A stretch of DNA of 64,000 nt, from NCBI GenBank assembly GCA_001898625.1, contig MKUP01000013.1, forward strand, positions 124,001 to 188,000, read 5' to 3'. Below the pieces are notes generated by a model. The model was not told where the DNA came from. It made no database searches and saw only the letters and a list, made by a program, of their open reading frames with translations. Origin of the DNA: Burkholderiales bacterium 67-32 (GTDB taxonomy: Bacteria > Pseudomonadota > Gammaproteobacteria > Burkholderiales > Burkholderiaceae_B). The position numbers were made by a program, and so were the translations under genes. Positions 1 through 64,000 of this stretch are shown here, piece by piece; the first letter of the stretch is position 1, and each line of letters begins with the position of its first letter.

Positions 1-2
1 AG

Positions 3-281
3 GCTCGCGCTGCCGCTACTGCTGCTCGCGAGCGCAGCCTGCTCAACACCATCGCCGCCCTCAACCAACGCGCTGCTGAGCTGTCCAGCGGCGCCGAGGA
101 TCCCCGCGTTGCCGCCTTCGCTCGCGAAGCGACCACCGCCCGTGGACTACTCGGCGAATGCACAGCTCGATATCGAGCTGTGGCAGACGACGCTAATCAA
201 CTCCGCGGCCAAGTGATCGGCTTGCTCGACTTCGACAGAAACGCCGTGCGTGACGCGGCCGCAATTGGGGCAGCGGAATGA
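3..281 (+). CDS. Rz-like lysis accessory protein (DUF2514-type), 5' end outside window
   Basis: An open frame enters from the window edge and ends at 279-281, giving 92 visible residues and no start. The peptide is Ala/Arg-rich and helical (RARAAT, NTIAALNQRAAEL, YRAVADDANQLRGQV), as in the periplasmic coiled-coil part of Rz or DUF2514 spanins, which fuse inner and outer membranes after endolysin action. The membrane anchor would be upstream. Its stop overlaps the start of the next gene (ATGA), placing it in the phage operon just before the gp25 homologue, where Mu-like phages carry lysis genes. The assignment rests on composition and position; there is no diagnostic motif. Confidence 0.55.
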   Translation, partial: ARAAATAARERSLLNTIAALNQRAAELSSGAEDPRVAAFAREATTARGLLGECTARYRAVADDANQLRGQVIGLLDFDRNAVRDAAAIGAAE

Positions 282-625
282 TCATCGGAATGGAAGAAGT
301 GAAGTTTGCTGTGCTGCTCTTCAGCAGCGTCGGTCTGCCTCTGGCCTCCATCGCGTACACGTGGGTCGCTACGCGCGACAAAGACAACACCGCCCATATC
401 AAGGCGGTCGAGGCCACGATGGCGGAAGCGCTCGCCAAGCATGCCAGTCGGCTAGACAGCCTGGAGACCACCGTTCGTTACCTGCCGGCACCGGAGAAAT
501 TCGCCGAGCTGCAGGGCGACATGAAGGCAGTGAAGGCGAACCAGGAATCGACCCAACGCGAGATGCACGGCGTTCGTAGCTCGCTCACCCGCATCGAGAA
601 TTTTCTGTTGAGCCAAAAGCAATGA
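278..625 (+). CDS. Mu gp25-like protein, DUF2730 family
   Basis: 115 residues. One N-terminal membrane segment (about residues 8-28, FAVLLFSSVGLPLASIAYTW) is followed by a helical, probably coiled-coil region to the end. This is the layout of DUF2730 proteins found at this point in Mu-like phages, and the function is not known. The start overlaps the upstream stop by 4 bp (ATGA) and its own stop overlaps the next start by 4 bp, so it is translated as part of the operon. An alternative start (MEEVKF) lies four codons in. Confidence 0.75.
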   Translation: MIIGMEEVKFAVLLFSSVGLPLASIAYTWVATRDKDNTAHIKAVEATMAEALAKHASRLDSLETTVRYLPAPEKFAELQGDMKAVKANQESTQREMHGVRSSLTRIENFLLSQKQ

Positions 626-924
626 GCACTCCCTACGAAGCCATTCAAACCGAAGACCGGCGCCTGGTCGTTCTGCGCAGTCTGAAGGAAAGCGGCGGCT
701 ACAAGGCCAGCGAATACGTGCTGCTGCAGCTGCTGGAGTACTGGGGGCATGCAGTCGCAACAGACCGGCTGCGGACGGATCTGGCGTGGCTGGCCGAGCA
801 GGGGCTGGTGACCGTTGCCGACGTTGCTGGTGTCCAGGTCGCCACGCTCACCGGCCGCGGACTGGACGTGTCTCTGGGGCGAGCCGTGCAGCCGGGCGTG
901 AAGCGCCCGATGCCGGGGGCTTGA
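622..924 (+). CDS. Mu gp26-like winged-helix phage protein
   Basis: 100 residues. The segment EDRRLVVLRSLKESGGYKAS followed by LRTDLAWLAEQGLV looks like a small winged helix-turn-helix of the kind annotated as ArsR-like or VpaChn25_0724-family in Mu-like phages. It sits between the DUF2730 and DUF3486 genes exactly as gp26 does in Mu. It may bind DNA, but no target is evident and no regulatory role has been shown from sequence. It starts with a 4-bp ATGA overlap and ends one base before the next ATG. Confidence 0.7.
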   Translation: MSTPYEAIQTEDRRLVVLRSLKESGGYKASEYVLLQLLEYWGHAVATDRLRTDLAWLAEQGLVTVADVAGVQVATLTGRGLDVSLGRAVQPGVKRPMPGA

Positions 925-925
925 A

Positions 926-1462
926 ATGGCACGCCGGTCCAGCATCGAGCGGCTCGACCCCGCTATTCGAGACGCCTGCAATGAACTGATTCGTTCGGGG
1001 CACACGATCGATGAGATCGTCCAGACGCTACGCGACCTGGGAGCCAACGTCTCGCGGTCGGCCGTCGGCCGCTTTACGAAGTCGGCCCGCGCGTCGATGG
1101 AGAAATTCCGCGAGGCACAGGAAGTCGCCAAGGTTTGGATCGACAAGCTCGAAAGCGAGCCCAACGGAGACGTTGCGCGGCTGCTGCCGGAGATGCTGCG
1201 CGCCGTCGCGTTCCAGACGCTGTCGACGATGGGGGAATCGGAGAGTCCCGTCGAGAGCCAGGAGCTGATGTTCCTGGCGAAGGCATTGAAGGACGTGTCC
1301 GGGGCCTCGAAGCTCAACATGGATATCGAGCTGAAGCTGCGCCAGGAGCGCGAAAAGGCCAAGGTGGAATCGGCCGACGCAGTAGAGAAAGCCGCGCGCG
1401 CCCAGGGCATGGATGAAGACCAAGTCATGTTCTGGCGTCAGCAGGTGCTGGGGCTGAAATGA
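926..1462 (+). CDS. Mu gp27-like protein, DUF3486 family (putative small terminase)
   Basis: 178 residues. The N-terminus (RRSSIERLDPAIRDACNELI, then DEIVQTLRDLGANVSRSAVGRF) reads as a helix-turn-helix found at the start of DUF3486 proteins. The rest is helical (ARASMEKFREAQEVAKVWID). Members sit immediately before the Mu-type large terminase and are thought to act as the small terminase or DNA-recognition subunit in headful packaging. The stop overlaps the terminase start by 4 bp, supporting a functional pair. Length is normal for the family. Confidence 0.8.
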   Translation: MARRSSIERLDPAIRDACNELIRSGHTIDEIVQTLRDLGANVSRSAVGRFTKSARASMEKFREAQEVAKVWIDKLESEPNGDVARLLPEMLRAVAFQTLSTMGESESPVESQELMFLAKALKDVSGASKLNMDIELKLRQEREKAKVESADAVEKAARAQGMDEDQVMFWRQQVLGLK

Positions 1463-3087
1463 CCGCCAAGCTCAAGCCGCGTTCCGACACCCAACGTATC
1501 GTCGAGTGGGACGAGCTGCCGCCCTCGGTGAAGGAGATTCCCGAGGGGTTAAATCCGCTCGACGAAGGCGTGCTGATGAAGCACCAGCGTGACTGGCTCG
1601 AGCTGACCGGCCAGGCCGACCTGGCGGTTGCGGGTAAAGGGCGCCGAACCGGCATCACGTTCGCCGAGGCACTCGGCGACACGCTGATCGCCGCGGCGCG
1701 GAAGTCGGCCGGTGGTGACAATGTCTACTACATCGGCGACACGAAGGAGAAAGGCCTCGAGTTCATCGGGTACAGCGCCCATTTTTCGCGTGTGATCGCA
1801 CGCGCTCAGGCGTTCGGCATCAGCGATATCGAAGAGTTCCTGTTCGACGATCAGCAGGACGACGGCACCACGCGCAAGATCACCGCGTACCGGATCCGAT
1901 TCGCATCGAGCTTCGTCATCACGGCGCTTTCGTCGCGCCCAGCTAACATTCGCGGCCTGCAGGGCATTGTGGTGCTGGACGAAGCCGCCTTTCATCCGAA
2001 CGTCCAGGCCGTCCTGGACGCAGCCACGGCACTGTTGATCTGGGGCGGCAAGATTCGCGTGATCAGCTCGCACAACGGCCGCAAGAACCCGTTCAACCAA
2101 CTGATCGAGGACATCAAGGCCGGGCGCTACGGGAACAGCGCCAAGGTTCTCATTGCCACATTCGACGATGCGGTGAAGAACGGTCTATACGAGCGCGTGT
2201 GCATGATGAAGGGCACCACGCCCACTGCCGAGGGCAAACACGAGTGGTACTCCAAGATTCGCAACCTATATGGCCCGCGGAAGGCGGCCATGCGCGAAGA
2301 GCTGGACGCAATTCCCCGCGATGGCGGTGGCGCCTCGATCCCCGGCGTGTGGATCGATCGTGCGATGCGCTACGAGCGGCCTGTTCTGCGCTTGGTGCTC
2401 GACGACGATTTCGTGCGGCTGGGCGACCTCGAGCGGAAGCTTTACGCCGCGGCCTGGATTAAGACCGCGATGGAGCCTGCGCTCAAGCTGCTCGATCCGC
2501 GGCAGCAGACGGTGTTCGGCATGGACTATGCCCGCCACCGAAACTTCACCGAGATCGTCCCTCTGCAAATCGGCCCAACGCTACGTCGCACGGTTCCCTT
2601 TGCAGTCGAGCTTCAAAACGTCCCGACGCGCCAGCAGGAGGCCATTCTGTGGTGGCTGATCAGGAAGCTGCCGAACTGGCACGGTGGTTCCATCGACGCA
2701 ACTGGGCCAGGCCAAACGATCGCCGAGTACACCGCTGACGAATTCGGGCACGACGTCATCCACCAGATCACGCTGAATGTGAAGTGGTACGCGGAGTTCA
2801 TGCCGAAGATGGTTCAGCGGTTCGAGGATGACGACTATGACCTGCCGCGGGATCTGAACCTGCAAGAGGATCTTCGTTCTGTGGTCGATATCGACGGCAT
2901 TCCCCGGGTGCCGGAGATCAACACGAAGGACGTGAAGGACGCCGAGCTGCTGCGCCACGGCGACTTTGCGATCGCACTCGCATTGGCCGAGCACGCGGCC
3001 CTCAACGGACGCGGGCCGGCCGAGTTCATGAGCGACGGCAGAGGTATGAGCCGCGGCTCCAGCATAGAAGGGTTCCTGTATGGCTAA
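1459..3087 (+). CDS. Phage terminase large subunit, Mu gp28 type
   Basis: 542 residues. The packaging motor drives DNA into the prohead and cuts it. An N-terminal ATPase domain carries a Walker A-like loop (VAGKGRRTG, about residue 58) and a clear Walker B (GIVVLDEAAF, about residue 172). The C-terminal part has the RNase H-like nuclease signature beginning FGMDYARHRNFTEIV (about 353) and further acidic residues. Length fits the family, so the gene appears intact although the prophage is not. It overlaps the gp27-like gene by 4 bp and the portal gene by 8 bp. Confidence 0.9.
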   Translation: MTAKLKPRSDTQRIVEWDELPPSVKEIPEGLNPLDEGVLMKHQRDWLELTGQADLAVAGKGRRTGITFAEALGDTLIAAARKSAGGDNVYYIGDTKEKGLEFIGYSAHFSRVIARAQAFGISDIEEFLFDDQQDDGTTRKITAYRIRFASSFVITALSSRPANIRGLQGIVVLDEAAFHPNVQAVLDAATALLIWGGKIRVISSHNGRKNPFNQLIEDIKAGRYGNSAKVLIATFDDAVKNGLYERVCMMKGTTPTAEGKHEWYSKIRNLYGPRKAAMREELDAIPRDGGGASIPGVWIDRAMRYERPVLRLVLDDDFVRLGDLERKLYAAAWIKTAMEPALKLLDPRQQTVFGMDYARHRNFTEIVPLQIGPTLRRTVPFAVELQNVPTRQQEAILWWLIRKLPNWHGGSIDATGPGQTIAEYTADEFGHDVIHQITLNVKWYAEFMPKMVQRFEDDDYDLPRDLNLQEDLRSVVDIDGIPRVPEINTKDVKDAELLRHGDFAIALALAEHAALNGRGPAEFMSDGRGMSRGSSIEGFLYG

Positions 3088-4603
3088 GCAAGGTCTCGCA
3101 CAGTTTCGTGAACTATCGGGCGCGCGCCGTCGTCTGGGCGGCGATCTGCAGTCCGAGGTCGCCACTCGCGCGCGCGATCCGTTCGAGAGCAACTACATGG
3201 GCGTCATCCGCCCGAACGACTCAGTGCTGCTTGACAAGGGGGGCGGCGCGGACCAATACCGCATCTACCGCGACTTGAAGCGAGACGGCAAGGTGTTCTC
3301 TGGCCTGCAGAAGCGCGCGCTGGCCCTGATCGGCCGGCCCTGGCTAGTCGAGCCGGTGAAATCGCTGAAGAACTCTACGGCGGCCACGACTGATGCCGAG
3401 ATCGTCGCAGACATCCTCAAGCAGTCTGGCTTCGACAAGCTGTGCAAGGATATTCTGGAGGCCACACTGATGGGGTGGGCCATTGACGAGACGATCTGGG
3501 GCATTCGCGAAGGGCAGATCGTGCCGCTCAAATACCGAAAGCGCGCTCAACGGCGATTCGTGTACGTCGAAGAGGATGGCGACGATCAACTGCGCATGCT
3601 CGTGCAAGAAGACATGGTGCGCGGCATCGTGCTGCCGGAACGAAAGTTCATCGTCCATTGCGTCAATCCCGAGGACGAGAACCCCTACGGCACGGGCCTG
3701 GGGCACCAACTCTACTGGCCGGTCTTCTTCAAACGCAAGGGCCTGATCGCCTGGAACAAGCTGAACGATCGGTTCGGCTCGCCCACGCCGTGGGGCAAGT
3801 ATCGCCGAGGCGCCAGCCCGGCCGAGAAGGCAACCCTGTTCGATGCTCTGCGCGCACTCTCGAACGATGGTGTCGTCATCACGCCCGACGACGCGGCGAT
3901 AGAGCTGCTCGAGTCCAAGCTCACGGGTTCGATTTCATCGCAGGCTCAGCTTTGCGCGTACATGGATGACTGGATCGCAGAAGTGATTCTCGGTCAAGAG
4001 CCGAGAACCCAATCGGGGGGCGCGCTCGCATCGGCATCGAAGGAACGGCGCGACGTACGCCTGGACCTGGTGCAGGCCGACGCCGATCTGCTCTCCGAGA
4101 CGCTGAACAGCACGCTGCTTCCGTGGATCTGCGAGCTGAACGGGCTGGCGCCGTGCCAGGTGTATCGCGTGATCAAGGAAGAAGAGGATCTGAAGGCCCA
4201 GTCCGAAACCGACAAGAACGTCTACGAGATGGGTTTCAAGCCTACTCTGGACAGCGTGCGTTCGAAGTATGGCGACGGCTGGGACGCCCGTGAGCAGCCG
4301 CCTGCAGGCACACCCAGTATGCCAGCCGCGCTGGCGGCATTCGCCGAGGCTGTGCGGTCTGGCGATCAAGACGAGATCGACAGAGTACTGGATGGCCTGC
4401 CTGCCGATCGCCTGGCTCAAGCCAGTGTCGCCATGATCCAGCCGATTCTCGATGTTGCCCAGGGTGCTCTGTCCTACGACGATCTGCTGGCCCGGTGCCA
4501 AGCCGCATATCCGAAGATGGACACCAGCCGGTTGCAGGCGATGCTCGCCAATGCGCTATTCGGCGCGGAGACCTACGGCCGGCTGACCGGCGATTCACTG
4601 TGA
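3080..4603 (+). CDS. Mu gp29-like portal protein, DUF935 family
   Basis: 507 residues. DUF935 proteins form the dodecameric portal at the capsid vertex through which terminase pumps DNA. Family features visible are the N-terminal region with VLLDKGGGADQYRIYRDLKRD, a central KYRKRAQRRFVY segment and SGGALASASKERRDVR (about residues 313-328), followed by a helical C-terminus. The length is as expected. It starts inside the terminase gene (8-bp overlap). In Mu the next gene is F (gp30), but here seven small genes intervene. Confidence 0.88.
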   Translation: MAKQGLAQFRELSGARRRLGGDLQSEVATRARDPFESNYMGVIRPNDSVLLDKGGGADQYRIYRDLKRDGKVFSGLQKRALALIGRPWLVEPVKSLKNSTAATTDAEIVADILKQSGFDKLCKDILEATLMGWAIDETIWGIREGQIVPLKYRKRAQRRFVYVEEDGDDQLRMLVQEDMVRGIVLPERKFIVHCVNPEDENPYGTGLGHQLYWPVFFKRKGLIAWNKLNDRFGSPTPWGKYRRGASPAEKATLFDALRALSNDGVVITPDDAAIELLESKLTGSISSQAQLCAYMDDWIAEVILGQEPRTQSGGALASASKERRDVRLDLVQADADLLSETLNSTLLPWICELNGLAPCQVYRVIKEEEDLKAQSETDKNVYEMGFKPTLDSVRSKYGDGWDAREQPPAGTPSMPAALAAFAEAVRSGDQDEIDRVLDGLPADRLAQASVAMIQPILDVAQGALSYDDLLARCQAAYPKMDTSRLQAMLANALFGAETYGRLTGDSL

Positions 4604-4609
4604 GGCCCA

Positions 4610-4963
4610 ATGGACAAGGCCACCGCAGTCCAGATTCTGCAGCTTGTCGACTACCCCGGGTATCACTTCCAGATCTCCGAGTCCGTCGATGGCCACATGT
4701 GGTTGCAAGCCCGCTTCATCGCCCCCTGCAATGAGACCGGACAGGTCAGCGAGCAGCGCACGCGCAAGTGGAAGCTCTCGACCTTCATGACGCGCAGCGA
4801 GCTGGTACAGACCGCATTCAAGTGCGTGCTGACAAGCGTCGAGCATGAAACTCGCGAGCAATTCCGGTATCGCGGCCAGGCAATCTTCGGCCCTCATTTC
4901 GACGTGGAGGCGCTGGCGGAGCTGTGCTTGGCGTGCGCCGTCGACACGCGGGGCACCGCATGA
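4610..4963 (+). CDS. Unknown phage protein, first of a small-gene block
   Basis: 117 residues, not recognised. The sequence alternates beta-like (YHFQISESVDGHMWLQARFI) and helical segments, with four cysteines and no membrane segment. RTRKWKLSTFMTRSELVQTAFKCVL is reminiscent of small phage accessory proteins of unknown role. It begins 6 bp after the portal stop and overlaps the next gene by 4 bp (ATGA). It has no counterpart at this place in Mu itself, so it is probably an accessory gene. Confidence 0.6.
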   Translation: MDKATAVQILQLVDYPGYHFQISESVDGHMWLQARFIAPCNETGQVSEQRTRKWKLSTFMTRSELVQTAFKCVLTSVEHETREQFRYRGQAIFGPHFDVEALAELCLACAVDTRGTA

Positions 4964-5238
4964 GCCGCCATACCTGCCACTGGCCTGGATGCGGTAAGCC
5001 GGTGCCGCCCAAGCTGTGGGGATGCCGCGAACACTGGTTTCGGCTGCCGAAGGCATTGCGCGATCGCATCTGGGCCACCTACCGGCCAGGCCAGGAAACC
5101 ACGAAGAGCCCGTCGCGGGAGTACGTCGCCGCCGCGCGGGCCGTTCAGGCGTGGATCGCCCTGCATTTCGGTGTTCAACCTGAGGGGAGTACTTCCCCTT
5201 CACCCAAGGAGCAGCAGCATGACCTCTTCGAGCAGTAG
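4960..5238 (+). CDS. Small zinc-binding phage protein
   Basis: 92 residues from the ATG that overlaps the upstream stop (ATGA); an in-frame ATG at 4924 is less likely. The N-terminus has CHWPGC followed by LWGCREHWFRLPK, a four-ligand arrangement (C-x4-C, then C-x2-H) that suggests one structural zinc. After it comes a short helical region (LRDRIWATYRPGQE). Similar small proteins with a CxxHW element occur in many phages without assigned function. The tail ends QQHDLFEQ, resembling sliding-clamp-binding motifs, but this is weak. Its 3' end overlaps the next gene. Confidence 0.65.
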   Translation: MSRHTCHWPGCGKPVPPKLWGCREHWFRLPKALRDRIWATYRPGQETTKSPSREYVAAARAVQAWIALHFGVQPEGSTSPSPKEQQHDLFEQ

Positions 5239-5509
5239 TCCGCCCACCTTGACCAGAGACGACGTCGAAGCCGCGATCAAGGAAGAGCATTATCACGTGT
5301 TCCCAGGCACCACGATGACCGTCTGCTGCTTGGTGCTGCAAAACGGATTCAGCGTGATCGGCAAGAGCAATTCCTTGCTGGCCGAGAGATTCGACGCACA
5401 GATCGGCCGGCAGGCCGCTCGCGATATGGCGCTCGAGCACGTCTGGGAAGTGGAGGCCTACCTGTTCAAACAGGAACTAGCGGACGCGCTTGACTTTCGC
5501 GGAGCATGA
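5219..5509 (+). CDS. Phage N4 Gp49 / Sf6 Gp66 family protein
   Basis: 96 residues. The sequence from LTRDDVEAAIKEEHYHVFPG through TMTVCCLVLQNGFSVIGKS to QAARDMALEHVWEVEAYLF follows the pattern of the Gp49/Gp66 family, small soluble proteins of unknown role common in phages. The ATG at 5219 is chosen because AAGGAG lies 5-10 bases upstream; an in-frame ATG at 5171 has no such site and would overlap the previous gene far more. Confidence 0.75.
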   Translation: MTSSSSSPPTLTRDDVEAAIKEEHYHVFPGTTMTVCCLVLQNGFSVIGKSNSLLAERFDAQIGRQAARDMALEHVWEVEAYLFKQELADALDFRGA

Positions 5510-5510
5510 C

Positions 5511-5636
5511 ATGGACGCTTGGGGAATCGCGGCGCTGGTAGTCGCCGTAGCCATCCCGGTGGGCGGCTGTGCGTACCTGGTCGGCTATTTTCAAGGGTGG
5601 GACGACGGCGCTGATCATGAAGCGAATTGGAAATGA
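5511..5636 (+). CDS. Small single-pass membrane protein (41 aa)
   Basis: The 41-codon frame MDAWGIAALVVAVAIPVGGC... contains one hydrophobic span (about residues 4-26) followed by an acidic tail (GWDDGADHEANWK). It starts one base after the preceding stop, and its stop overlaps the next start in ATGA, which supports translation in the operon. Similar tiny membrane proteins in phage operons can be lysis-related or exclusion factors; nothing here decides between these. Confidence 0.5.
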   Translation: MDAWGIAALVVAVAIPVGGCAYLVGYFQGWDDGADHEANWK

Positions 5637-5830
5637 GCAGCAAGAGGCGATTGCGGCGTAAGGCGTGTAGAGGAAAAGCCAGGCATGCGACATCCGAGGA
5701 CGCAATGGTGCAGCTGCGCCTGGTGCGCAAGCGCGCGCCGAACACGGGGCGCCTGAACGTGTACAGGTGCCAGTTCTGCAAGTCATTTCACGTTGGGCAT
5801 GCTCCAGGATCTGGGCTGCGGCCGGCTTGA
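5633..5830 (+). CDS. Small basic zinc-finger-like phage protein
   Basis: 65 residues starting in an ATGA overlap with the upstream stop. The N-terminus is strongly basic (SSKRRLRRKACRGKARH). The C-terminal half holds YRCQFCKSFHVGH, a C-x2-C...H-x3-H zinc-finger-like element. The basic arm plus finger suggests nucleic-acid binding. The spacing resembles small phage proteins of unknown function; no enzyme motif is present. Confidence 0.6.
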   Translation: MSSKRRLRRKACRGKARHATSEDAMVQLRLVRKRAPNTGRLNVYRCQFCKSFHVGHAPGSGLRPA

Positions 5831-5859
5831 CGGAGCACTTCTATATATGGATCGCGAAC

Positions 5860-5937
5860 ATGCGTGAGGAATGGTTGATTCTCAGTCTGACCGGCGCGGT
5901 CATAGTAGCCATCATTGCGGAAGGAATTGAGCCATGA
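5860..5937 (+). CDS. Tiny membrane peptide (25 aa)
   Basis: MREEWLILSLTGAVIVAIIAEGIEP is one hydrophobic helix. The only support is that its stop overlaps the next ATG (ATGA), as throughout this operon, and that it lies between coupled small genes. It may be a real peptide or chance. Confidence 0.35.
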   Translation: MREEWLILSLTGAVIVAIIAEGIEP

Positions 5938-6059
5938 GCTGGGAGATCAACTGGCTGGTGGTTCTGATTAGGCTCCTGGACGGCTTCTGCCACGGCACGG
6001 GCTTCGTCGTAGCTGTCGTGCTCTGGTACGGCGTGATCTCCAAGTTGGTCGGGAAATAG
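5934..6059 (+). CDS. Small membrane protein (41 aa)
   Basis: The frame MSWEINWLVVLIRLLDGFCH... continues with a hydrophobic second half (VVAVVLWYGVISKLVGK), suggesting one or two membrane passes. It starts in an ATGA overlap and ends one base before the head-morphogenesis ATG at 6061, so the spacing favours a translated gene. Function is unknown. Confidence 0.45.
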   Translation: MSWEINWLVVLIRLLDGFCHGTGFVVAVVLWYGVISKLVGK

Positions 6060-6060
6060 T

Positions 6061-7380
6061 ATGGCCAGCATACAAGCCCGCCTTGACTTAGTACCGGCCG
6101 ACGCTGTTGCCTACTTCAGATCGAAGGGCCTCGAGATCTCTTGGGACTGGCACGAGATGCAGCGCGACGCGCACGCCCGTGCCTTCACTGTCGCCAAGGC
6201 AGCATCCGAGGACGTGCTGCGCACGATCCGGCAGGAAGTCGACAAGGCGATCGGCGAAGGTCAGACGCTCGCCGAGTTCATCCGCACACTTCGGCCGCGG
6301 CTGCAGGATCAGGGCTGGTGGGGAACGACGGATGCTCTGGACGCCGACACGGGCGAAATCACTCGCGTGCAGCTCGGTAGCGAGCGCCGACTGAGGACGA
6401 TTTTCCAGACCAACGTCCAAACGGCCTACATGGCTGGTCGGTACAAGCGCCTCCTCGACAATGTCGAAGATCGTCCGTACTGGCAATACGTTGCGGTGAT
6501 GGATAGCCGGACGCGGCCGGCACACGCCGCGCTCAATGGCAAGGTGTTCCGGTGGGATGACCCGATTTGGAAGGTCATCTTTCCGCCCAACGGTTGGGGT
6601 TGCCGGTGCCGCGTTCGCGCACTCAGCACAGCAGATGTGGAGCGCCTGGGCCTGCGCGTCGAGACCGGCCAGGATCGCATCGTAGAGCGCGAAGTGGCAC
6701 TTGGCCGAGACCAGATCCCGACGACGGTCCGCGGTGTGCGTTATCAGGATGAGCTGGGCCGCGATCGGGTGTTTTATCCGGACCCATCCTGGGACTACAA
6801 CCCGGGCGAGGCATGGGCGCGGTTCGACGCAGCTGGCTTTCGAAGCGCGCTACAGCGCGAGACGCTGACCGAGCCGCCCTTGGGCGCGATTACCGCTGCG
6901 CAAGCTGGACGGCCTGGTCTGAATGATCAACGTTTCCCGGTCCTGGACGTACCAGGCCTCACGAGCGGCGACTCTCCGGCCGATGCCCATGCGCAGCTGC
7001 TCGCCGAACTGGTGCCCGGCGGCAATATGCGGGAGGTCCAGACGCCGCTCGGGCCGGTGGTGCTTCGCCCTGAACTGCTGCCTGCGCCACAGGATCTGGA
7101 CGATGCTGCGCTGCGCATGGCCCGCGCAGTGATGGCTGCCCTCCAGGCGCCGGCTGAAATATGGCTGGGGCTGGATGATGACGGCTACTACCGGCGCAGG
7201 TATTTCGGCGTATTTGGTGACCGGCTGCTGCGGGCGCTTTACGTCCGAGAAAATCGCGATGGGTCGCTCTTCTGGAAGGTGTTCAGCGACTCGCCGGAGG
7301 ATCTGGCCGAGGCCGAGGCGCTTCGGCAAGGAACATTGCTCTATGGGGTCGAGCTGCGCTCGGTTGGGAGCATCCGATGA
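6061..7380 (+). CDS. Head morphogenesis protein (Mu F/gp30, SPP1 gp7 type) with C-terminal nuclease-like domain
   Basis: 439 residues. The N-terminal and middle parts match the Mu F minor head protein family: a helical region, then RTIFQTNVQTAYMAGRYKRL (about 108-127), YWQYVAVMDSRTRPAHAALNG (about 140-160) and the conserved WGCRCRVRALS (about 179-189). Members sit beside the portal and assist prohead assembly. Residues about 355-439 (APAEIWLGLDDDGYYRRRYF... to GTLLYGVEL) are extra and resemble the PBECR (phage Barnase-EndoU-ColicinE5-RelE-like) nuclease domains fused to such proteins. The stop overlaps the next gene by 4 bp. Confidence 0.85.
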   Translation: MASIQARLDLVPADAVAYFRSKGLEISWDWHEMQRDAHARAFTVAKAASEDVLRTIRQEVDKAIGEGQTLAEFIRTLRPRLQDQGWWGTTDALDADTGEITRVQLGSERRLRTIFQTNVQTAYMAGRYKRLLDNVEDRPYWQYVAVMDSRTRPAHAALNGKVFRWDDPIWKVIFPPNGWGCRCRVRALSTADVERLGLRVETGQDRIVEREVALGRDQIPTTVRGVRYQDELGRDRVFYPDPSWDYNPGEAWARFDAAGFRSALQRETLTEPPLGAITAAQAGRPGLNDQRFPVLDVPGLTSGDSPADAHAQLLAELVPGGNMREVQTPLGPVVLRPELLPAPQDLDDAALRMARAVMAALQAPAEIWLGLDDDGYYRRRYFGVFGDRLLRALYVRENRDGSLFWKVFSDSPEDLAEAEALRQGTLLYGVELRSVGSIR

Positions 7381-8000
7381 TCGATGTCGAACTGATCATT
7401 GCCGGCGCCGATGCACAGCTGGGCAGACTCGAGGGGCGCCTGGCGAACTCGGCCCCGCTATTCCGCATCATCGCAGGAATCTTGGAAAGCGAGACGGAGG
7501 CGAATTTTGCCGCCCAGGGCCGACCGGCATGGCTGCCGCTCAAGAAGAGTACTTTGCGGCGGCGGCAGAAGCGCGGGTCGGTGCTGATGATCCTACAGGA
7601 TTCCGGCCGCCTGGCCGCCAGCGTCTCGTCGACCTACGGCGACGATTACGCCAAGGTGGGGGCCGGCGGCGCCGCCCGCGCATATGCGGCCGTCCACCAG
7701 TTCGGTGGAACGATAGAGCGACCGCCGTACTCTGGCGTCGCCCGCCTGCGGACTACCTCCAGCGGCGCGCTGATGCGCCAAGGTGCCACCGGCCGATCGC
7801 GGAACCTCGCCGTCTTTGCGCGGGACAGCCACAAGCGGGCGACGGACCGGCGGTACACTGTGAACGGATTCACCATCAGCATCCCGGCCCGACCGTATCT
7901 GCCATTCAGGGGGACGGCCCAGAACGCCACGCTGCAAGACGATGTCCGTCCGTCTGTGCTCCAGGCTGTGGATAACTTCCTGGGTGATTTCGCCGATTGA
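7377..8000 (+). CDS. Phage virion morphogenesis protein, Mu gp31/G type
   Basis: 207 residues. The family signature is seen in GRPAWLPLKKSTLRRRQKRG, ILQDSGRLAASV and AYAAVHQFGGTI, with a terminal RPYLPF segment. In Mu, G lies after F and acts in assembly or tail joining. The start overlaps F by 4 bp (ATGA). It is the last phage gene present, and it looks complete, so the deletion junction lies after its stop. Confidence 0.85.
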   Translation: MIDVELIIAGADAQLGRLEGRLANSAPLFRIIAGILESETEANFAAQGRPAWLPLKKSTLRRRQKRGSVLMILQDSGRLAASVSSTYGDDYAKVGAGGAARAYAAVHQFGGTIERPPYSGVARLRTTSSGALMRQGATGRSRNLAVFARDSHKRATDRRYTVNGFTISIPARPYLPFRGTAQNATLQDDVRPSVLQAVDNFLGDFAD

Positions 8001-8084
8001 AGCCGCGGCCGCCCGGGTTTCCTGACATGAAAGGTTGTTGTACTTCTTGTCCCGGTAAAGCCCACCACGGCCCGGTGAATCCCA

Positions 8085-8119
8085 GATTTATCTCATCTCC
8101 AGCCCTGGATTTATCTCAC
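8085..8119. repeat. 23-bp-spaced direct repeat at phage/host joint
   Basis: GATTTATCTCAT (8085-8096) recurs as GATTTATCTCAC (8108-8119), with start-to-start spacing of 23 bp. GGTGA upstream of the first copy mirrors the final TCACC. Regularly spaced repeats of this sort are found at the ends of transposable phages and of IS21-family elements, where transposase binds. It lies between the last phage gene and the truncated regulator gene. Identity of the element is an inference. Confidence 0.5.
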
Positions 8120-8125
8120 CCCCCT

Positions 8126-11100
8126 TCAGGCGGGAATCCGCTGGACGCACGAGGCCATCTCCCCCAGCGCCGAGGCATCGCCGCGCACGGCCTTGACCCA
8201 CGCCTCGCTGGTTTCGGCGCAGACGGCCCACAGCGGCGTTCCCATCTCGCGCGCGATCTGCAGCGCCTCGGACGACAGGGTGGCGACCTCGTCGACGTCA
8301 CGATTCAGGCGATGCAGTTCGGTGGCCGATACCAGCGCGTACAGCAGCGAATAGCGGTGGCCGATCCGGCGCGCGTGGGCTACCGATTCGCGCGAGGCCT
8401 GCAAGGCATCCTCGACCTGGCCGGTGTGCCAGCAGGCGATGGACAGGACGGCCAGGTTGGTGACTCGGGCATCCTCACCCAGGACCAGGTTGGCATGCTG
8501 GGGCTGGTAGGCCTTGGCGCCGTGTTCGAGATCCGCCACCGCCTCGGCGAAGCGTCCCAGGAAGAAATGGCTGTAGCCCCGGGCGTAATAGGCGTGGGAC
8601 AGGAGATTGGGATCCTCGGCCGCGCCCGCCATCCGCAGCAGCGTTTCCGCCAGTGTCAGCGTCATCGAGAAGTTGGCCCACGAGCTGGCGCTAGTCCACA
8701 ACCCCCAATAGATCGGGAACAGCCGGGGATCGTCGCCCAGCGGCTGTGCCAGGGTCAGCGCCGACCGGAAGGTCTCCACCGCCTGCTCGGAACCGAAGCC
8801 GTAAAGCGCGCACAACTGGATGCCGAACTCCATCCGGATGCGCAACTCCTCCATGATGGCGTCTATGCCCTCGCCCTGGCGCTCGAACCACTCCAGCGCG
8901 CTGCGGTAGTAGCTGACGGCCTCGCGGTAGGCGCACTGTGCGGCCGCCTTGCGTGCCGCCTCCAGCAGGTACTTGACCGCGGGCGCGCGGCTGCCGGCGC
9001 CGGAGTAGTGCCAGGCCAGCACCTCGGGATTGCCCTCGGCCAGGCTCGATTCGAGCCGCCGGGCCAGGCGCGCGTGCGCCTGGACGCGCGCCACCCGGGT
9101 CTGCGACTGATAGGCCGCCTCGCGCAGCAGCGCGTGGCGGAAGGCGTAGGTCTTCTCGTCGCAACGCACGATGATGTTCTGGCGCAGCATGATGGCGAGC
9201 GACTCGGCCAGTTCGGCCCGCGGCTCGCCCGTGGCTTCGGCCAGCAGGTCCAGCGTGAAATCGCCTCCCACCACCGAGGCGAACTGCGCGACGTGGCGCG
9301 CCCGGCCCACGCTGTCGATGCGGGCCATCAACAGGTCCTGCAGCGAGGCCGGCAGCGACCAGGGCGCGACCGGATCGCGCCGCTCCGCCAGTACGTCGCG
9401 CGTCAGTTCCTCGGCGTACAGCGGTATTCCTTCGGAAAGCTTGATGATGTCGCGCAGCAGGTCCGCGTCGATGTCCTTGCCCTCGGCCACCGCATGGACC
9501 AGGTCGACGACCGCGAAATCGTCCATGGGCCCGAGGTCGAGATGGTCGATCTCGACCGAGTGCTTCCAGGGCGGCACGAATTCGGGGCGGGCGGTGATCA
9601 GCAACATCCTGTCGGGCAAGGGACGCTCCACCAGCAGCGCCAGGACGTCGCGCGTGGACGGGTCGGCCCAGTGCACGTCGTCGAAGCAGATCACGCCGCC
9701 CGGCGGCACCATCACGCTCAGCAGCTCATGGCATAAGGGGCCGACCTCATCCACGCCGCCGGGGCCCGGCGTGCCCATCTGCGCCCCGGCCAGCATGCGC
9801 TCGCTGATCGCGTCGAGTATGCGCTCCGCGCTTTGGGGCAGGAGCGGCTGTTCGGCGGCGAGGCGCTCGCGCCAGGCGCGCATCCAGCGCACGAAGGGAT
9901 GGTAGGGCATCTGCCTGAGCTCGGACGAGCATTGCAGGACCACGCGCTCGACCTGCAGCGTGTCGCAGAAATGCTCGACCAGGAAGGACTTGCCGAGTCC
10001 CGCCTCGCCGCGCACCAGGCCGGCGTAGCCCCCTCCCCGGTGGTACGCGTCGACCAGCCGTGCCATTTCCTCGTCCCGCCCGCAGAACGCGCGCGCCGCC
10101 TCCGGACGTTGCGGGGAACATTGGCCGCTGACCAGGAACACCTGCACCTCGACCCCGCGGGAACGGTCGGTCAGTTGCCCCACCGGTTCGGTGCTGTATC
10201 CGTCTCCCAGCAGGTGCAGGGTGACGTCGCTCACGGCCACGCCGGATCCCCCGGCCATGGCACCGAGCTGGAAGGCCAGGCGCGACACCATGCCGCCGAC
10301 GTCGGGCACGTCGTTTTCGGTGGAACTGATGGCGATGCCGGTGTGCACGCCCAGGGCCGCGCGCACCGGCAGGCTGGTCGATTCGTCGCCCCACTGCCGC
10401 GACCAGATGCTGTTGTGGCAAAGCAGCGCCGCCGTCACGGCGCGCCGCGCGGCATCCTCCTGCGCGAAGGGATAGCCGAAATAGCCCAGCAGGCCGCTGG
10501 GCGTGCGCACCACGTGGGCGCCCGCGGCCCGCAACGTCGGTTCACAGCAGGCCATCAATTGACGCTGGACCTCGGCGATGTCCTCGGGTTCGCCGGTCAC
10601 CTCGAACTCGCACGACAGCACGGTCAACTGGCGCCGCTCCCCCAGCGGCGCCTGCCGGCGCGTACCGGCCTCGCGGCCCGCGGCGGGCGCCTCCAGCAGC
10701 GCCGCCACGGCGGCATCCGGCGTCGTGCCCAGCTCCATGTCGAGCAGGTGGCGATAGCGCTGGAATTCCCGCCTTGCCCGGTCCAACTGGCCGGCCTTCA
10801 CCAGCAGGCGCAGCATCTGGTGCCAGGCCGCGTCGTCCAGCGGCGCCACGGTCACCCATTGCTCGGCGCATTCGATGCCGGCCTGCAGATTCCCTTCCCG
10901 CTCGTGGCTTTCGACCAGCATCCCCAAGGCCTGGAGATAGCGCTGGTGGTACTGCTCGCGCCGCATCTGCACCCAATTGCCGAAATCGGGCGCGTCGTCC
11001 AGCTCCAGCCCCTGGAGGAACTCGCCGCGATACAGCGCCACCGCGTGGGCGATGCGTTCGGCGTCGATGACCGCGCCCATGGCCAGGGCACGCTGTTCGC

Positions 11101-11425
11101 TGTCCAGGACGGAGGTGAAGGCTCCCACGTCGGTCCACAGACCGGCCTCGGCCCGCAGCCGCAGCACATCGCGGCTGCTCTCGATGGCATCGGGTTTGAG
11201 CGCGTCCTTCAGCAGGAACAGCATGCGCCGCAGGTTTTCCCGGCCGGCCTGCACGCTGGCGTCGGGCCACAGCAGGAAAGCCAGCGCCTCGCGCGTGTGG
11301 AAACCACCCTCCAGCGCCAGGTACGCCAGCAACGCTCTTGCCTTGTTGTAACGGATGGAAAGCGGCCCATCCGCGCTCTCCATGGCCAGAGGCCCCAACA
11401 GGTACAAAGAAAGCGAAGATCGCAT
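8126..11425 (-). CDS. BTAD-cyclase homology-AAA-TPR transcriptional regulator, probably C-terminally truncated
   Basis: 1099 residues. The N-terminus (LYLLGPLAMESADG, then RALLAYLALEG and REALAFLLWPDAS) is an OmpR-like winged helix followed by a bacterial transcriptional activator domain (to about residue 235). Next is a degenerate class III cyclase-like domain (LTVLSCEFEV to GVHTGIAISS) in which the metal-binding Asp is Cys. A STAND-type ATPase follows with Walker A (GEAGLGKSF) and Walker B (GVICFDDVHWAD), then TPR-like repeats. The stop falls in mid-repeat (MASCVQRIPA) beside the prophage, so the C-terminus is probably lost. The ATG at 11425 is preferred because LYLLGPL begins the domain; an in-frame ATG at 11524 has no ribosome site. 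Confidence 0.8.
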   Translation of the reverse strand: MRSSLSLYLLGPLAMESADGPLSIRYNKARALLAYLALEGGFHTREALAFLLWPDASVQAGRENLRRMLFLLKDALKPDAIESSRDVLRLRAEAGLWTDVGAFTSVLDSEQRALAMGAVIDAERIAHAVALYRGEFLQGLELDDAPDFGNWVQMRREQYHQRYLQALGMLVESHEREGNLQAGIECAEQWVTVAPLDDAAWHQMLRLLVKAGQLDRARREFQRYRHLLDMELGTTPDAAVAALLEAPAAGREAGTRRQAPLGERRQLTVLSCEFEVTGEPEDIAEVQRQLMACCEPTLRAAGAHVVRTPSGLLGYFGYPFAQEDAARRAVTAALLCHNSIWSRQWGDESTSLPVRAALGVHTGIAISSTENDVPDVGGMVSRLAFQLGAMAGGSGVAVSDVTLHLLGDGYSTEPVGQLTDRSRGVEVQVFLVSGQCSPQRPEAARAFCGRDEEMARLVDAYHRGGGYAGLVRGEAGLGKSFLVEHFCDTLQVERVVLQCSSELRQMPYHPFVRWMRAWRERLAAEQPLLPQSAERILDAISERMLAGAQMGTPGPGGVDEVGPLCHELLSVMVPPGGVICFDDVHWADPSTRDVLALLVERPLPDRMLLITARPEFVPPWKHSVEIDHLDLGPMDDFAVVDLVHAVAEGKDIDADLLRDIIKLSEGIPLYAEELTRDVLAERRDPVAPWSLPASLQDLLMARIDSVGRARHVAQFASVVGGDFTLDLLAEATGEPRAELAESLAIMLRQNIIVRCDEKTYAFRHALLREAAYQSQTRVARVQAHARLARRLESSLAEGNPEVLAWHYSGAGSRAPAVKYLLEAARKAAAQCAYREAVSYYRSALEWFERQGEGIDAIMEELRIRMEFGIQLCALYGFGSEQAVETFRSALTLAQPLGDDPRLFPIYWGLWTSASSWANFSMTLTLAETLLRMAGAAEDPNLLSHAYYARGYSHFFLGRFAEAVADLEHGAKAYQPQHANLVLGEDARVTNLAVLSIACWHTGQVEDALQASRESVAHARRIGHRYSLLYALVSATELHRLNRDVDEVATLSSEALQIAREMGTPLWAVCAETSEAWVKAVRGDASALGEMASCVQRIPA

Positions 11426-11525
11426 AGCTTCTGGGATGCCGCGCAATAAAAATCTGAAGGGAGTCGCATCGTGGGAAGGCCCGCCAGGGCTTCCCGCACG
11501 GTCGACTCCCGGCTTACGGTTCATG

Positions 11526-11743
11526 CGTGACGGCCAAGTTCGAGCCGAGCATGCCGGAGTTTTTTTCCTGGTTCTTTACACCGCTTTAAAGTGATTTAAA
11601 TACATCATTTATAGACCGTGCACCAGAGACTATCGCTCCGTAAATCTTTTCTAATTGAAAAGAATGTCACAACCATGCGAGTTTGGCATGTGCAACATGT
11701 TTCAGTCGCTTTTGCAACCACAAAGGGGGAAGGCCGGGAAGCC
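11526..11743. promoter_or_regulatory. AT-rich control region with palindrome
   Basis: This stretch is strikingly AT-rich for the region (11565-11670). It contains a TATAAA-like -10 on the minus strand (complement of 11608-11613), an inverted repeat CTTTTC/GAAAAG around 11647-11663 and a perfect palindrome CATGT-GCA-ACATG at 11687-11699. It lies between the start of the BTAD regulator and the end of the MFS gene, so it most likely holds the regulator's promoter and operator. No clear -35 was found. Confidence 0.4.
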
Positions 11744-11776
11744 CGCCGGAGACGAGGGAGCATCCCTCTTCCGGCG
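11744..11776 (-). terminator. Hairpin after MFS gene
   Basis: CGCCGGA-gac-GAGGGA-gca-TCCCTC-t-TCCGGCG forms a nearly continuous 13-bp stem ending 13 bp before the MFS stop codon. On the minus strand it is followed by a C/T-rich stretch, not a clean U run, so termination is probable but not certain. Confidence 0.45.
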
Positions 11777-11788
11777 AGGATGGGCCTG

Positions 11789-13030
11789 TCAGTGCGCGCG
11801 CCGGGCCTTGGCGGCGATCAGCGCGGCGAAAAAGGCCGCCAGGCAGAACGCAAGAAACGCGCCCAGGTAGGGGCCCTGCCGCAGGCCCGCGTCCAGCATG
11901 ACGCCGAAGGCGAGCGGCGCTAGCGCCGAGCCCGTGTCCATGCCGGAATAGACCAGCCCGTAGACCGACCCCGTGGCGCCTCGCGGCGTGACGCGGCGGA
12001 CCAGCATGTCGCGGGACGGACCCGCGACGCCCGCGCATAGCCCCGCCAGGGCCACGCAGGGGACCGCCGCCGCCATCGGCAGCCAGCCCATGGCCAGCAG
12101 GGCCAGCAGCGCGCCGGCCGCCACGAAGGACATGCCGACGATGCGCTCGCTGTGCGGACCGCTGGAAACCAGGAAGCCGCCCAGCACCATGCCGCAGGCG
12201 CCGGCCACCATGTAGCCGGACAGCGCAGTGCTGGCGGTCACGCTGGAGATGCCGTAGAGGGATCCCAGGATGGGGATGGTGTAGTTCTGGACCGCCGAGA
12301 TCGCGATGGACGAGAACATGAAGAACAGGAAGGCGCCCCAGACCACGGGATTGGCCAGCAGCGCGCCCAGCGAGGTACCGGCCGGAGCAGCTTCCAGGCG
12401 GCGGCCGCGGACCGGGCGGCGGGCCGCCTCCACCGCCAGCAGACGCCGGCCCACCACTGTCATGGTCAGGATGATCGCCACCAGGAGGCCCGCCCCGAAG
12501 GCGGCCACGCGCCAATTGAACAAATGGGTGAGCGTCGTGATGAAGATCGGCGTGGTGGCCCAGCCCAGGTTGCCGGTGATACCGTGCGCGCTGAAGGCGT
12601 GGCCCAGGCGGGGGCTGCTGACGCGGCGATTGAGGATGGAGAAATCGACGGGATGGAAGACCGAGTTGCCGATGCCGGCCACCACCGCCCCCGCCATCAG
12701 CCAGCCATAGTTGCTGGCCAGCCCCAGCAGCACGCCCGCCACGACGAAGCAGGCCAGGCCGAACCACAGGACGGGACGCGCACCCGCCCGGTCCACCACG
12801 AAGCCGGAACTGGCCTGGCCCACGCCCGAGATCGCATAAAACACCGCGACCAGGACCCCCAATTCGGCGAACCCCAGTCCGAACTCCGTCGCCAGCGGCG
12901 CGAACAGCGAAGGAATCACCAATTGGAAGAAATGGGAACTGGCATGGGCGATTCCTACCAGTCCAATGACCTTCCAGTCGAGCCTGCGCCGGGCGAACTT
13001 CAACCCGGGGGCGGCCAATACTTGCTGCAC
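11789..13030 (-). CDS. MFS transporter, fosmidomycin-resistance (Fsr)-like
   Basis: 413 residues with about 12 hydrophobic segments. The N-terminal span reads VIGLVGIAHASSHFFQLVIP, and the loop GFVVDRAGARPVLWFG is the MFS motif A region after helix 2. HASSHFF and VFHPVDFSILNRRVS resemble Fsr-type drug exporters, but the substrate cannot be read from sequence. A GTG start at 13030 is preferred since AGGAG lies 5 bases upstream; the longer frame starts at another GTG (13051). The gene is followed by a hairpin and precedes pgsA on the same strand. Confidence 0.75.
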   Translation of the reverse strand: MQQVLAAPGLKFARRRLDWKVIGLVGIAHASSHFFQLVIPSLFAPLATEFGLGFAELGVLVAVFYAISGVGQASSGFVVDRAGARPVLWFGLACFVVAGVLLGLASNYGWLMAGAVVAGIGNSVFHPVDFSILNRRVSSPRLGHAFSAHGITGNLGWATTPIFITTLTHLFNWRVAAFGAGLLVAIILTMTVVGRRLLAVEAARRPVRGRRLEAAPAGTSLGALLANPVVWGAFLFFMFSSIAISAVQNYTIPILGSLYGISSVTASTALSGYMVAGACGMVLGGFLVSSGPHSERIVGMSFVAAGALLALLAMGWLPMAAAVPCVALAGLCAGVAGPSRDMLVRRVTPRGATGSVYGLVYSGMDTGSALAPLAFGVMLDAGLRQGPYLGAFLAFCLAAFFAALIAAKARRAH

Positions 13031-13088
13031 GTCGTCTCCTGCTTCTTGCACTGCGGCCTGCGCCGCGAATCCTGCCCCTGCCGGCGCC

Positions 13089-13658
13089 CTACGCCGATCG
13101 CCGGATGACCGGCCAGGCCCGCTGCAGGTAATACATCATCGACCACACCGTGAGCACGGCGGCGATCTCGATCAGCCGCGATCCCCACCACAGCACGTCG
13201 ATGCCCAATACCCGCCCGCCATACAGCAGGCACGGGATGGCGGTCATCTGCGCCGCGGTCTTGAACTTGCCCAGCCAGTGCACGGCGACGCTGGTGCTGG
13301 CGCCTATCTTGGCCATCCACTCGCGCAGGGCCGAAATGGTGATCTCGCGGCCGATGATGACCAGCGCGATCATGGCGTCGACCCGCCCCAGGTTCAGCAG
13401 CACGAGCAGCGCCGCGCTGACCATGAGCTTGTCGGCCACGGGGTCCAGGAAGGCGCCGAACGAGGATGTCTGGTTCAGCCGCCGCGCCAGCCAGCCGTCC
13501 AGCCAGTCCGTCAGCGCGGCGAAGATGAACATGCCCGTGGCCACCGCATCGCGCACGGCTGTAGGCAGCACATGCTCCGGTACGTAGTACACGCTGACGA
13601 CCAGCGGGATCATCGCGATCCGCACCCAGGTCAGAATAATCGGCAGGTTCAGAGGCAT
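13089..13658 (-). CDS. pgsA: CDP-diacylglycerol-glycerol-3-phosphate 3-phosphatidyltransferase
   Basis: 189 residues. The enzyme makes phosphatidylglycerol phosphate from CDP-diacylglycerol, the committed step to phosphatidylglycerol and cardiolipin, in the inner membrane. The CDP-alcohol phosphotransferase motif is complete: DWLDGWLARRLN followed by GAFLDPVADK (about residues 57-83). It begins LNLPIILTWVRIAMIPL, the usual first membrane helix. It lies 43 bp downstream of uvrC on the same strand, the same pair as in many proteobacteria. Confidence 0.93.
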   Translation of the reverse strand: MPLNLPIILTWVRIAMIPLVVSVYYVPEHVLPTAVRDAVATGMFIFAALTDWLDGWLARRLNQTSSFGAFLDPVADKLMVSAALLVLLNLGRVDAMIALVIIGREITISALREWMAKIGASTSVAVHWLGKFKTAAQMTAIPCLLYGGRVLGIDVLWWGSRLIEIAAVLTVWSMMYYLQRAWPVIRRSA

Positions 13659-13701
13659 GGTCGAATGCTAACAGGCTACGGGGAAAAGTTCTCGGGAAGG
13701 G

Positions 13702-15561
13702 TCAGTGCAATTGCCGGTGGATGCGCTCGGCCAGTTCCAGGGAGATGCCCTCGACGGACGCCAGGTCCTCCACGCTGGCCGAGACCACCCCGCGCAGGCC
13801 GCCGAAGCGCGCCAGCAGGCGTTGCCGGCGCTTGGCGCCGACGCCCTCGATCTCCTCCAGCCGCGACACGTTGCGGGTCTTGGCCCGCCGCGCCCGCATG
13901 CCGGTGATCGCGAACCGGTGCGCTTCGTCGCGGATCTGCGCGACCAGCATCAGCGCGGCCGACTCGCCCCCCAGCACCAGCGGCTCGCGGCCGTCGGCGA
14001 AGATCAGCGTTTCCAGGCCGACCTTGCGCCCTTCCCCCTTGGCGACGCCGACCAGCAGGCCGATGTCCAGCCCCAGTTCGGCGAACACCTGGCGGGCGAT
14101 CTCGACCTGCCCCTTGCCGCCGTCGATCAGCACGACGTCGGGCATGATCCCGCCCCCATCGGCGATTTTCTCGTAGCGGCGGGTCAGCACCTGCCGCATG
14201 GCCGCATAGTCGTCGCCGCCGGTGATGTCGTCGATATTGTAGCGGCGATACTCCTTGGGCTGCATCGCGTGGTGGTGATAGACCACGCACGAGGCCTGCG
14301 TCGCCTCGCCTGCCGTATGGCTGATGTCGAAGCACTCCGTGCGCAGGGTTTCCAGCGCGGCCTCGTCGGCGTCTATGCCCAGCACCTGGGCCAGGGCCGC
14401 GGTGCGCGCCTGCTGCGACCCGGCCTCGGCCAGCACGCGCGCCAGCGCCAGCTCGGCATTTTTCCTGGCCTGGTCGAGCCAGCTCTTGCGCACGCCCTGC
14501 GGCTGCTTGACGAGATTGACCTTCGAGCCGGCCTGCTCCGCCAGCATCGCGACCAGGTCGGCGTCGGGCAAGGGATGCGACACCACGATGGTGCCGGGCA
14601 AGGCGCGGTCGATGTAGTGCTGGGACATGAAGGCCTCCAGCACCTCGGCCGGCGAATCGCCGTCGGTATGCGTGGGGAAGAAGGCCTTGTCACCCAGGTG
14701 GCGCCCGCCCCGTATCATCGCCAGGTTCACGCAGACCTTGCCCCCCTGCATGTCGACCGCGATCACGTCGGTATCGCCGCTGCCCCCTTCCATGGTCTGC
14801 TGGTGCAGCACGCGGGACAGCGCCGACAACTGGTCGCGCAGGGCGGCGGCTTCCTCGAAGCGCATCTCCTGCGACGCGGCGAACATCCGCGTCTCGATAT
14901 CGGTCAGCACGGCCTGGGTCTGGCCGCGCAGGAACTGCGTGGCCCGGTCCACGTCCCGCGCATAGTCCTCGGGCGAGACCAGGCCCACGCAGGGACCGGA
15001 GCAGCGATGGATCTGATAAAGCAGACAGGGCCGCGAGCGGTTGGCGAAGACGGTGTCCTCGCAGGTGCGCAGGCGGAAGACCTTCTGCAGGATCTGGATG
15101 CTTTCGCGCACCGCCCACACGTTGGGGAACGGACCGAAATACTGGTTGGCGCGATCGGTGGCCCCGCGGTAGTAGGCGATGCGGGGGAAGGCGTGGCCGC
15201 TGACCTTCAGGTAGGGGTAGGACTTGTCGTCGCGGAACAGGATGTTGTAGCGCGGCGCCAGCGATTTGATCAGGTTGTTTTCCAGCAGCAGGGCTTCGGC
15301 CTCGGACCGCGTCACGGTGACCTCGACGCGCGTCACCCGGGCCAGCATGTGCGCGATGCGCGGGCTGCCCACCTGCTTCTGGAAATACGAGGACACGCGC
15401 TTCTTCAGGTCGCGCGCCTTGCCGACGTACATCACCTCGCCTTCCGCGTTGATGTGCCGATACACGCCCGGCAGGTGCGGAAGCTGCGCCAGGAAGGACT
15501 TGATGTCGAAGGCCGGCGGCGTTTCCGGAGCCTGGGTCTCGTCCTTCGTGTGGCCGGCCAT
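13702..15561 (-). CDS. uvrC: Excinuclease ABC subunit C
   Basis: 619 residues, normal length. UvrC makes both incisions around DNA lesions recognised by UvrAB. The N-terminal GIY-YIG nuclease is visible as [20 protein letters not shown] (about 32-51), with the 3' incision residues. A UVR domain ([14 protein letters not shown]) comes next, then the RNase H-like 5' nuclease part ([26 protein letters not shown]) and a C-terminal helix-hairpin-helix ([20 protein letters not shown]). It lies 14 bp downstream of nagZ, with pgsA following. Confidence 0.96.
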
Positions 15562-15575
15562 GTCCCGCCCTTCCC

Positions 15576-16637
15576 TCAGGCGCCGGCCCGCGCCAGCGCC
15601 TGAACCGCCTTGCGGGCCTTGCGATAGGCCGGCTCAGCCGTCAGCGCCTGCCAGTCCTGGGCGGCGAATTTCGGCTTGAGCGAACGGATGCGCGCCACCG
15701 AGGCCGGATCCTGGGCCCAGTCGAGCCGGCCCAGCAGGTCGTCCGCCAGGTCGGGCCGGTTGCAGACCAGCACCATGTCGCAGCCCGCGCGCAGCGCGGC
15801 CATCGCCCGGCCATGGATGTCGCCCGCCACCGAGGCGCCTTCCATGGTGAGATCATCGGAGAACACCACGCCACCGTACTGGAGGCGCTTGCGCAGAACG
15901 GTCGCCACCCACTTGCGCGAGAACCCGGCGGGCGACTTGTCGACCTTCGGATAGATGACGTGGGCCGGCATCACGGCGCCCAGGATGGTGTCGCCCAGCC
16001 AGCGATAGGGCTGTGCGTCCTCGCCCAGCACCTCGTCCAGCGAACGGTCGTCCACCGGGATCTCGTGGTGGGAATCGGCCGCGGCAAAGCCATGGCCGGG
16101 GAAATGCTTGCCGCAGGCGGACATGCCGGCCAGCGCCAGGCCCTGGATCAGCGCCCGGGCCAGCATGGCCACCACGCGCGGGTCGCGGTGGAAGGAGCGG
16201 TCGCGGATGACCCGGCTTTCGCCGAAATCCAGGTCCAGCACCGGCGTGAAGCTCAAGTCCACGCCGCAAGCCCGCAGCTCGGCGGCCAGCACCCGTCCGG
16301 TGTCGGTTGCCGTGCGCATGGCTTCGAGCGGATCGCTTTCCCACAGGCGGCCCAGGGCTCGCATGGGCGGCAGCGCGGTGAAGCCGTCGCTGCGGAAACG
16401 CTGGACCCGCCCGCCCTCGTGGTCGACCGCGATCAGGAGCGGCTCGCCGCGCGCGGCATGGATGTCGGCGGTCAGCCTGGTCAGTTGCGCCCGGTCACGG
16501 AAATTGCGGGCGAACAGAATCGCCCCGCCCACCAGCGGGTGGCGCAGCCGATCGGCCTCGGCGGCGGTCAGCTCGAGACCCGCCACGTCCACCATCACGG
16601 GGCCGGGGGCGAGCAAGGAAGAAAGGGATGCAGTCAT
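15576..16637 (-). CDS. nagZ: Beta-N-acetylhexosaminidase
   Basis: 353 residues, glycoside hydrolase family 3. It removes N-acetylglucosamine from anhydromuropeptides in cytoplasmic cell-wall recycling. The hallmark [20 protein letters not shown] (residues about 178-197) carries the catalytic His of the family, and [10 protein letters not shown] and [10 protein letters not shown] (nucleophile Asp) are also present. The ATG at 16637 puts the enzyme fold immediately after the start; a GTG at 16652 overlapping the acpS stop (GTGA) is an alternative. It is coupled to acpS upstream. Confidence 0.93.
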
Positions 16638-16648
16638 GATCGGATTCG

Positions 16649-17080
16649 TCACGGGCGCCGCGTCTCGACGATGACGTAGGCCGCAACCATGTCGTGTTCG
16701 TCGGTCAGCGACACGTGGGCGGCGCCGAAGCGCGCCTCGTACCAGGTCTTGAGCGGCTCGGCCAGGACCACGATGGGCCGTCCGCCGGGGGCGTTGAGCG
16801 TCTGCATGCGGCGCCAGGTCATGGGCATGCGCATGCCCAGTCCCACGGCCTTGGAAAAGGCCTCCTTGGCGGCGAAGCGGGTGGCCAGGAAACGCACGCC
16901 GCGCTGCGGGTCGCGGTTCCTGCGCGCGGTGAATTTCGCGAATTCCTCGGCGCCCAGGATCTTCTGCGCGAAGCGGTCGCCGCGGCGGGCCAGGGCCTGC
17001 TCGATGCGCTCGACCCGCAGCAAGTCGATGCCGATGCCGGCCAGGGCGGGAAGCGCGCCTTCGCGCAGCGACTCGGGCAT
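16649..17080 (-). CDS. acpS: Holo-acyl carrier protein synthase
   Basis: 143 residues. It transfers phosphopantetheine from CoA to the serine of acyl carrier protein, whose gene is in this window at 29652. Motifs [16 protein letters not shown] (metal-binding Asp) and [17 protein letters not shown] are the family's two signatures. It is slightly longer than the roughly 126-residue norm through an N-terminal [13 protein letters not shown] extension and a mid insertion. Start and pdxJ stop share one base (TGATG), so the genes are translationally coupled. Confidence 0.94.
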
Positions 17081-17826
17081 CAATGCGCCGGCCTCGGCAA
17101 AGCGCCGCTGCGCGCGGTGATCATCAGGGCCTTCATCTCGCGCACCGCGGCCTCCAGGCCGCAGAACACCGATTGGGCGATGATGGCATGGCCGATGTTG
17201 AGCTCGGCGATACCGTCCAGGGCCGCCACCGGCTGCACGTTCTCGTAGTGCAACCCATGGCCCGCATTGACCCGCAGGCCCTGCCGCAGCCCGACCGCCA
17301 CCGCCTCCCGGATGCGCGCCAGCTCGCGCTGCGCGGCATCCGCCACGGCCTCGGCATACGCGCCGGTGTGCAGCTCGATCACGGTCGCGCCCGTGCGGGC
17401 GGCGGCCTCGATCTGGTCCGCCTGCGGATCGATGAACAGCGACACCCGGATGCCGGCATCGTGCAGCCTCGACACCGCGGCCTTCACGTCGTCGAAATGG
17501 CCCAGCACGTCCAGCCCCCCTTCGGTGGTCAGCTCCTGGCGCTTCTCGGGCACCAGGCAGACGTCCTGCGGCCGGATCCGGCAGGCGATCTCCAGCATCT
17601 CCGCCGTGATCGCGCATTCCAGGTTCATGCGCGTGCGCAGCCTGCCACGCAGGCTCTCGACATCGGCATCCTGGATATGCCGGCGATCCTCGCGCAGATG
17701 CAGGGTGATCAGGTCCGCCCCGGCCTCCTCGGCCACCAGCGCGGCCCGGACCGGATCCGGATAGGAAACGTGCCGCTGCTGGCGCAGCGTCGCTACGTGA
17801 TCGATATTGACGCCCAGATCAATCAT
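17080..17826 (-). CDS. pdxJ: Pyridoxine 5'-phosphate synthase
   Basis: 248 residues. It condenses 1-deoxyxylulose 5-phosphate with 3-amino-2-oxopropyl phosphate to make pyridoxine phosphate. The start [15 protein letters not shown], the [10 protein letters not shown] segment, [18 protein letters not shown] and the [12 protein letters not shown] phosphate-binding end are all canonical. It follows recO (34-bp gap) and is coupled to acpS. The order recO-pdxJ-acpS is conserved in proteobacteria. Confidence 0.96.
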
Positions 17827-17860
17827 AGATATTCAATAGTCCAAACGATTCGGCCCCCGA

Positions 17861-18790
17861 TCACCCCTCGGTCTCTCCAGGATGCGGCGGATCCGGCTCC
17901 GCCGGTCCACCCGCATCGCCCCCCGGGGGGCGCGCATCAGCGCGTAGGGGGGGAAAACTCCTCAAGTCGTGCAAGACCTGCCGCGTCGACATCGGCCGGC
18001 CATTCATATGATAGTCCAGCCGTTCTCGCAGCAAGCGGCGCAGCTCGGGCTCGGCCGCGGCATCGTCGAAGCGGCCCGCGGCCAGCGCCAGCAGCGACTC
18101 ACCGGTGATGGGCGTGCCCAGTTGTGGCGCTTCGGGCTCCTCGGATTCCGGCCCTGCTTCCAGCGGGACCCGGTAGCGCATGCCGGCTTGCACGGGCTCG
18201 CCGCTGCCCGTGGCGGCCGGGTCGAAGCCATAGCCGATCTCGCACAGCAGCCGCCATTCGAACTCCCGCAAGGCCGCCGACAACCGGGGATGCGCGGCCA
18301 GGCGGGACAAGGCCTCGACATAGGCGTCGTACAGCGACTCGTGGGGGTCGTCGCGCCCCAGCAGGCGCAGCAGCAGTTCGTTCAGGTACCAGCCCGACAT
18401 GGCCGCCGCGCCCTGCAAACGCTGCGGGGCCCCGAACCACTCGGCCCGCACCAGGGTCTTGATCTCGCCGGCGCCGCTCCAGGAAAGGCTCAGCCGCTGG
18501 AAGGCGATCAGCACCGGCCGCAGCGCCGAATGCGGCCGCTTCGCGCCCTTGGCCACCAGCGCCAGCCGGCCGTGGGAACGCGTGAACACGTCCAGGATCA
18601 GCGAGGTTTCGCGATAGGGATAACTGTGGATCAGGAAGGCGGGGACATCGTCCACCCGCTGCCCGCGGCCGCGCGGGCGCGCTTGCTTGGCCGGCGCGGG
18701 GGCGGGGACCAGGGGCGTCCGCCGGAACAGCGATCCTGCGGCGTCGGGCAAGATCTCGTCCGGCGCCACGGGATCCTGGGAATTACTCAT
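17861..18790 (-). CDS. recO: DNA repair protein RecO with repeat-derived C-terminus
   Basis: 309 residues. RecO loads RecA with RecR in the RecF pathway. The OB-fold start PAFLIHSYPYRETSLILDVF and the LALVAKGAKRP segment are typical, followed by the helical domain. A long N-terminal extension (about 45 residues, Pro/Arg rich) precedes the OB fold. The last roughly 25 residues (FPPLRADARPPGGDAGG... to the stop) are encoded by a copy of the dispersed GC-rich repeat, so the natural end was probably near HDLRS. It overlaps era by 8 bp. Confidence 0.92.
   Translation of the reverse strand: MSNSQDPVAPDEILPDAAGSLFRRTPLVPAPAPAKQARPRGRGQRVDDVPAFLIHSYPYRETSLILDVFTRSHGRLALVAKGAKRPHSALRPVLIAFQRLSLSWSGAGEIKTLVRAEWFGAPQRLQGAAAMSGWYLNELLLRLLGRDDPHESLYDAYVEALSRLAAHPRLSAALREFEWRLLCEIGYGFDPAATGSGEPVQAGMRYRVPLEAGPESEEPEAPQLGTPITGESLLALAAGRFDDAAAEPELRRLLRERLDYHMNGRPMSTRQVLHDLRSFPPLRADARPPGGDAGGPAEPDPPHPGETEG
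17880..17953 (-). repeat. Dispersed hairpin repeat, copy A (type 2)
   Basis: Minus-strand orientation. Read on the minus strand, a GATGCG-g-GTGGA-CCGGC arm and GCCGG-a-TCCGC-CGCATC arm flank a gga loop, preceded by C-run/G-run and TACGCG/CGCGC elements. One pair in the middle arm is a G-T wobble. The whole copy lies inside recO and encodes its C-terminus. Confidence 0.8.
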
Positions 18791-19688
18791 AACCCAGGTC
18801 GCGCAGCGCGCTTTCGCGCTCGGCCCAGCCCTTGCGCACCTTCACGTAGATTTCCAGGTGCACCGGCTTGTCGATCAGCTTGGCGATGTCCTGCCTGGCC
18901 TCGGTGGCGATGCGCTTCATCCGTTCGCCGCCCGTGCCCAGCAGGATCGGCCGGTGGCTGTCCCGGTCGACGATCACGCAGGCCGCGATGCGGGTCACGC
19001 GGGGCTGCTCTTCCCATTGCTCGATGACCACGGTGGAGCCGTAGGGCAGCTCGTCGCCGACCAGGCGGAAGATCTTCTCGCGGATGAGTTCACTGGCGAT
19101 GAAGCGCACCGGCCGGTCGGTCAGGGTATCTTCCTCGAACATGGGCTCGCCTTCGGGCAGGCCCTTGGCGATCTCGTCCAGCAGATGGTCGAGCTGGCGC
19201 GACTTGGCAGCGCTGACCGGCACGACGGCATCGTAGGGGTGCAGCGCCATGATGCGCGACACGTAGGGAAACAGCGCGTCGCGGTCCTTGAGCAGGTCGG
19301 TCTTGTTCACAGCCAGGATGCGCCGCGCCCGCGCCGGCAGCAGCGGCAGCAGGTTGGCGTCGCCCTCGGACCACTTGCCGGCCTCGACCACGTGCACCAC
19401 GACGTCCACGTCGGCCAGCGCCTGGGTCACCACCCGGTTCATCATGCGGTTCATCGCGCCGCCGTGGCGGGTCTGGAAACCGGGCGTGTCGACGAACACG
19501 AATTGCTCGGGGCCACGCGTGAAAACACCGTGGATGCGGTGGCGCGTGGTCTGCGCCTTGCGCGAGACGATGCTGACCTTGGCACCGATCAGCGCGTTCA
19601 GCAGGGTCGATTTGCCCACGTTGGGCCGACCGACGATGGCGACGAAACCGCAGCGGCTGGCGGTGGAGGAATCAGAAGACATGGTCAT
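18783..19688 (-). CDS. era: GTPase Era
   Basis: 301 residues. Era binds 16S rRNA 3' end during 30S maturation. G motifs are intact: G1 [10 protein letters not shown]2/G3 region with FVDTPGFQ, G4 AVNKTDLL and G5 PVSAAK. A C-terminal KH domain follows ([31 protein letters not shown]). The ATG at 19688 overlaps the rnc stop by 4 bp (ATGA); a second ATG two codons in (19682) is equally plausible. It is in the usual rnc-era-recO order. Confidence 0.95.
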
Positions 19689-20650
19689 TTCTTGACGGCG
19701 GGTTGGCTCGAGGCGGACAGGGTCTCGCCGGCGGGCTGCGGCGCCGAGGGTGCTGCCTGGGGTTCTTTCCGGGGGATGGCCGCCGGGACCGGCGCCTTGC
19801 CCTCGGCCGCCTGGGTCGAGGTGATCTTGGCGACCGGCGCCTCGGTGACGACGGGAGCCTTGGCCGGAACCGGGGCGGCGCCCTCCCCGGCCTTCGCCGG
19901 CTCGTCCGGCACTTCCTGCGCCACCGCCACCGGCAGCGACAACTGGGCCGTCTTGCGCGCGCGCGGCGAACGCTTGGCGGGCGTCGGGTTGGCGGCCAGC
20001 GCCGCCTCCAGCGCCTGCTTGGCGGCCGCCTGCTCGGCGGCGCGGCGGCTGCCGCCTATGCCGACCACCTGCACATCCAGCTTGGGGATGGCGCACTCGA
20101 CTTCGAATTCCTGGCTGTGGGCCGCGCCGTGCGTGGCCACCACCGTGTAGACCGGCAGCGCGATCTTGCGGCCCTGCAGGTATTCCTGCAGCAGCGTCTT
20201 GGCATCCTTGCCCAGCGTTTTCGGGTCGACGGTCTCGAGCACGGGCTTGTAGAGCCGGGCGATCACCGCGCTGGCCGCGTCGAAGCCGCCATCCATGAAG
20301 ATGGCGCCAAAGATGGCCTCGAGCGTATCGGCCAGGATGGAAGGCCGGCGGAAACCGCCGCTTTTCAACTCGCCTTCGCCCAGGCGCAGGAAGCGCGACA
20401 ACTCCACCCGCTGCGCGATATCCGCCAGCGATGCCTGCTTGACCAGATTCGCGCGCAGGCGGGACAGATCGCCTTCGTCGATGCGGGCGAAGCGGTCGTA
20501 CAGCAAGGAAGCGATCGCGCAGTTCAGCACGCTGTCGCCCAGGAACTCCAGGCGTTCGTTGTGCCTGCTGCTATGGCTGCGATGCGTCAGCGCCTGCTCC
20601 AGGAGACTCTTGTTCTTGAAGTTGTAGGCAAGGCTGGTCTCGAGATTCAT
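19685..20650 (-). CDS. rnc: Ribonuclease III with long C-terminal tail
   Basis: 321 residues. It cuts double-stranded RNA in rRNA processing and mRNA decay. The catalytic signature [19 protein letters not shown] (about 31-49) and second acidic helix [15 protein letters not shown] are present, and the dsRNA-binding domain follows ([16 protein letters not shown] to [17 protein letters not shown]). Residues from about 232 on are an extra Ala/Pro/Lys-rich tail of about 90 residues, probably disordered; E. coli RNase III ends near 226. A repeat copy lies just upstream of the start. Confidence 0.95.
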
Positions 20651-20727
20651 GCCCCCCCCCTACGCGCTGCGCGCGCCCCCCGGGGGGCGGCACTGGCGGA
20701 CCGGCGGAGCCGGATCCGCTGTGCCCA
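20651..20727 (+). repeat. Dispersed hairpin repeat, copy B (type 1)
   Basis: Plus orientation: C-run, TACGCGCTGCGCGCG, C-run/G-run stem, then GGCAC-tg-GCGGA-CCGGC-gga with arm GCCGG-a-TCCGC-t-GTGCC. It lies between lepB and rnc. The rest of the gap to the lepB stop (20728-20881) is GC-rich with no gene seen. Confidence 0.85.
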
Positions 20728-20881
20728 TGGGTACGACCCGGCTGATGACGGATGGGGAAGCTGCGTGGCGGGGCAATGCGCATGCGCGGCCGCGCCGCCA
20801 GGCGCGGCGGGCGCTTGCGGCGGGGTGCGACAGGCGGAGATAGGTGACGAGTTCATGCGGTGCGGCGCATGGCGCAAGACA

Positions 20882-21784
20882 TCAATGGAAGCGGCCAATC
20901 CGTTTCAGGTCCCCGAAATTCATCCAGACGAAAAACGCCTTGCCCACGATATTCGAATCCGGCACGAAACCCCAATAGCGGCTGTCCGCGCTGTTATCCC
21001 GATTATCGCCCATGACGAAATAATTGCCTGCGGGCACTTTGCAACGCACACCCTCGCGGGAATATTCGCAGGCATCGCGGTTCGGATAGCCGCCAAACGG
21101 GTCGATTTCCGGCGAACGTCGCTCATCTATCAATATCTGGTGCTCTACACCTTTGATATTTTCGTTATACAGCGCGGCGTAGGAAACCCGGTCGGGGTCG
21201 AAATATTCCCCTACTTTTTTCGTGGGTATTTCCTGGCCATTGATGGTCAGTCGCTTGTTCAGGTAGGCCACTTCGTCGCCCGGCACGCCGATCACGCGCT
21301 TGATGTAGTCGACCTGCGGATCGACCGGGTAGCGGAACACGACGACGTCGCCGCGCTGCGGGTCGCCCAGCGGGACGACCTTCTTGTCCACGATGGGCAG
21401 GCGCAGGCCGTACGAAAACTTGTTGACCAGGATGAGGTCGCCGATCTGCAGCGTGGGTATCATCGAGCCCGAGGGGATGCGGAACGGTTCGACCACGAAC
21501 GAGCGCAGCACGAACACGAACAGGATCACCGGGAAGAAGCTGACGGAGTACTCCACCCACCAGGGCATCTTGCCAGCGCGGTCCACCACGTCCTGGCGCT
21601 GGCGCGCGACTTCGGTCTCGCCGCTGGCGGCGCGTACCGACTGGGCGCGCCCGGCGTCGAATTCGGCGGCGGCACGGGCCATGCGGGCGGTGCGCTGCGG
21701 GCGCAGCGACACGCGGTCGAATGCCCAGACGATGCCGGTCACGACCAGCAGCACGAACAGGATCAGCGCGAAATTCAGGCTCAT
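20882..21784 (-). CDS. lepB: Signal peptidase I
   Basis: 300 residues. This is the inner-membrane protease that removes signal peptides from exported proteins. Two N-terminal membrane helices (about 4-21 and 74-92) surround a basic cytoplasmic loop. The catalytic Ser is in PSGSMIPTL (about residue 101) and the Lys in DYIKRVIGVPGDEV. The family boxes MGDNRDNSADSRYWG and GKAFFVWM close the protein. It lies 37 bp after lepA on the same strand, the standard lepA-lepB pair. Confidence 0.96.
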   Translation of the reverse strand: MSLNFALILFVLLVVTGIVWAFDRVSLRPQRTARMARAAAEFDAGRAQSVRAASGETEVARQRQDVVDRAGKMPWWVEYSVSFFPVILFVFVLRSFVVEPFRIPSGSMIPTLQIGDLILVNKFSYGLRLPIVDKKVVPLGDPQRGDVVVFRYPVDPQVDYIKRVIGVPGDEVAYLNKRLTINGQEIPTKKVGEYFDPDRVSYAALYNENIKGVEHQILIDERRSPEIDPFGGYPNRDACEYSREGVRCKVPAGNYFVMGDNRDNSADSRYWGFVPDSNIVGKAFFVWMNFGDLKRIGRFH

Positions 21785-21821
21785 GCCGCCTTCCCCTCGA
21801 TATGGTTCACAACACCGCGGT

Positions 21822-23615
<1,794 letters not shown>

Positions 23616-23633
23616 GCGATCCAAGTGATGAGC

Positions 23634-23709
23634 CCACCCCCTACGCGCTGCGCACGCCCCCTCAAGGGGGCGGCACTGGCGGACCGGCGAAGCCGGGGCC
23701 GCGGTGCCC
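23634..23709 (+). repeat. Dispersed hairpin repeat, copy C (type 1, diverged)
   Basis: Plus orientation between mucD and lepA. The hairpin reads GGCAC-tg-GCGG-a-CCGGC-gaa with arm GCCGG-gg-CCGC-g-GTGCC. The loop and bulge differ from copy B while all three stem blocks still pair. Confidence 0.8.
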
Positions 23710-23721
23710 TTGGGGATTTGC

Positions 23722-23781
23722 AAAAAAAGGGGGCGCAACGCGCCCCGCCTGTATCAGCCGTGCGGGACGTTCCCGCACGGC
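23722..23781 (-). terminator. Double terminator after mucD
   Basis: On the minus strand a perfect 11-bp stem (GCCGTGCGGGA/TCCCGCACGGC, 23757-23781) is followed by a second hairpin GGGGCGC-gtt-GCGCCCC (23730-23746) and then C plus seven Ts (complement of 23722-23728). The second is a textbook intrinsic terminator. It separates the sigma-E module from lepA-lepB-rnc-era. Confidence 0.85.
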
Positions 23782-23840
23782 CTGCCTGATAGATATGTCG
23801 CGACCCGGCATTTTACCGCCGAGCGCGAATGTCTGCCCGA

Positions 23841-25304
23841 CTACCTCGTGGGCCGTATCGGCACCCACTGGGTCAGGTCGTCGCGCCGGACCAGCACGCC
23901 GTGGACCTTGCTCCGGTCGATCTTGGCCACCAGTCCGTTGAACTGCGACGCGCCGGTGATTTCGGTATTGTCCAGCGCCAGGATGACATCCCCCTGGCGG
24001 ATGCCGGCCCGCGCGGCGGGGCCGTCGGCGGCGTCCACCTGCACCCCGCCCCGGACCCGCAGCTCGCGGCGGCGGGCGGCCGGCAGATCGGACACCACCA
24101 GGCCCAGCACGTTGGTCTTCTGGGCCTGGCCGCCGCCCTCGTCCTGGCGGGCGGCGGCGGCCTTGTCCGGCTCGAGCTCGCCCACGGTGATGGACAGATC
24201 GCGGGTACTGCCGCGCCGCCAGACCTGGATCGTCGCCTTGGCGCCCGGCTTGGTCTCGCCCACCGTGCGCGGCAGGTCGGACGAACGTTCGATGGTCTTG
24301 CCATTGAACTTCAGGATGACGTCGCCCGGTTCGATCCCCGCCTTCTCGGCGGGACTGCCCGGCTCGACCATGCCCACCGAGGCACCGGCCGTGCGGCCCA
24401 GCCCGATGGCGTCGGCGACTTCCTTGCTGACTTCGCCGATCTGCACGCCGATGCGGCCGCGGATGACCCGCCCGCTGGAACGCAGTTGGTCGGCCACGCG
24501 CATGGCCTCGTCGATGGGAATGGCCAGCGAAATGCCCATGAAGCCGCCGCTGCGGGAGATGATCTGCGAATTGATGCCCACTACTTCGCCGCGCATGTTC
24601 AGCAGCGGACCGCCGGAGTTGCCGGGGTTGACTGCCACGTCGGTCTGGATGAACGGCAGGTAGTCGCCCGTATCCCGGCCCGTGGCGCTGACGATGCCCG
24701 CGGTGACGGTGGAGTCGAGCCCGAACGGCGAGCCGATGGCCAGCACCCATTCGCCCTTGCGCAGCTGGGTGGGGTCGCCGGGCTTGAGCGGGGTCATGCC
24801 GGCGGCCTCGATCTTGATCAGGGCCACGTCGGTGCGCTCATCCGAGCCGATGATCTTGGCCTTGAACTCGCGGCGGTCCGTCAGCGTGACGTAGATGTCG
24901 TCCGCGCCGTTGACGACGTGGTGATTGGTCAGGATGTAGCCGTCGGCCGAGATGAAGAACCCCGAACCCACGCCGCGCGGCACCTCCTGGCCCTCTTCAT
25001 TGTTGCCCGGGGGGGTCGGCTGCTGCCGGGGTCCCCGGCCGGGAGGCACGAAATCGGGGCCGAAGAACCAGCGGAAAAGCTCGTAGGGATCCTGGCCGCC
25101 CCCGCCGCCATAGGGGCCGCGCGCCACGGCGCGGGCGGTGGTGCGGATGTTGACCACGGCCGGATCGGCCTTGGCCACGAGATCGGTGAAATCGGGCAAG
25201 GCACGAGCCTGCGCCTGGGCCGCCGGCTGGCCGGCGACCAGCAGCAGCGCGGCGAACAAGGCCAGCAGCAACGCGGTGCCCAGGGTCGAGCACACTCGTT
25301 TCAT
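23841..25304 (-). CDS. mucD: Periplasmic serine protease, DegP/HtrA family (MucD)
   Basis: 487 residues from the ATG at 25304, which starts a signal peptide (KRVCSTLGTALLLALFAALL, cleavage after AAQA). The catalytic triad is intact: His in LTNHHVV, Asp in ERTDVALIKI and Ser in NPGNSGGPL. Two PDZ domains follow (about 260-350 and 385-480). It degrades misfolded envelope proteins. As last gene of rpoE-rseA-rseB-mucD it is the normal protease member of the sigma-E regulon. A double terminator follows. Confidence 0.94.
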   Translation of the reverse strand: MKRVCSTLGTALLLALFAALLLVAGQPAAQAQARALPDFTDLVAKADPAVVNIRTTARAVARGPYGGGGGQDPYELFRWFFGPDFVPPGRGPRQQPTPPGNNEEGQEVPRGVGSGFFISADGYILTNHHVVNGADDIYVTLTDRREFKAKIIGSDERTDVALIKIEAAGMTPLKPGDPTQLRKGEWVLAIGSPFGLDSTVTAGIVSATGRDTGDYLPFIQTDVAVNPGNSGGPLLNMRGEVVGINSQIISRSGGFMGISLAIPIDEAMRVADQLRSSGRVIRGRIGVQIGEVSKEVADAIGLGRTAGASVGMVEPGSPAEKAGIEPGDVILKFNGKTIERSSDLPRTVGETKPGAKATIQVWRRGSTRDLSITVGELEPDKAAAARQDEGGGQAQKTNVLGLVVSDLPAARRRELRVRGGVQVDAADGPAARAGIRQGDVILALDNTEITGASQFNGLVAKIDRSKVHGVLVRRDDLTQWVPIRPTR

Positions 25305-25382
25305 TGAATGCGGATAGCACGCAGCACCGTGGAAGACTGACATGTAAGCTCCGGGTAAAGAAAGGGCTCGAACCGGCGGCGC

Positions 25383-26402
25383 TCAGGACTTGCGCGCGGC
25401 CACCGGCGTATAGCTTATCGAATCGGCGATCTGCTGGATCGTACCGAGGGGCGCCTCGCCCAGCACGGTGATCCAATGGTCGCCCAAGCGGCGCCCCACC
25501 ACGTTGATGGCGCCGCGGGCACCCGGCCCGACCTGCCTGGGATGCGATTCGCTATAGGGTTCGATGAAGACGGAGATCGCCGCCAGGCCATCCGAAAGCA
25601 TGACCTGCTTGACGTCGGGCTTGCCGCCCATCGAGCGCTGGACTTCCATCATCCTGTGGAAACCCACCGGCTCGCCCACCTTCCAGCCGAGATCGGCCAG
25701 CTTGACCGGCTTGAGCTGCGTGCGCACGACGCGCCAGCCCTCGGTCTTCCAGCGCGGCTTGAGCTGCTTGCGGTCGACATCCGCCCCCACCTGCAGCGCG
25801 ATGAACGCGACCTGTTCGACCACGTCGTCCTCGGGCGACAGGGTCTGGGCCCGCAGCAGCAGTCCGGAACTGCTGTCGGCGCACAGCCGGTAGCCGTAGC
25901 GATCGCTGTCCCGGGGGCGCAGAGTGATGACCTGGCAATCGCGGTCGGCCACACGTTCGGGCTCGGCTTCGACGCTGACGTCGTAGTGTTCGCCCAGTTG
26001 GTCCGGGCCGCCTATCATCAGGCCGGGAAAACGGTCGCGGGCGGTGCGGGTCTCGATCAGCACGGCGCGCTTCTGCGGCAGCAGGCACTGGATCTCGTCG
26101 TCCTTGCGCAGGAACTCCAGGGGCTGGCCGTCGAGCAGTTCGAGCCGCTCGTGCTCGCTCTTGCCGTCGTAGACATGGGTGATGCGGGAGGATTGCATCG
26201 AGGCGCCCTGCTGATACGCGAAGACGCCGGAATAATTGAGTTCCCGGGCCGAAGCCTGGATGCGCTGCAACAACCCGGTGCCATCGGCCGGCGCCGCGGA
26301 GGCCGGGGGCTGCGCCTGGGACGCGATCGTCACCAGGCACAACATGGCGAACGCCAGGGAACGCGTGGACCACACCACGGCCGAACGACTAACCTCCGAC
26401 AC
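25383..26402 (-). CDS. rseB: Sigma-E regulatory protein RseB/MucB
   Basis: 339 residues. This periplasmic protein binds RseA and shields it from proteolysis until lipoproteins or LPS signals displace it. A signal peptide (SLAFAMLCLVTIASQAQ) is followed by the RseB lipoprotein-like domain (NYSGVFAYQQGASMQSSRITHV, HERLELLDGQPLEFLRKDDE) and the smaller C-terminal domain (GEPVGFHRMMEVQRSMGGKP). GTG at 26402 is chosen because AAGGAAGG lies about 7 bases upstream, just after the rseA stop; ATG-like longer frames read into rseA. Confidence 0.92.
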   Translation of the reverse strand: MSEVSRSAVVWSTRSLAFAMLCLVTIASQAQPPASAAPADGTGLLQRIQASARELNYSGVFAYQQGASMQSSRITHVYDGKSEHERLELLDGQPLEFLRKDDEIQCLLPQKRAVLIETRTARDRFPGLMIGGPDQLGEHYDVSVEAEPERVADRDCQVITLRPRDSDRYGYRLCADSSSGLLLRAQTLSPEDDVVEQVAFIALQVGADVDRKQLKPRWKTEGWRVVRTQLKPVKLADLGWKVGEPVGFHRMMEVQRSMGGKPDVKQVMLSDGLAAISVFIEPYSESHPRQVGPGARGAINVVGRRLGDHWITVLGEAPLGTIQQIADSISYTPVAARKS

Positions 26403-26413
26403 GAGACCTTCCT

Positions 26414-27061
26414 TCAACGTTGCCCTGCGGCGGGTTCGAAAGAGGTGGCCGACACCTGCCGGATGGCGCTGCGGCCGGCGATCTGCCGATGGGCCTCGAG
26501 GTACTCGCCCAGCGAAACGTCGACCGGCGGCTCGGCCCGGCGAGCGGTCGGTGCGGCAACCTGGACGACGGCCGACGCGGCGGCGGGTTGGGCGCTGGCG
26601 GAAAACTCGACCGGCGCGCCCTGCCCGCCGAAATAGGGTTGGGCGATCCATGTGACCGAGGCGACGGCGGCCGCGGCCGCCAGGCCGGGAAAACCATAGC
26701 GCGTCATGAATCGGCGGGAGATCGCCCGCCGGGGCGCGGCGACGATGGGCGCCTCGTGTTCGAGCGCTTCGAGGAAGCGCTGGTGGAAGCCGGACGACAC
26801 GGGCAGCGCCAGTTCGGGCGTGCGCACCACGTCGCCGATCAGATGGTACAGGTCCCAGTCGGCGCGGCCGCTACCCGTTGCCAGGTAGGCGGACACCGCC
26901 GCTCCTGCCTCATCGGCCTCGTCGGCGAGTTCGCCGTCCATGTAGGCCGACAGCCATTCCTCGACGCGGGCCTGATTCAACCCGTCCAGATCATCCTGCG
27001 CAGACGCGCCCGTTTCCTGGCCGGAACCGGCGGACTCATTCCGATGCGATGTCACCTGCAT
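26414..27061 (-). CDS. rseA: Anti-sigma-E factor RseA/MucA
   Basis: 215 residues. The cytoplasmic N-terminal domain (ARVEEWLSAYMDGELADEADE... WDLYHLIGDVVRT) holds sigma-E, one membrane helix follows (YGFPGLAAAAAVASVTWIA, about residues 122-140) and the periplasmic tail should contact RseB. Two ATGs lie near the start; 27061 is preferred since GGAGG is 8 bases upstream of it and only 2 bases from the other (27067). It lies 80 bp after rpoE. Confidence 0.9.
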   Translation of the reverse strand: MQVTSHRNESAGSGQETGASAQDDLDGLNQARVEEWLSAYMDGELADEADEAGAAVSAYLATGSGRADWDLYHLIGDVVRTPELALPVSSGFHQRFLEALEHEAPIVAAPRRAISRRFMTRYGFPGLAAAAAVASVTWIAQPYFGGQGAPVEFSASAQPAAASAVVQVAAPTARRAEPPVDVSLGEYLEAHRQIAGRSAIRQVSATSFEPAAGQR

Positions 27062-27140
27062 TTCCATAACCTCCGAGGCTGCCGATTGCCCGGTTACCTG
27101 CCATTTTGCCCAAAATTCATGCCGCTCCGCTCTCCCCTGG

Positions 27141-27743
27141 CTACCAACGCTTGTCGTCCTGGGTATCCAGCAGAGGCCGCAACCGGGCCGCAATTGCCTC
27201 GCGCGCCCGAAAGATCCGGGATCGCACGGTGCCTATGGGACATCCCATCGACTGGGCGATGTCCTCATAGCTCATTCCTTCAATCTCGCGCAACACGATA
27301 GCCGTTCGCAGCTCTTCGGGAAGAGCCTCGATCGCCAAATTGACCGTTTCGGCAATTTCGCGGGTCGCCATCATGGATTCTGGCGTGTTGATATCGCTTA
27401 GGTTGTCGGTTTCGTCGAAAGTTTCACCGTCCTCGTTCTCATATTCGGACGGCGAGCTGGGACGCCGGCCCGAAGCCACCAGATGGTTCTTGGCGGTATT
27501 GATCGCGATGCGGTAGAGCCAGGTGTAGAAGGCGCTTTCCCCGCGAAACTGCGGGAGCGCACGATAGGCCTTGATGAAGGCCTCCTGGGCGACGTCTTCG
27601 ATTTCGCTGGGATCCCGGATGAAACGCGACAACAGGCGCAGGATCTTGCGCTGATACTTCAGCATCAACAGCTCGAACGCCTTCTTGTCGCCCCGCTGCA
27701 CGCGGGCGACCAGCTCGGCGTCGATCTCGCGCTCGCTCGTCAT
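27141..27743 (-). CDS. rpoE: RNA polymerase sigma factor, RpoE/AlgU type
   Basis: 200 residues. Sigma region 2 is DAELVARVQRGDKKAFELLM to EDVAQEAFIKAYRALPQFRG, and region 4 is LPEELRTAIVLREIEGMSYE to PIGTVRSRIFRAREAI. A roughly 30-residue acidic linker (SEYENEDGETFDETDNLSD) lies between. It directs envelope stress genes and is held by RseA, encoded next. The start overlaps the stop of the unknown gene upstream (ATGA), an unusual coupling for rpoE. Confidence 0.95.
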   Translation of the reverse strand: MTSEREIDAELVARVQRGDKKAFELLMLKYQRKILRLLSRFIRDPSEIEDVAQEAFIKAYRALPQFRGESAFYTWLYRIAINTAKNHLVASGRRPSSPSEYENEDGETFDETDNLSDINTPESMMATREIAETVNLAIEALPEELRTAIVLREIEGMSYEDIAQSMGCPIGTVRSRIFRAREAIAARLRPLLDTQDDKRW

Positions 27744-28276
27744 GCCGGGGTTCCCAGGCGGGGATCACGAGCCTGGGGCGCGACCAGCAAGCCTTCGCCC
27801 CGCTGCTCGGTCCAGGCGACAGCCAGGCGCAACCGGCGCCATTCGCCGGCATCCAGGCTGTCGGCCCACACGGTGAGCGTCGCCCGCGTGGGCGGCTGGA
27901 GCCGTCCCGGCGGCGGTGCGAGATCGCCTTGCAGCGTCAGCCAGCCCAGGGGGGAACGCCAGATTCGATGCGGCCGGAAACGCCGCCACCCCTCCCGGTC
28001 GGCCAGCGACCAGTTGCCGCCGGCGTCGACGGCAAGCGCGTGAAACGGCAGGCGCGCCCGGCGCTGGCAGCCGATGGCGCCCAGCGCCAGGCCCAGGCCG
28101 GCGGCCGGGGCTGCCGCCCAGGCCAGCGGCGAGCCGGTAAACGCGAACCAGGTGCCAACGGCCGCGGCCGATCCCGCTGCCAGGGCGATGCAATGCCCCA
28201 GCAGGCCGGCGCGGCCCGAAGGCCGCAGATGCGCCAGCATGGACAGGCCGGAGGGTGCCGTCCCGATATCGCTCAA
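27740..28276 (-). CDS. Unknown membrane protein between fabF and rpoE
   Basis: 178 residues, not recognised. Two hydrophobic spans (about 25-65, LLGHCIALAAGSAAAVGTWF and AWAAAPAAGLGLALGAIGC) are followed by a soluble beta-rich part (LAVDAGGNWSLADREGWRRF, LGWLTLQG, WRRLRLAVAW). Layout and position near rpoE resemble YgfX-like small membrane proteins, but this is only suggestive. The frame begins with TTG one base after the fabF stop; an ATG at 28240 is an alternative. Its stop overlaps the rpoE start (ATGA), so it belongs to this transcript. Confidence 0.65.
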   Translation of the reverse strand: MSDIGTAPSGLSMLAHLRPSGRAGLLGHCIALAAGSAAAVGTWFAFTGSPLAWAAAPAAGLGLALGAIGCQRRARLPFHALAVDAGGNWSLADREGWRRFRPHRIWRSPLGWLTLQGDLAPPPGRLQPPTRATLTVWADSLDAGEWRRLRLAVAWTEQRGEGLLVAPQARDPRLGTPA

Positions 28277-28277
28277 A

Positions 28278-29507
28278 TCAGACCTTGCGCACGATCATCG
28301 TGCCGTTGGTACCGCCGAATCCGAAGGAGTTCGACAGCGCGACATCGATCTTCATCTGCCGCGCCTGGTTGGCGCAGTAGTCGAGATCGCACTCGGGGTC
28401 CTGATTGAAGATATTGATGGTGGGCGGGGCGATCTGGTTGTAGATGGCCAGCGTCGTGAACACGGCCTCGATGCCGCCGGCGGCGCCCAGCAGGTGGCCC
28501 GTCATGGACTTGGTCGAGCTGACCACGATCTGCCTGGCGTGGTCGCCGAAGGCCAGCTTCAGGGCTTCGGTCTCGTTCTTGTCCCCCAGCGGCGTCGAAG
28601 TGCCGTGGGCATTGACGTAGTGGACCTCTTCCTTGTTGATCCCGCCGTTGCGCAGCGCGTTGACCATGCCGCGGCAAGGACCTTCGCGATCGGGCGCCGT
28701 GATGTGGTGGGCGTCGGAACTCATGCCGTAGCCGGCGAATTCGCCATAGATGCGCGCGCCGCGCTTCTTGGCGTGTTCGTATTCCTCGAGCACCAGCACG
28801 CCCGCGCCCTCGCCCAGCACGAAGCCGTCGCGATCGCGGTCCCAGGGCCGCGAGGCCGTCTTGGGATCGTCGTTGCGGGTGGACAGCGCGCGCATGGCGG
28901 CGAAACCGCCGATGCCCAGCGGCGACACGGTGGACTCGGCACCGCCGGCCAGCATGACGTCGGCATCGCCGTACTCGATCAGGCGCGCGGCGTCACCGAT
29001 GCTGTGCAGGCCGGTGGTGCACGCCGAAACCACGGCGTAGCTGGGTCCCTTCATGCCGAAGCGAATCGACAACTGGCCCGAGATCAGGTTGATCAGCGAC
29101 GCCGGGACGAAATAAGGCGAAATGCGGCGCGCACCGCGCTGCAGGTAATCGGCCTCGGTTTCCTCGATGCGGGGCAGCCCGCCGATACCCGAGCCGACGA
29201 TGACGCCGACGCGCTCGGCGTTGGCATCGGTGATTTCAAGCCCGCTGTCCTTCAAGGCCTGCACGCCGGCCGCAATGCCGTAATGGATGAAAGTATCCAT
29301 CTGGCGCACTTCCTTGGCGGGCACGAACTGGCTCGCATCGAACCCTTTGACTTCACCGGCGATATGGCAGTTGAAATCGGTAGGATCGAAGCGGGTGATG
29401 CGGTCTATGCCTGAACGGCCGTTGACGATGTTGTCCCATGCGGAGGCGATGTCATTGCCCACAGGGGAAACGATACCGAGACCGGTGATGACGACGCGTC
29501 GCTTCAC
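28278..29507 (-). CDS. fabF: 3-oxoacyl-[acyl-carrier-protein] synthase II
   Basis: 409 residues. It elongates acyl-ACP with malonyl-ACP. The Cys-His-His set is intact: VVSACTTGLHSIG (nucleophile Cys about 164), VNAHGTSTPLGD and SMTGHLLGAAGGIEA. The N-terminus RRVVITGLGIVSPVGND is canonical. It lies downstream of acpP behind a terminator hairpin, so only part of acpP transcription may reach it. Confidence 0.97.
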   Translation of the reverse strand: MKRRVVITGLGIVSPVGNDIASAWDNIVNGRSGIDRITRFDPTDFNCHIAGEVKGFDASQFVPAKEVRQMDTFIHYGIAAGVQALKDSGLEITDANAERVGVIVGSGIGGLPRIEETEADYLQRGARRISPYFVPASLINLISGQLSIRFGMKGPSYAVVSACTTGLHSIGDAARLIEYGDADVMLAGGAESTVSPLGIGGFAAMRALSTRNDDPKTASRPWDRDRDGFVLGEGAGVLVLEEYEHAKKRGARIYGEFAGYGMSSDAHHITAPDREGPCRGMVNALRNGGINKEEVHYVNAHGTSTPLGDKNETEALKLAFGDHARQIVVSSTKSMTGHLLGAAGGIEAVFTTLAIYNQIAPPTINIFNQDPECDLDYCANQARQMKIDVALSNSFGFGGTNGTMIVRKV

Positions 29508-29601
29508 TGACTACTCCTCAAGTGCGCGGAGAAAAAGCGAATCCGGCAGCTGCCCTCCCGCCGTTGACTCCGGCAAGGTCGCGCATGGCCGCGCCGAACT
29601 T

Positions 29602-29630
29602 AAAAAACGAAGGCGGCCGATGAGCCGCCT
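29602..29630 (-). terminator. Intrinsic terminator between acpP and fabF
   Basis: On the minus strand AGGCGGC-tcatcg-GCCGCCT is followed by tcg and six Ts (complement of 29602-29607). It lies 21 bp after the acpP stop and would raise ACP message relative to fabF. Confidence 0.85.
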
Positions 29631-29651
29631 GCGTCATCGCACGAAAACGAT

Positions 29652-29891
29652 TTACTTCTTGATGTGCGCGCCAACGTAGTCGATGGCTTGCTGCACGGTC
29701 GTGATCTTCTCGGCTTCCTCGTCGGGAATCTCGGTCTCGAACTCGTCTTCGAGCGCCATGACGAGTTCCACCATATCGAGCGAATCGGCACCGAGGTCGT
29801 CGACAAAAGAAGATTCGTTCTTGATCTCGGCTTCGTTGACGCCGAGTTGCTCAGCGACGATCTTCTTGACGCGCTGTTCGATGCTATCCAT
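29652..29891 (-). CDS. acpP: Acyl carrier protein
   Basis: 79 residues, acidic. The phosphopantetheine attachment Ser is in [18 protein letters not shown] (about residue 37). It carries growing fatty acyl chains between Fab enzymes and is modified by AcpS (gene at 16649). A GGAGG-like site (complement of GATCCTCC) lies just upstream of the ATG. It has its own terminator, in line with its need for high expression. Confidence 0.97.
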
Positions 29892-29996
29892 GGAGATCCT
29901 CCAAAAGGGTCTATATCTAACTGAATTATAGCCAAGCTCGCTTGTCTAAAGCGGCCCGGCCGGACGAATGCATATCGCGGTTGCAATACGCGGAAA

Positions 29997-30740
29997 TCAA
30001 TTCATGTACATGCCACCGTTGACGTGCAGGGTGGCGCCGGTTACATATCCGGCCCCCGGCGACGCCAGAAAGGCGACGCTGTGGGCGATATCCTCGGGAC
30101 GGCCCAGGCGGCCCAGCGGGATCTGTCCCAACAGGGCACCGGTCTGCTCGTCCCCCAGGGCACGGGTCATGTCGGTATCGATGAAACCCGGGGCCACGCA
30201 GTTGACGGTGATGTTGCGACTGCCCAACTCCCGCGCCAGGGCGCGGGTCATGCCGGCCACCCCGGCCTTGGCGGCGGCGTAGTTCGCCTGGCCAGCGTTG
30301 CCGCTGGCGCCCACCACCGAGGTCACGTTGATGATACGGCCCCATTTGGCCTTCATCATCCCCCTCATGACGGCGCGAGACAGGCGGAACACCGCCGTCA
30401 GATTGGTGTCGATCACCGCCGACCAATCCTCGTCCTTCATGCGCATCGCGAGTGTATCCCGGGTGATGCCGGCGTTGTTGACCAAAATGTGCAGGCCGCC
30501 ATCGGCCTTGCCGATTTCGTCCACCAGGGCGTCGACCGCCGCGGCGTCGTTCACCTGCAACACCACGCCACGGCCCTTGGCGGGGAACCCGCCCAGCGCC
30601 TCGGTGATGGTGTCGGCGCCGGCCTGGGTCGTGGCGGTCCCGACCACGGTCGCGCCCCGCGCGGCCAACTCCGCCGCGATCGCCTTGCCTATCCCCCGCG
30701 ACGCACCCGTCACCAGAGCGACCTTGCCTTGCAATTCCAT
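29997..30740 (-). CDS. fabG: 3-oxoacyl-[acyl-carrier-protein] reductase
   Basis: 247 residues. This NADPH-dependent ketoacyl-ACP reductase is of the SDR family. The nucleotide-binding motif VTGASRGIGKAIA (about 10-22), NNAGIT and the catalytic Y-x3-K in ANYAAAKAGVAGMT are present, and the end VTGATLHVNGGMYMN is typical. It is followed by acpP (105-bp gap). Repeat copy D lies between it and fabD upstream. Confidence 0.97.
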   Translation of the reverse strand: MELQGKVALVTGASRGIGKAIAAELAARGATVVGTATTQAGADTITEALGGFPAKGRGVVLQVNDAAAVDALVDEIGKADGGLHILVNNAGITRDTLAMRMKDEDWSAVIDTNLTAVFRLSRAVMRGMMKAKWGRIINVTSVVGASGNAGQANYAAAKAGVAGMTRALARELGSRNITVNCVAPGFIDTDMTRALGDEQTGALLGQIPLGRLGRPEDIAHSVAFLASPGAGYVTGATLHVNGGMYMN

Positions 30741-30824
30741 GATTTTTCCTTATCTCACCCCGGCGCGCCCCAGCGCCCCGGACTTATCCATCCAACCCCA
30801 AGCCTCCCTCCCCCCGCTCTTGCC

Positions 30825-30899
30825 AGGGCACAGCGGATCCGGCTCCGCCGGTCCGCCAGTGCCGCCCCCTGGGGGGGCGCGCGAAGCGCGTAGGGGGGA
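30825..30899 (-). repeat. Dispersed hairpin repeat, copy D (type 1)
   Basis: Minus orientation in the 162-bp fabD-fabG gap. It has the same arms as copy B (GGCAC/GTGCC, GCGGA/TCCGC, CCGGC/GCCGG) with loop gga, plus the CGCG-rich and C-run/G-run hairpin. It abuts the fabD stop. The remaining gap (30741-30824) is C-rich with no gene. Confidence 0.85.
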
Positions 30900-30902
30900 G
30901 CC

Positions 30903-31841
30903 CTAATTGGAGGCGGTAGCCTCCAAGGCAGCTTGAAGCGACGCCTGGTCCGTCACGGCCAGGGCCGTCAGGTCGGGGGCGATGCGCTTGGCCAGGCCGG
31001 TCAGCACCTTGCCCGGTCCGCATTCGACGATATGGGTAATCCCCTGGGACTGCATCAGCTGTATGGTTTCCACCCATCGTACCGGATGCCAGGCCTGGCG
31101 GACCAGCGCGTCGGCGATCGCCGCCGGCTCGGTCGGCGCGGCCACGTCCACGTTATTGAGCACCGGGATATGGGGCGACTGGATGTCGATGGCTTCCAGC
31201 GCCTTGGCCAGGGTCTGGGCGGCCGGCTGCATCAGGCTGGAATGGAAAGGCGCCGAAACCGGCAGCGGCAGCGCGCGCTTGGCGCCCGCCTGCTTGGCGG
31301 CCTCGCAGGCGCGCTCCACGGCAGCCTTGTTGCCGGCGATCACCACCTGCGCCGGCGCGTTGAAGTTCACCGGCTCGACCACCTCGCCCTGGGCCGCGGC
31401 GGCGCAGGCGGCACGCACCTGGTCGTCGGTCAGGCCCAGGATGGCCGCCATGCCGCCCTGCCCCACGGGAACCGCGGACTGCATGGCGTCGGCACGGATG
31501 CGGACCAGCCGCACCGCATCTTCCAGCGTGAGCGAGCCGGCGGCGACCAGCGCCGCGTATTCGCCCAGGCTGTGCCCGGCGACGACCGCGGGAGCCGGCC
31601 CGCCCGCCGCCTGCCAGGCGGCATAGGCCGCCACGCCGGCGGTCAGCATGACCGGCTGGGTGTAGGTGGTCAGGTTCAGTTGTTCGGCCGGGCCATTGGC
31701 CATCAGGCCGCCCAGGTCCTCGCCCAGGGCGGCGCCGGCACGGGCCACCACGTCGGCTACCGACGCGTTGCCTGCGAAGCCGTCGAGCATGCCGACCGAC
31801 TGCGAACCCTGGCCGGGAAAGACGAATGCAATTTTAGTCAT
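30903..31841 (-). CDS. fabD: Malonyl-CoA-ACP transacylase
   Basis: 312 residues. It loads malonate onto ACP. FVFPGQGSQSVGML opens the protein, the nucleophile Ser is in VVAGHSLGEYAALVAAG (about residue 92), and the His is in PVSAPFHSSLM (about 201). Length is normal. It lies 36 bp after fabH in the minus-strand fab operon. Confidence 0.97.
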   Translation of the reverse strand: MTKIAFVFPGQGSQSVGMLDGFAGNASVADVVARAGAALGEDLGGLMANGPAEQLNLTTYTQPVMLTAGVAAYAAWQAAGGPAPAVVAGHSLGEYAALVAAGSLTLEDAVRLVRIRADAMQSAVPVGQGGMAAILGLTDDQVRAACAAAAQGEVVEPVNFNAPAQVVIAGNKAAVERACEAAKQAGAKRALPLPVSAPFHSSLMQPAAQTLAKALEAIDIQSPHIPVLNNVDVAAPTEPAAIADALVRQAWHPVRWVETIQLMQSQGITHIVECGPGKVLTGLAKRIAPDLTALAVTDQASLQAALEATASN

Positions 31842-31877
31842 GGGTAAAGCCCCGCTTGTTCTGTTTTCCTACCGGAC

Positions 31878-32894
31878 TCACATGCGCGCCAGCACGGCGC
31901 CCCACGTGAATCCGCCGCCCACGCCCTGCAGCATCACCAGATCGCCCCGCTTGACGCGGCCATCGCGGCGGGCGGCGTCCAGGGCCAGCGGCACGCTGGC
32001 CGCCGAGGTGTTGGCATGCAGGTCCACCGTGGACACCACGCGTTCGAGCGGGATGCCGAGGCGCTTGGCGGTGGCGTTGATGATGCGTACGTTGGCCTGG
32101 TGGGGAATGAGCCAGTCCAGGTCGGACAGCGGCACGCCCGCTTCCTCCATCACTTCCTGCGCCACACGGTCGAGCACCGTGACGGCCTGCTTGAAGACCG
32201 CCTGCCCCTCCATCCGCAGGAAGGGGTCGCCGGTCACCTCGCCATAGGCCACGTTGCCGGCGGCGCACAGGATCTTGGTCTGGCTGCCATCGGCGTGCAG
32301 CTTGGCGGCCAGCAGGCCCGGCTCGGGCGACGCCTCGAGCACCACGGCGCCGGCGCCGTCGCCGAACAACACGCAGGTCGACCGGTCGTTCCAATCGAGG
32401 ATGCGCGAGAAGACCTCGGTGCCGATGACCAGGGCCTTGCGGGCCCGGCCGGCGCGCACGAAGCTGTCGGCGGTGGTCAGCGCGTAGATGAAGCCCGTGC
32501 ACACGGCCTGGACGTCGAAGGCCGCGGCGCGCGAGGCGCCGAGCCTGGCCTGGATCAGGCAGGCCGTGCTGGGAAAGACGAAATCGGGCGTCGAGGTCGC
32601 GACGATGATGAGATCGAGCTCGGCGGCGTCGATCCCGGCGTCCTGCAGCGCGCGCCGCGCGGCCTCGGTACCGAGTTCGCTGGAGGTGACGCCGCGCTCG
32701 GCGATGTGGCGCTGGCGGATGCCGGTACGCTCGACGATCCAGGCATCGGACGTCTCGACGCCGCGCTGGGCCAGCTCGGCCGCCAGCTCGTCATTGCTGA
32801 CCACGCGCTCGGGCAGGCAACTGCCCGAACCGACGATTCTCGACCATGCCGCGGGAGCCGGGCTGCTGGACGGATGCGCCGTTGTTGCACTCAT
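31878..32894 (-). CDS. fabH: 3-oxoacyl-[acyl-carrier-protein] synthase III
   Basis: 338 residues. It starts fatty-acid synthesis by condensing acetyl-CoA with malonyl-ACP. Cys-His-Asn are intact: [26 protein letters not shown] and [10 protein letters not shown] short Ser/Pro/Ala-rich N-terminal extension (about 17 residues) precedes the usual [11 protein letters not shown]. The start overlaps the plsX stop by 4 bp (ATGA). Confidence 0.96.
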
Positions 32895-33973
32895 GCAATA
32901 TCTCCGTGCGAGGACGGCTCGAGGCCGGCCTCATGCTCGGTCCCGCCGGCCGGCACGCTCGTGATCTGCGCAATGGTTTGCGCAGTCCGGCCGAGCAAGC
33001 CGCTTTCGACCGCGTCGTAGGCGTCCTGCAGGGCCCATTCGAACGCGTAGGTGTCGGCGGAACCATGGCTCTTGATGACGACGCCGCGCAATCCCAGCAG
33101 CGCCGCTCCGTTGTAGCGGCGCGGGTCCACGCGCTGGCGGAAGCGGTTCAGCACCGGTGTGGCGATGGCGCCCATCAACAGCGTGAACAGGTTTCTCTTG
33201 AACTCTTCCTTGATGAAGACACCCAGCATCTTGGCCAGGCCCTCGGAAGACTTGAGCACGATGTTACCAACAAAGCCATCGCAGACGACCACGTCCACGG
33301 TGCCCTTGAAAATATCGTTGCCCTCGACGTTGCCGTGGAAATTCAGCGCGCTGCCGCGCAGCAATTCGGCGGCCTGCTTGACCACGTCGTTGCCCTTGAT
33401 CGCTTCCTCGCCGATGTTGAGCAGGCCCACGGTGGGCCGCTCGCGATGGCCGACGCTGGAAACCAGTGCCGAACCCATGATGGCGAACTGCAGCAGGTGC
33501 TCGGCCGTGCAATCGACGTTGGCGCCCAGGTCCAGGATGACGGTCATGCCGCCCGACTGGTTGGGAATGGCCTTGGCGATGGCGGGACGATCGATGCCGT
33601 CCAGCGTCTTGAGCACATAGCGGGAAATGGCCATCCATGCGCCGGTATTGCCCGCCGAAACGCAGGCGTCGGCTTGGCCGTCGCGCACGAGTTCGGCGGC
33701 GATGCGCATGGAAGAGTCTTTCTTGCGGCGCAGCGCGACCTCGACCTTGTCGTCCATGGTGACGACTTCGGTCGCGGGCACGATGCGCAGCCTCTCCCGC
33801 TGGGCGGGAGAGGCCTTGGCCTGCGCCAGACGGACTTCGATCTGGTCGGCCAGGCCGACGAGCAGAAGCTCGACGCCAGGATGGCGGTCGGAGAACGCCA
33901 GGGCAGCAGGAATCGTCACGGGCAGGCCGAAATCGCCTCCCATGCAATCGATCGCGATACGGATCATAGCCAT
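32891..33973 (-). CDS. plsX: Phosphate acyltransferase PlsX
   Basis: 360 residues. It converts acyl-ACP to acyl-phosphate for phospholipid synthesis. [20 protein letters not shown] is the family's first motif; [10 protein letters not shown] and [13 protein letters not shown] are also diagnostic. The frame starts MAMIRI; the second Met (33967) could be the true start. It follows rpmF with a 223-bp gap and is coupled to fabH. Confidence 0.95.
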
Positions 33974-34196
33974 GGACGCAGAAACGCCTGCCCACGCGCG
34001 CGACGGCTGCCCGGCCTTCTACAGACACAAGCTGTATCGGTCATCGGCAAACCTGGTTCGGCGGGACAGACAAGACCGGAAAAACCATTCCGCAAGTGCC
34101 CAGGGGAGGAACGCCGACCTGTAGGCCTCGCGGCGTCCGCATTCCACCCCTGAGTAAACGACCCCAGTGCAAGGGACTGCCCGGGGCCGTTCGGTA

Positions 34197-34379
34197 TCAC
34201 TCGTCGTTCTTGGTCTTGAGGACTTTGCGACCGCGGTAGATGCCGTTGGGGCTGATGTGGTGACGCAGGTGCGTCTCGCCCGTCGTCGGTTCGACGGCGA
34301 CCGGGGGATTGGTCAGGAAATCGTGGGCGCGGTGCATACCACGCTTGGAGGGCGACTTTTTGTTTTGCTGAACGGCCAT
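34197..34379 (-). CDS. rpmF: 50S ribosomal protein L32
   Basis: 60 residues. [19 protein letters not shown] is the canonical L32 start, and [18 protein letters not shown] ends it. This is the cysteine-free form that does not need zinc. It lies between yceD and plsX, the conserved order. A TACAAT-type -10 (complement of 34409-34414) lies about 30 bp upstream of the start, but the -35 is weak. Confidence 0.96.
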
Positions 34380-34624
34380 GTGACTGGACTCCTAGGAACG
34401 GCGCGCATTGTAAGCCAGATGCCTACGCGTAACCGCCGCGAGTTCTAAAACCTGCTTTCTCGAATGATGACGGCGGTCTGCGCAGGCTTGCCCGAAACGC
34501 CGTCCAAAAACCCAAACTACAACGAAAACGCTTACAACGATCGCTTACTTATCCGCATCGCGCCGGACAGGGAAATCAAACGCCCCTTCTCCGGCCCGCT
34601 GCGACTATACACAAAATATGTCGC

Positions 34625-35197
34625 TTATTTGCCGACGTCACCCGCCGAGCCCTTCAGCCCGGCCAGCACCGCGAACGGCGACGGTTTTTTCTCGGGCGCA
34701 TCGCCCGTGGGCCCGCCCCCACCCTCGGGACAGATATCGTGCCGGGGCACGTACGGCACGCTCAGGATCAACTCGTCCTCGATCTGCTCGAACAGATCGA
34801 ACCGGCGCGATCCCAGCACTTTCTCGAAATCCTGCTCCGCATCGAGCTCGTCCAGGTCGGACTCGTCGAACGTATCCGGATCGTCGAGCTCGGCCTCGGT
34901 TTCGACCAGCTGCAACGCGACCTCGGATTCGATGGGCATCGCCAGCGGCCCCAGGCAACGCTGGCACTGCACGGTCAAGACCGTTTCGACCGCGAGCCGG
35001 ATCAGGGGTTCACCCAGCGGGCCGCGATCGGCCTGGGCCGACCAGCGCACCACCACAGAAGGATCCTGCTCCGGCAAGCCGTCCAGCAAGCGGACGAAAC
35101 GCGCGAGCGGCGCGCTGCCTTCGAGCGACCGTCCGAGCCGGACGAACTCGAACGCATCGATGTGGCGCACCGCGCCGGATTCGCTGGAGTCTTTCAC
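34625..35197 (-). CDS. yceD: YceD/DUF177 family protein (23S rRNA accumulation protein)
   Basis: 190 residues from a GTG start. The family's paired cysteines are in LTVQCQRCLGPL (about 92-95), followed by an acidic central part (EAELDDPDTFDESDLDELDA), EDELILSVPYVPRHD and a C-terminal PSPFAVLAGLKGS, matching E. coli YceD. It is needed for 23S rRNA accumulation and always sits before rpmF. GTG at 35197 is chosen because family homology starts there (KDSSESGAVRHIDAFEF); the frame is open far upstream across the divergent maf gene. Confidence 0.88.
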   Translation of the reverse strand: MKDSSESGAVRHIDAFEFVRLGRSLEGSAPLARFVRLLDGLPEQDPSVVVRWSAQADRGPLGEPLIRLAVETVLTVQCQRCLGPLAMPIESEVALQLVETEAELDDPDTFDESDLDELDAEQDFEKVLGSRRFDLFEQIEDELILSVPYVPRHDICPEGGGGPTGDAPEKKPSPFAVLAGLKGSAGDVGK

Positions 35198-35376
35198 GAC
35201 CTGCCGCCTTGCATGTTTTCCCACCGCACTTTCTTTTGCCTGCTTTCCGAAACATCCACGCAGTCCCGCCCATGCAGTCCAGAGACACGCCCGGAAAGGA
35301 AAAGAAGCTCGGGAAAACGTTGGATAATAGCGTGAAAGCCCCAAAAGAGTCAAACAAGTCAAACACTTATCCCACC

Positions 35377-35994
35377 ATGGCAAGCCCTGAAACCACGGCG
35401 CGGTCCTTGATCCTCGCCTCGACCTCCCCTTACCGCCGCGAACTGCTCGAACGCCTGCGGCTTCCCTTTTCAGTGACCGCGCCCGGCGTGGACGAAACAC
35501 CGGCCCCGGGCGAACCGCCCCAGGACCTCGCCCTGCGCCTGGCCCTGGCCAAGGCCCGGGCCGTGAGCCAGGGCCATCCCGGCGCGCTGGTGATCGGTTC
35601 GGACCAGGTCGCGACGGTGGACGGCGCCCCCATCGGCAAGCCCGGCGGCTTCGAGCAGGCGCTCGCGCAATTGCAGGCCATGCGCGGCCGCACGGTCGCC
35701 TTCCACACGGCCGTGGCGGTGGACGACGGCCAGCGCCACGCCAGCGCCGTCGTGACCACGCGGTGCATGCTGCGCGAACTGTCCGACCGGGCGCTGCGCG
35801 CCTACCTGCACGCCGAGCGCCCCTACGACACGGCCGGCAGCGCCAAGGCCGAGGCCCTGGGCATCGCACTCATGGAGCGGATAGAAAGCGACGACCCCAC
35901 CGCCCTGATCGGCCTGCCGCTGATCGCCCTGACCCGGCTGCTGGCCGGCTTCGGTATGGACCCGCTGGACGCGCTCGAGGAGCCCCGCGCATGA
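35377..35994 (+). CDS. Maf-family nucleotide pyrophosphatase (YceF/MafB type)
   Basis: 205 residues from the ATG at 35377. The Maf start RSLILASTSPYRRELLERL and the motifs GSDQVATVDG and KPGGFEQALAQLQAM are those of the YceF clade, which hydrolyses m7GTP and related non-canonical nucleotides. It is divergent from yceD-rpmF, its usual neighbours. Its stop overlaps the next start by 4 bp (ATGA). Confidence 0.9.
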   Translation: MASPETTARSLILASTSPYRRELLERLRLPFSVTAPGVDETPAPGEPPQDLALRLALAKARAVSQGHPGALVIGSDQVATVDGAPIGKPGGFEQALAQLQAMRGRTVAFHTAVAVDDGQRHASAVVTTRCMLRELSDRALRAYLHAERPYDTAGSAKAEALGIALMERIESDDPTALIGLPLIALTRLLAGFGMDPLDALEEPRA

Positions 35995-36710
35995 AACCCT
36001 CCGGCATCCTGCACCTGGTCCCCGTCTCGCTCGGCGACGCCCCGCCCGAGCGCTGGCTGCCCGCCGAGGCCCGCGCCCTGGCCGGCCGGCTGGACACCTA
36101 CATCGCCGAGAACGCCAAGACCGCGCGCGCCTTCCTGAAGGCCATCGGCACCGTGCGGCCGATCCAGGAAATCACCATTCACACCCTGGACGCCCGCACC
36201 GACGACCGCGACATCGCGGCGTGGCTCAAGCCCATCGCGGCGGGCGGCGAGATCGGCCTGGTTTCCGAGGCCGGCTGCCCAGCCGTGGCCGACCCCGGCG
36301 CGCGCGTGGCCCGCGCCGCGCACGCCATGGGCCTACGCGTGCAGCCCTGGGTGGGCCCCTCCTCCATCCTGCTCGGCCTCATGGCCAGCGGCCTCGACGG
36401 CCAGCGCTTCGCCTTCCATGGCTACGCGCCGGTCGATGCGGGCGAACGCGCGCGGCAGTTGCGGGAATGGGAGCAGGCCTCGGCGCGGCACAACCAGACC
36501 CAGCTCCTGATCGAGACGCCCTATCGCAACGGCGCCATGTTCGCGACGATGCTGGCCACCCTGCGGCCGGCGACCCTGCTGTGCATCGCCCGCGCGCTCA
36601 CGACCGAGCGCGAATGGGTGCGCACGCACAGCGTCGCGGACTGGAAGCACCAGCCGCCCCCCGACCTGGACAAGCAGCCCACGCTGTTCCTGTTCCTGGC
36701 CAAGGGCTAG
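35991..36710 (+). CDS. SAM-dependent methyltransferase, RsmI-like tetrapyrrole methylase fold
   Basis: 239 residues. GILHLVPVSLGDAPPERWLP, AENAKTARAFLKAIG, GEIGLVSEAGCPAVADPGA and PWVGPSSILLGLMASGLDG follow the tetrapyrrole methylase fold of RsmI, which methylates the ribose of C1402 of 16S rRNA. It is shorter than RsmI (about 285 residues) and lacks the C-terminal part, as in the second 'SAM methyltransferase' paralogue next to maf in betaproteobacteria. It is coupled to maf. Confidence 0.82.
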   Translation: MKPSGILHLVPVSLGDAPPERWLPAEARALAGRLDTYIAENAKTARAFLKAIGTVRPIQEITIHTLDARTDDRDIAAWLKPIAAGGEIGLVSEAGCPAVADPGARVARAAHAMGLRVQPWVGPSSILLGLMASGLDGQRFAFHGYAPVDAGERARQLREWEQASARHNQTQLLIETPYRNGAMFATMLATLRPATLLCIARALTTEREWVRTHSVADWKHQPPPDLDKQPTLFLFLAKG

Positions 36711-36879
36711 GCATCACATGCAATAACCGGATAACCAAGCGCGAAACAAATCGTTGGGCGGCCAGCCTTCGGTCTCTAGCATCCATGGACATGAATGACC
36801 GGCATGCGGACGAAGGCGCTCCTCTCTCCGCTGCGGTCCCCCGCACTCCGGCCGATGGCCGGTTCCAGGAGAGACGAAC

Positions 36880-38520
36880 ATGGCGGTACGCGATTTGCAC
36901 CCCCTGTCCGGCACCGAGGCCTCGGTCCGGCATGATGCCGATGTGCTGATCATAGGAGGCGGTCCGGCCGGCACGTGGGCCGCCGTTGGCGCGGCCGCGC
37001 GCGGCGCGCGCGTGCTGCTCGTGGACAAGGGATACTGCGGCACCTCCGGCGCGACCGCACCGTCCGGCACCGGCGTCTGGCACGTGCCGCGCGACGCCGC
37101 CGCGCGCGAGAAGGCCAAGGCCAGCCGCCTGGAAATGGGGGGCTTCCTGGCCGAACACGCCTGGATGGACCGCGTGCTCGAACAGACGTGGAACAACATC
37201 GAGACGCTGACGGAATGGGGCTACCCCTTCCCCCAGGACGAACACGGCCAGTTGCACCGGACCTCGCTGCAGGGCCCGGACTACATGCGCCTGATGCGCA
37301 AGGCGGCCAAGCGGGCGGGCGCGCGCATCCTCGACCACAGTCCGGTACTGGAGCTGCTGGTGGACGAGCACGGCACAGCCTGCGGCGCCGTCGGCATCAA
37401 CCGCCAGACGGGAGCGACATGGGTGGCCCGCGCGGGCGCGGTGGTGCTGGCCACGGGCGGCTGCGCTTTCCTGAGCCGCGCGCTGGGCTGCAACGTCCTG
37501 ACCGGCGATGGCTACCTGCTCGGCGCCGAGGCCGGCGCCGAACTGTCGGGCATGGAGTTCTCCAACGCCTACGGGCTGGGCCCGGCCTTCGCGTCGGTCA
37601 CCAAATCCCTGTTCTACAACTGGGCAACGTTCTATGACCGCGACGGGCAACGCATCGAGGGAGCGGGTTCGTCGCGCGGGCGCGGCGTCATCGCCAGGAC
37701 ACTGGCGACCCAGCCCGTCTACGCCTGCCTGGACCGCGCCGACGACGCCATCCGTGCCTGGATGCGCACCGCGCAGCCCAACTTCTTCGTCCCCTTCGAC
37801 CGGCAGGGCATCGACCCCTTCACCCAGCACTTCCCGGTCGCGCTGCGCCTGGAAGGCACGGTGCGCGGCACCGGCGGCCTGCACGTGGTCGGCGACGACT
37901 GCGCCACGACGGTGGCCGGACTGTATGCGGCGGGCGATGCCGCCACGCGCGAGCTGATCTGCGGGGCCTTCACCGGCGGCGGCAGCCACAACGCCGCCTG
38001 GGCCATGTCTTCGGGTTTCTGGGCCGGCGCCGGCGCCGCCCGGTTCGCCCGCGAGGCACGCGCCTTCGGCCACCGCGACGTCCACCGCGCCGGCGTGGCC
38101 GGGCTGGACGGCGATCCGTCCGCCTCGTGGGACGCGGACGCGGTCATCCGCGCGGTCCAGGCCGAGGTGTTTCCCACCGAACGCAACTGGACGCGCAGCG
38201 GATCGCTGCTGGAAGACTCGTTGCAGCGGCTGGATGCGCTGTGGCTCCGCGTGCGCCACGGACGCCCCGCGGGCACGGGCACACAGTGGGTGCGCGCCCG
38301 CGAGGCGGCGGCCATGCTGGCGACCTCGCGCTGGATGTATCGCAGCGCCCTGCAACGCACCGAGACGCGGGGCATGCACCGGCGCGCCGAGCACGCCGCC
38401 GTCGATCCCGCCCAGCACCACCGGCTGGTCAGCGGCGGGCTGGACGACGTCTGGGTACGGGCACAGCCCGTCTCGACGCCCGCGACGCCGGGCGCCTACA
38501 CGGGCAAGGTGGCGGCATGA
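36880..38520 (+). CDS. FAD-dependent oxidoreductase, AprA/fumarate reductase type
   Basis: 546 residues. The FAD-binding dinucleotide fold is VLIIGGGPAGTWAAVGAAAR (about 23-42) with DKGYCGTSGATAPSG typical of flavoproteins with covalently or tightly bound FAD. LATGGCAFLS, GTGGLHVVGDD and GLYAAGDAA mark the second FAD region and RTETRGMHRRAEH the C-terminal helical domain. It is closest in layout to adenylylsulfate reductase alpha, fumarate reductase and aspartate oxidase. An AGGAG site precedes the ATG. It is coupled (ATGA) to a ferredoxin gene and followed by an ABC importer. Substrate is unknown. Confidence 0.85.
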   Translation: MAVRDLHPLSGTEASVRHDADVLIIGGGPAGTWAAVGAAARGARVLLVDKGYCGTSGATAPSGTGVWHVPRDAAAREKAKASRLEMGGFLAEHAWMDRVLEQTWNNIETLTEWGYPFPQDEHGQLHRTSLQGPDYMRLMRKAAKRAGARILDHSPVLELLVDEHGTACGAVGINRQTGATWVARAGAVVLATGGCAFLSRALGCNVLTGDGYLLGAEAGAELSGMEFSNAYGLGPAFASVTKSLFYNWATFYDRDGQRIEGAGSSRGRGVIARTLATQPVYACLDRADDAIRAWMRTAQPNFFVPFDRQGIDPFTQHFPVALRLEGTVRGTGGLHVVGDDCATTVAGLYAAGDAATRELICGAFTGGGSHNAAWAMSSGFWAGAGAARFAREARAFGHRDVHRAGVAGLDGDPSASWDADAVIRAVQAEVFPTERNWTRSGSLLEDSLQRLDALWLRVRHGRPAGTGTQWVRAREAAAMLATSRWMYRSALQRTETRGMHRRAEHAAVDPAQHHRLVSGGLDDVWVRAQPVSTPATPGAYTGKVAA

Positions 38521-38840
38521 TCGAGATCGTCAGCGCCGAGCGATGCACCGCCTGCAACATCTGCGTGCACGCCTGCCCCACTAATGTCTTCGATCTCGTC
38601 CCCGGCGGCCCGCCGCGTATCGCCCGGCAGTCCGATTGCCAGACCTGCTTCATGTGCGAGCTGTACTGCCCGGTGGACGCCCTGTACGTGGCAGCGTCGG
38701 CCGATGCCGCGCAAGCGGTCGAGGAAACCGCGGCGCGGCCCCTGATGGGCAGCTACCGCGCCGCGATCGGCTGGGGGGCTGGGCGCACGGCGACGGCGCA
38801 GCGCGACAGCAGTTTCGAGCTCCTGACGCGAGCTCACTGA
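38517..38840 (+). CDS. 2[4Fe-4S] ferredoxin-like subunit
   Basis: 107 residues from the ATG overlapping the flavoprotein stop. Two cluster motifs are clear: CTACNICVHACP and CQTCFMCELYCP, each C-x2-C-x2-C-x3-C. This is the pattern of the AprB-like small subunit that passes electrons to or from an AprA-type flavoprotein. The tail (about residues 60-107) is Ala-rich and without motif. The pair probably forms a two-subunit redox enzyme. Confidence 0.88.
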   Translation: MIEIVSAERCTACNICVHACPTNVFDLVPGGPPRIARQSDCQTCFMCELYCPVDALYVAASADAAQAVEETAARPLMGSYRAAIGWGAGRTATAQRDSSFELLTRAH

Positions 38841-38845
38841 TAAAT

Positions 38846-38999
38846 CCCCCTACGCGCTTACGCGCGCCCTGCACGGGTGAGCCCCCAGCCGCTACGCGGC
38901 AGCCCCCCGAGGGGGCCGGGGCCCGCCTTGGGGCGGCCCGGCGCCGGGCCCCGTAGGGGGCGGCACTGGCGGACCGGCTGAGCCGGATCCGCTGTGCCC
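38846..38999 (+). repeat. Compound dispersed repeat, copy E (type 1 with internal insert)
   Basis: The left part (C-run, TACGCGC) and right part (G-run, GGCAC...GTGCC hairpin with tga loop) are those of the other copies, but about 80 bp of extra GC-rich sequence lies between, including GCCGCTACGCGGC and GGGGCCGG/CCGGGCCCC inverted repeats. The copy fills most of the 201-bp gap between the ferredoxin and binding-protein genes. Confidence 0.8.
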
Positions 39000-39041
39000 T
39001 GGCAACTGCCGGGGCATCGTTATTTTCAAAAGGGTAGGAAT

Positions 39042-40097
39042 ATGCGGTTCATACGTTATGCGGCGGCGGTCGTGGTGTCGGGGTTGGTGGCAGTGGGCGC
39101 GCAGGCGCAGGGCTGGCCGGAGCAGGTGCGGTTCGGTGGTTTTGGGCAGGGGTTCGGCAAGCCCTATGGGCTGGCGGTGCTGGCGATCGCGCAGGGCAAG
39201 GGGTTCATCGCCGATGAATTCAAGGGCACGCCGGTCAAACTGAGCTTCGAGTACTTCACGGGCACGGGGCCGGCCATCAACGAGGCCATCGCCAACAAGC
39301 GGCTGGATTTCGCCCAATACGGCTCGCTGCCCAACATCGTCGGCCGCGCCAACGGGCTGCCCACGCGCATCGTGACCTCGTACGGCTACACCACCATCTT
39401 CGGCGTGGCCCGGCCCGACCTGCCCGTCAAGTCGTTCAAGGATCTCAAGGGCAAGCGGGTGGCCGTCGCCAAGGGCACGGTGCTGCACTGGGCCTTCCTG
39501 AAGGCGTTGGAAGGAAACGGCCTGACCCTCAAGGACGTGACCCTGCTCGACCTCGCCACCGCAGACCAGTTGGCGGCGCTCACGGCAGGCAGCGTGGATG
39601 CGGTGATCGGTTCGAGCGTGCTGCTGTCGCTGCGCGACAAGGGCCTGGCCAAGGTCTTCTACAGCTCGCACGACATCGGCCCCAAGGCGGCCGGCTTCGG
39701 CGCGATCACGGTGACCGAATCGTTCGAGCAGCGCTACCCCGAAGCCACGCAGCGCGTGGTGCGCGGGCTGGTGCGCGCGGCGGAGTGGCTGGGCCATGAA
39801 GAAAACCGCGAGGAAGCCCTGCAGATCTGGACCCGCTCCGGCGTGCCCTACCAGGCACTGCGCGACGAGTACGCGGGGGTAGCGCTCAAGGACGTCTTCA
39901 ATCCGCGCATCGACACGTTCTTCGTTTCCCAGTACCGAGACGCCGTCGCCTTCAGCCAGGAGCAGAAACTGATACGCTCGGGCATCGACCTCCAGCAATG
40001 GTTCCTGCCCAAGTACGTCGACCAGGCACTGGACCAGCTCGGCCTGCAGGGGACCTGGCCGCGGCGTGACGCCAACGGCAAGCCGCTGGAAGGCTGA
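39042..40097 (+). CDS. ABC transporter substrate-binding protein (sulfonate/nitrate/taurine type)
   Basis: 351 residues. A signal peptide (FIRYAAAVVVSGLVAVGAQA) is followed by an SsuA/NMT1-type fold: KPYGLAVLAIAQGKGF, then SFEYFTGTGPAINEAIANKRLDFAQYGSLP and DLKGKRVAVAKGTVLHWAFL. These bind sulfonates, nitrate, taurine or aromatic acids in relatives, so ligand is not fixed. GTAGGA precedes the ATG. It is separated from the redox pair only by repeat copy E and is followed at 14 bp by the permeases. Confidence 0.88.
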   Translation: MRFIRYAAAVVVSGLVAVGAQAQGWPEQVRFGGFGQGFGKPYGLAVLAIAQGKGFIADEFKGTPVKLSFEYFTGTGPAINEAIANKRLDFAQYGSLPNIVGRANGLPTRIVTSYGYTTIFGVARPDLPVKSFKDLKGKRVAVAKGTVLHWAFLKALEGNGLTLKDVTLLDLATADQLAALTAGSVDAVIGSSVLLSLRDKGLAKVFYSSHDIGPKAAGFGAITVTESFEQRYPEATQRVVRGLVRAAEWLGHEENREEALQIWTRSGVPYQALRDEYAGVALKDVFNPRIDTFFVSQYRDAVAFSQEQKLIRSGIDLQQWFLPKYVDQALDQLGLQGTWPRRDANGKPLEG

Positions 40098-40111
40098 CGG
40101 GAGCGACCGCC

Positions 40112-40942
40112 ATGACCTCCCATACCGACGCCCACCTGGACGCGATCGCCGCTCCCGCCTCCACGCCCCGGCCCCCTCCGCCACGGGCCTGGCGCGCCGC
40201 GCTGCTGCCCCTCTTGCTGCCGGCCCTGGCGCTATGCGTCTGGCAACTGGCCGCCGCGCAAGGCTGGATGGCGCCGCAGATCCTGCCGGCGCCGGAACGG
40301 GTATGGACCAGCTTCGTGGAACTGCTGGAGAACGGCGACATCGCCGCGAACTTCGCCGTCAGCCTGCACCGCATCGGCCTGGGCTTCCTGCTGGGCGCCG
40401 CGCTGGGCCTGGCCACCGGCATCGCACTGGGGGTCTCGGACACCGTGCGCGATTATCTCGATCCGCTGCTGCGCGCGCTGTTCGCCATTCCGTCCATCGG
40501 CTGGATACCCATCCTGATCCTGGTCTTCGGCATCGCCGAGACGCTGAAGATCCTGATCATCGCCAAGGCGGTCTTCGTGCCCATCGTCATCAATACCGCC
40601 CAGGGTATACGCGACATCCCCAAGACCCACCTCGAAACCGCTCGGGTGCTGCGCCTGCGGCCCTGGACCCGCTTCATCCGGGTAATCGCGCCCGCCAGCC
40701 TGGGCCCGGTCTTCAGCGGCGTGCGGCTGGGCATGAGCCACGCGTTCATCGCCCTGATCGTGGTCGAGATGCTGGCCGCCACCGAGGGCATCGGCTACAT
40801 GATGGTGTGGGGCCGCAAGCAGTTCCAGACCGACATCGTGATCGTCGGCATGATCGTGGTGGGCCTGGCGGGTTTCGCGCTGGATCGCGCGCTGCTGGTC
40901 ATCGAGCAGGCCCTGAACCGCAGGGTGCCCTCCCATGGCTGA
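40112..40942 (+). CDS. ABC transporter permease 1 (SsuC/TauC type)
   Basis: 276 residues with about six membrane helices (first near 29-47, LLLPALALCVWQLAA). The inner-membrane coupling loop is EAA-like: ETARVLRLRPWTRFIRVIAPASLGPVFSGVRLGM. SIGWIPILILVFGIAETLKI is typical of the sulfonate/nitrate permease group. The stop overlaps the second permease by 8 bp, suggesting a heterodimeric channel. Confidence 0.9.
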   Translation: MTSHTDAHLDAIAAPASTPRPPPPRAWRAALLPLLLPALALCVWQLAAAQGWMAPQILPAPERVWTSFVELLENGDIAANFAVSLHRIGLGFLLGAALGLATGIALGVSDTVRDYLDPLLRALFAIPSIGWIPILILVFGIAETLKILIIAKAVFVPIVINTAQGIRDIPKTHLETARVLRLRPWTRFIRVIAPASLGPVFSGVRLGMSHAFIALIVVEMLAATEGIGYMMVWGRKQFQTDIVIVGMIVVGLAGFALDRALLVIEQALNRRVPSHG

Positions 40943-41732
40943 CGCCGCCTGGCAAGGGCCGCTGGCCGCCCTCTCGCGCATTCCACCCCGCGTGCGGCGC
41001 GGCGCCGCCCTGCCCGCCGCCCTGGTGCTCCTGTGGCTGGCCGTGGTCGACACCGGTCTCGTACGGACCCCGCTGCTGGTGCCGCTGCACCAGGTCCTGT
41101 CGTCGCCGTTCGTGGACGCGGACGGCCGGCAGATCTGGGCAGCGCTTGCCGCCAGCCTGGCGCGGGCGACGGCGGGGATCGCGCTGGGCGCCTGCGCCGG
41201 CGTCGCGCTGGGCGTGGCCCTGGGGCTGTCGCGCCCGCTCCAGCGCGGGATCGCCCCCACGCTGCACGGCCTGCGCCAGGTCGCCCTGTTCGCCTGGATT
41301 CCGCTGCTGACCGCCTGGTTCGGCACGGGCGAGGTCGCCAAGGTGGTCTTCATCTCGCTGTCGGCCTTCTTCCCCGCCTTCCTGAACACCGAGCAAGGCG
41401 TGCGGGCCATCGCCCCCGCCTATTGGGAAACCGCGGCGGTGCTCAGGCTGCGGCCGTGGCGGCGGGTGACGAAGATGGTCCTGCCCGCCGCGCTACCCGC
41501 CATCCTGATCGGCCTGGAGATCGCGCTGCTGACGGCCTGGATAGGCACCGTGGGCGCCGAATACGCGATCGGCGTCGGACGCGGCCTGGGCTCGTTCCTG
41601 GTGGCGGCGCGGGAGCTGTTCCGCATGGACCTGGTGCTGGCCGGCGTCGTCGCGCTGGCGCTGGTGGGCTATGCCTGCAACCGGGCCTCGCGCCATATCT
41701 TTTCACGCATCATCACCTGGCGGGACCGCTGA
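40935..41732 (+). CDS. ABC transporter permease 2 (SsuC/TauC type)
   Basis: 265 residues, a paralogue of the preceding permease. EAA loop: ETAAVLRLRPWRRVTKMVLPAALPAILIGLEIAL, with FAWIPLLTAWFGTGEVAKVV before it. Most sulfonate importers use one permease as homodimer; two different ones in tandem suggest a heterodimer. The stop is directly followed by the ATPase ATG with no spacer. Confidence 0.9.
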   Translation: MADAAWQGPLAALSRIPPRVRRGAALPAALVLLWLAVVDTGLVRTPLLVPLHQVLSSPFVDADGRQIWAALAASLARATAGIALGACAGVALGVALGLSRPLQRGIAPTLHGLRQVALFAWIPLLTAWFGTGEVAKVVFISLSAFFPAFLNTEQGVRAIAPAYWETAAVLRLRPWRRVTKMVLPAALPAILIGLEIALLTAWIGTVGAEYAIGVGRGLGSFLVAARELFRMDLVLAGVVALALVGYACNRASRHIFSRIITWRDR

Positions 41733-42512
41733 ATGACGACTTCCTCCCCTTCCCTTGCCCTGCCCGCGCCCTACGCGCTGTCCCTGCGCCGGGTGGCCAA
41801 GCAATACACCGTGGACGACCAGCCGCTGCCGGTCCTGGAGCGGATCAACCTGGACCTGCGGCACGGCGAATTCCTGAGCATCGTGGGCGCGTCCGGCTGC
41901 GGCAAGTCGACGCTGCTGCGCCTGGTGGCCGGACTGGACGCGGCCTTCGAGGGCGAGATCCTGATCGACGGTCGGCCCATCGCCGGGCCCGGCATCGAAC
42001 GCGGCATGGTATTCCAGGACCATCGCCTCTTTCCCTGGCTGACCATCGCCGGCAACGTCGCGCTGGGACTGGACAGCCTCGATCTCGATCCGCGCGACCG
42101 CGACCGCCGCGTGGCGGCGATGCTGGAACTGGTGGGGCTGTCCGCCTTCGCCAAGGCCCATCCGCACCAGCTTTCGGGCGGCATGGCGCAGCGCGCCGCG
42201 ATCGCCCGCGCGCTGGTCTCGGAACCGGAAATACTGCTGATGGACGAACCCTTCGGCGCCCTGGATTCGCTGACGCGGGTCCATCTGCAGGAGGAATTGC
42301 TGCGCATCTGGTCGCAGCGGCGGGTGACGGTGATCGTGGTGACCCACGACGTGGAGGAAGCCGTCTACCTGAGCGACACCATCGCGGTCATGGCGCCGCG
42401 CCCCGGCCGCGTGGTCGGCGCGACCCGGATCGACCTGCCGCGCCCTCGCGACCGCGCCGATCCGCGCTTCGGCGAGATCCGGCGCGCCATCCTGGGACAA
42501 CTGCGGCGCTAA
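41733..42512 (+). CDS. ABC transporter ATP-binding protein (SsuB/TauB type)
   Basis: 259 residues. Walker A GASGCGKST (about 50-58), Q-loop VFQDHRLFPW, signature LSGGMAQRAAIARAL, Walker B ILLMDEPFGALDS and the switch His in VVTHDVEEAVYL are all intact. The HRLFPWLTIAGNVALGL stretch is typical of the nitrate/sulfonate/taurine group. Last gene of the cluster. Confidence 0.93.
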   Translation: MTTSSPSLALPAPYALSLRRVAKQYTVDDQPLPVLERINLDLRHGEFLSIVGASGCGKSTLLRLVAGLDAAFEGEILIDGRPIAGPGIERGMVFQDHRLFPWLTIAGNVALGLDSLDLDPRDRDRRVAAMLELVGLSAFAKAHPHQLSGGMAQRAAIARALVSEPEILLMDEPFGALDSLTRVHLQEELLRIWSQRRVTVIVVTHDVEEAVYLSDTIAVMAPRPGRVVGATRIDLPRPRDRADPRFGEIRRAILGQLRR

Positions 42513-42552
42513 GGGCGCCGCGCCTGCGGCCCCGGACTCGCGGCGCGGCCCG

Positions 42553-43548
42553 TCACTTCCAGTGCCAGACGCCGCCGGCGCCGCCCAGGCCGGTCTTGGC
42601 CAGCCCGGCGCCGAAGGACACGCCCACGCGCTTGGCGACCCGCTCGGCGAAGTTCTCGCGCACCGTATAGTCCACCACCGTGTCGGCCTGGATGACGTCG
42701 CGCGCCACGCTGTCCACCGTGCCCAGTTCGTCGGTCAGGCCCAGTTCGACGCTCTTGGCGCCCGTCCAGATCAGCCCGGTGAACATGTCCGGCGTTTCAT
42801 GCAACCGCTCGCCGCGCCCTTCCCGCACCGCGCCGACGAACTGCTGGAAGATTTCCTGCACCAGCGCCTGCGCATGGGCCTGCTGCCCGGGATTGGCGGG
42901 CGAGAACGGATCCAGCAGCGCCTTGTTCTCTCCGGACACGACCAGGCGCCGTTCGACGCCCACTTTGTCCATCAGGCCCGTGAAGCCGAAGCCTTCCATG
43001 ATGACGCCGATGGAGCCGACCACGCTGGCCTTGTTGACGTAGATCTTGTCGGCCGCGGCGGCGACGTAGTAGCCGCCGGAGGCGCAGATTTCCTCGACCA
43101 CCGCGTACACCGGCTTGTCGGGGTTCTGGGCGCGCAGGCGGCGGATCTCGTCGAAGATCATGCCGGCCTGGACCGGGCTACCGCCCGGGCTGTTGATGCG
43201 CAGGACCACCCCCTTGGCGTTGCCGTCGTCGAAGGCAGCCTGCAGCGCCGCGTTGATCTTGTCGGCGCTGGCCTCGCCCTGGGCATCGATGACGCCGTCC
43301 AGTTCGATCAGCGCGGTATGCGGATCGGGCGTGCCCGATCCCGACCCGCGGAACAGCACGCCGGTGGCGGCCAATACCAGCAGGATCACGATGGCCAGCA
43401 TCAGCAGCCGGAAGAAAATGGTCCAGCGCCGCTTGGCCCGCTGCTCCTTGAGCGACGCGAAGACCAGCTTCTCCAGCACATCGCGCTCCCATTCCCCCGG
43501 GGCACGGGACGAAGCATCGGGCGGGGAGGAATAGGCATCCTGGGACAT
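42553..43548 (-). CDS. sppA: Signal peptide peptidase SppA, S49 family (short form)
   Basis: 331 residues. One N-terminal membrane helix (FRLLMLAIVILLVLAATGVLF, about 45-65) anchors a periplasmic serine protease. The catalytic Ser is in CASGGYYVAAAADKIYVN (about 162) and the Lys in the following part (NKASVVGSIGVIMEG region). This is the half-length single-domain form, not the double-length E. coli SppA. It degrades cleaved signal peptides. It is the downstream neighbour of the HAD phosphatase and rluC. Confidence 0.88.
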   Translation of the reverse strand: MSQDAYSSPPDASSRAPGEWERDVLEKLVFASLKEQRAKRRWTIFFRLLMLAIVILLVLAATGVLFRGSGSGTPDPHTALIELDGVIDAQGEASADKINAALQAAFDDGNAKGVVLRINSPGGSPVQAGMIFDEIRRLRAQNPDKPVYAVVEEICASGGYYVAAAADKIYVNKASVVGSIGVIMEGFGFTGLMDKVGVERRLVVSGENKALLDPFSPANPGQQAHAQALVQEIFQQFVGAVREGRGERLHETPDMFTGLIWTGAKSVELGLTDELGTVDSVARDVIQADTVVDYTVRENFAERVAKRVGVSFGAGLAKTGLGGAGGVWHWK

Positions 43549-43624
43549 GAAGACAACTCGCTATGAAAGGTCGAAGGTCGAGGTAAGCATTGCTAGGATA
43601 GGGCAAGTCGCGGCGCGGCGACAG

Positions 43625-44305
43625 CTAGGCCGCGTGGGCCGCGATGCGGCCGTGCAGCCAGTCGCCCAGCTCGGCGATGCTGCCGGCCAGCGCCTGCGGC
43701 GCGCAGCCCGCCAGTTCGTCCACGGCGTGCGCCCCGTAGGTCACGCCCACGCCATGGATCCCGGCATTGCGGGCCATCTGCAGATCGTGCGAAGTGTCGC
43801 CCACCATCACCGCCGACGCCGGATCGGCGCCCAGTTCACGCATGATCTCGAACAGCATGGCCGGGTTGGGCTTGGAGAAGGTCTCGTCGGCACAGCGGGT
43901 GCTGTCGAAATACCGGCGGATGCCGGTGGCGTCCAGGGCCCGCTCCAGGCCCACGCGGCTCTTGCCCGTGGCCACCGCCAGCCGCGCGCCGCGCTCGGCC
44001 AGGCGCGCCAGCATCTGCTCGGCGCCGGCGAAAAGGCGCAGTTGCGGATCGCGGGTCAGGTAATGGAAGCGGTAGCGCGCGACGAAGGCCTGGACCTGGT
44101 CCTGCGCGAGCGTGGGAACGGCGGCCATCAGCGCATCCTGCAGGCTCAGGCCGATGACCCAGGCGGCAGCCTCGTCGGGCGGCACCGGCAGCCCGAGGTC
44201 GCGACAGGCGGATTGGATGGCGGCGATGATGGTCGGCGTCGAGTCCATCAAGGTGCCGTCCCAGTCGAACACGATCAGCGAATAGCCCGGGAGGGGTGAA
44301 GTCAT
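43625..44305 (-). CDS. HAD-family phosphatase (phosphoglycolate phosphatase-like)
   Basis: 226 residues from the ATG at 44305 overlapping the rluC stop (ATGA). HAD motifs: VFDWDGTLMDS (nucleophile Asp), AVATGKS, and KPNPAMLF followed by MVGDTSHDLQMARNAG. The helical cap between motifs I and II is that of the Gph/beta-phosphoglucomutase group. Substrate is not certain; the usual annotation beside rluC is Gph-like. Confidence 0.86.
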   Translation of the reverse strand: MTSPLPGYSLIVFDWDGTLMDSTPTIIAAIQSACRDLGLPVPPDEAAAWVIGLSLQDALMAAVPTLAQDQVQAFVARYRFHYLTRDPQLRLFAGAEQMLARLAERGARLAVATGKSRVGLERALDATGIRRYFDSTRCADETFSKPNPAMLFEIMRELGADPASAVMVGDTSHDLQMARNAGIHGVGVTYGAHAVDELAGCAPQALAGSIAELGDWLHGRIAAHAA

Positions 44306-45297
44306 GGATGTTCCAGTTGCTGTAGGAATTTGACGCAATCTTCGGGCAGATGGGCCTCCAGCGCCAGGGACTCGCCGGTCAGCGGGTGCGGAATGGCCAG
44401 GGTATGGGCGTGCAGGAACATCCTGCGGAACCCGCGCCCGGCCGCCGCGGCGTTGGCGTGGTCGTCGCCGTACTTGTCGTCGCCCACGATGGGAAACCCG
44501 CAACTGGTCACGTGCACCCGGATCTGGTGGGTGCGCCCGGTCTTGAGTTCGGCGTCCAACAGGGAATACAGGCCGTAGCGCCGTTTGAGGGTGAAGATGG
44601 TATGGGCCGGCTGGCCGTCGGGATCGACCTTCACGCGGCGCTCGCCCGACTGGGTGGACCACTTGGTAAGCGGCTTGCGCACGTGCTGGCGGTCGTTCAC
44701 CCAGTCGCCCGCGACCAGGACCAGGTAATGCTTGTTCCAGAGCCCGTTGCGCAGCGATTCGTGCAGGCCGACCAGGGCGCTGCGCTTCTTGGCCACCAGC
44801 AGCAGCCCCGACGTGTCACGGTCGAGCCGGTGCACCAGTTCCAGGAAGCGCGCCTCGGGCCGCGCCCGCCGCAACTGTTCGATGACGCCGAAATCCACGC
44901 CGCTGCCACCGTGCACCGCCACGCCCGCCGGCTTGTCGATCGCCAGCACCGCGTCGTCCTCGAACACGATGGGAAATTTGCTGGGCGGCACGAAGCGCAC
45001 CGGCGCCTCGGGCAGCCGGAACGGCGGCACCCGCACCACGTCGCCGGCGACGATCCGGTGATCCACCGGCACCCGCCCCCGGTTGACCCGGACCTCGCCG
45101 CCCCGGATCGCCTTGTACAGGTGGCTCTTGGGCACGCCCTTGCACAGCCGCAGCAGGAAATTGTCGAGCCGCTGGCCATCGTGCGCCTCGTCCACTTCGA
45201 CCAGGCGCACGGCGGGCGCCGCCGCCGATTCGGGGTTCCGGGCCGGGCGGCCCGGGCCGGGCGTGGATTTCGCTTTGCGCAACAATGGTACCGACAT
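44302..45297 (-). CDS. rluC: 23S rRNA pseudouridine synthase RluC
   Basis: 331 residues from the ATG at 45297. It makes pseudouridines at positions 955, 2504 and 2580 of 23S rRNA in E. coli. An S4 domain (HDGQRLDNFLLRLCKGVPKS) is followed by the catalytic LVHRLDRDTSGLLLVAKK (Asp about 155) and TGRTHQIRVH. A longer in-frame start at 45354 has no homology. The start lies beside the rne promoter: the ATG overlaps the -10 element of the opposite strand. Confidence 0.93.
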   Translation of the reverse strand: MSVPLLRKAKSTPGPGRPARNPESAAAPAVRLVEVDEAHDGQRLDNFLLRLCKGVPKSHLYKAIRGGEVRVNRGRVPVDHRIVAGDVVRVPPFRLPEAPVRFVPPSKFPIVFEDDAVLAIDKPAGVAVHGGSGVDFGVIEQLRRARPEARFLELVHRLDRDTSGLLLVAKKRSALVGLHESLRNGLWNKHYLVLVAGDWVNDRQHVRKPLTKWSTQSGERRVKVDPDGQPAHTIFTLKRRYGLYSLLDAELKTGRTHQIRVHVTSCGFPIVGDDKYGDDHANAAAAGRGFRRMFLHAHTLAIPHPLTGESLALEAHLPEDCVKFLQQLEHP

Positions 45298-46005
45298 ATA
45301 ATCCTGAAGCCTGATCGAATCAGGCGGGTTGGAGCACAGGGCTGACGCACACATTGTGTCCCTGAACCGCGCTTCCGGCGTCGAGACGCGCTTTTATGCG
45401 GCGTTTCCGCCAGATGTGCGCGAGACCTTTCCAAATCCAGGCCGCGTTCCCAATCGGGCTGCCGCCTGCCGCTGAATGTTTCGCGGCAAGCCCTGCAGCC
45501 TTTGCAACACGCCGCCGGGTCTGGACAGGTCGCAAAGTGTGCCGGAATTGTACCCGTCCCGCCCGCCGGATTCTTCCGGGCCGTCATGGTCGCCCGCTCG
45601 CCGCGCCGCAATGGCTTCGAACCCGAAGCCCAACCGCGCGACGACGGATATGCGCCCGCGGACGCAAGTACAAAGAAACCGTCGTCGTATACGCAAAGGC
45701 TCGCCCAAGAGGCGAGTCTGTCTGGCTCGCAAATACCGTGAATACCACTGCTTTCGATACCGCAACCGTCCATCGCCCCCACCGCAAGCCGCGGTCAGTG
45801 GGCGGCGGCCGCGGCATCCACGGTGCCTGCGCTCTCTCCCGACCTTGCGCATGCCCACCCGGCCGGTCATCGTGACCTGAGTCCGCGGGGTGCGGCTTTT
45901 CGCGCACCGGTTTCCTCCACTTGCTCCGCGCACCGCGCATCTTCCCGACGGCCCGAGGCTGCGCGCCGGTTTTTCGGCGCGACACGACCACGGAGAACTT
46001 CATAC
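45275..46005 (+). promoter_or_regulatory. rne promoter and long 5' leader
   Basis: TTGCGC (45275-45280) and TATAAT (45297-45302) with 16-bp spacing form a good sigma-70 promoter pointing at rne, 704 bp from its ATG. Just after it GCCTGAT-cga-ATCAGGC (about 45308-45324) can form a hairpin. The rest of 45325-46005 has no convincing gene. A long leader fits RNase E autoregulation known in E. coli, where the enzyme cuts its own 5' UTR. Confidence 0.55.
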
Positions 46006-49000
46006 ATGAAGCGCATGCTGTTCAACGCAACGCACCAGGAAGAACTGCGCGTTGCCATCGTCGACGGGCAGAAGCTCATCGACCTCGACATCGAAACCGC
46101 CGGCCGCGAACAACGCAAAGGCAATATCTACAAAGGTGTCATCACCCGCGTCGAACCCAGCCTGGAAGCCTGCTTCGTCAACTATGGCGAGGAACGCCAC
46201 GGCTTCCTGCCGTTCAAGGAAATCGCCCGCACCTACTTCAAGGAAGGCGTCGACGTCCGCAGCGCCCGCATCCAGGACGTGCTGCGCGAAGGCCAGGAAC
46301 TCATCGTCCAGGTCGAGAAGGAAGAGCGTGGCAACAAGGGCGCGGCCCTGACCACGTTCATCTCGCTGGCCGGCCGCTACCTGGTGCTGATGCCCAACAA
46401 CCCCCGCGGCGGCGGCGTGTCGCGCCGCGTCGAGGGCGAAGACCGCCAGGAACTGCGTGAAACCATGGAGCAGCTCCAGGTTCCGCAGGGCATGAGCATC
46501 ATCGCCCGCACCGCCGGCATCGGCCGCAACGTCGAAGAACTGCAGTGGGACCTGTCCTACCTGATGCAGCTCTGGACCGCGATCGACGGCGCCGCCCGCG
46601 AGAACGCCGGCCCCATCCTGATCTACCTGGAATCGAGCCTGGTCATCCGGGCCATCCGCGATTACTTCTCGCCCGACATCGGCGAGATCCTGATCGACAC
46701 CGACGACATCGCCGACCAGGCCTGCGCCTTCATGAGCGTGGTCATGCCGGACAACGTCCAGCGGGTGAAACGCTACCGCGACGACGTACCCCTGTTCTCG
46801 CGCTTCCAGATCGAACACCAGATCGAGACCGCCTACGCCCGCACGGTGCCCCTGCCCTCGGGCGGCGCGGTGGTGATCGACCACACCGAGGCCCTGGTCG
46901 CGGTGGACGTCAACTCGGCGCGCGCCACCAAGGGCAGCGACATCGAGGAAACCGCGCTGCGCACCAACCTGGAAGCGGCCGACGAAGTGGCCCGTCAGTT
47001 GCGCCTGCGCGACCTGGGCGGCCTGATCGTCATCGACTTCATCGACATGGAAGACGGCAAGAACCAGCGCGCCGTCGAGCAGCGCCTGCGCGAAGCCCTC
47101 CATTTCGACCGTGCCCGCGTGCAGATGGGCAAGATCTCCCGCTTCGGCCTGATGGAACTGTCGCGCCAGCGGCTGCGCCCGGCGCTGAACGAGGGCTCGC
47201 ACATCACCTGCCCGCGCTGCAACGGCACCGGCGTCATCCGCGACACCGAGTCCAGCGCGCTGCAGGTGCTGCGCCTGATCCAGGAAGAGTCCATGAAGGA
47301 AAACACCGCCGCCGTGCACGCACAGGTGCCGGTGGAAGTGGCCACCTTCCTGCTGAACGAAAAGCGCACCGACATCGCCAAGATGGAAGCGCGCTCGAAG
47401 GTCAACGTCATCCTCATTCCCAACAAGCACCTGGAAACGCCGCACCATCGCATCGAGCGCCTGCGGCACGACGACCCCAGGCTGGAAAGCGCCAAGGCGA
47501 GCTTCGAGCTGGCCGAGGCGCCCGAGACCAACCTCGCCTATTCCGCCCAGGAACACGAAGTCAAGGCCCGTCCCGAGGCCATCGTCAAGGGCATCACCCC
47601 CGCCCAGCCGGCGCCCGTCTCGTCCACGCCCTCGCCCAGCGCCAAGGCCCAGCCCGCCGCGGCACCGGCCGCCGGCGGCTTCTCGGCCCTGGTGTCGCGC
47701 CTGTTCGGCTGGCTCAAGGGCAGCCCCGCCCAGCCGGCCGAGCCGGCCGCCCGCCCGCGCAAGGAAGAATCGCGCGAGGACCGTGACGCCCATCGCAACC
47801 GCCGCCGCACCTCCCAGGGCAACGGCAACCGCGGCCGCCGCGACAACCGCGAGGCGCGTCCCGAAGACCGCGAGCGCCAGGAAGGCGAGGAAGGCCGCAA
47901 GGAAGCCCGCGATTCGCGCGGACAGCGCCGCGACGGCCGCAGGGACGACCGCGCCCGCGCGCCCAGGCAGGAAGAGCAGCAGCGCCCCGTCGCCGCCGCG
48001 CCGGTTACCGACGATGCCGAGCAGCAGTCGGGCGAAGCCCGCAACCGCAACCGCCGCGGCCGCCGCGGAGGACGCCGCGAGGACCTGCCGGCCGATGAAA
48101 CCGCCGGTTCGACCGTCGCCGCGGCCGCCGTCGTGGCTGGCGAGGCGCTAGCGCCGGTCGCCGCTCCTGCGGTTCCCGTCGTGCCGCAAGTACCTGTGGC
48201 CGCCGAACCGCAAGGTGACCAGGAAGAAGAGCTGTTCGCCTCCGCCGATGGCACCGATGGCGCCGATGGCGAACCGGAGCGCAAGCGCCGCCGCCGTCGC
48301 GGCCGCCGTGGCCGCCGTCAAGGCGAAGCCGGCGCCGCCCTGGGCGAAGATGGCCTGCAGGACGACGAATCGGCCGACGACGAGGATGGCGCTCCGGCGC
48401 CCGCCCCGGCCGAGCCTCTGGCCGTGGTGTCCGAGCCCATCCTGATCACGGCCGAGGCCCTGCCCATCGACACGCCCGCCCCCGTGGTGGCGGAAGTCGT
48501 GCACGCACCGGCCGAGCCCGTCCAGGAAGCCCAGCCGTCGCCGGAAGCCGCCCCTCAGGCCGAGGAACCCGCCCCCGTGGCGATCCCGCAGCCGGCCGAG
48601 GAACCCGCGCCCGCCGTTGCCGCCGAAGCCCCCGCTCAACCTGCCGCCGAGATCCCGGTCGAGCCGGTCCTGCCGATCGAGGCCGTGAGCGCGCCCGCGC
48701 CCCAGGCCGATGCCCCCGCCGCACAGCCCGAACCGGCTGCCGTGCAAGCCCAGGCCGAAGTGCCCGCGCCCGTGGCCGAACCCCCTGCCCCGCAACCGGC
48801 CTCCATCCTGGATACGCCGGCCCAGATCGTGGTGCCGCAGGCTGCCTCGCACGACGAACTCGTGCGCGTGGTCGAGCAGGCCGGCATGCAGTGGGTGGAA
48901 ACGGACAGCGACAAGCTGGCCGCCTCCCGCCAAGCCGCGCCGGCCGCCGCGCCGGCCCGCCTGGGCCGTGAGCCGCGCATCCGCGCGCAGGTGACGTCCG

Positions 49001-49044
49001 AGGCGCTGGTTCAGGTGGAAACCCGCTCCGACCTGCGTCACTGA
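46006..49044 (+). CDS. rne: Ribonuclease E
   Basis: 1012 residues. The endonuclease and scaffold of the RNA degradosome. Start [21 protein letters not shown]1 domain ([20 protein letters not shown]), 5' sensor and DNase I-like catalytic part with [15 protein letters not shown] and [13 protein letters not shown], then the zinc-link CPRCNGTG (about 403). Residues from about 510 are low-complexity: an Arg-rich stretch ([33 protein letters not shown]) and a long Ala/Pro/Glu tail. These are the RNA-binding and degradosome-assembly parts. A strong terminator follows. Confidence 0.96.
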
Positions 49045-49065
49045 TCACGCAGCCGGGCCGTCACG

Positions 49066-49095
49066 ATGCCGCACGTTCGCGTGCGGCATTTTTTT
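49066..49095 (+). terminator. Intrinsic terminator after rne
   Basis: ATGCCGCAC-gttcgc-GTGCGGCAT followed by seven Ts. It lies 21 bp after the rne stop and separates rne from the convergent MocR-like gene. Confidence 0.92.
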
Positions 49096-49110
49096 GCCCT
49101 GAATCAGCTC

Positions 49111-50637
49111 TCAGGGCAAGGAACGCAGCACCTGCGCCAGCTTCCTGACCGCGGCACCGAGTTCGTTCGGCGCATAGGCGGCGAACCCCATCAGGAAGCC
49201 GGCCTCGTGCCTGTCCGAGGCATGCAGCGCCGTCAGCCCGAGCAGCTCGATCCCGGCCCGGCGCGCCGCGTCCACCACCGCGCGCTCGGACAGGTCGCGG
49301 ATGAAGACACAGGGCATCTGCATGCCGCCCGCCGGCACCCGGGGCTCGACGAACTCGGCCAGGTGTCTGCGCACCAGCCGCGCCAACACATCGCGCCGCT
49401 CGGCATAGACGGCGCGCATGGTGCGCACGTGCGCGCCGAAATGCCCGCCCTCGATGAAGCGCGCCAGCGTGAGCTGCGGCAGCGGCGCGCTGTGTCCATC
49501 CAGCAGGGTGCGCGCCACCGTCATCGGCGCCACGAGCTGCGGCGGCAGGATCATGTAGCCGATGCGCAGGCCGGGGAACAGCGACTTGGTGAAGGTACCG
49601 ATATAGATGGTCCGTTCGTGCGGATCGAGTCCCTGCACGCAGGCCGTGGGCCGGCCGGCGTAGTGGAACTCGCTGTCGTAGTCATCCTCGATGATCCAGG
49701 CCCGCTGCCGCCGGGCCCATTCGATGACGGCCAGGCGGCGGTCCAGCGCCAGCGTCGTTCCTGTCGGGAATTGATGCGATGGCGTCAGGAACACGGCCCG
49801 GGCAGCCTGGGGCGCCTCGCGCAGCAGGTCCACCCGCATGCCGTCGGCATCCAGGGGCACCGGCACGCATGCCAGGCCGGCGGCGTCGAAGGCCTTGCGC
49901 GCCCCGTGGTAGACGGGGTCCTCGATGAAGATCCGGTCGCCCGGATCGAGCAGCACGTTGGCGCACAGGGTCAGCGCCTGCTGGGAACTCGTCAGCACCA
50001 GCACCCGCTCGGGCGTGGCGCACGCGCCGCGCTCCAGATTGACATAGTCCGCGATGGCCCGCCGCAGTGGCTCCATGCCCTGCGGCGGGCTGTGCCGCAA
50101 CACCTCCGGGCCATGCGCCTTCAACACCTGCCGCCCCAGCCGCTCCCAGGTCTGTAGTGGGAAACCGCGCGTCTCCGGCACGCCGGGCGCGAACGGGCGA
50201 GTGTCGAGGAAATCGCGCACGCCGCCGCCGTCGAACATGGCGCCGCCGCGCCGGCTCAGGCGCAAGGCCTCGCTCGGAGCCCGCGCGCGCGGCGCCGCTC
50301 CGCGCCCCGGCCTGCGCTGCGCCCGTTCCGACACGAAGCTGCCGCTGCCCACCCGCCGATCGATGAAGCCTTCCACGTGCAACTGGCCATAGGCCGCCTC
50401 GACCGTGTCGCGGGACACGTCCAGCGACCGCGCCAGGGCGCGCGACGCCGGCAGGGGCCGGCCCGCCTCGAGCGTGCCGTCCAGGATCAGTTGCCGGACC
50501 GAGCGGTGGATGCGCGCATGCAGGGGCAAGGCGGCGTGCGCGGGATCGCCGATCCAGGCCTTGACGGATTCGAGCTGGGCATGTTTGAACAATTGGCCGG
50601 TACCTATGCCAATAAATGGCGGGGAACAGCCAACCAT
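49111..50637 (-). CDS. MocR/PdxR-type PLP-dependent transcriptional regulator
   Basis: About 508 residues. A GntR winged helix (HARIHRSVRQLILDGTLEAG, LPASRALARSLDVSRDTVEA) is joined by a linker to a class I aminotransferase-like domain (TSSQQALTLCANVLLDPGDR, EDPVYHGARKAF, EDDYDSEFHYAG and the PLP lysine in YIGTFTKSLFPGLRIGY). MocR proteins use PLP or an aldimine as ligand. The start is uncertain: ATG at 50637 is taken, but the N-terminal homology begins near 50595 (LFKHAQLES) and ATG-like codons also occur at 50673. It is divergent from the BenE-type permease. Confidence 0.85.
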   Translation of the reverse strand: MVGCSPPFIGIGTGQLFKHAQLESVKAWIGDPAHAALPLHARIHRSVRQLILDGTLEAGRPLPASRALARSLDVSRDTVEAAYGQLHVEGFIDRRVGSGSFVSERAQRRPGRGAAPRARAPSEALRLSRRGGAMFDGGGVRDFLDTRPFAPGVPETRGFPLQTWERLGRQVLKAHGPEVLRHSPPQGMEPLRRAIADYVNLERGACATPERVLVLTSSQQALTLCANVLLDPGDRIFIEDPVYHGARKAFDAAGLACVPVPLDADGMRVDLLREAPQAARAVFLTPSHQFPTGTTLALDRRLAVIEWARRQRAWIIEDDYDSEFHYAGRPTACVQGLDPHERTIYIGTFTKSLFPGLRIGYMILPPQLVAPMTVARTLLDGHSAPLPQLTLARFIEGGHFGAHVRTMRAVYAERRDVLARLVRRHLAEFVEPRVPAGGMQMPCVFIRDLSERAVVDAARRAGIELLGLTALHASDRHEAGFLMGFAAYAPNELGAAVRKLAQVLRSLP

Positions 50638-50693
50638 TCTAAGGCTATAAAAATCCTTGCCGTATCGGCCCAACCCTAGCCTTCAGGAATCCC

Positions 50694-51941
50694 ATGCCGG
50701 CCCTGCCCTCCTCCCGCCCCGCCTCGTCCCTGCGCTGGAGCGATCTGCCCCACCCCATCGTGGCCGGCCTGATCTCGGTCATCGTCAACTATGGCGGCAC
50801 CTTCATCCTGGTGTTCCAGGCGGCCCGCGCCGCCGGCCTGAGCCCGGAGCTGACCGCCTCCTGGGTATGGTCGGTGTCGATCGGCGTCGGCGTGACGGGT
50901 TGCCTGCTGAGCTGGATCTACCGCGAGCCCATCATCACCGCCTGGTCCACGCCGGCAGCCGCCTTTCTCGTCACGGCCCTGGCCACCACGCCCTACCCGG
51001 AAGCGGTGGGCGCCTACCTGGTGTCGGCCGCCGCCTTCGTCGTACTGGGCCTGTCCGGCTGCTTCGAGAAAGTGATACGGTTCATCCCGCCCGGCGTGGC
51101 AGCCGGGCTGCTGGCGGGCATCCTGCTGCAATTCGGCATCCAGGCATTCGGCGGACTGAGCGTCGACCCGTGGCTGGCCGGGCTGCTGATCGTCGCCTAC
51201 GTCGCGCTCAAGCGCTGCACCGCGCGCTACGCCGTGGTGGGCATCCTCGTGGCGGGGCTGGCGTTCCTGCTCGCGCAGGGCCGCGTCGACCTGTCCGGAC
51301 TGGAACTGAAATTCGCGGCCCCCATCCCGACGATGCCGGCATTCTCGCTGAATGCCCTGCTGAGCGTCGCGCTGCCGCTGTTCCTGATCACGCTGACCGG
51401 CCAGTACATGCCCGGCATGCTCGTGCTGCGCAACGACGGCTTCAAGACCAGCGCCAATCCCATCGTGACCGCCACCGGGCTGGGATCGCTGCTGATGGCG
51501 CCGTTCGGTTCGCACGCCTTCAACGTCGCCGCGATCACGGCCGCGATCTGCACCGGCCGGGAAGCGCACGAAAACCCGTCCAGGCGCTGGATCGCCGGGA
51601 TCGCGGCGGGCGTGTTCTACATCCTCGTCGGCGTGTTCGGCGTGACGCTGGCCGCCGTCTTCATGGCTTTCCCCGCCACCTTCATCACCACGCTGGCGGG
51701 CCTGGCGCTGCTGGGCACCCTGGGCGGCAGCCTGGCCACCGCCCTGGCCGAGCCCAGGACGCGCGAAGCCGCGCTGATCACCTTCCTGGCGTCGGCCGCC
51801 AATATCACGATGTTCGGCATAGGCGGCGCGTTCTGGGGACTGCTGGTCGGCCTGCTGGCCCACGGCGCGCTGAACGGACGCCTGCCGCGGCAGTGCCGCA
51901 AAATCACCACAAAGCTGCCCGAGCCCGGCCGCAACGCCTAG
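50694..51941 (+). CDS. BenE family permease
   Basis: 415 residues, about 12 hydrophobic segments. The BenE group (benzoate/proton symporter-like) is seen in PIVAGLISVIVNYGGTFILV, ITAWSTPAAAFLVTAL and PFGSHAFNVAAITAAICTG. It imports small carboxylates in characterised members; the true substrate here is unknown. It is divergent from the MocR-type regulator, its likely controller. It is followed after 37 bp by the hybrid kinase. Confidence 0.88.
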   Translation: MPALPSSRPASSLRWSDLPHPIVAGLISVIVNYGGTFILVFQAARAAGLSPELTASWVWSVSIGVGVTGCLLSWIYREPIITAWSTPAAAFLVTALATTPYPEAVGAYLVSAAAFVVLGLSGCFEKVIRFIPPGVAAGLLAGILLQFGIQAFGGLSVDPWLAGLLIVAYVALKRCTARYAVVGILVAGLAFLLAQGRVDLSGLELKFAAPIPTMPAFSLNALLSVALPLFLITLTGQYMPGMLVLRNDGFKTSANPIVTATGLGSLLMAPFGSHAFNVAAITAAICTGREAHENPSRRWIAGIAAGVFYILVGVFGVTLAAVFMAFPATFITTLAGLALLGTLGGSLATALAEPRTREAALITFLASAANITMFGIGGAFWGLLVGLLAHGALNGRLPRQCRKITTKLPEPGRNA

Positions 51942-51978
51942 AATGGCGGCTTGGCCTGCCCTACGGGATATCCCCTCC

Positions 51979-55457
<3,479 letters not shown>

Positions 55458-55473
<16 letters not shown>

Positions 55474-56321
55474 CGCGGCCCGCCTGGAACGCCATGGAAC
55501 CCGACCTGGACGAAATCGAGCTGGACCTGTTCGTCGAAGCCCTGCGGCGGCGCCACGGCTATGACCTGGGCCAATACGCGCGCCCCTCGCTCAAGCGGCG
55601 CGTGCAGGGGCTGGTCCGCCAGCATGGCCTCGCGCACATCGGCGAACTCACCTCGCGCATGCTGCGCGATGCCACCTTCCTGCCCCAGGTGATCGACGGG
55701 CTGTCGGTGCCCGTCTCGGAAATGTTCCGCGATCCCTTCGTGTTCGAAGCGCTGCGCACCAAAGTGTTTCCGACCCTGGCCTCGTATCCCAGTATCAACA
55801 TCTGGCAGGCGGGCTGCGCCCACGGCGAGGAAGTCTATTCGCTCGCCATCCTGCTCGAGGAAGCCGGACTGTACGATCGCAGCCAGATCTACGCCACCGA
55901 TTTTTCCGACGCCGCCCTGGCGCGGGCCCGGGAAGGCATCTTCCCCGTGCGCGAGGCGCGGGCGGCCTCGCTGCGCTACCAGCAGTCGGGCGGCACCCGC
56001 ACGCTGGCCGACTACTATCACGCGCGCTACGACCTGGTGAAGCTGGACGAATCGCTGTGCCGCAACGTGGTCTTCGCCAACCACAACCTGGCCACGGACG
56101 GGGTGTTCTGCGAAGCCCACCTGATCCTGTGCCGCAACGTGCTGATCTACTTCAACAACACCTTGCAGGACCGCACGCTGGCCCTGTTCGCCGACAGCCT
56201 CGTGCGCGGCGGCTTCCTGTGCCTGGGCACCAAGGAAAACCTCGCGCTGGCCTCGGCCGCCTCCAGCTTCGCCACGGTGGACGGCCCGGCGCGGATATTC
56301 CGATCGGTGCGGGCAACCTGA
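55458..56321 (+). CDS. CheR-type protein-glutamate methyltransferase
   Basis: 287 residues. The N-terminal helical domain (RRRHGYDLGQYARPSLKRRV) and SAM motif IWQAGCAHGEEVYSLAILLE (about 116-135), with IYATDFSDAALARAREGIF and LILCRNVLIYFN, are CheR signatures. It uses S-adenosylmethionine to methylate glutamates on a receptor. No chemoreceptor gene is near. The frame starts inside the kinase gene (16-bp overlap); ATG at 55494 (MEPDLDE) is an alternative start that would not overlap. Confidence 0.9.
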
Positions 56322-56333
56322 CGGAGGGATGCG

Positions 56334-56894
56334 ATGGAACTGGTGGCCATCGGCTGTTCCACCGGCGGATTGCGGGCCCTGCAAGTCCTGCTGCGCGGCC
56401 TGGCCCCCTGCCCCCGGACCGCGTTCGTCGTCGTCATCCATACGGCCTCTGCCGATGCCGACTCCCTGTGCCAGTTGCTGGCCCGCGACACCTCCATGTC
56501 CGTGCAGGAAGCGCAGGAGCGTGCGCCGGTGCTGCCGGGTGTGCTCTATGTCGCGCCGCCGGGCTATCATCTGCTCATCGGGCGCGACCAATATTTCTAT
56601 TTGAACGTCGACCCCAAGGTCTGCTTCGTTCGGCCCAGCATCGACGTGCTGTTCGAATCGGCCGCCGATGCTTACCGCCACCGCATGGCCGGCGTGATCC
56701 TGACCGGCGCCAACGACGATGGCGCCCGCGGACTGCGCTGCGTGCGACGACGGGCGGGCATCGCGCTGGTGCAAGACCCGGAGGAAGCGGAAGCCTCCAG
56801 CATGCCTGAAGCGGCGCTTTCCCTGGCGGGCGCCGACCATTGCCTCGCGCTCGCCGGCATCGCGAGCGAACTCAACCGGATGTGCCTATCTTGA
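56334..56894 (+). CDS. CheB-type methylesterase, receiver domain absent
   Basis: 186 residues, the catalytic domain only. The Ser-His-Asp set is readable: GCSTGGLRALQVLL (Ser about 9), VVVIHTASADADSL (His about 41) and VILTGANDDGARGL (Asp about 129); the final motif has NDD where typical CheB has GxD. It removes methyl groups from receptor glutamates. Without receiver it may be constitutive or controlled in trans. Its stop overlaps the next start (TTGA). Confidence 0.86.
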   Translation: MELVAIGCSTGGLRALQVLLRGLAPCPRTAFVVVIHTASADADSLCQLLARDTSMSVQEAQERAPVLPGVLYVAPPGYHLLIGRDQYFYLNVDPKVCFVRPSIDVLFESAADAYRHRMAGVILTGANDDGARGLRCVRRRAGIALVQDPEEAEASSMPEAALSLAGADHCLALAGIASELNRMCLS

Positions 56895-57901
56895 AGACCG
56901 ACCTGCCCACCCCCAAGATCCTGATCGTGGACGACACGCCGGCCAACCTGTTCGCCATGCGCAAGCTGCTGGCGCAGATCGATGCCGAACTGGTCACGGT
57001 CACCTCGGGCAACGAAGCGCTGGCGCTTTGCCTGGACCAGCGCTTCGCGCTGATCCTGCTCGACGTCAACATGCCGGAGATGGACGGCTACGAGGTCGCC
57101 GCCCTGCTGTCCAACGAGCCGCTCAATCGCGACACGCCCGTCATCTTCGTCACCGCCGCCTTCGCCGACGACCTGAACCAGTTGAAGGGCTATCGCAGCG
57201 GCGCGGTGGACTACATCGCCAAGCCGGTCAACGACTCGATCCTGCTGTCCAAGGTCAAGGTATTCCTGGAACTGGAAACCGGCCGCCAGCAGTTGGCGCA
57301 GGCGCTGTCCACGCTGGAACAGCGCAATCAGCAGTTGCAGGTGGAGATCGCCGAACGGCGCCGCATCGAGGAGCAGATGCGCCACCAGGCCACGCACGAC
57401 CAGTTGACCGGGCTGCCGAACCGGGCCTTGTTCATCGAGACCCTGGACCGCTTCCTGAGCCGCGCCCAGCGGCACGAGGAGTTGTTCGCCCTGCTGTACG
57501 TGGACATCGACGGCTTCAAGCAGGTCAACGACGGCTATGGCCACCAGGCCGGCGACATGCTGTTGCAAGCCTTCTCGCTGCGCCTGCGGTCCGCGCTGCG
57601 CGCCGAGGACGTCGTAGCCCGCCTGGGCGGCGACGAATTCGGCGTCCTGCTGTGCAAGGCCGCCGATAGCGGCGCGATCCAGCAGAAATGCGTCGACCTG
57701 TGCGAGATCCTGCGCGCGCCCTACCGGCTGACCAGCAACGGCCAGGCATTCACGGCCCACGTCGGGGCCAGCATAGGCGCCGCGATCGCCATGCAGCACG
57801 GCATCAACCGCGACAGCCTGGTGCAGGCGGCCGACAACGCGATGTACGAAGCCAAGCGCAGCGGCAAGAACCAGGCGAGGCTGGCCGCCACGCTGCTGTG
57901 A
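56891..57901 (+). CDS. Receiver-GGDEF diguanylate cyclase
   Basis: 336 residues from a TTG start that overlaps the cheB stop by 4 bp. The receiver (KILIVDDTPANLFAMRKLL, LILLDVNMPEMDGYE with phospho-Asp about 57, VDYIAKPVN) is followed by a short coiled coil and GGDEF domain: LTGLPNRALF, DIDGFKQVNDGYGH and the active site RLGGDEFGVLL. The inhibitory I-site RxxD (RAED) is five residues before GGDEF. It should make c-di-GMP when phosphorylated. Probable output of the upstream kinase. Confidence 0.92.
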   Translation: MKTDLPTPKILIVDDTPANLFAMRKLLAQIDAELVTVTSGNEALALCLDQRFALILLDVNMPEMDGYEVAALLSNEPLNRDTPVIFVTAAFADDLNQLKGYRSGAVDYIAKPVNDSILLSKVKVFLELETGRQQLAQALSTLEQRNQQLQVEIAERRRIEEQMRHQATHDQLTGLPNRALFIETLDRFLSRAQRHEELFALLYVDIDGFKQVNDGYGHQAGDMLLQAFSLRLRSALRAEDVVARLGGDEFGVLLCKAADSGAIQQKCVDLCEILRAPYRLTSNGQAFTAHVGASIGAAIAMQHGINRDSLVQAADNAMYEAKRSGKNQARLAATLL

Positions 57902-57910
57902 CCGCCCGCG

Positions 57911-59213
57911 CTAAAGCGTGACCGCGACGCCCTGGCGGGCGTCGGCGTGGCGCAGGAAATCGGTGACGGCATCGCCCCCCATGGGGGGCGAGCACAGGAA
58001 ACCCTGCCAGGCATCGCAGCCCAGTTGCCTGAGCGCCTCCAGCTGCTGCGGCGTCTCGACGCCTTCGGCAATGGTCTGGATATCGACCGAGCGACAGAAC
58101 TGGATGACGGTGCGCAGCATTTCCTTGTCGTAGGTGTTGTCCAGCATACCGGCCACGAACTGCCGGTCCAGCTTGACCGCCGCGAACTGCGCCGAGCGCA
58201 GCCGCAGGAAATTGGAATATCCGCTGCCGAAGTCGTCCAGGCTGAAGCCCACCCCCATTTCTCCCAGCCGCCGGGTGATGGTGCCGGCCTCTTCCGGATC
58301 GGGAATCTCGGCCGACTCGGTCAGCTCGATCTCCAGCCGGCCCGATTCGATGCCATATTCCTCCAGGACCCTGCCCACGCTCTCGGCCAGGTCCCCCTGC
58401 AACTGGGCGGCGCTGAGATTGACGGCCACCTGGGCACAGAACACGCCTTCCTCGCGCCATTGGGCCAGTTGCTGGCACGCGCGCTTGAGCACCCACATGC
58501 CCAGCGCGGAGCTAAGCCCCGCCGCCTCGACCTCGGGCACGAAGTCGTTGGGCATGACCAGGGCGCCCTTGCGATGCCAGCGCACCAGGGCCTCGACGCC
58601 GCGCACCCGGCCAGTCCGCATCTCGAGCTGGGGCTGGTAGAACAGTTCGAACTCGCCGCGGTCCAGGCCCTGCATGACCTCGGTGACCAGCGTGTCCTCG
58701 CGCGACATCAGCACGCCGTCCAGGTCCTCGGGGCCGTCGTTCCAGCACACCCAGCGCGCACGGGTGCGCAGCGCGTAGCGGGCCGCCTGCTGGGCGCGCA
58801 GCAACACGTTGGAAGGCTGGGGCAGGTCGCTGGGCAGCGACGATGCCGAAGGCGGCCAGCGAGGACCCCTGGCTGGCACCCAGTATCTGCAACAGCGAGG
58901 ATCGCTGGAACAACCGCTGGGCGGCGCCTATCGCACCCGACTTGTCGTTGACGTCGCGCAACACGACGATCAGGCTGGCGTCGTCGAGCATGCAAAGCAG
59001 GTCGTCCGCCCGGATGAAACGGCGGATCTTGCTGAGGATCTCGTCACGCTGGTGGGGAGCGGCGTCGGAGGGCAAGGCCAGCGCCATGACAGCGGCGCGC
59101 CGGCGCTCGCCGATCAGCACGCCCAGCTCGCGCAACAGCATGGCCCGTTCGCTGACATTGGCGAACTGTCGTACGGCCTCGGCGGGCTTGGACCTTCTAG
59201 GCATCGGCGACAT
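57911..59213 (-). pseudogene. Frameshifted GGDEF-like/EAL protein
   Basis: Two overlapping minus-strand frames make one protein. The first (59213 to about 58845) reads MSPMPRRSKPAEAVRQFANV to SSLAAFGIVA, the degenerate first half of a GGDEF domain. Continuation (SLPSDLPQPSNVLLRAQQAA) and a full EAL domain (FELFYQPQLEMRTGRVRGVE, EIELTESAEI, DDFGSGYSN, KLDRQF, IAEGVET) lie in another frame to 57911. The break near 58843-58847 needs one extra base removed, or two bases added. EAL catalytic residues look intact except that the EAL motif is VEALVRW as usual. It could be a real mutation, a sequencing error, or internal start. It converges on the cyclase gene with a 9-bp gap. Confidence 0.75.
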
Positions 59214-59228
59214 GGAAAAATCGAACAA

Positions 59229-59561
59229 ACATCAAGCTTCTTTTAATCGATATACCGCTAGTCCGTCATCGGCGCCAGGCACACGGGGCCGTGATACATG
59301 ATCATCGCACAGAGGCGATCATCGCAAAAGCGAAACCGCGCCCCGTGGGGCCAGCCCGGTCATCCGGCGCGAACGACGCGCCTTTCGCGGCAAGTTAGTA
59401 AACGCCAACATTAGACTTCACCCGATAATCCGTATGGGATCATTAAGGGACGCATAGGCGGCAAGAACGGGTTCTCCCGTTACAATGTTAACAACTGTTG
59501 CCTTCAGTACGAAGCCCCCTGGGCAATACCCTATGCTCTCAAGCGGATCAACGGGGAATAC
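59229..59561. promoter_or_regulatory. Intergenic control region of bcsP
   Basis: No gene is seen. It holds a 10-bp direct repeat GATCATCGCA at 59300-59309 and 59317-59326 (17-bp spacing), an AT-rich part (59395-59450), and a hairpin AACGGG-ttct-CCCGTT followed by TGTTAACAACTGTTG with AACA/TGTT symmetry (about 59467-59500). These are operator candidates for the divergent EAL gene and bcsP. Confidence 0.4.
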
Positions 59562-60053
59562 ATGAAAGAATCCGACGACATCGCCAACCTGTTCCGGCAC
59601 TTCGGCGGCCAGCCTGACCAGTACCAGGAAATCAGTCGCGCCAACGAAGCCCACCAATCGCGCGAGCGCTGGCCGCTGCTGGCCTCGATCGAGGCGGACC
59701 AGGCTGCGCAACGCCCCCCCGTGGACGTGCCTGTCCTCGGGAACGCTCCGCAGGCGCCGCAGCCGGCCGTCCAGCCCGCGACCGCCCGGCCGGTTGCCGC
59801 GCCGTCTGCCGCCGAACCGATCCCGTCACCGGCCGGGCGCATAGAGCCCCATCTGTCCGCTCCGCCGGCATCGCCTCCTCCCGCCGACCCGCGCGCCACT
59901 GTCGGCGTCTCCACTACCGCTGCCCGTATGGCTCCGGAGCGGGAACCGGAACCCCAGTTGCAAGCGCTCTTCACCCGCCTGGCCCGACCTGCCGCCCAAA
60001 CCTCGGCCGACAAGAAAAGCGCATCCCTCCTCGAACGTTTGAATCGACTGTGA
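59562..60053 (+). CDS. Cellulose biosynthesis accessory protein BcsP/BcsR-like
   Basis: 163 residues. The N-terminus DDIANLFRHFGGQPDQYQEI and SRERWPLLASIEADQ carries the RWPLL motif of BcsR, and the middle is Pro/Ala-rich as in BcsP/BcsO-type proteins of betaproteobacteria. The C-terminus (SADKKSASLLERLNRL) is a conserved helix-like end. Such proteins accompany BcsQ in cellulose synthase operons. The stop overlaps the bcsQ GTG start (GTGA). Confidence 0.75.
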   Translation: MKESDDIANLFRHFGGQPDQYQEISRANEAHQSRERWPLLASIEADQAAQRPPVDVPVLGNAPQAPQPAVQPATARPVAAPSAAEPIPSPAGRIEPHLSAPPASPPPADPRATVGVSTTAARMAPEREPEPQLQALFTRLARPAAQTSADKKSASLLERLNRL

Positions 60054-60823
60054 AGATTATTGCTGTCGTTTCCGCCAAGGGCGGCGTCGGCAAGACCACG
60101 GCCACCGCCAACCTCTGCGCGGCCCTGAAGCAGGGTGGCCGCAACGTGCTCGCCATCGACCTCGATCCCCAGAACGCCCTGCATCTGCATTTCGGCGACA
60201 ACCCCCGGCGCATCGCGGGCACGTCCCGGGCGACGCTGGCCGGGCAGGATTGGCGCGACGTCGGCTTCTCCAGTTCGTCCGGCGTCGTCGTCCTGCCCTA
60301 CGGGGCCGTCAACGAGGACGACCGGCAAGCCTTCGAGCGCCACCTTGACGGGCACGCCGACTGGCTGCCCCGCAACATCCAGGCCCTGGGCCTGGGCGCC
60401 GAGGACGTGGTCGTGCTGGACACGCCCCCCGGTCCGTCGGTCTACATGCGCACCGCCTTGTCGGCGGCACAGCTGAGCGTCATTGTTACGCTGCCCGACG
60501 CCGCTTCCTATGCCACGCTTCCGATGATGGAAGGCCTGGTCCAGACCTACTGCGTCAAGCGGCCCGACTTCATCAACCACGTCTTCGTGGTCAACCAGGT
60601 CGACAACTCGCGGCTGCTCGCGCGCGACGTGCTGCAGGTCATGCGCGCCGACTTCGGCAAGCGCGTGGTCGGCGTCATCCACCAGGACCAGTCGGTCAGC
60701 GAAGCCCTTGCCTTCAACCAGAGCGTGCTTGACTACGATCCGCGGTGCCAGGCCACGCAGGACTACCTGGCGTGCGCCCGGAACATCGAGGCCATGCTGA
60801 CCACCTTCGGGTCCTCGCCCTGA
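60050..60823 (+). CDS. bcsQ: Cellulose biosynthesis protein BcsQ (ParA-like ATPase)
   Basis: 257 residues. A deviant Walker A KGGVGKTTATANL (about 10-22), Asp in IDLDPQNALHLHF and DTPPGPSVYM place it in the MinD/ParA group, and the LDPQNALRLH-like motif and the C-terminal SEALAFNQSVLDYDP are BcsQ-specific. In E. coli it localises cellulose secretion to the pole. It starts with GTG in a 4-bp overlap with the gene before. Downstream no bcsA, bcsB or bcsC exists; moaA follows directly. Confidence 0.88.
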   Translation: MKIIAVVSAKGGVGKTTATANLCAALKQGGRNVLAIDLDPQNALHLHFGDNPRRIAGTSRATLAGQDWRDVGFSSSSGVVVLPYGAVNEDDRQAFERHLDGHADWLPRNIQALGLGAEDVVVLDTPPGPSVYMRTALSAAQLSVIVTLPDAASYATLPMMEGLVQTYCVKRPDFINHVFVVNQVDNSRLLARDVLQVMRADFGKRVVGVIHQDQSVSEALAFNQSVLDYDPRCQATQDYLACARNIEAMLTTFGSSP

Positions 60824-60865
60824 TACGGCGCAGCCCTCCCGTGCCATGGGGTAGTATTGCAGGAC

Positions 60866-62008
60866 ATGGCGGGCCAGTCCCGCCTCCTGCTGCCCCTTCG
60901 TACCGTGACCGCAAAGACCATCCTGCTGACCGATTACCGCGCGCGCCGCCCTGTTCCCGTCGCCGCCAGTGACCTCATCGCGCCCTCCGGCCAACTGGCG
61001 GACACACGCGGCAGGATGCTGCACGACCTGCGCATCTCCGTCACCGACCGCTGCAACTTCCGCTGCGTGTACTGCATGCCCAAGGAAGTCTTCGGCAAGG
61101 ACTACCCTTACCTGCCCCACGACGCCCTGCTCAGCTTCGAGGAAATCGTGCGGTTGGCGCGGCTGTTCGTGGCCCACGGCGTCGAGAAGATCCGCCTGAC
61201 CGGCGGCGAACCGCTGCTGCGCAAAAACATCGAGACCCTGGTTGCCCGGCTGGCCGAACTGCGCACGCCATCGGGCAGGCCGCTCGACCTGACCCTGACC
61301 ACCAACGCGTCGCTGCTGGCACGCAAGGCGCGCGCCTTGGCCGATGCGGGGCTGAACCGGGTCACCGTCAGCCTGGACGCGCTGGACGACACGGTTTTTC
61401 GCCGCATGAACGACGTCGACTTCGCCGTCGCCGACGTGCTGCATGGCATCGATGCCGCGGCCGAGGCGGGTCTGGGGCCCATCAAGGTCAACATGGTGGT
61501 CAAGAAGGGCCTCAACGACGACCAGATCGAACCCATGGCCGAGCACTTCCGCCACTCCGGCCACACCCTGCGCTTCATCGAGTACATGGACGTGGGCGCG
61601 TCCAATGGCTGGAAGATGGACGAAGTCGTGCCTTCGGCCGACATCCTGCGGCGCCTGGGCGCCCGCTGGCCGCTCGAAACCCTGGAGCCGCACTACACCG
61701 GCGAAGTCGCCCAGCGCTGGCGCTACCGCGATGGCGGCGGCGAAGTCGGCGTCATCTCCAGCGTCACCCAGGCCTTCTGTTCATCCTGTACCCGCGCCCG
61801 CCTGTCCACCGAAGGCCAGCTCTACCTGTGCCTGTTCGCCGATCAGGGCTACGACCTGCGCACCCTGCTGCGCGGCGGCGCCAGCGACGACCAACTGGCC
61901 ACCGCCATCGCCCGCATCTGGCAAGCCCGCACCGACAACTACTCCGAACGCCGCTCCGCCGACACCCCCCGCTCCGGCCGCATAGAAATGAGCTATATCG
62001 GAGGGTGA
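60866..62008 (+). CDS. moaA: GTP 3',8-cyclase (molybdenum cofactor biosynthesis protein A)
   Basis: 380 residues. Radical SAM cluster CNFRCVYC (about 59-66) and a second [4Fe-4S] site at the C-terminus ([20 protein letters not shown]). [27 protein letters not shown] and VSLDALDD are typical, and the end IEMSYIGG carries the conserved GG tail. It starts molybdopterin synthesis from GTP. An ATG at 60866 is taken; a GTG at 60905 ([14 protein letters not shown]) would give the usual length. It follows bcsQ by 42 bp and lies upstream of repeat copy F. Confidence 0.94.
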
Positions 62009-62013
62009 GGGAG

Positions 62014-62093
62014 GCCCCCCCCTACGCCCTGACGGGCGCCCCCCAGGGGGCGATGCGGGTGGACCGGCGGAGCCGGATCCACCGCATCCTGGG
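62014..62093 (+). repeat. Dispersed hairpin repeat, copy F (type 2)
   Basis: Plus orientation, 6 bp after the moaA stop. It has C-run, TACGCCCTGACGGGCG, C-run/G-run stem, then GATGCGG-GTGGA-CCGGC-gga and arm GCCGG-a-TCCAC-CGCATC. Compared with type 1, GCGGA/TCCGC has become GTGGA/TCCAC, and GGCAC/GTGCC has become GATGCG/CGCATC, on both arms. Confidence 0.85.
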
Positions 62094-62149
62094 GTACCAA
62101 CGGGCTGGCGGAGAACGGCGATACTGCCTAGCAGCCGCTTGGGCTCAAC

Positions 62150-62184
62150 AAGAACGGCCTTGCATATGATGCAAGGCCGCTCTT
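62150..62184. terminator. Long inverted repeat between moaA and pagL
   Basis: CGGCCTTGCAT-atg-ATGCAAGGCCG is a perfect 11-bp stem, extended by AAGA/TCTT with one mismatch. Since moaA and the pagL-like gene converge, it may terminate both transcripts. There is only a short T-tract (TCTT) on each side. Confidence 0.55.
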
Positions 62185-62206
62185 GTATCCGCGATCGGCT
62201 TAGGCC

Positions 62207-62280
62207 CAGGGCGCAGCGGATCCGGCTTTGCCGGTCCGCCAGTGCCGCCCCCCTGGGGGGCGCGCGCAAGCGCGTAGGGG
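62207..62280 (-). repeat. Dispersed hairpin repeat, copy G (type 1)
   Basis: Minus orientation, 4 bp from the pagL-like stop. Stem blocks GCGGA/TCCGC and CCGGC/GCCGG are kept and the loop is aaa. The outer arm has one mismatch (GGCAC against GCGCC). With copy F it forms an inverted pair between two convergent genes. Confidence 0.8.
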
Positions 62281-62283
62281 GAA

Positions 62284-62820
62284 TCAAAACCCCATGGCGA
62301 AGTTCAGCTGGACCTGGTTCAGGCCCTGGTTGGGCTTCTTCATGCCGCCGTTGGAGAAGTGCGACACGCGCAGGCCCAGGCGCATGTTCTCGGCCAGCTT
62401 GAAGCCGGCGCCGATGTGGTCGCCGAACTGGAAGGTGGAGCTGATGTTCTTGTCGTGGAACTTGGTCTCGCTGACGGCCGTGGCGCCGATGCCGCCTTCG
62501 ACGTAGAAGCGCTCGGTGGGCCACCAGCGGAACATGGGGACGGCGTTGAGCTGCCACATGTGGCGGGCGAAGCCCGGCAGCGCGTTCGAGGTCCACCAGT
62601 ACGAGCCGCCCAGTTCGCCCACGAGTTCCAGGCGGGTCGAGCCGAGCTTCATGTGCCAGAGCGGCGAGGTTTCGTAGTTGAGCGTGACGCGGTGGTTGCC
62701 GCCGCCTACCCCGTACTGGGCGCTCCAGCCACCGTTGGCGAAGCCACCGCTGGGATCGGCCCCGTGGGCCGAAAAGGAAGCAAGGGCGAGAAGCGCGGCG
62801 ACTAGGGCGGTTTTGTTCAT
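62284..62820 (-). CDS. PagL-type lipid A 3-O-deacylase
   Basis: 178 residues. A signal peptide (NKTALVAALLALASFSAHG) precedes an eight-stranded outer-membrane barrel ending in Phe. The PagL motif is HFSNGGMKKPNQG (His154, Ser156, Asn164). In P. aeruginosa PagL the third catalytic residue is Glu, 14 residues after the His; here it reads Asn168. It removes the 3-O-linked acyl chain of lipid A and occurs in Bordetella. It may be inactive or use a different acid. It converges on moaA. Confidence 0.8.
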   Translation of the reverse strand: MNKTALVAALLALASFSAHGADPSGGFANGGWSAQYGVGGGNHRVTLNYETSPLWHMKLGSTRLELVGELGGSYWWTSNALPGFARHMWQLNAVPMFRWWPTERFYVEGGIGATAVSETKFHDKNISSTFQFGDHIGAGFKLAENMRLGLRVSHFSNGGMKKPNQGLNQVQLNFAMGF

Positions 62821-62998
62821 CTGATCGGCTGCCTGTGATGCTTCGCGCGGGCGCCGTCAAAGTCGTCTGTCCCGCGGGGACAGGATACGGCCCCCACGGA
62901 AAGAGGGAAAGGAAACCTCGACTATAACAAACCCGTTACATCTGCATACGTCCGATGACCGGTCGCGTTGCAGGCCAGCCGCAGTCCCGTTCCCCGCC

Positions 62999-63868
62999 TC
63001 AGGCCACGGCGTCTGCCGGCTGCTGGGTCAGCAGCGCCAGGAGGCGCGCGATTTCCTCGCGCATCTTGCGGCGGTCGACGATCATGTCGATGGCGCCTTT
63101 TTCCAGCAGGAACTCGGCGCGCTGGAAGCCTTCGGGCAGTTTCTCGCGCACGGTCTGCTCGATGACGCGCGGGCCGGCGAAGCCGACCAGCGCCCTGGGC
63201 TCGGCGATCACGACGTCGCCCATGAACGCGAAGCTGGCCGACACACCGCCCATGGTGGGGTCGGACAGCACGCTGATGAACGGCAGCTTGCGCGAGGACA
63301 GCAGTGTCAGCGCGGCGGTGGTCTTGGCCATCTGCATCAGCGACAGCAGGCCTTCCTGCATGCGCGCGCCGCCGGAGGCGGTCACGCAGATGAACGGCAC
63401 CTTCTGCTCGATGGCGGCCTGCGCGCCGCGCACGAAGCGCTCGCCCACGACCGAGCCCATGGAGCCGGCCATGAACTCGAACTCGAAGCAGGCCACCACC
63501 ACGGGCAGGGTGTGCATGGCACCGCCCATGACCACCAGCGCATCGGTCTCGCCGGTTTGCGCCATGGCGTCCTGCAGGCGGTCGGGATACTTCTTGGTGT
63601 CCTTGAACTTCAGGCTGTCCACCGGCAGCGTGCCGATGCCGATCTCGTAGCGGCCCTCGGCGTCCAGCAGCGCGTCGATGCGCTGGCGCGCGCCGATACG
63701 CATGTGGTGCTCGCACTTGGGGCACACGTTCAGGTTCTTGACGAGATCGTCGCGGTACAGCACCGACTCGCACGACGGGCACTTGACCCACAGGCCCTCC
63801 GGCACGCGGCGGGCGGAGCCGTCGGTGGTCTTGATACGGGGAGGGAGCAGTTTTTCTATCCAGCTCAT
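62999..63868 (-). CDS. accD: Acetyl-CoA carboxylase carboxyltransferase subunit beta
   Basis: 290 residues. With AccA it transfers CO2 from biotin to acetyl-CoA, making malonyl-CoA for the fab genes above. The N-terminal zinc ribbon is [16 protein letters not shown] and NVCPKCEHH (four Cys, about 29-51), followed by the crotonase-like core ([44 protein letters not shown]). The ATG at 63868 is preceded by AAGGAAA. An in-frame ATG-like codon at 63943 is not supported. Confidence 0.96.
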
Positions 63869-63892
63869 GCGGATTTCCTTGATTCTTGGGAG

Positions 63893-63912
63893 GCCCCGCC
63901 CGGAGGCGGGGC
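63893..63912. other. Perfect hairpin upstream of accD
   Basis: GCCCCGCC-cgga-GGCGGGGC, an 8-bp GC stem, about 25 bp before the accD start. On the minus strand a TACAAT-like -10 lies further up (complement of 63929-63934). It could end an upstream gene or regulate accD. No T-tract follows. Confidence 0.4.
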
Positions 63913-64000
63913 ATCTAGCGCCCCCCGGATTGTACGCAACCATGCCCCGGCTGCGCGAGCGCAGATTTCGGGCTGCCGTTCCTGGGGGATGCCTTGCGAG

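What the first reader, a model, noticed from the sequence alone, without database searches (positions are those of the whole stretch)
17880..62280. Family of seven dispersed hairpin repeats with covarying arms
Copies A-G (17880, 20651, 23634, 30825, 38846, 62014, 62207) share a plan: C-run, TACGCG/CGCGCG, C-run/G-run stem, then a three-block hairpin around CCGGC/GCCGG. The CCGGC/GCCGG block is identical in all seven, while the loop is gga, gaa, tga or aaa. Between type 1 (B, C, D, E, G) and type 2 (A, F) the middle block changes from GCGGA/TCCGC to GTGGA/TCCAC on both arms and the outer block from GGCAC/GTGCC to GATGCG/CGCATC on both arms. Compensated change is the sign of a structure under selection or of gene conversion of whole arms. 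I do not know a published name for it. Six of the seven lie in intergenic gaps within a 45-kb span, at gene 3' ends or between genes of one operon; copy A instead lies inside recO.
Basis: seen in the sequence. Interest (0 to 1): 0.85.

Follow-up and report, generated by a model that had tools for sequence, protein, structure and literature searches.

The report
Hairpin repeats hugging stop codons
A bacterium, most likely a Pigmentiphaga, carries well over 150 copies of an 80-letter, three-hairpin DNA repeat that mostly sit almost on top of gene stop codons and keep their paired arms matched while the sequence changes; it resembles the known REP and Bor repeats, but no REP-type transposase was found, so how it spreads and what it does at gene ends is an open, testable question.

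Summary
The copies are real and belong to a family of at least 166, probably about 190, in this genome. The host is most likely Pigmentiphaga; the family also occurs in Bordetella and Achromobacter. Each copy is ~75-80 nt: C-run, hairpin 1, C/G-run hairpin, then a long hairpin with a three-base loop and a bulged base. Arms covary: 7 pairs in 150 own copies, 10 in 47 copies from six genomes. Two details of the finding fail: copy A's middle block is changed on one arm only, and copy E is interrupted by a ~69-nt module.

The unexpected result: 104 of 150 copies begin -20 to +15 nt from the stop codon of a same-strand gene (random placement 23+-4; 111 of 166 with the copies found later). All 23 close pairs are convergent, some forming ~250-bp palindromes. 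Presence and subtype differ between species at orthologous sites, and RecO gained a repeat-encoded tail. No Y1/RAYT transposase was found in 11 of 11 repeat-bearing genomes tested.

Best reading: a REP-like (probably Bor-type) non-autonomous element acting as a 3'-UTR hairpin cluster. RNA function is inferred; one strand-bias test did not support it, and no helper enzyme was found.

The parts
17879..17953 (-). Copy A, type 2 outer block (GATGCG/CGCATC); forms the 3' end of the recO reading frame (recO 17861-18790 -)
   Evidence: R1 92.5 bits; recO by Pfam; repeat-encoded RecO tail against relatives
20654..20727 (+). Copy B, type 1; between the signal peptidase gene and rnc (RNase III), antisense to the operon, abutting the predicted rnc start
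   Evidence: R1 86.6 bits; genes; internally deleted in G007 and G002
23635..23710 (+). Copy C, CACCCCC...CCCCCTCAAGGGGG subtype; upstream of lepA, antisense to it
   Evidence: R1 76.1 bits; lepA by Pfam
30825..30899 (-). Copy D, type 1; starts 3 nt after the stop of the acyltransferase-domain gene 30903-31790(-); type 2 at the same site in G007 and G003
   Evidence: R1 89.3 bits
38845..38877 (+). Copy E, 5' part (C-run and hairpin 1), 4 nt after the stop of 38517-38840(+)
38878..38946 (+). Interrupting GC-rich hairpin module of the long form (called module Z here)
   Evidence: similar module at orthologous site E in G002 and at site B in G003 and G005
38947..39000 (+). Copy E, hairpin 3 (type 1)
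   Evidence: R1 54.8 bits
62016..62090 (+). Copy F, type 2, 7 nt after the stop of the MoaA-like gene 60866-62008(+)
   Evidence: R1 94.8 bits
62091..62207 (.). Spacer of the F/G convergent pair, with a hairpin near 62149-62186; this stretch is inverted in G002
62208..62283 (-). Copy G, type 1, directly after the stop of the PagL-like gene 62284-62820(-)
   Evidence: R1 90.4 bits

Best explanation
The copies belong to a REP-like, probably Bor-type, family of non-autonomous mobile palindromic elements of Alcaligenaceae. Each is a fixed-polarity unit (preceded by a C-poor tract; C-run; hairpin 1; C5/G5 hairpin; long hairpin with a three-base loop and a bulge) that mostly lies in a 3' UTR, starting within about 15 nt of a stop codon and, in about a third of the ends tested, upstream of a separate terminator-like hairpin. 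Shown: the family, its polarity, stop-codon phasing, covariation, presence/absence and subtype differences between species, and no Y1/RAYT gene found in the repeat-bearing genomes tested. Inferred: once transcribed, the hairpin cluster sits where the ribosome leaves the gene and acts on the 3' end of the message (blocking 3'-5' decay and/or slowing release of the terminating ribosome, as reported for E. coli REPs within 15 nt of a stop), which is why copies persist mostly there. Inferred: copies spread by an unknown helper acting in trans on one folded strand, and subtypes are exchanged by recombination or gene conversion among copies.
For: At least 166 copies, about 190 by pattern. 104 of 150 start -20..+15 nt from a same-strand stop against 22.6+-3.9 (max 35 in 2000 draws) for random placement in the same gaps; with the 16 copies found later, 111 of 166. 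91 of 130 against 26+-4 when placement is weighted for the C-poor preference. In 10 of 150 the repeat supplies the stop codon. The other end shows no such phasing: 5 of 150 near an opposite stop. Same tendency in other genomes, best-scoring loci only: Bordetella sp. BOR01 10 of 10, A. ruhlandii 9 of 11, B. petrii 6 of 10, G018 10 of 15, G015 7 of 22, where copies stand in tandem. Repeat-bearing gene ends are more often convergent (36 of 105 versus 89 of 422), have longer gaps to a co-directional next gene after subtracting the repeat (median 123 versus 38 nt), and carry a terminator-like hairpin downstream more often (31 of 94 versus 30 of 226). All 23 pairs closer than 300 nt among 166 copies are convergent. 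Covariation. The loop's third base is A and the bulge is A in 150 of 150 own copies. Precedent: PMC12306157 (passages read) cites an earlier study for 260 of 496 E. coli REPs near stops and for ribosome stalling; its own count is 446 of 4,072.
Against: No expression data. One-sided states at the seven covarying pairs are few (10 of 1050: 6 A-C, 2 G-T, 2 T-T), without the G-U bias expected if the sense RNA structure were what is selected. 46 of 150 copies are not stop-adjacent, and 31 of 150 have the start side of a gene facing their C-run. In the 16 later copies only 7 are adjacent. Gene calls are from a homemade codon-model finder, and the terminator scan is homemade too. Single-sequence folds are only modestly better than shuffles. 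No helper enzyme was identified.
Confidence: 0.55

Rival explanations
1. Purely selfish element: a helper inserts copies with a target bias for C-poor tracts near gene 3' ends, and copies that land elsewhere are purged. The RNA hairpins do nothing for the host.
For: The 10 nt upstream of the C-run are C-poor in stop-adjacent and other copies alike (11% and 10% C versus 27-32% further upstream). Some copies lie in or replace the last codons of genes and supply new stops or tails (recO; L349 against L191). Presence/absence differs within the genus. Mosaic copies occur at several sites.
Against: The C-poor preference predicts only about 26 stop-adjacent copies where 91 of 130 are seen. Arms remain matched in 98.1% of cells.
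Confidence: 0.3
2. The repeats are themselves transcription terminators, working as a U-less cluster of hairpins after the stop codon.
For: Three hairpins in tandem right after stops; bias to convergent gene ends and long gaps. Hairpin clusters near stop codons, without an essential U-tract, are proposed as terminators in PMC8355165 (passages read).
Against: Only 2 of 150 copies have four or more T in the 8 nt after the repeat, and 4 of 150 a TTTT within 20 nt. A separate terminator-like hairpin lies downstream in 31 of 94 tested repeat-bearing ends, which would be redundant. 69 of 105 repeat-bearing ends precede a co-directional gene.
Confidence: 0.2
3. The covariation is a DNA-copying effect: arms are made identical by template switching within the palindrome or by conversion between copies, so matched arms need not mean a selected structure.
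For: Few intermediates; subtype differences at orthologous sites; the F/G centre is inverted in G002.
Against: The apical loop keeps its orientation (third base A in 150 of 150) and so does the bulge, whereas inversion of the hairpin tip would be expected to flip them; ten pairs covary across genera.
Confidence: 0.25

Closest known systems
Bor repeats / Bor-1 family of Bordetella (PMC1590033, PMC2267715; passages read)
   Same: Intergenic, near coding regions, stem-loop, high copy (Bor-1: 196 in B. bronchiseptica with a 117-bp model, 128 in B. pertussis with a 93-bp model); the consensus is described as having N and R positions and REP-like identity; the present family occurs in Bordetella genomes.
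   Different: The published consensus is only in a figure, so sequence identity was not tested. The passages read do not describe a three-hairpin plan, covariation, stop-codon phasing or paired palindromes. The Bordetella genomes searched here gave 38 matches at most (only 150 candidates scored in each).
REP/BIME elements of the GTAG superfamily with RAYT transposases (PMC3733652, PMC2817692; passages read)
   Same: Extragenic palindromes, high copy, complementary arm changes between subtypes, inverted pairs; part of the E. coli REPs lie within 15 nt of stops (PMC12306157, passages).
   Different: ~75-80 nt with three hairpins instead of 20-40 bp; GTAG (on the antisense strand) is in most Pigmentiphaga copies but absent from the Bordetella copies and all but one of the Achromobacter copies seen; no Y1_Tnp gene in 11 of 11 repeat-bearing genomes tested.
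BRE, Beta-proteobacterial repeat element (PMC3110155; passages read)
   Same: ~90 bp, Bordetella and other Betaproteobacteria, intergenic, sometimes tandem; tandem copies of the present family occur in G015.
   Different: BRE has few copies (8-22 per Bordetella genome) and 69.0% mean GC (63.7-78.9%); the present copies have 69-85% GC, an overlapping range, and are mostly single in the own genome. BRE sequence not available for comparison.

Membership tests
REP (GTAG superfamily) | Many extragenic palindromic copies per genome | tested here: met
   At least 166 copies; 5 of 150 lie inside a predicted gene
REP (GTAG superfamily) | Conserved terminal GTAG tag | tested here: not met
   CTAC follows the C-run in most own copies (T 94%, A 91%, C 93% by position), but Bordetella copies and 10 of 11 Achromobacter copies read CCGAAGC or CCGGAGC there
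REP (GTAG superfamily) | RAYT (Y1_Tnp) gene in the genome, flanked by the repeats | tested here: not met
   PF01797: 0 of 11 repeat-bearing genomes with at least 17 copies that were tested (G000-G008, G013, G015); the control rings in 5 of 14 named genomes. G018 (43 copies) and the named Bordetella and Achromobacter genomes were not tested
REP (GTAG superfamily) | Unit of 20-40 bp with a single stem-loop | tested here: not met
   ~75-80 nt, three hairpins in the consensus fold
REP (GTAG superfamily) | Inverted pairs (BIME-like) | tested here: met
   23 convergent pairs among 166 copies; recurring spacer types
Bor / Bor-1 | Match to the published consensus | not testable with these tools
Bor / Bor-1 | High-copy intergenic stem-loop repeat in Bordetella | tested here: inconclusive
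   28 and 38 matches in BOR01 and B. petrii, 2 of 9 genomes of that genus with none (only 150 candidates scored each); B. pertussis and B. bronchiseptica not searched by name
BRE | Tandem ~90-bp repeat, low copy, mean GC 69% | tested here: inconclusive
   GC 69-85%; tandem arrays seen in G015; BRE sequence not available
Rfam RNA families | Score above the gathering threshold | tested here: not met
   0 matches of 4227 families in the window
Intrinsic terminator | GC hairpin directly followed by a T-run | tested here: not met
   2 of 150 copies have four or more T in the 8 nt after the repeat

The most novel reading that the evidence does not exclude
A family of mobile elements that is aimed at stop codons: an unknown, non-RAYT machinery that recognises one folded strand (fixed loop A and bulged base) installs a ready-made 3'-UTR module directly behind coding sequences, sometimes replacing the last codons and the native terminator, and as a ~250-bp palindrome serving both genes of a convergent pair, so that the family acts as an exchangeable standard part for gene 3' ends across Alcaligenaceae.
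Probability: 0.17. Interest if true: 0.78.

Novelty: new variant of a known kind. Interest (0 to 1): 0.52.

Why it matters
REP-like repeats occur in many bacteria, and their role and means of spread are not settled. This family gives a clean case in which the repeat is phased to the stop codon, keeps matched arms across genera, and differs in presence and subtype between close species, yet comes without the transposase thought to move REPs. That makes two questions directly testable: whether REP-class hairpins act on translation termination and mRNA 3' ends, and what moves them when RAYTs are absent. It also shows a repeat becoming protein, the RecO tail.

Tried and rejected
RAYT-driven REP: searched PF01797 in the own genome and in 24 relatives; none in the 11 genomes with at least 17 copies. 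Known RNA family: none in Rfam for the window. Transposon-like units with a gene between two copies: of the seven same-strand neighbouring pairs at 605-1132 nt, six have a predicted gene between them; those genes were not searched against families. The nine genes near window copies that were searched are housekeeping or metabolic in type. Strand bias of G-U pairs as a test of RNA selection: the total of 63 G-T against 15 A-C looked supportive, but 60 of the 63 come from two columns that are hardly real pairs, and at the seven covarying pairs it is 2 against 6, so it does not support RNA. C-poor target preference as a full explanation of stop adjacency: rejected. First comparison of orthologous copies (65 mapped of 82; 24 of 52 different, 13 empty) was confounded by paired copies and was redone on single copies (26 mapped, 24 used). 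Single-sequence folding gave only modest z-scores (-1.1 to -4.1), so energy alone is not evidence. Sixteen copies found only are not in the main counts; they were added. Literature: searches were looked at by their listings (12 listed of 9,106, none relevant to Pigmentiphaga repeats); of the listed papers only those on Bor and BRE concern repeats in this family of bacteria. PMC2718517 and PMC7509114 gave only reference-list passages.
Full report
WHAT IS THERE. The seven copies exist and share a plan. Written from the C-run: a C-run (5-9 C in the own copies), hairpin 1 (CGCGC/GCGCG or variants), a C5/G5 hairpin, then a long hairpin with outer block (GGCAC/GTGCC or GATGCG/CGCATC), middle block (GCGGA/TCCGC or GTGGA/TCCAC), inner block CCGGC/GCCGG and a three-base loop. 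Corrections to the finding: A has a one-sided middle block; G has a mismatch in the outer block; C has a disturbed 3' arm; E is interrupted by ~69 nt of other hairpins. No Rfam family matches in the window.

GENOME-WIDE FAMILY. A covariance model from six window copies (R1) matched all 150 candidates that the tool scored in the 6.66-Mb assembly, so 150 was a cap; in the 97 stretches fetched around those sites it found 166. A core pattern with up to three mismatches gave 197 sites against 9 for the reversed pattern, so about 190 is my estimate. The relatives called 'same genus' include G002, whose contig lengths equal those of Pigmentiphaga kullae K24, and G005, one of whose contigs equals in length one of 'Alcaligenaceae bacterium SAGV5'; from this I infer the genus Pigmentiphaga. 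It also occurs in Bordetella sp. BOR01, B. petrii BT1 9.2 and Achromobacter ruhlandii (26, 37 and 18 matches). In the genus of BOR01 7 of 9 genomes have matches with a second model.

STRUCTURE AND COVARIATION. On the 150 best own copies (123 distinct), 98.1% of cells pair; 7 pairs change on both sides, with 275 such cells (shuffles 94+-14, none of 500 as high; slid structures at most 35). In that set the number of pairs with a double change and the number of pair types do not exceed the shuffles (404 and 495 of 500 reach them). On 47 chosen copies from six genomes (46 distinct) all five measures exceed most or all shuffles: 10 pairs (5.3+-1.1), 80 cells (18.1+-3.5), 22 pair types (3 of 500 shuffles reach it). 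Hairpin 1 is CGCGC, CGCCC or CCCGC in the own genome, GAAGCGC in most Bordetella and Achromobacter copies, GAGGCGC in most G018 copies, nearly always with the matching other arm. The seven pairs occur in 31 combinations. The alignments were fitted to, or folded from, these sequences, and copies are related, so counts are not independent events. One-sided states at the seven pairs are 10 of 1050 cells (6 A-C, 2 G-T, 2 T-T): no sign of the G-U route expected under RNA selection. The loop's third base is A and the bulge is A in 150 of 150: the element has a fixed polarity. In the other genera the bulge is A or C.

POSITION. I called genes with a simple codon model in 97 stretches around the copies. 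In 113 of 150 the gene before the C-run is on the same strand, and in 104 of 150 its stop codon is -20 to +15 nt from the repeat's first base; 7 of the 16 copies found later are adjacent too, 111 of 166 in all. Random placement in the same gaps gives 22.6+-3.9 (maximum 35 in 2000 draws), with orientation kept 27.9+-4.4 (maximum 43). Ten copies supply the stop codon themselves. The 10 nt before the C-run are C-poor in stop-adjacent and other copies alike; weighting for this gives 26+-4 against 91 of 130 observed. TAG stops are over-represented before copies (44 of the 94 whose stop lies upstream, against 135 of 558 genes). The tendency holds in other genomes on their best-scoring loci, least in G015 (7 of 22), where copies stand in tandem. 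Repeat-bearing gene ends are more often convergent and have longer gaps, and a terminator-like hairpin follows in 31 of 94 against 30 of 226 (homemade scan, counted from the repeat's end in one group and from the stop in the other). So copies lie at transcription-unit ends more often than other gene ends do, a third of the tested ones with a terminator-like hairpin downstream.

PAIRS. All 23 pairs of copies closer than 300 nt are convergent (12 among the first 150). Two spacer types recur: one is itself an inverted repeat (CTGGGTCTAG...CTAGACCCAG), so that copy-spacer-copy is a palindrome of about 250 bp; the other holds a hairpin with an A-run before and a T-run after it in several members. 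29 and 21 of 150 copies share these 3' flanks, and a further 5 share the other half of the second type. The window's F/G pair is of the second type.

HISTORY. At orthologous sites, A and D are occupied in G000, G002, G003, G005 (A there by a rearranged pair), G007 and G008, and empty in G001, G004, G006 and G010; D is type 1 in G000, G002, G005, G008 and type 2 in G003 and G007, whose flanks are 94-97% identical to the own ones. Site E, seen only in two relatives, is empty in G007 and in long form in G002; B is a deletion scar in G002 and G007; the centre between F and G is inverted in G002 but not in G007. For single copies of G007 and G002 that map to a single own copy, 17 of 24 keep the block and 7 differ, 2 of them by the full type 1/type 2 exchange. 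Empty or scarred own sites facing a copy or pair in G007 or G002 are listed (13 rows, with the caution that paired copies confuse some). RecO ends in VLRDLQDYLP or VLRDLQDFDVLPRGQ in three genomes where site A is empty and in a tail of about 30 residues, about 25 of them read from the repeat, in G000, with like tails in G002, G007 and G008; in G003 and G005 the frame ends otherwise, and G010 gave no clear end.

MEANS OF SPREAD. The Y1_Tnp family, which covers RAYTs and IS200/IS605 (recalled), was not found in any of the 11 genomes tested with at least 17 copies, and was found in 8 others, all with 0-2 copies. The element looks mobile, but its helper is unknown.

HOW IT MOST LIKELY WORKS. Shown: a polar, three-hairpin repeat phased to stop codons. 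Inferred: transcribed as 3' UTR, it acts on the terminating ribosome and on 3' decay, as E. coli REPs within 15 nt of stops are reported to do (PMC12306157, passages read, citing an earlier study I did not read, with 260 of 496 REPs near stops; the 2025 paper itself counts 446 of 4,072). Rivals: selfish element with a target bias; hairpin-cluster terminator (PMC8355165, passages read; only 2 of 150 copies have a T-rich 8 nt after them); covariation from DNA-level arm copying.

KNOWN OR NEW. The nearest named family is Bor/Bor-1 of Bordetella (passages); it is probably the same class, but its consensus could not be compared. The present family fails two defining features of RAYT-driven GTAG REPs, the tag and the transposase, and differs in unit size. 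I rate it a new variant of a known kind.

Noticed in passing
17861-17953 (recO 3' end): RecO gained a C-terminal tail of about 30 residues, about 25 read from the repeat; three related genomes without the repeat end without it.
   Followed up: partly
20654-20727: Copy B abuts the predicted start of rnc (RNase III), a gene whose own leader is an RNase III target in E. coli (recalled); reduced to a scar in G007 and G002.
   Followed up: no
38878-38946: Module Z, a ~69-nt GC-rich multi-hairpin insert inside copy E, recurs in copies of G002, G003 and G005 and in an own copy on contig C27: a long form of the element.
   Followed up: partly
62091-62207: The centre of the F/G pair is inverted in G002 relative to G000 and G007: a possibly invertible intergenic segment between convergent genes.
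   Followed up: no
L158, L157, L227, L220 and other own loci; L272 and L278 (G015): Mosaic copies: a truncated first copy ending in GGACCGG or CGCTGA is fused to a purine-rich linker such as AAGGGAAGCC plus a full second copy, also in G015.
   Followed up: no
L174 and L207 (own): Some own sites look like collapsed palindromes: only the outer ends of a pair seem to remain where G002 or G007 has the full pair.
   Followed up: no
   Followed up: no
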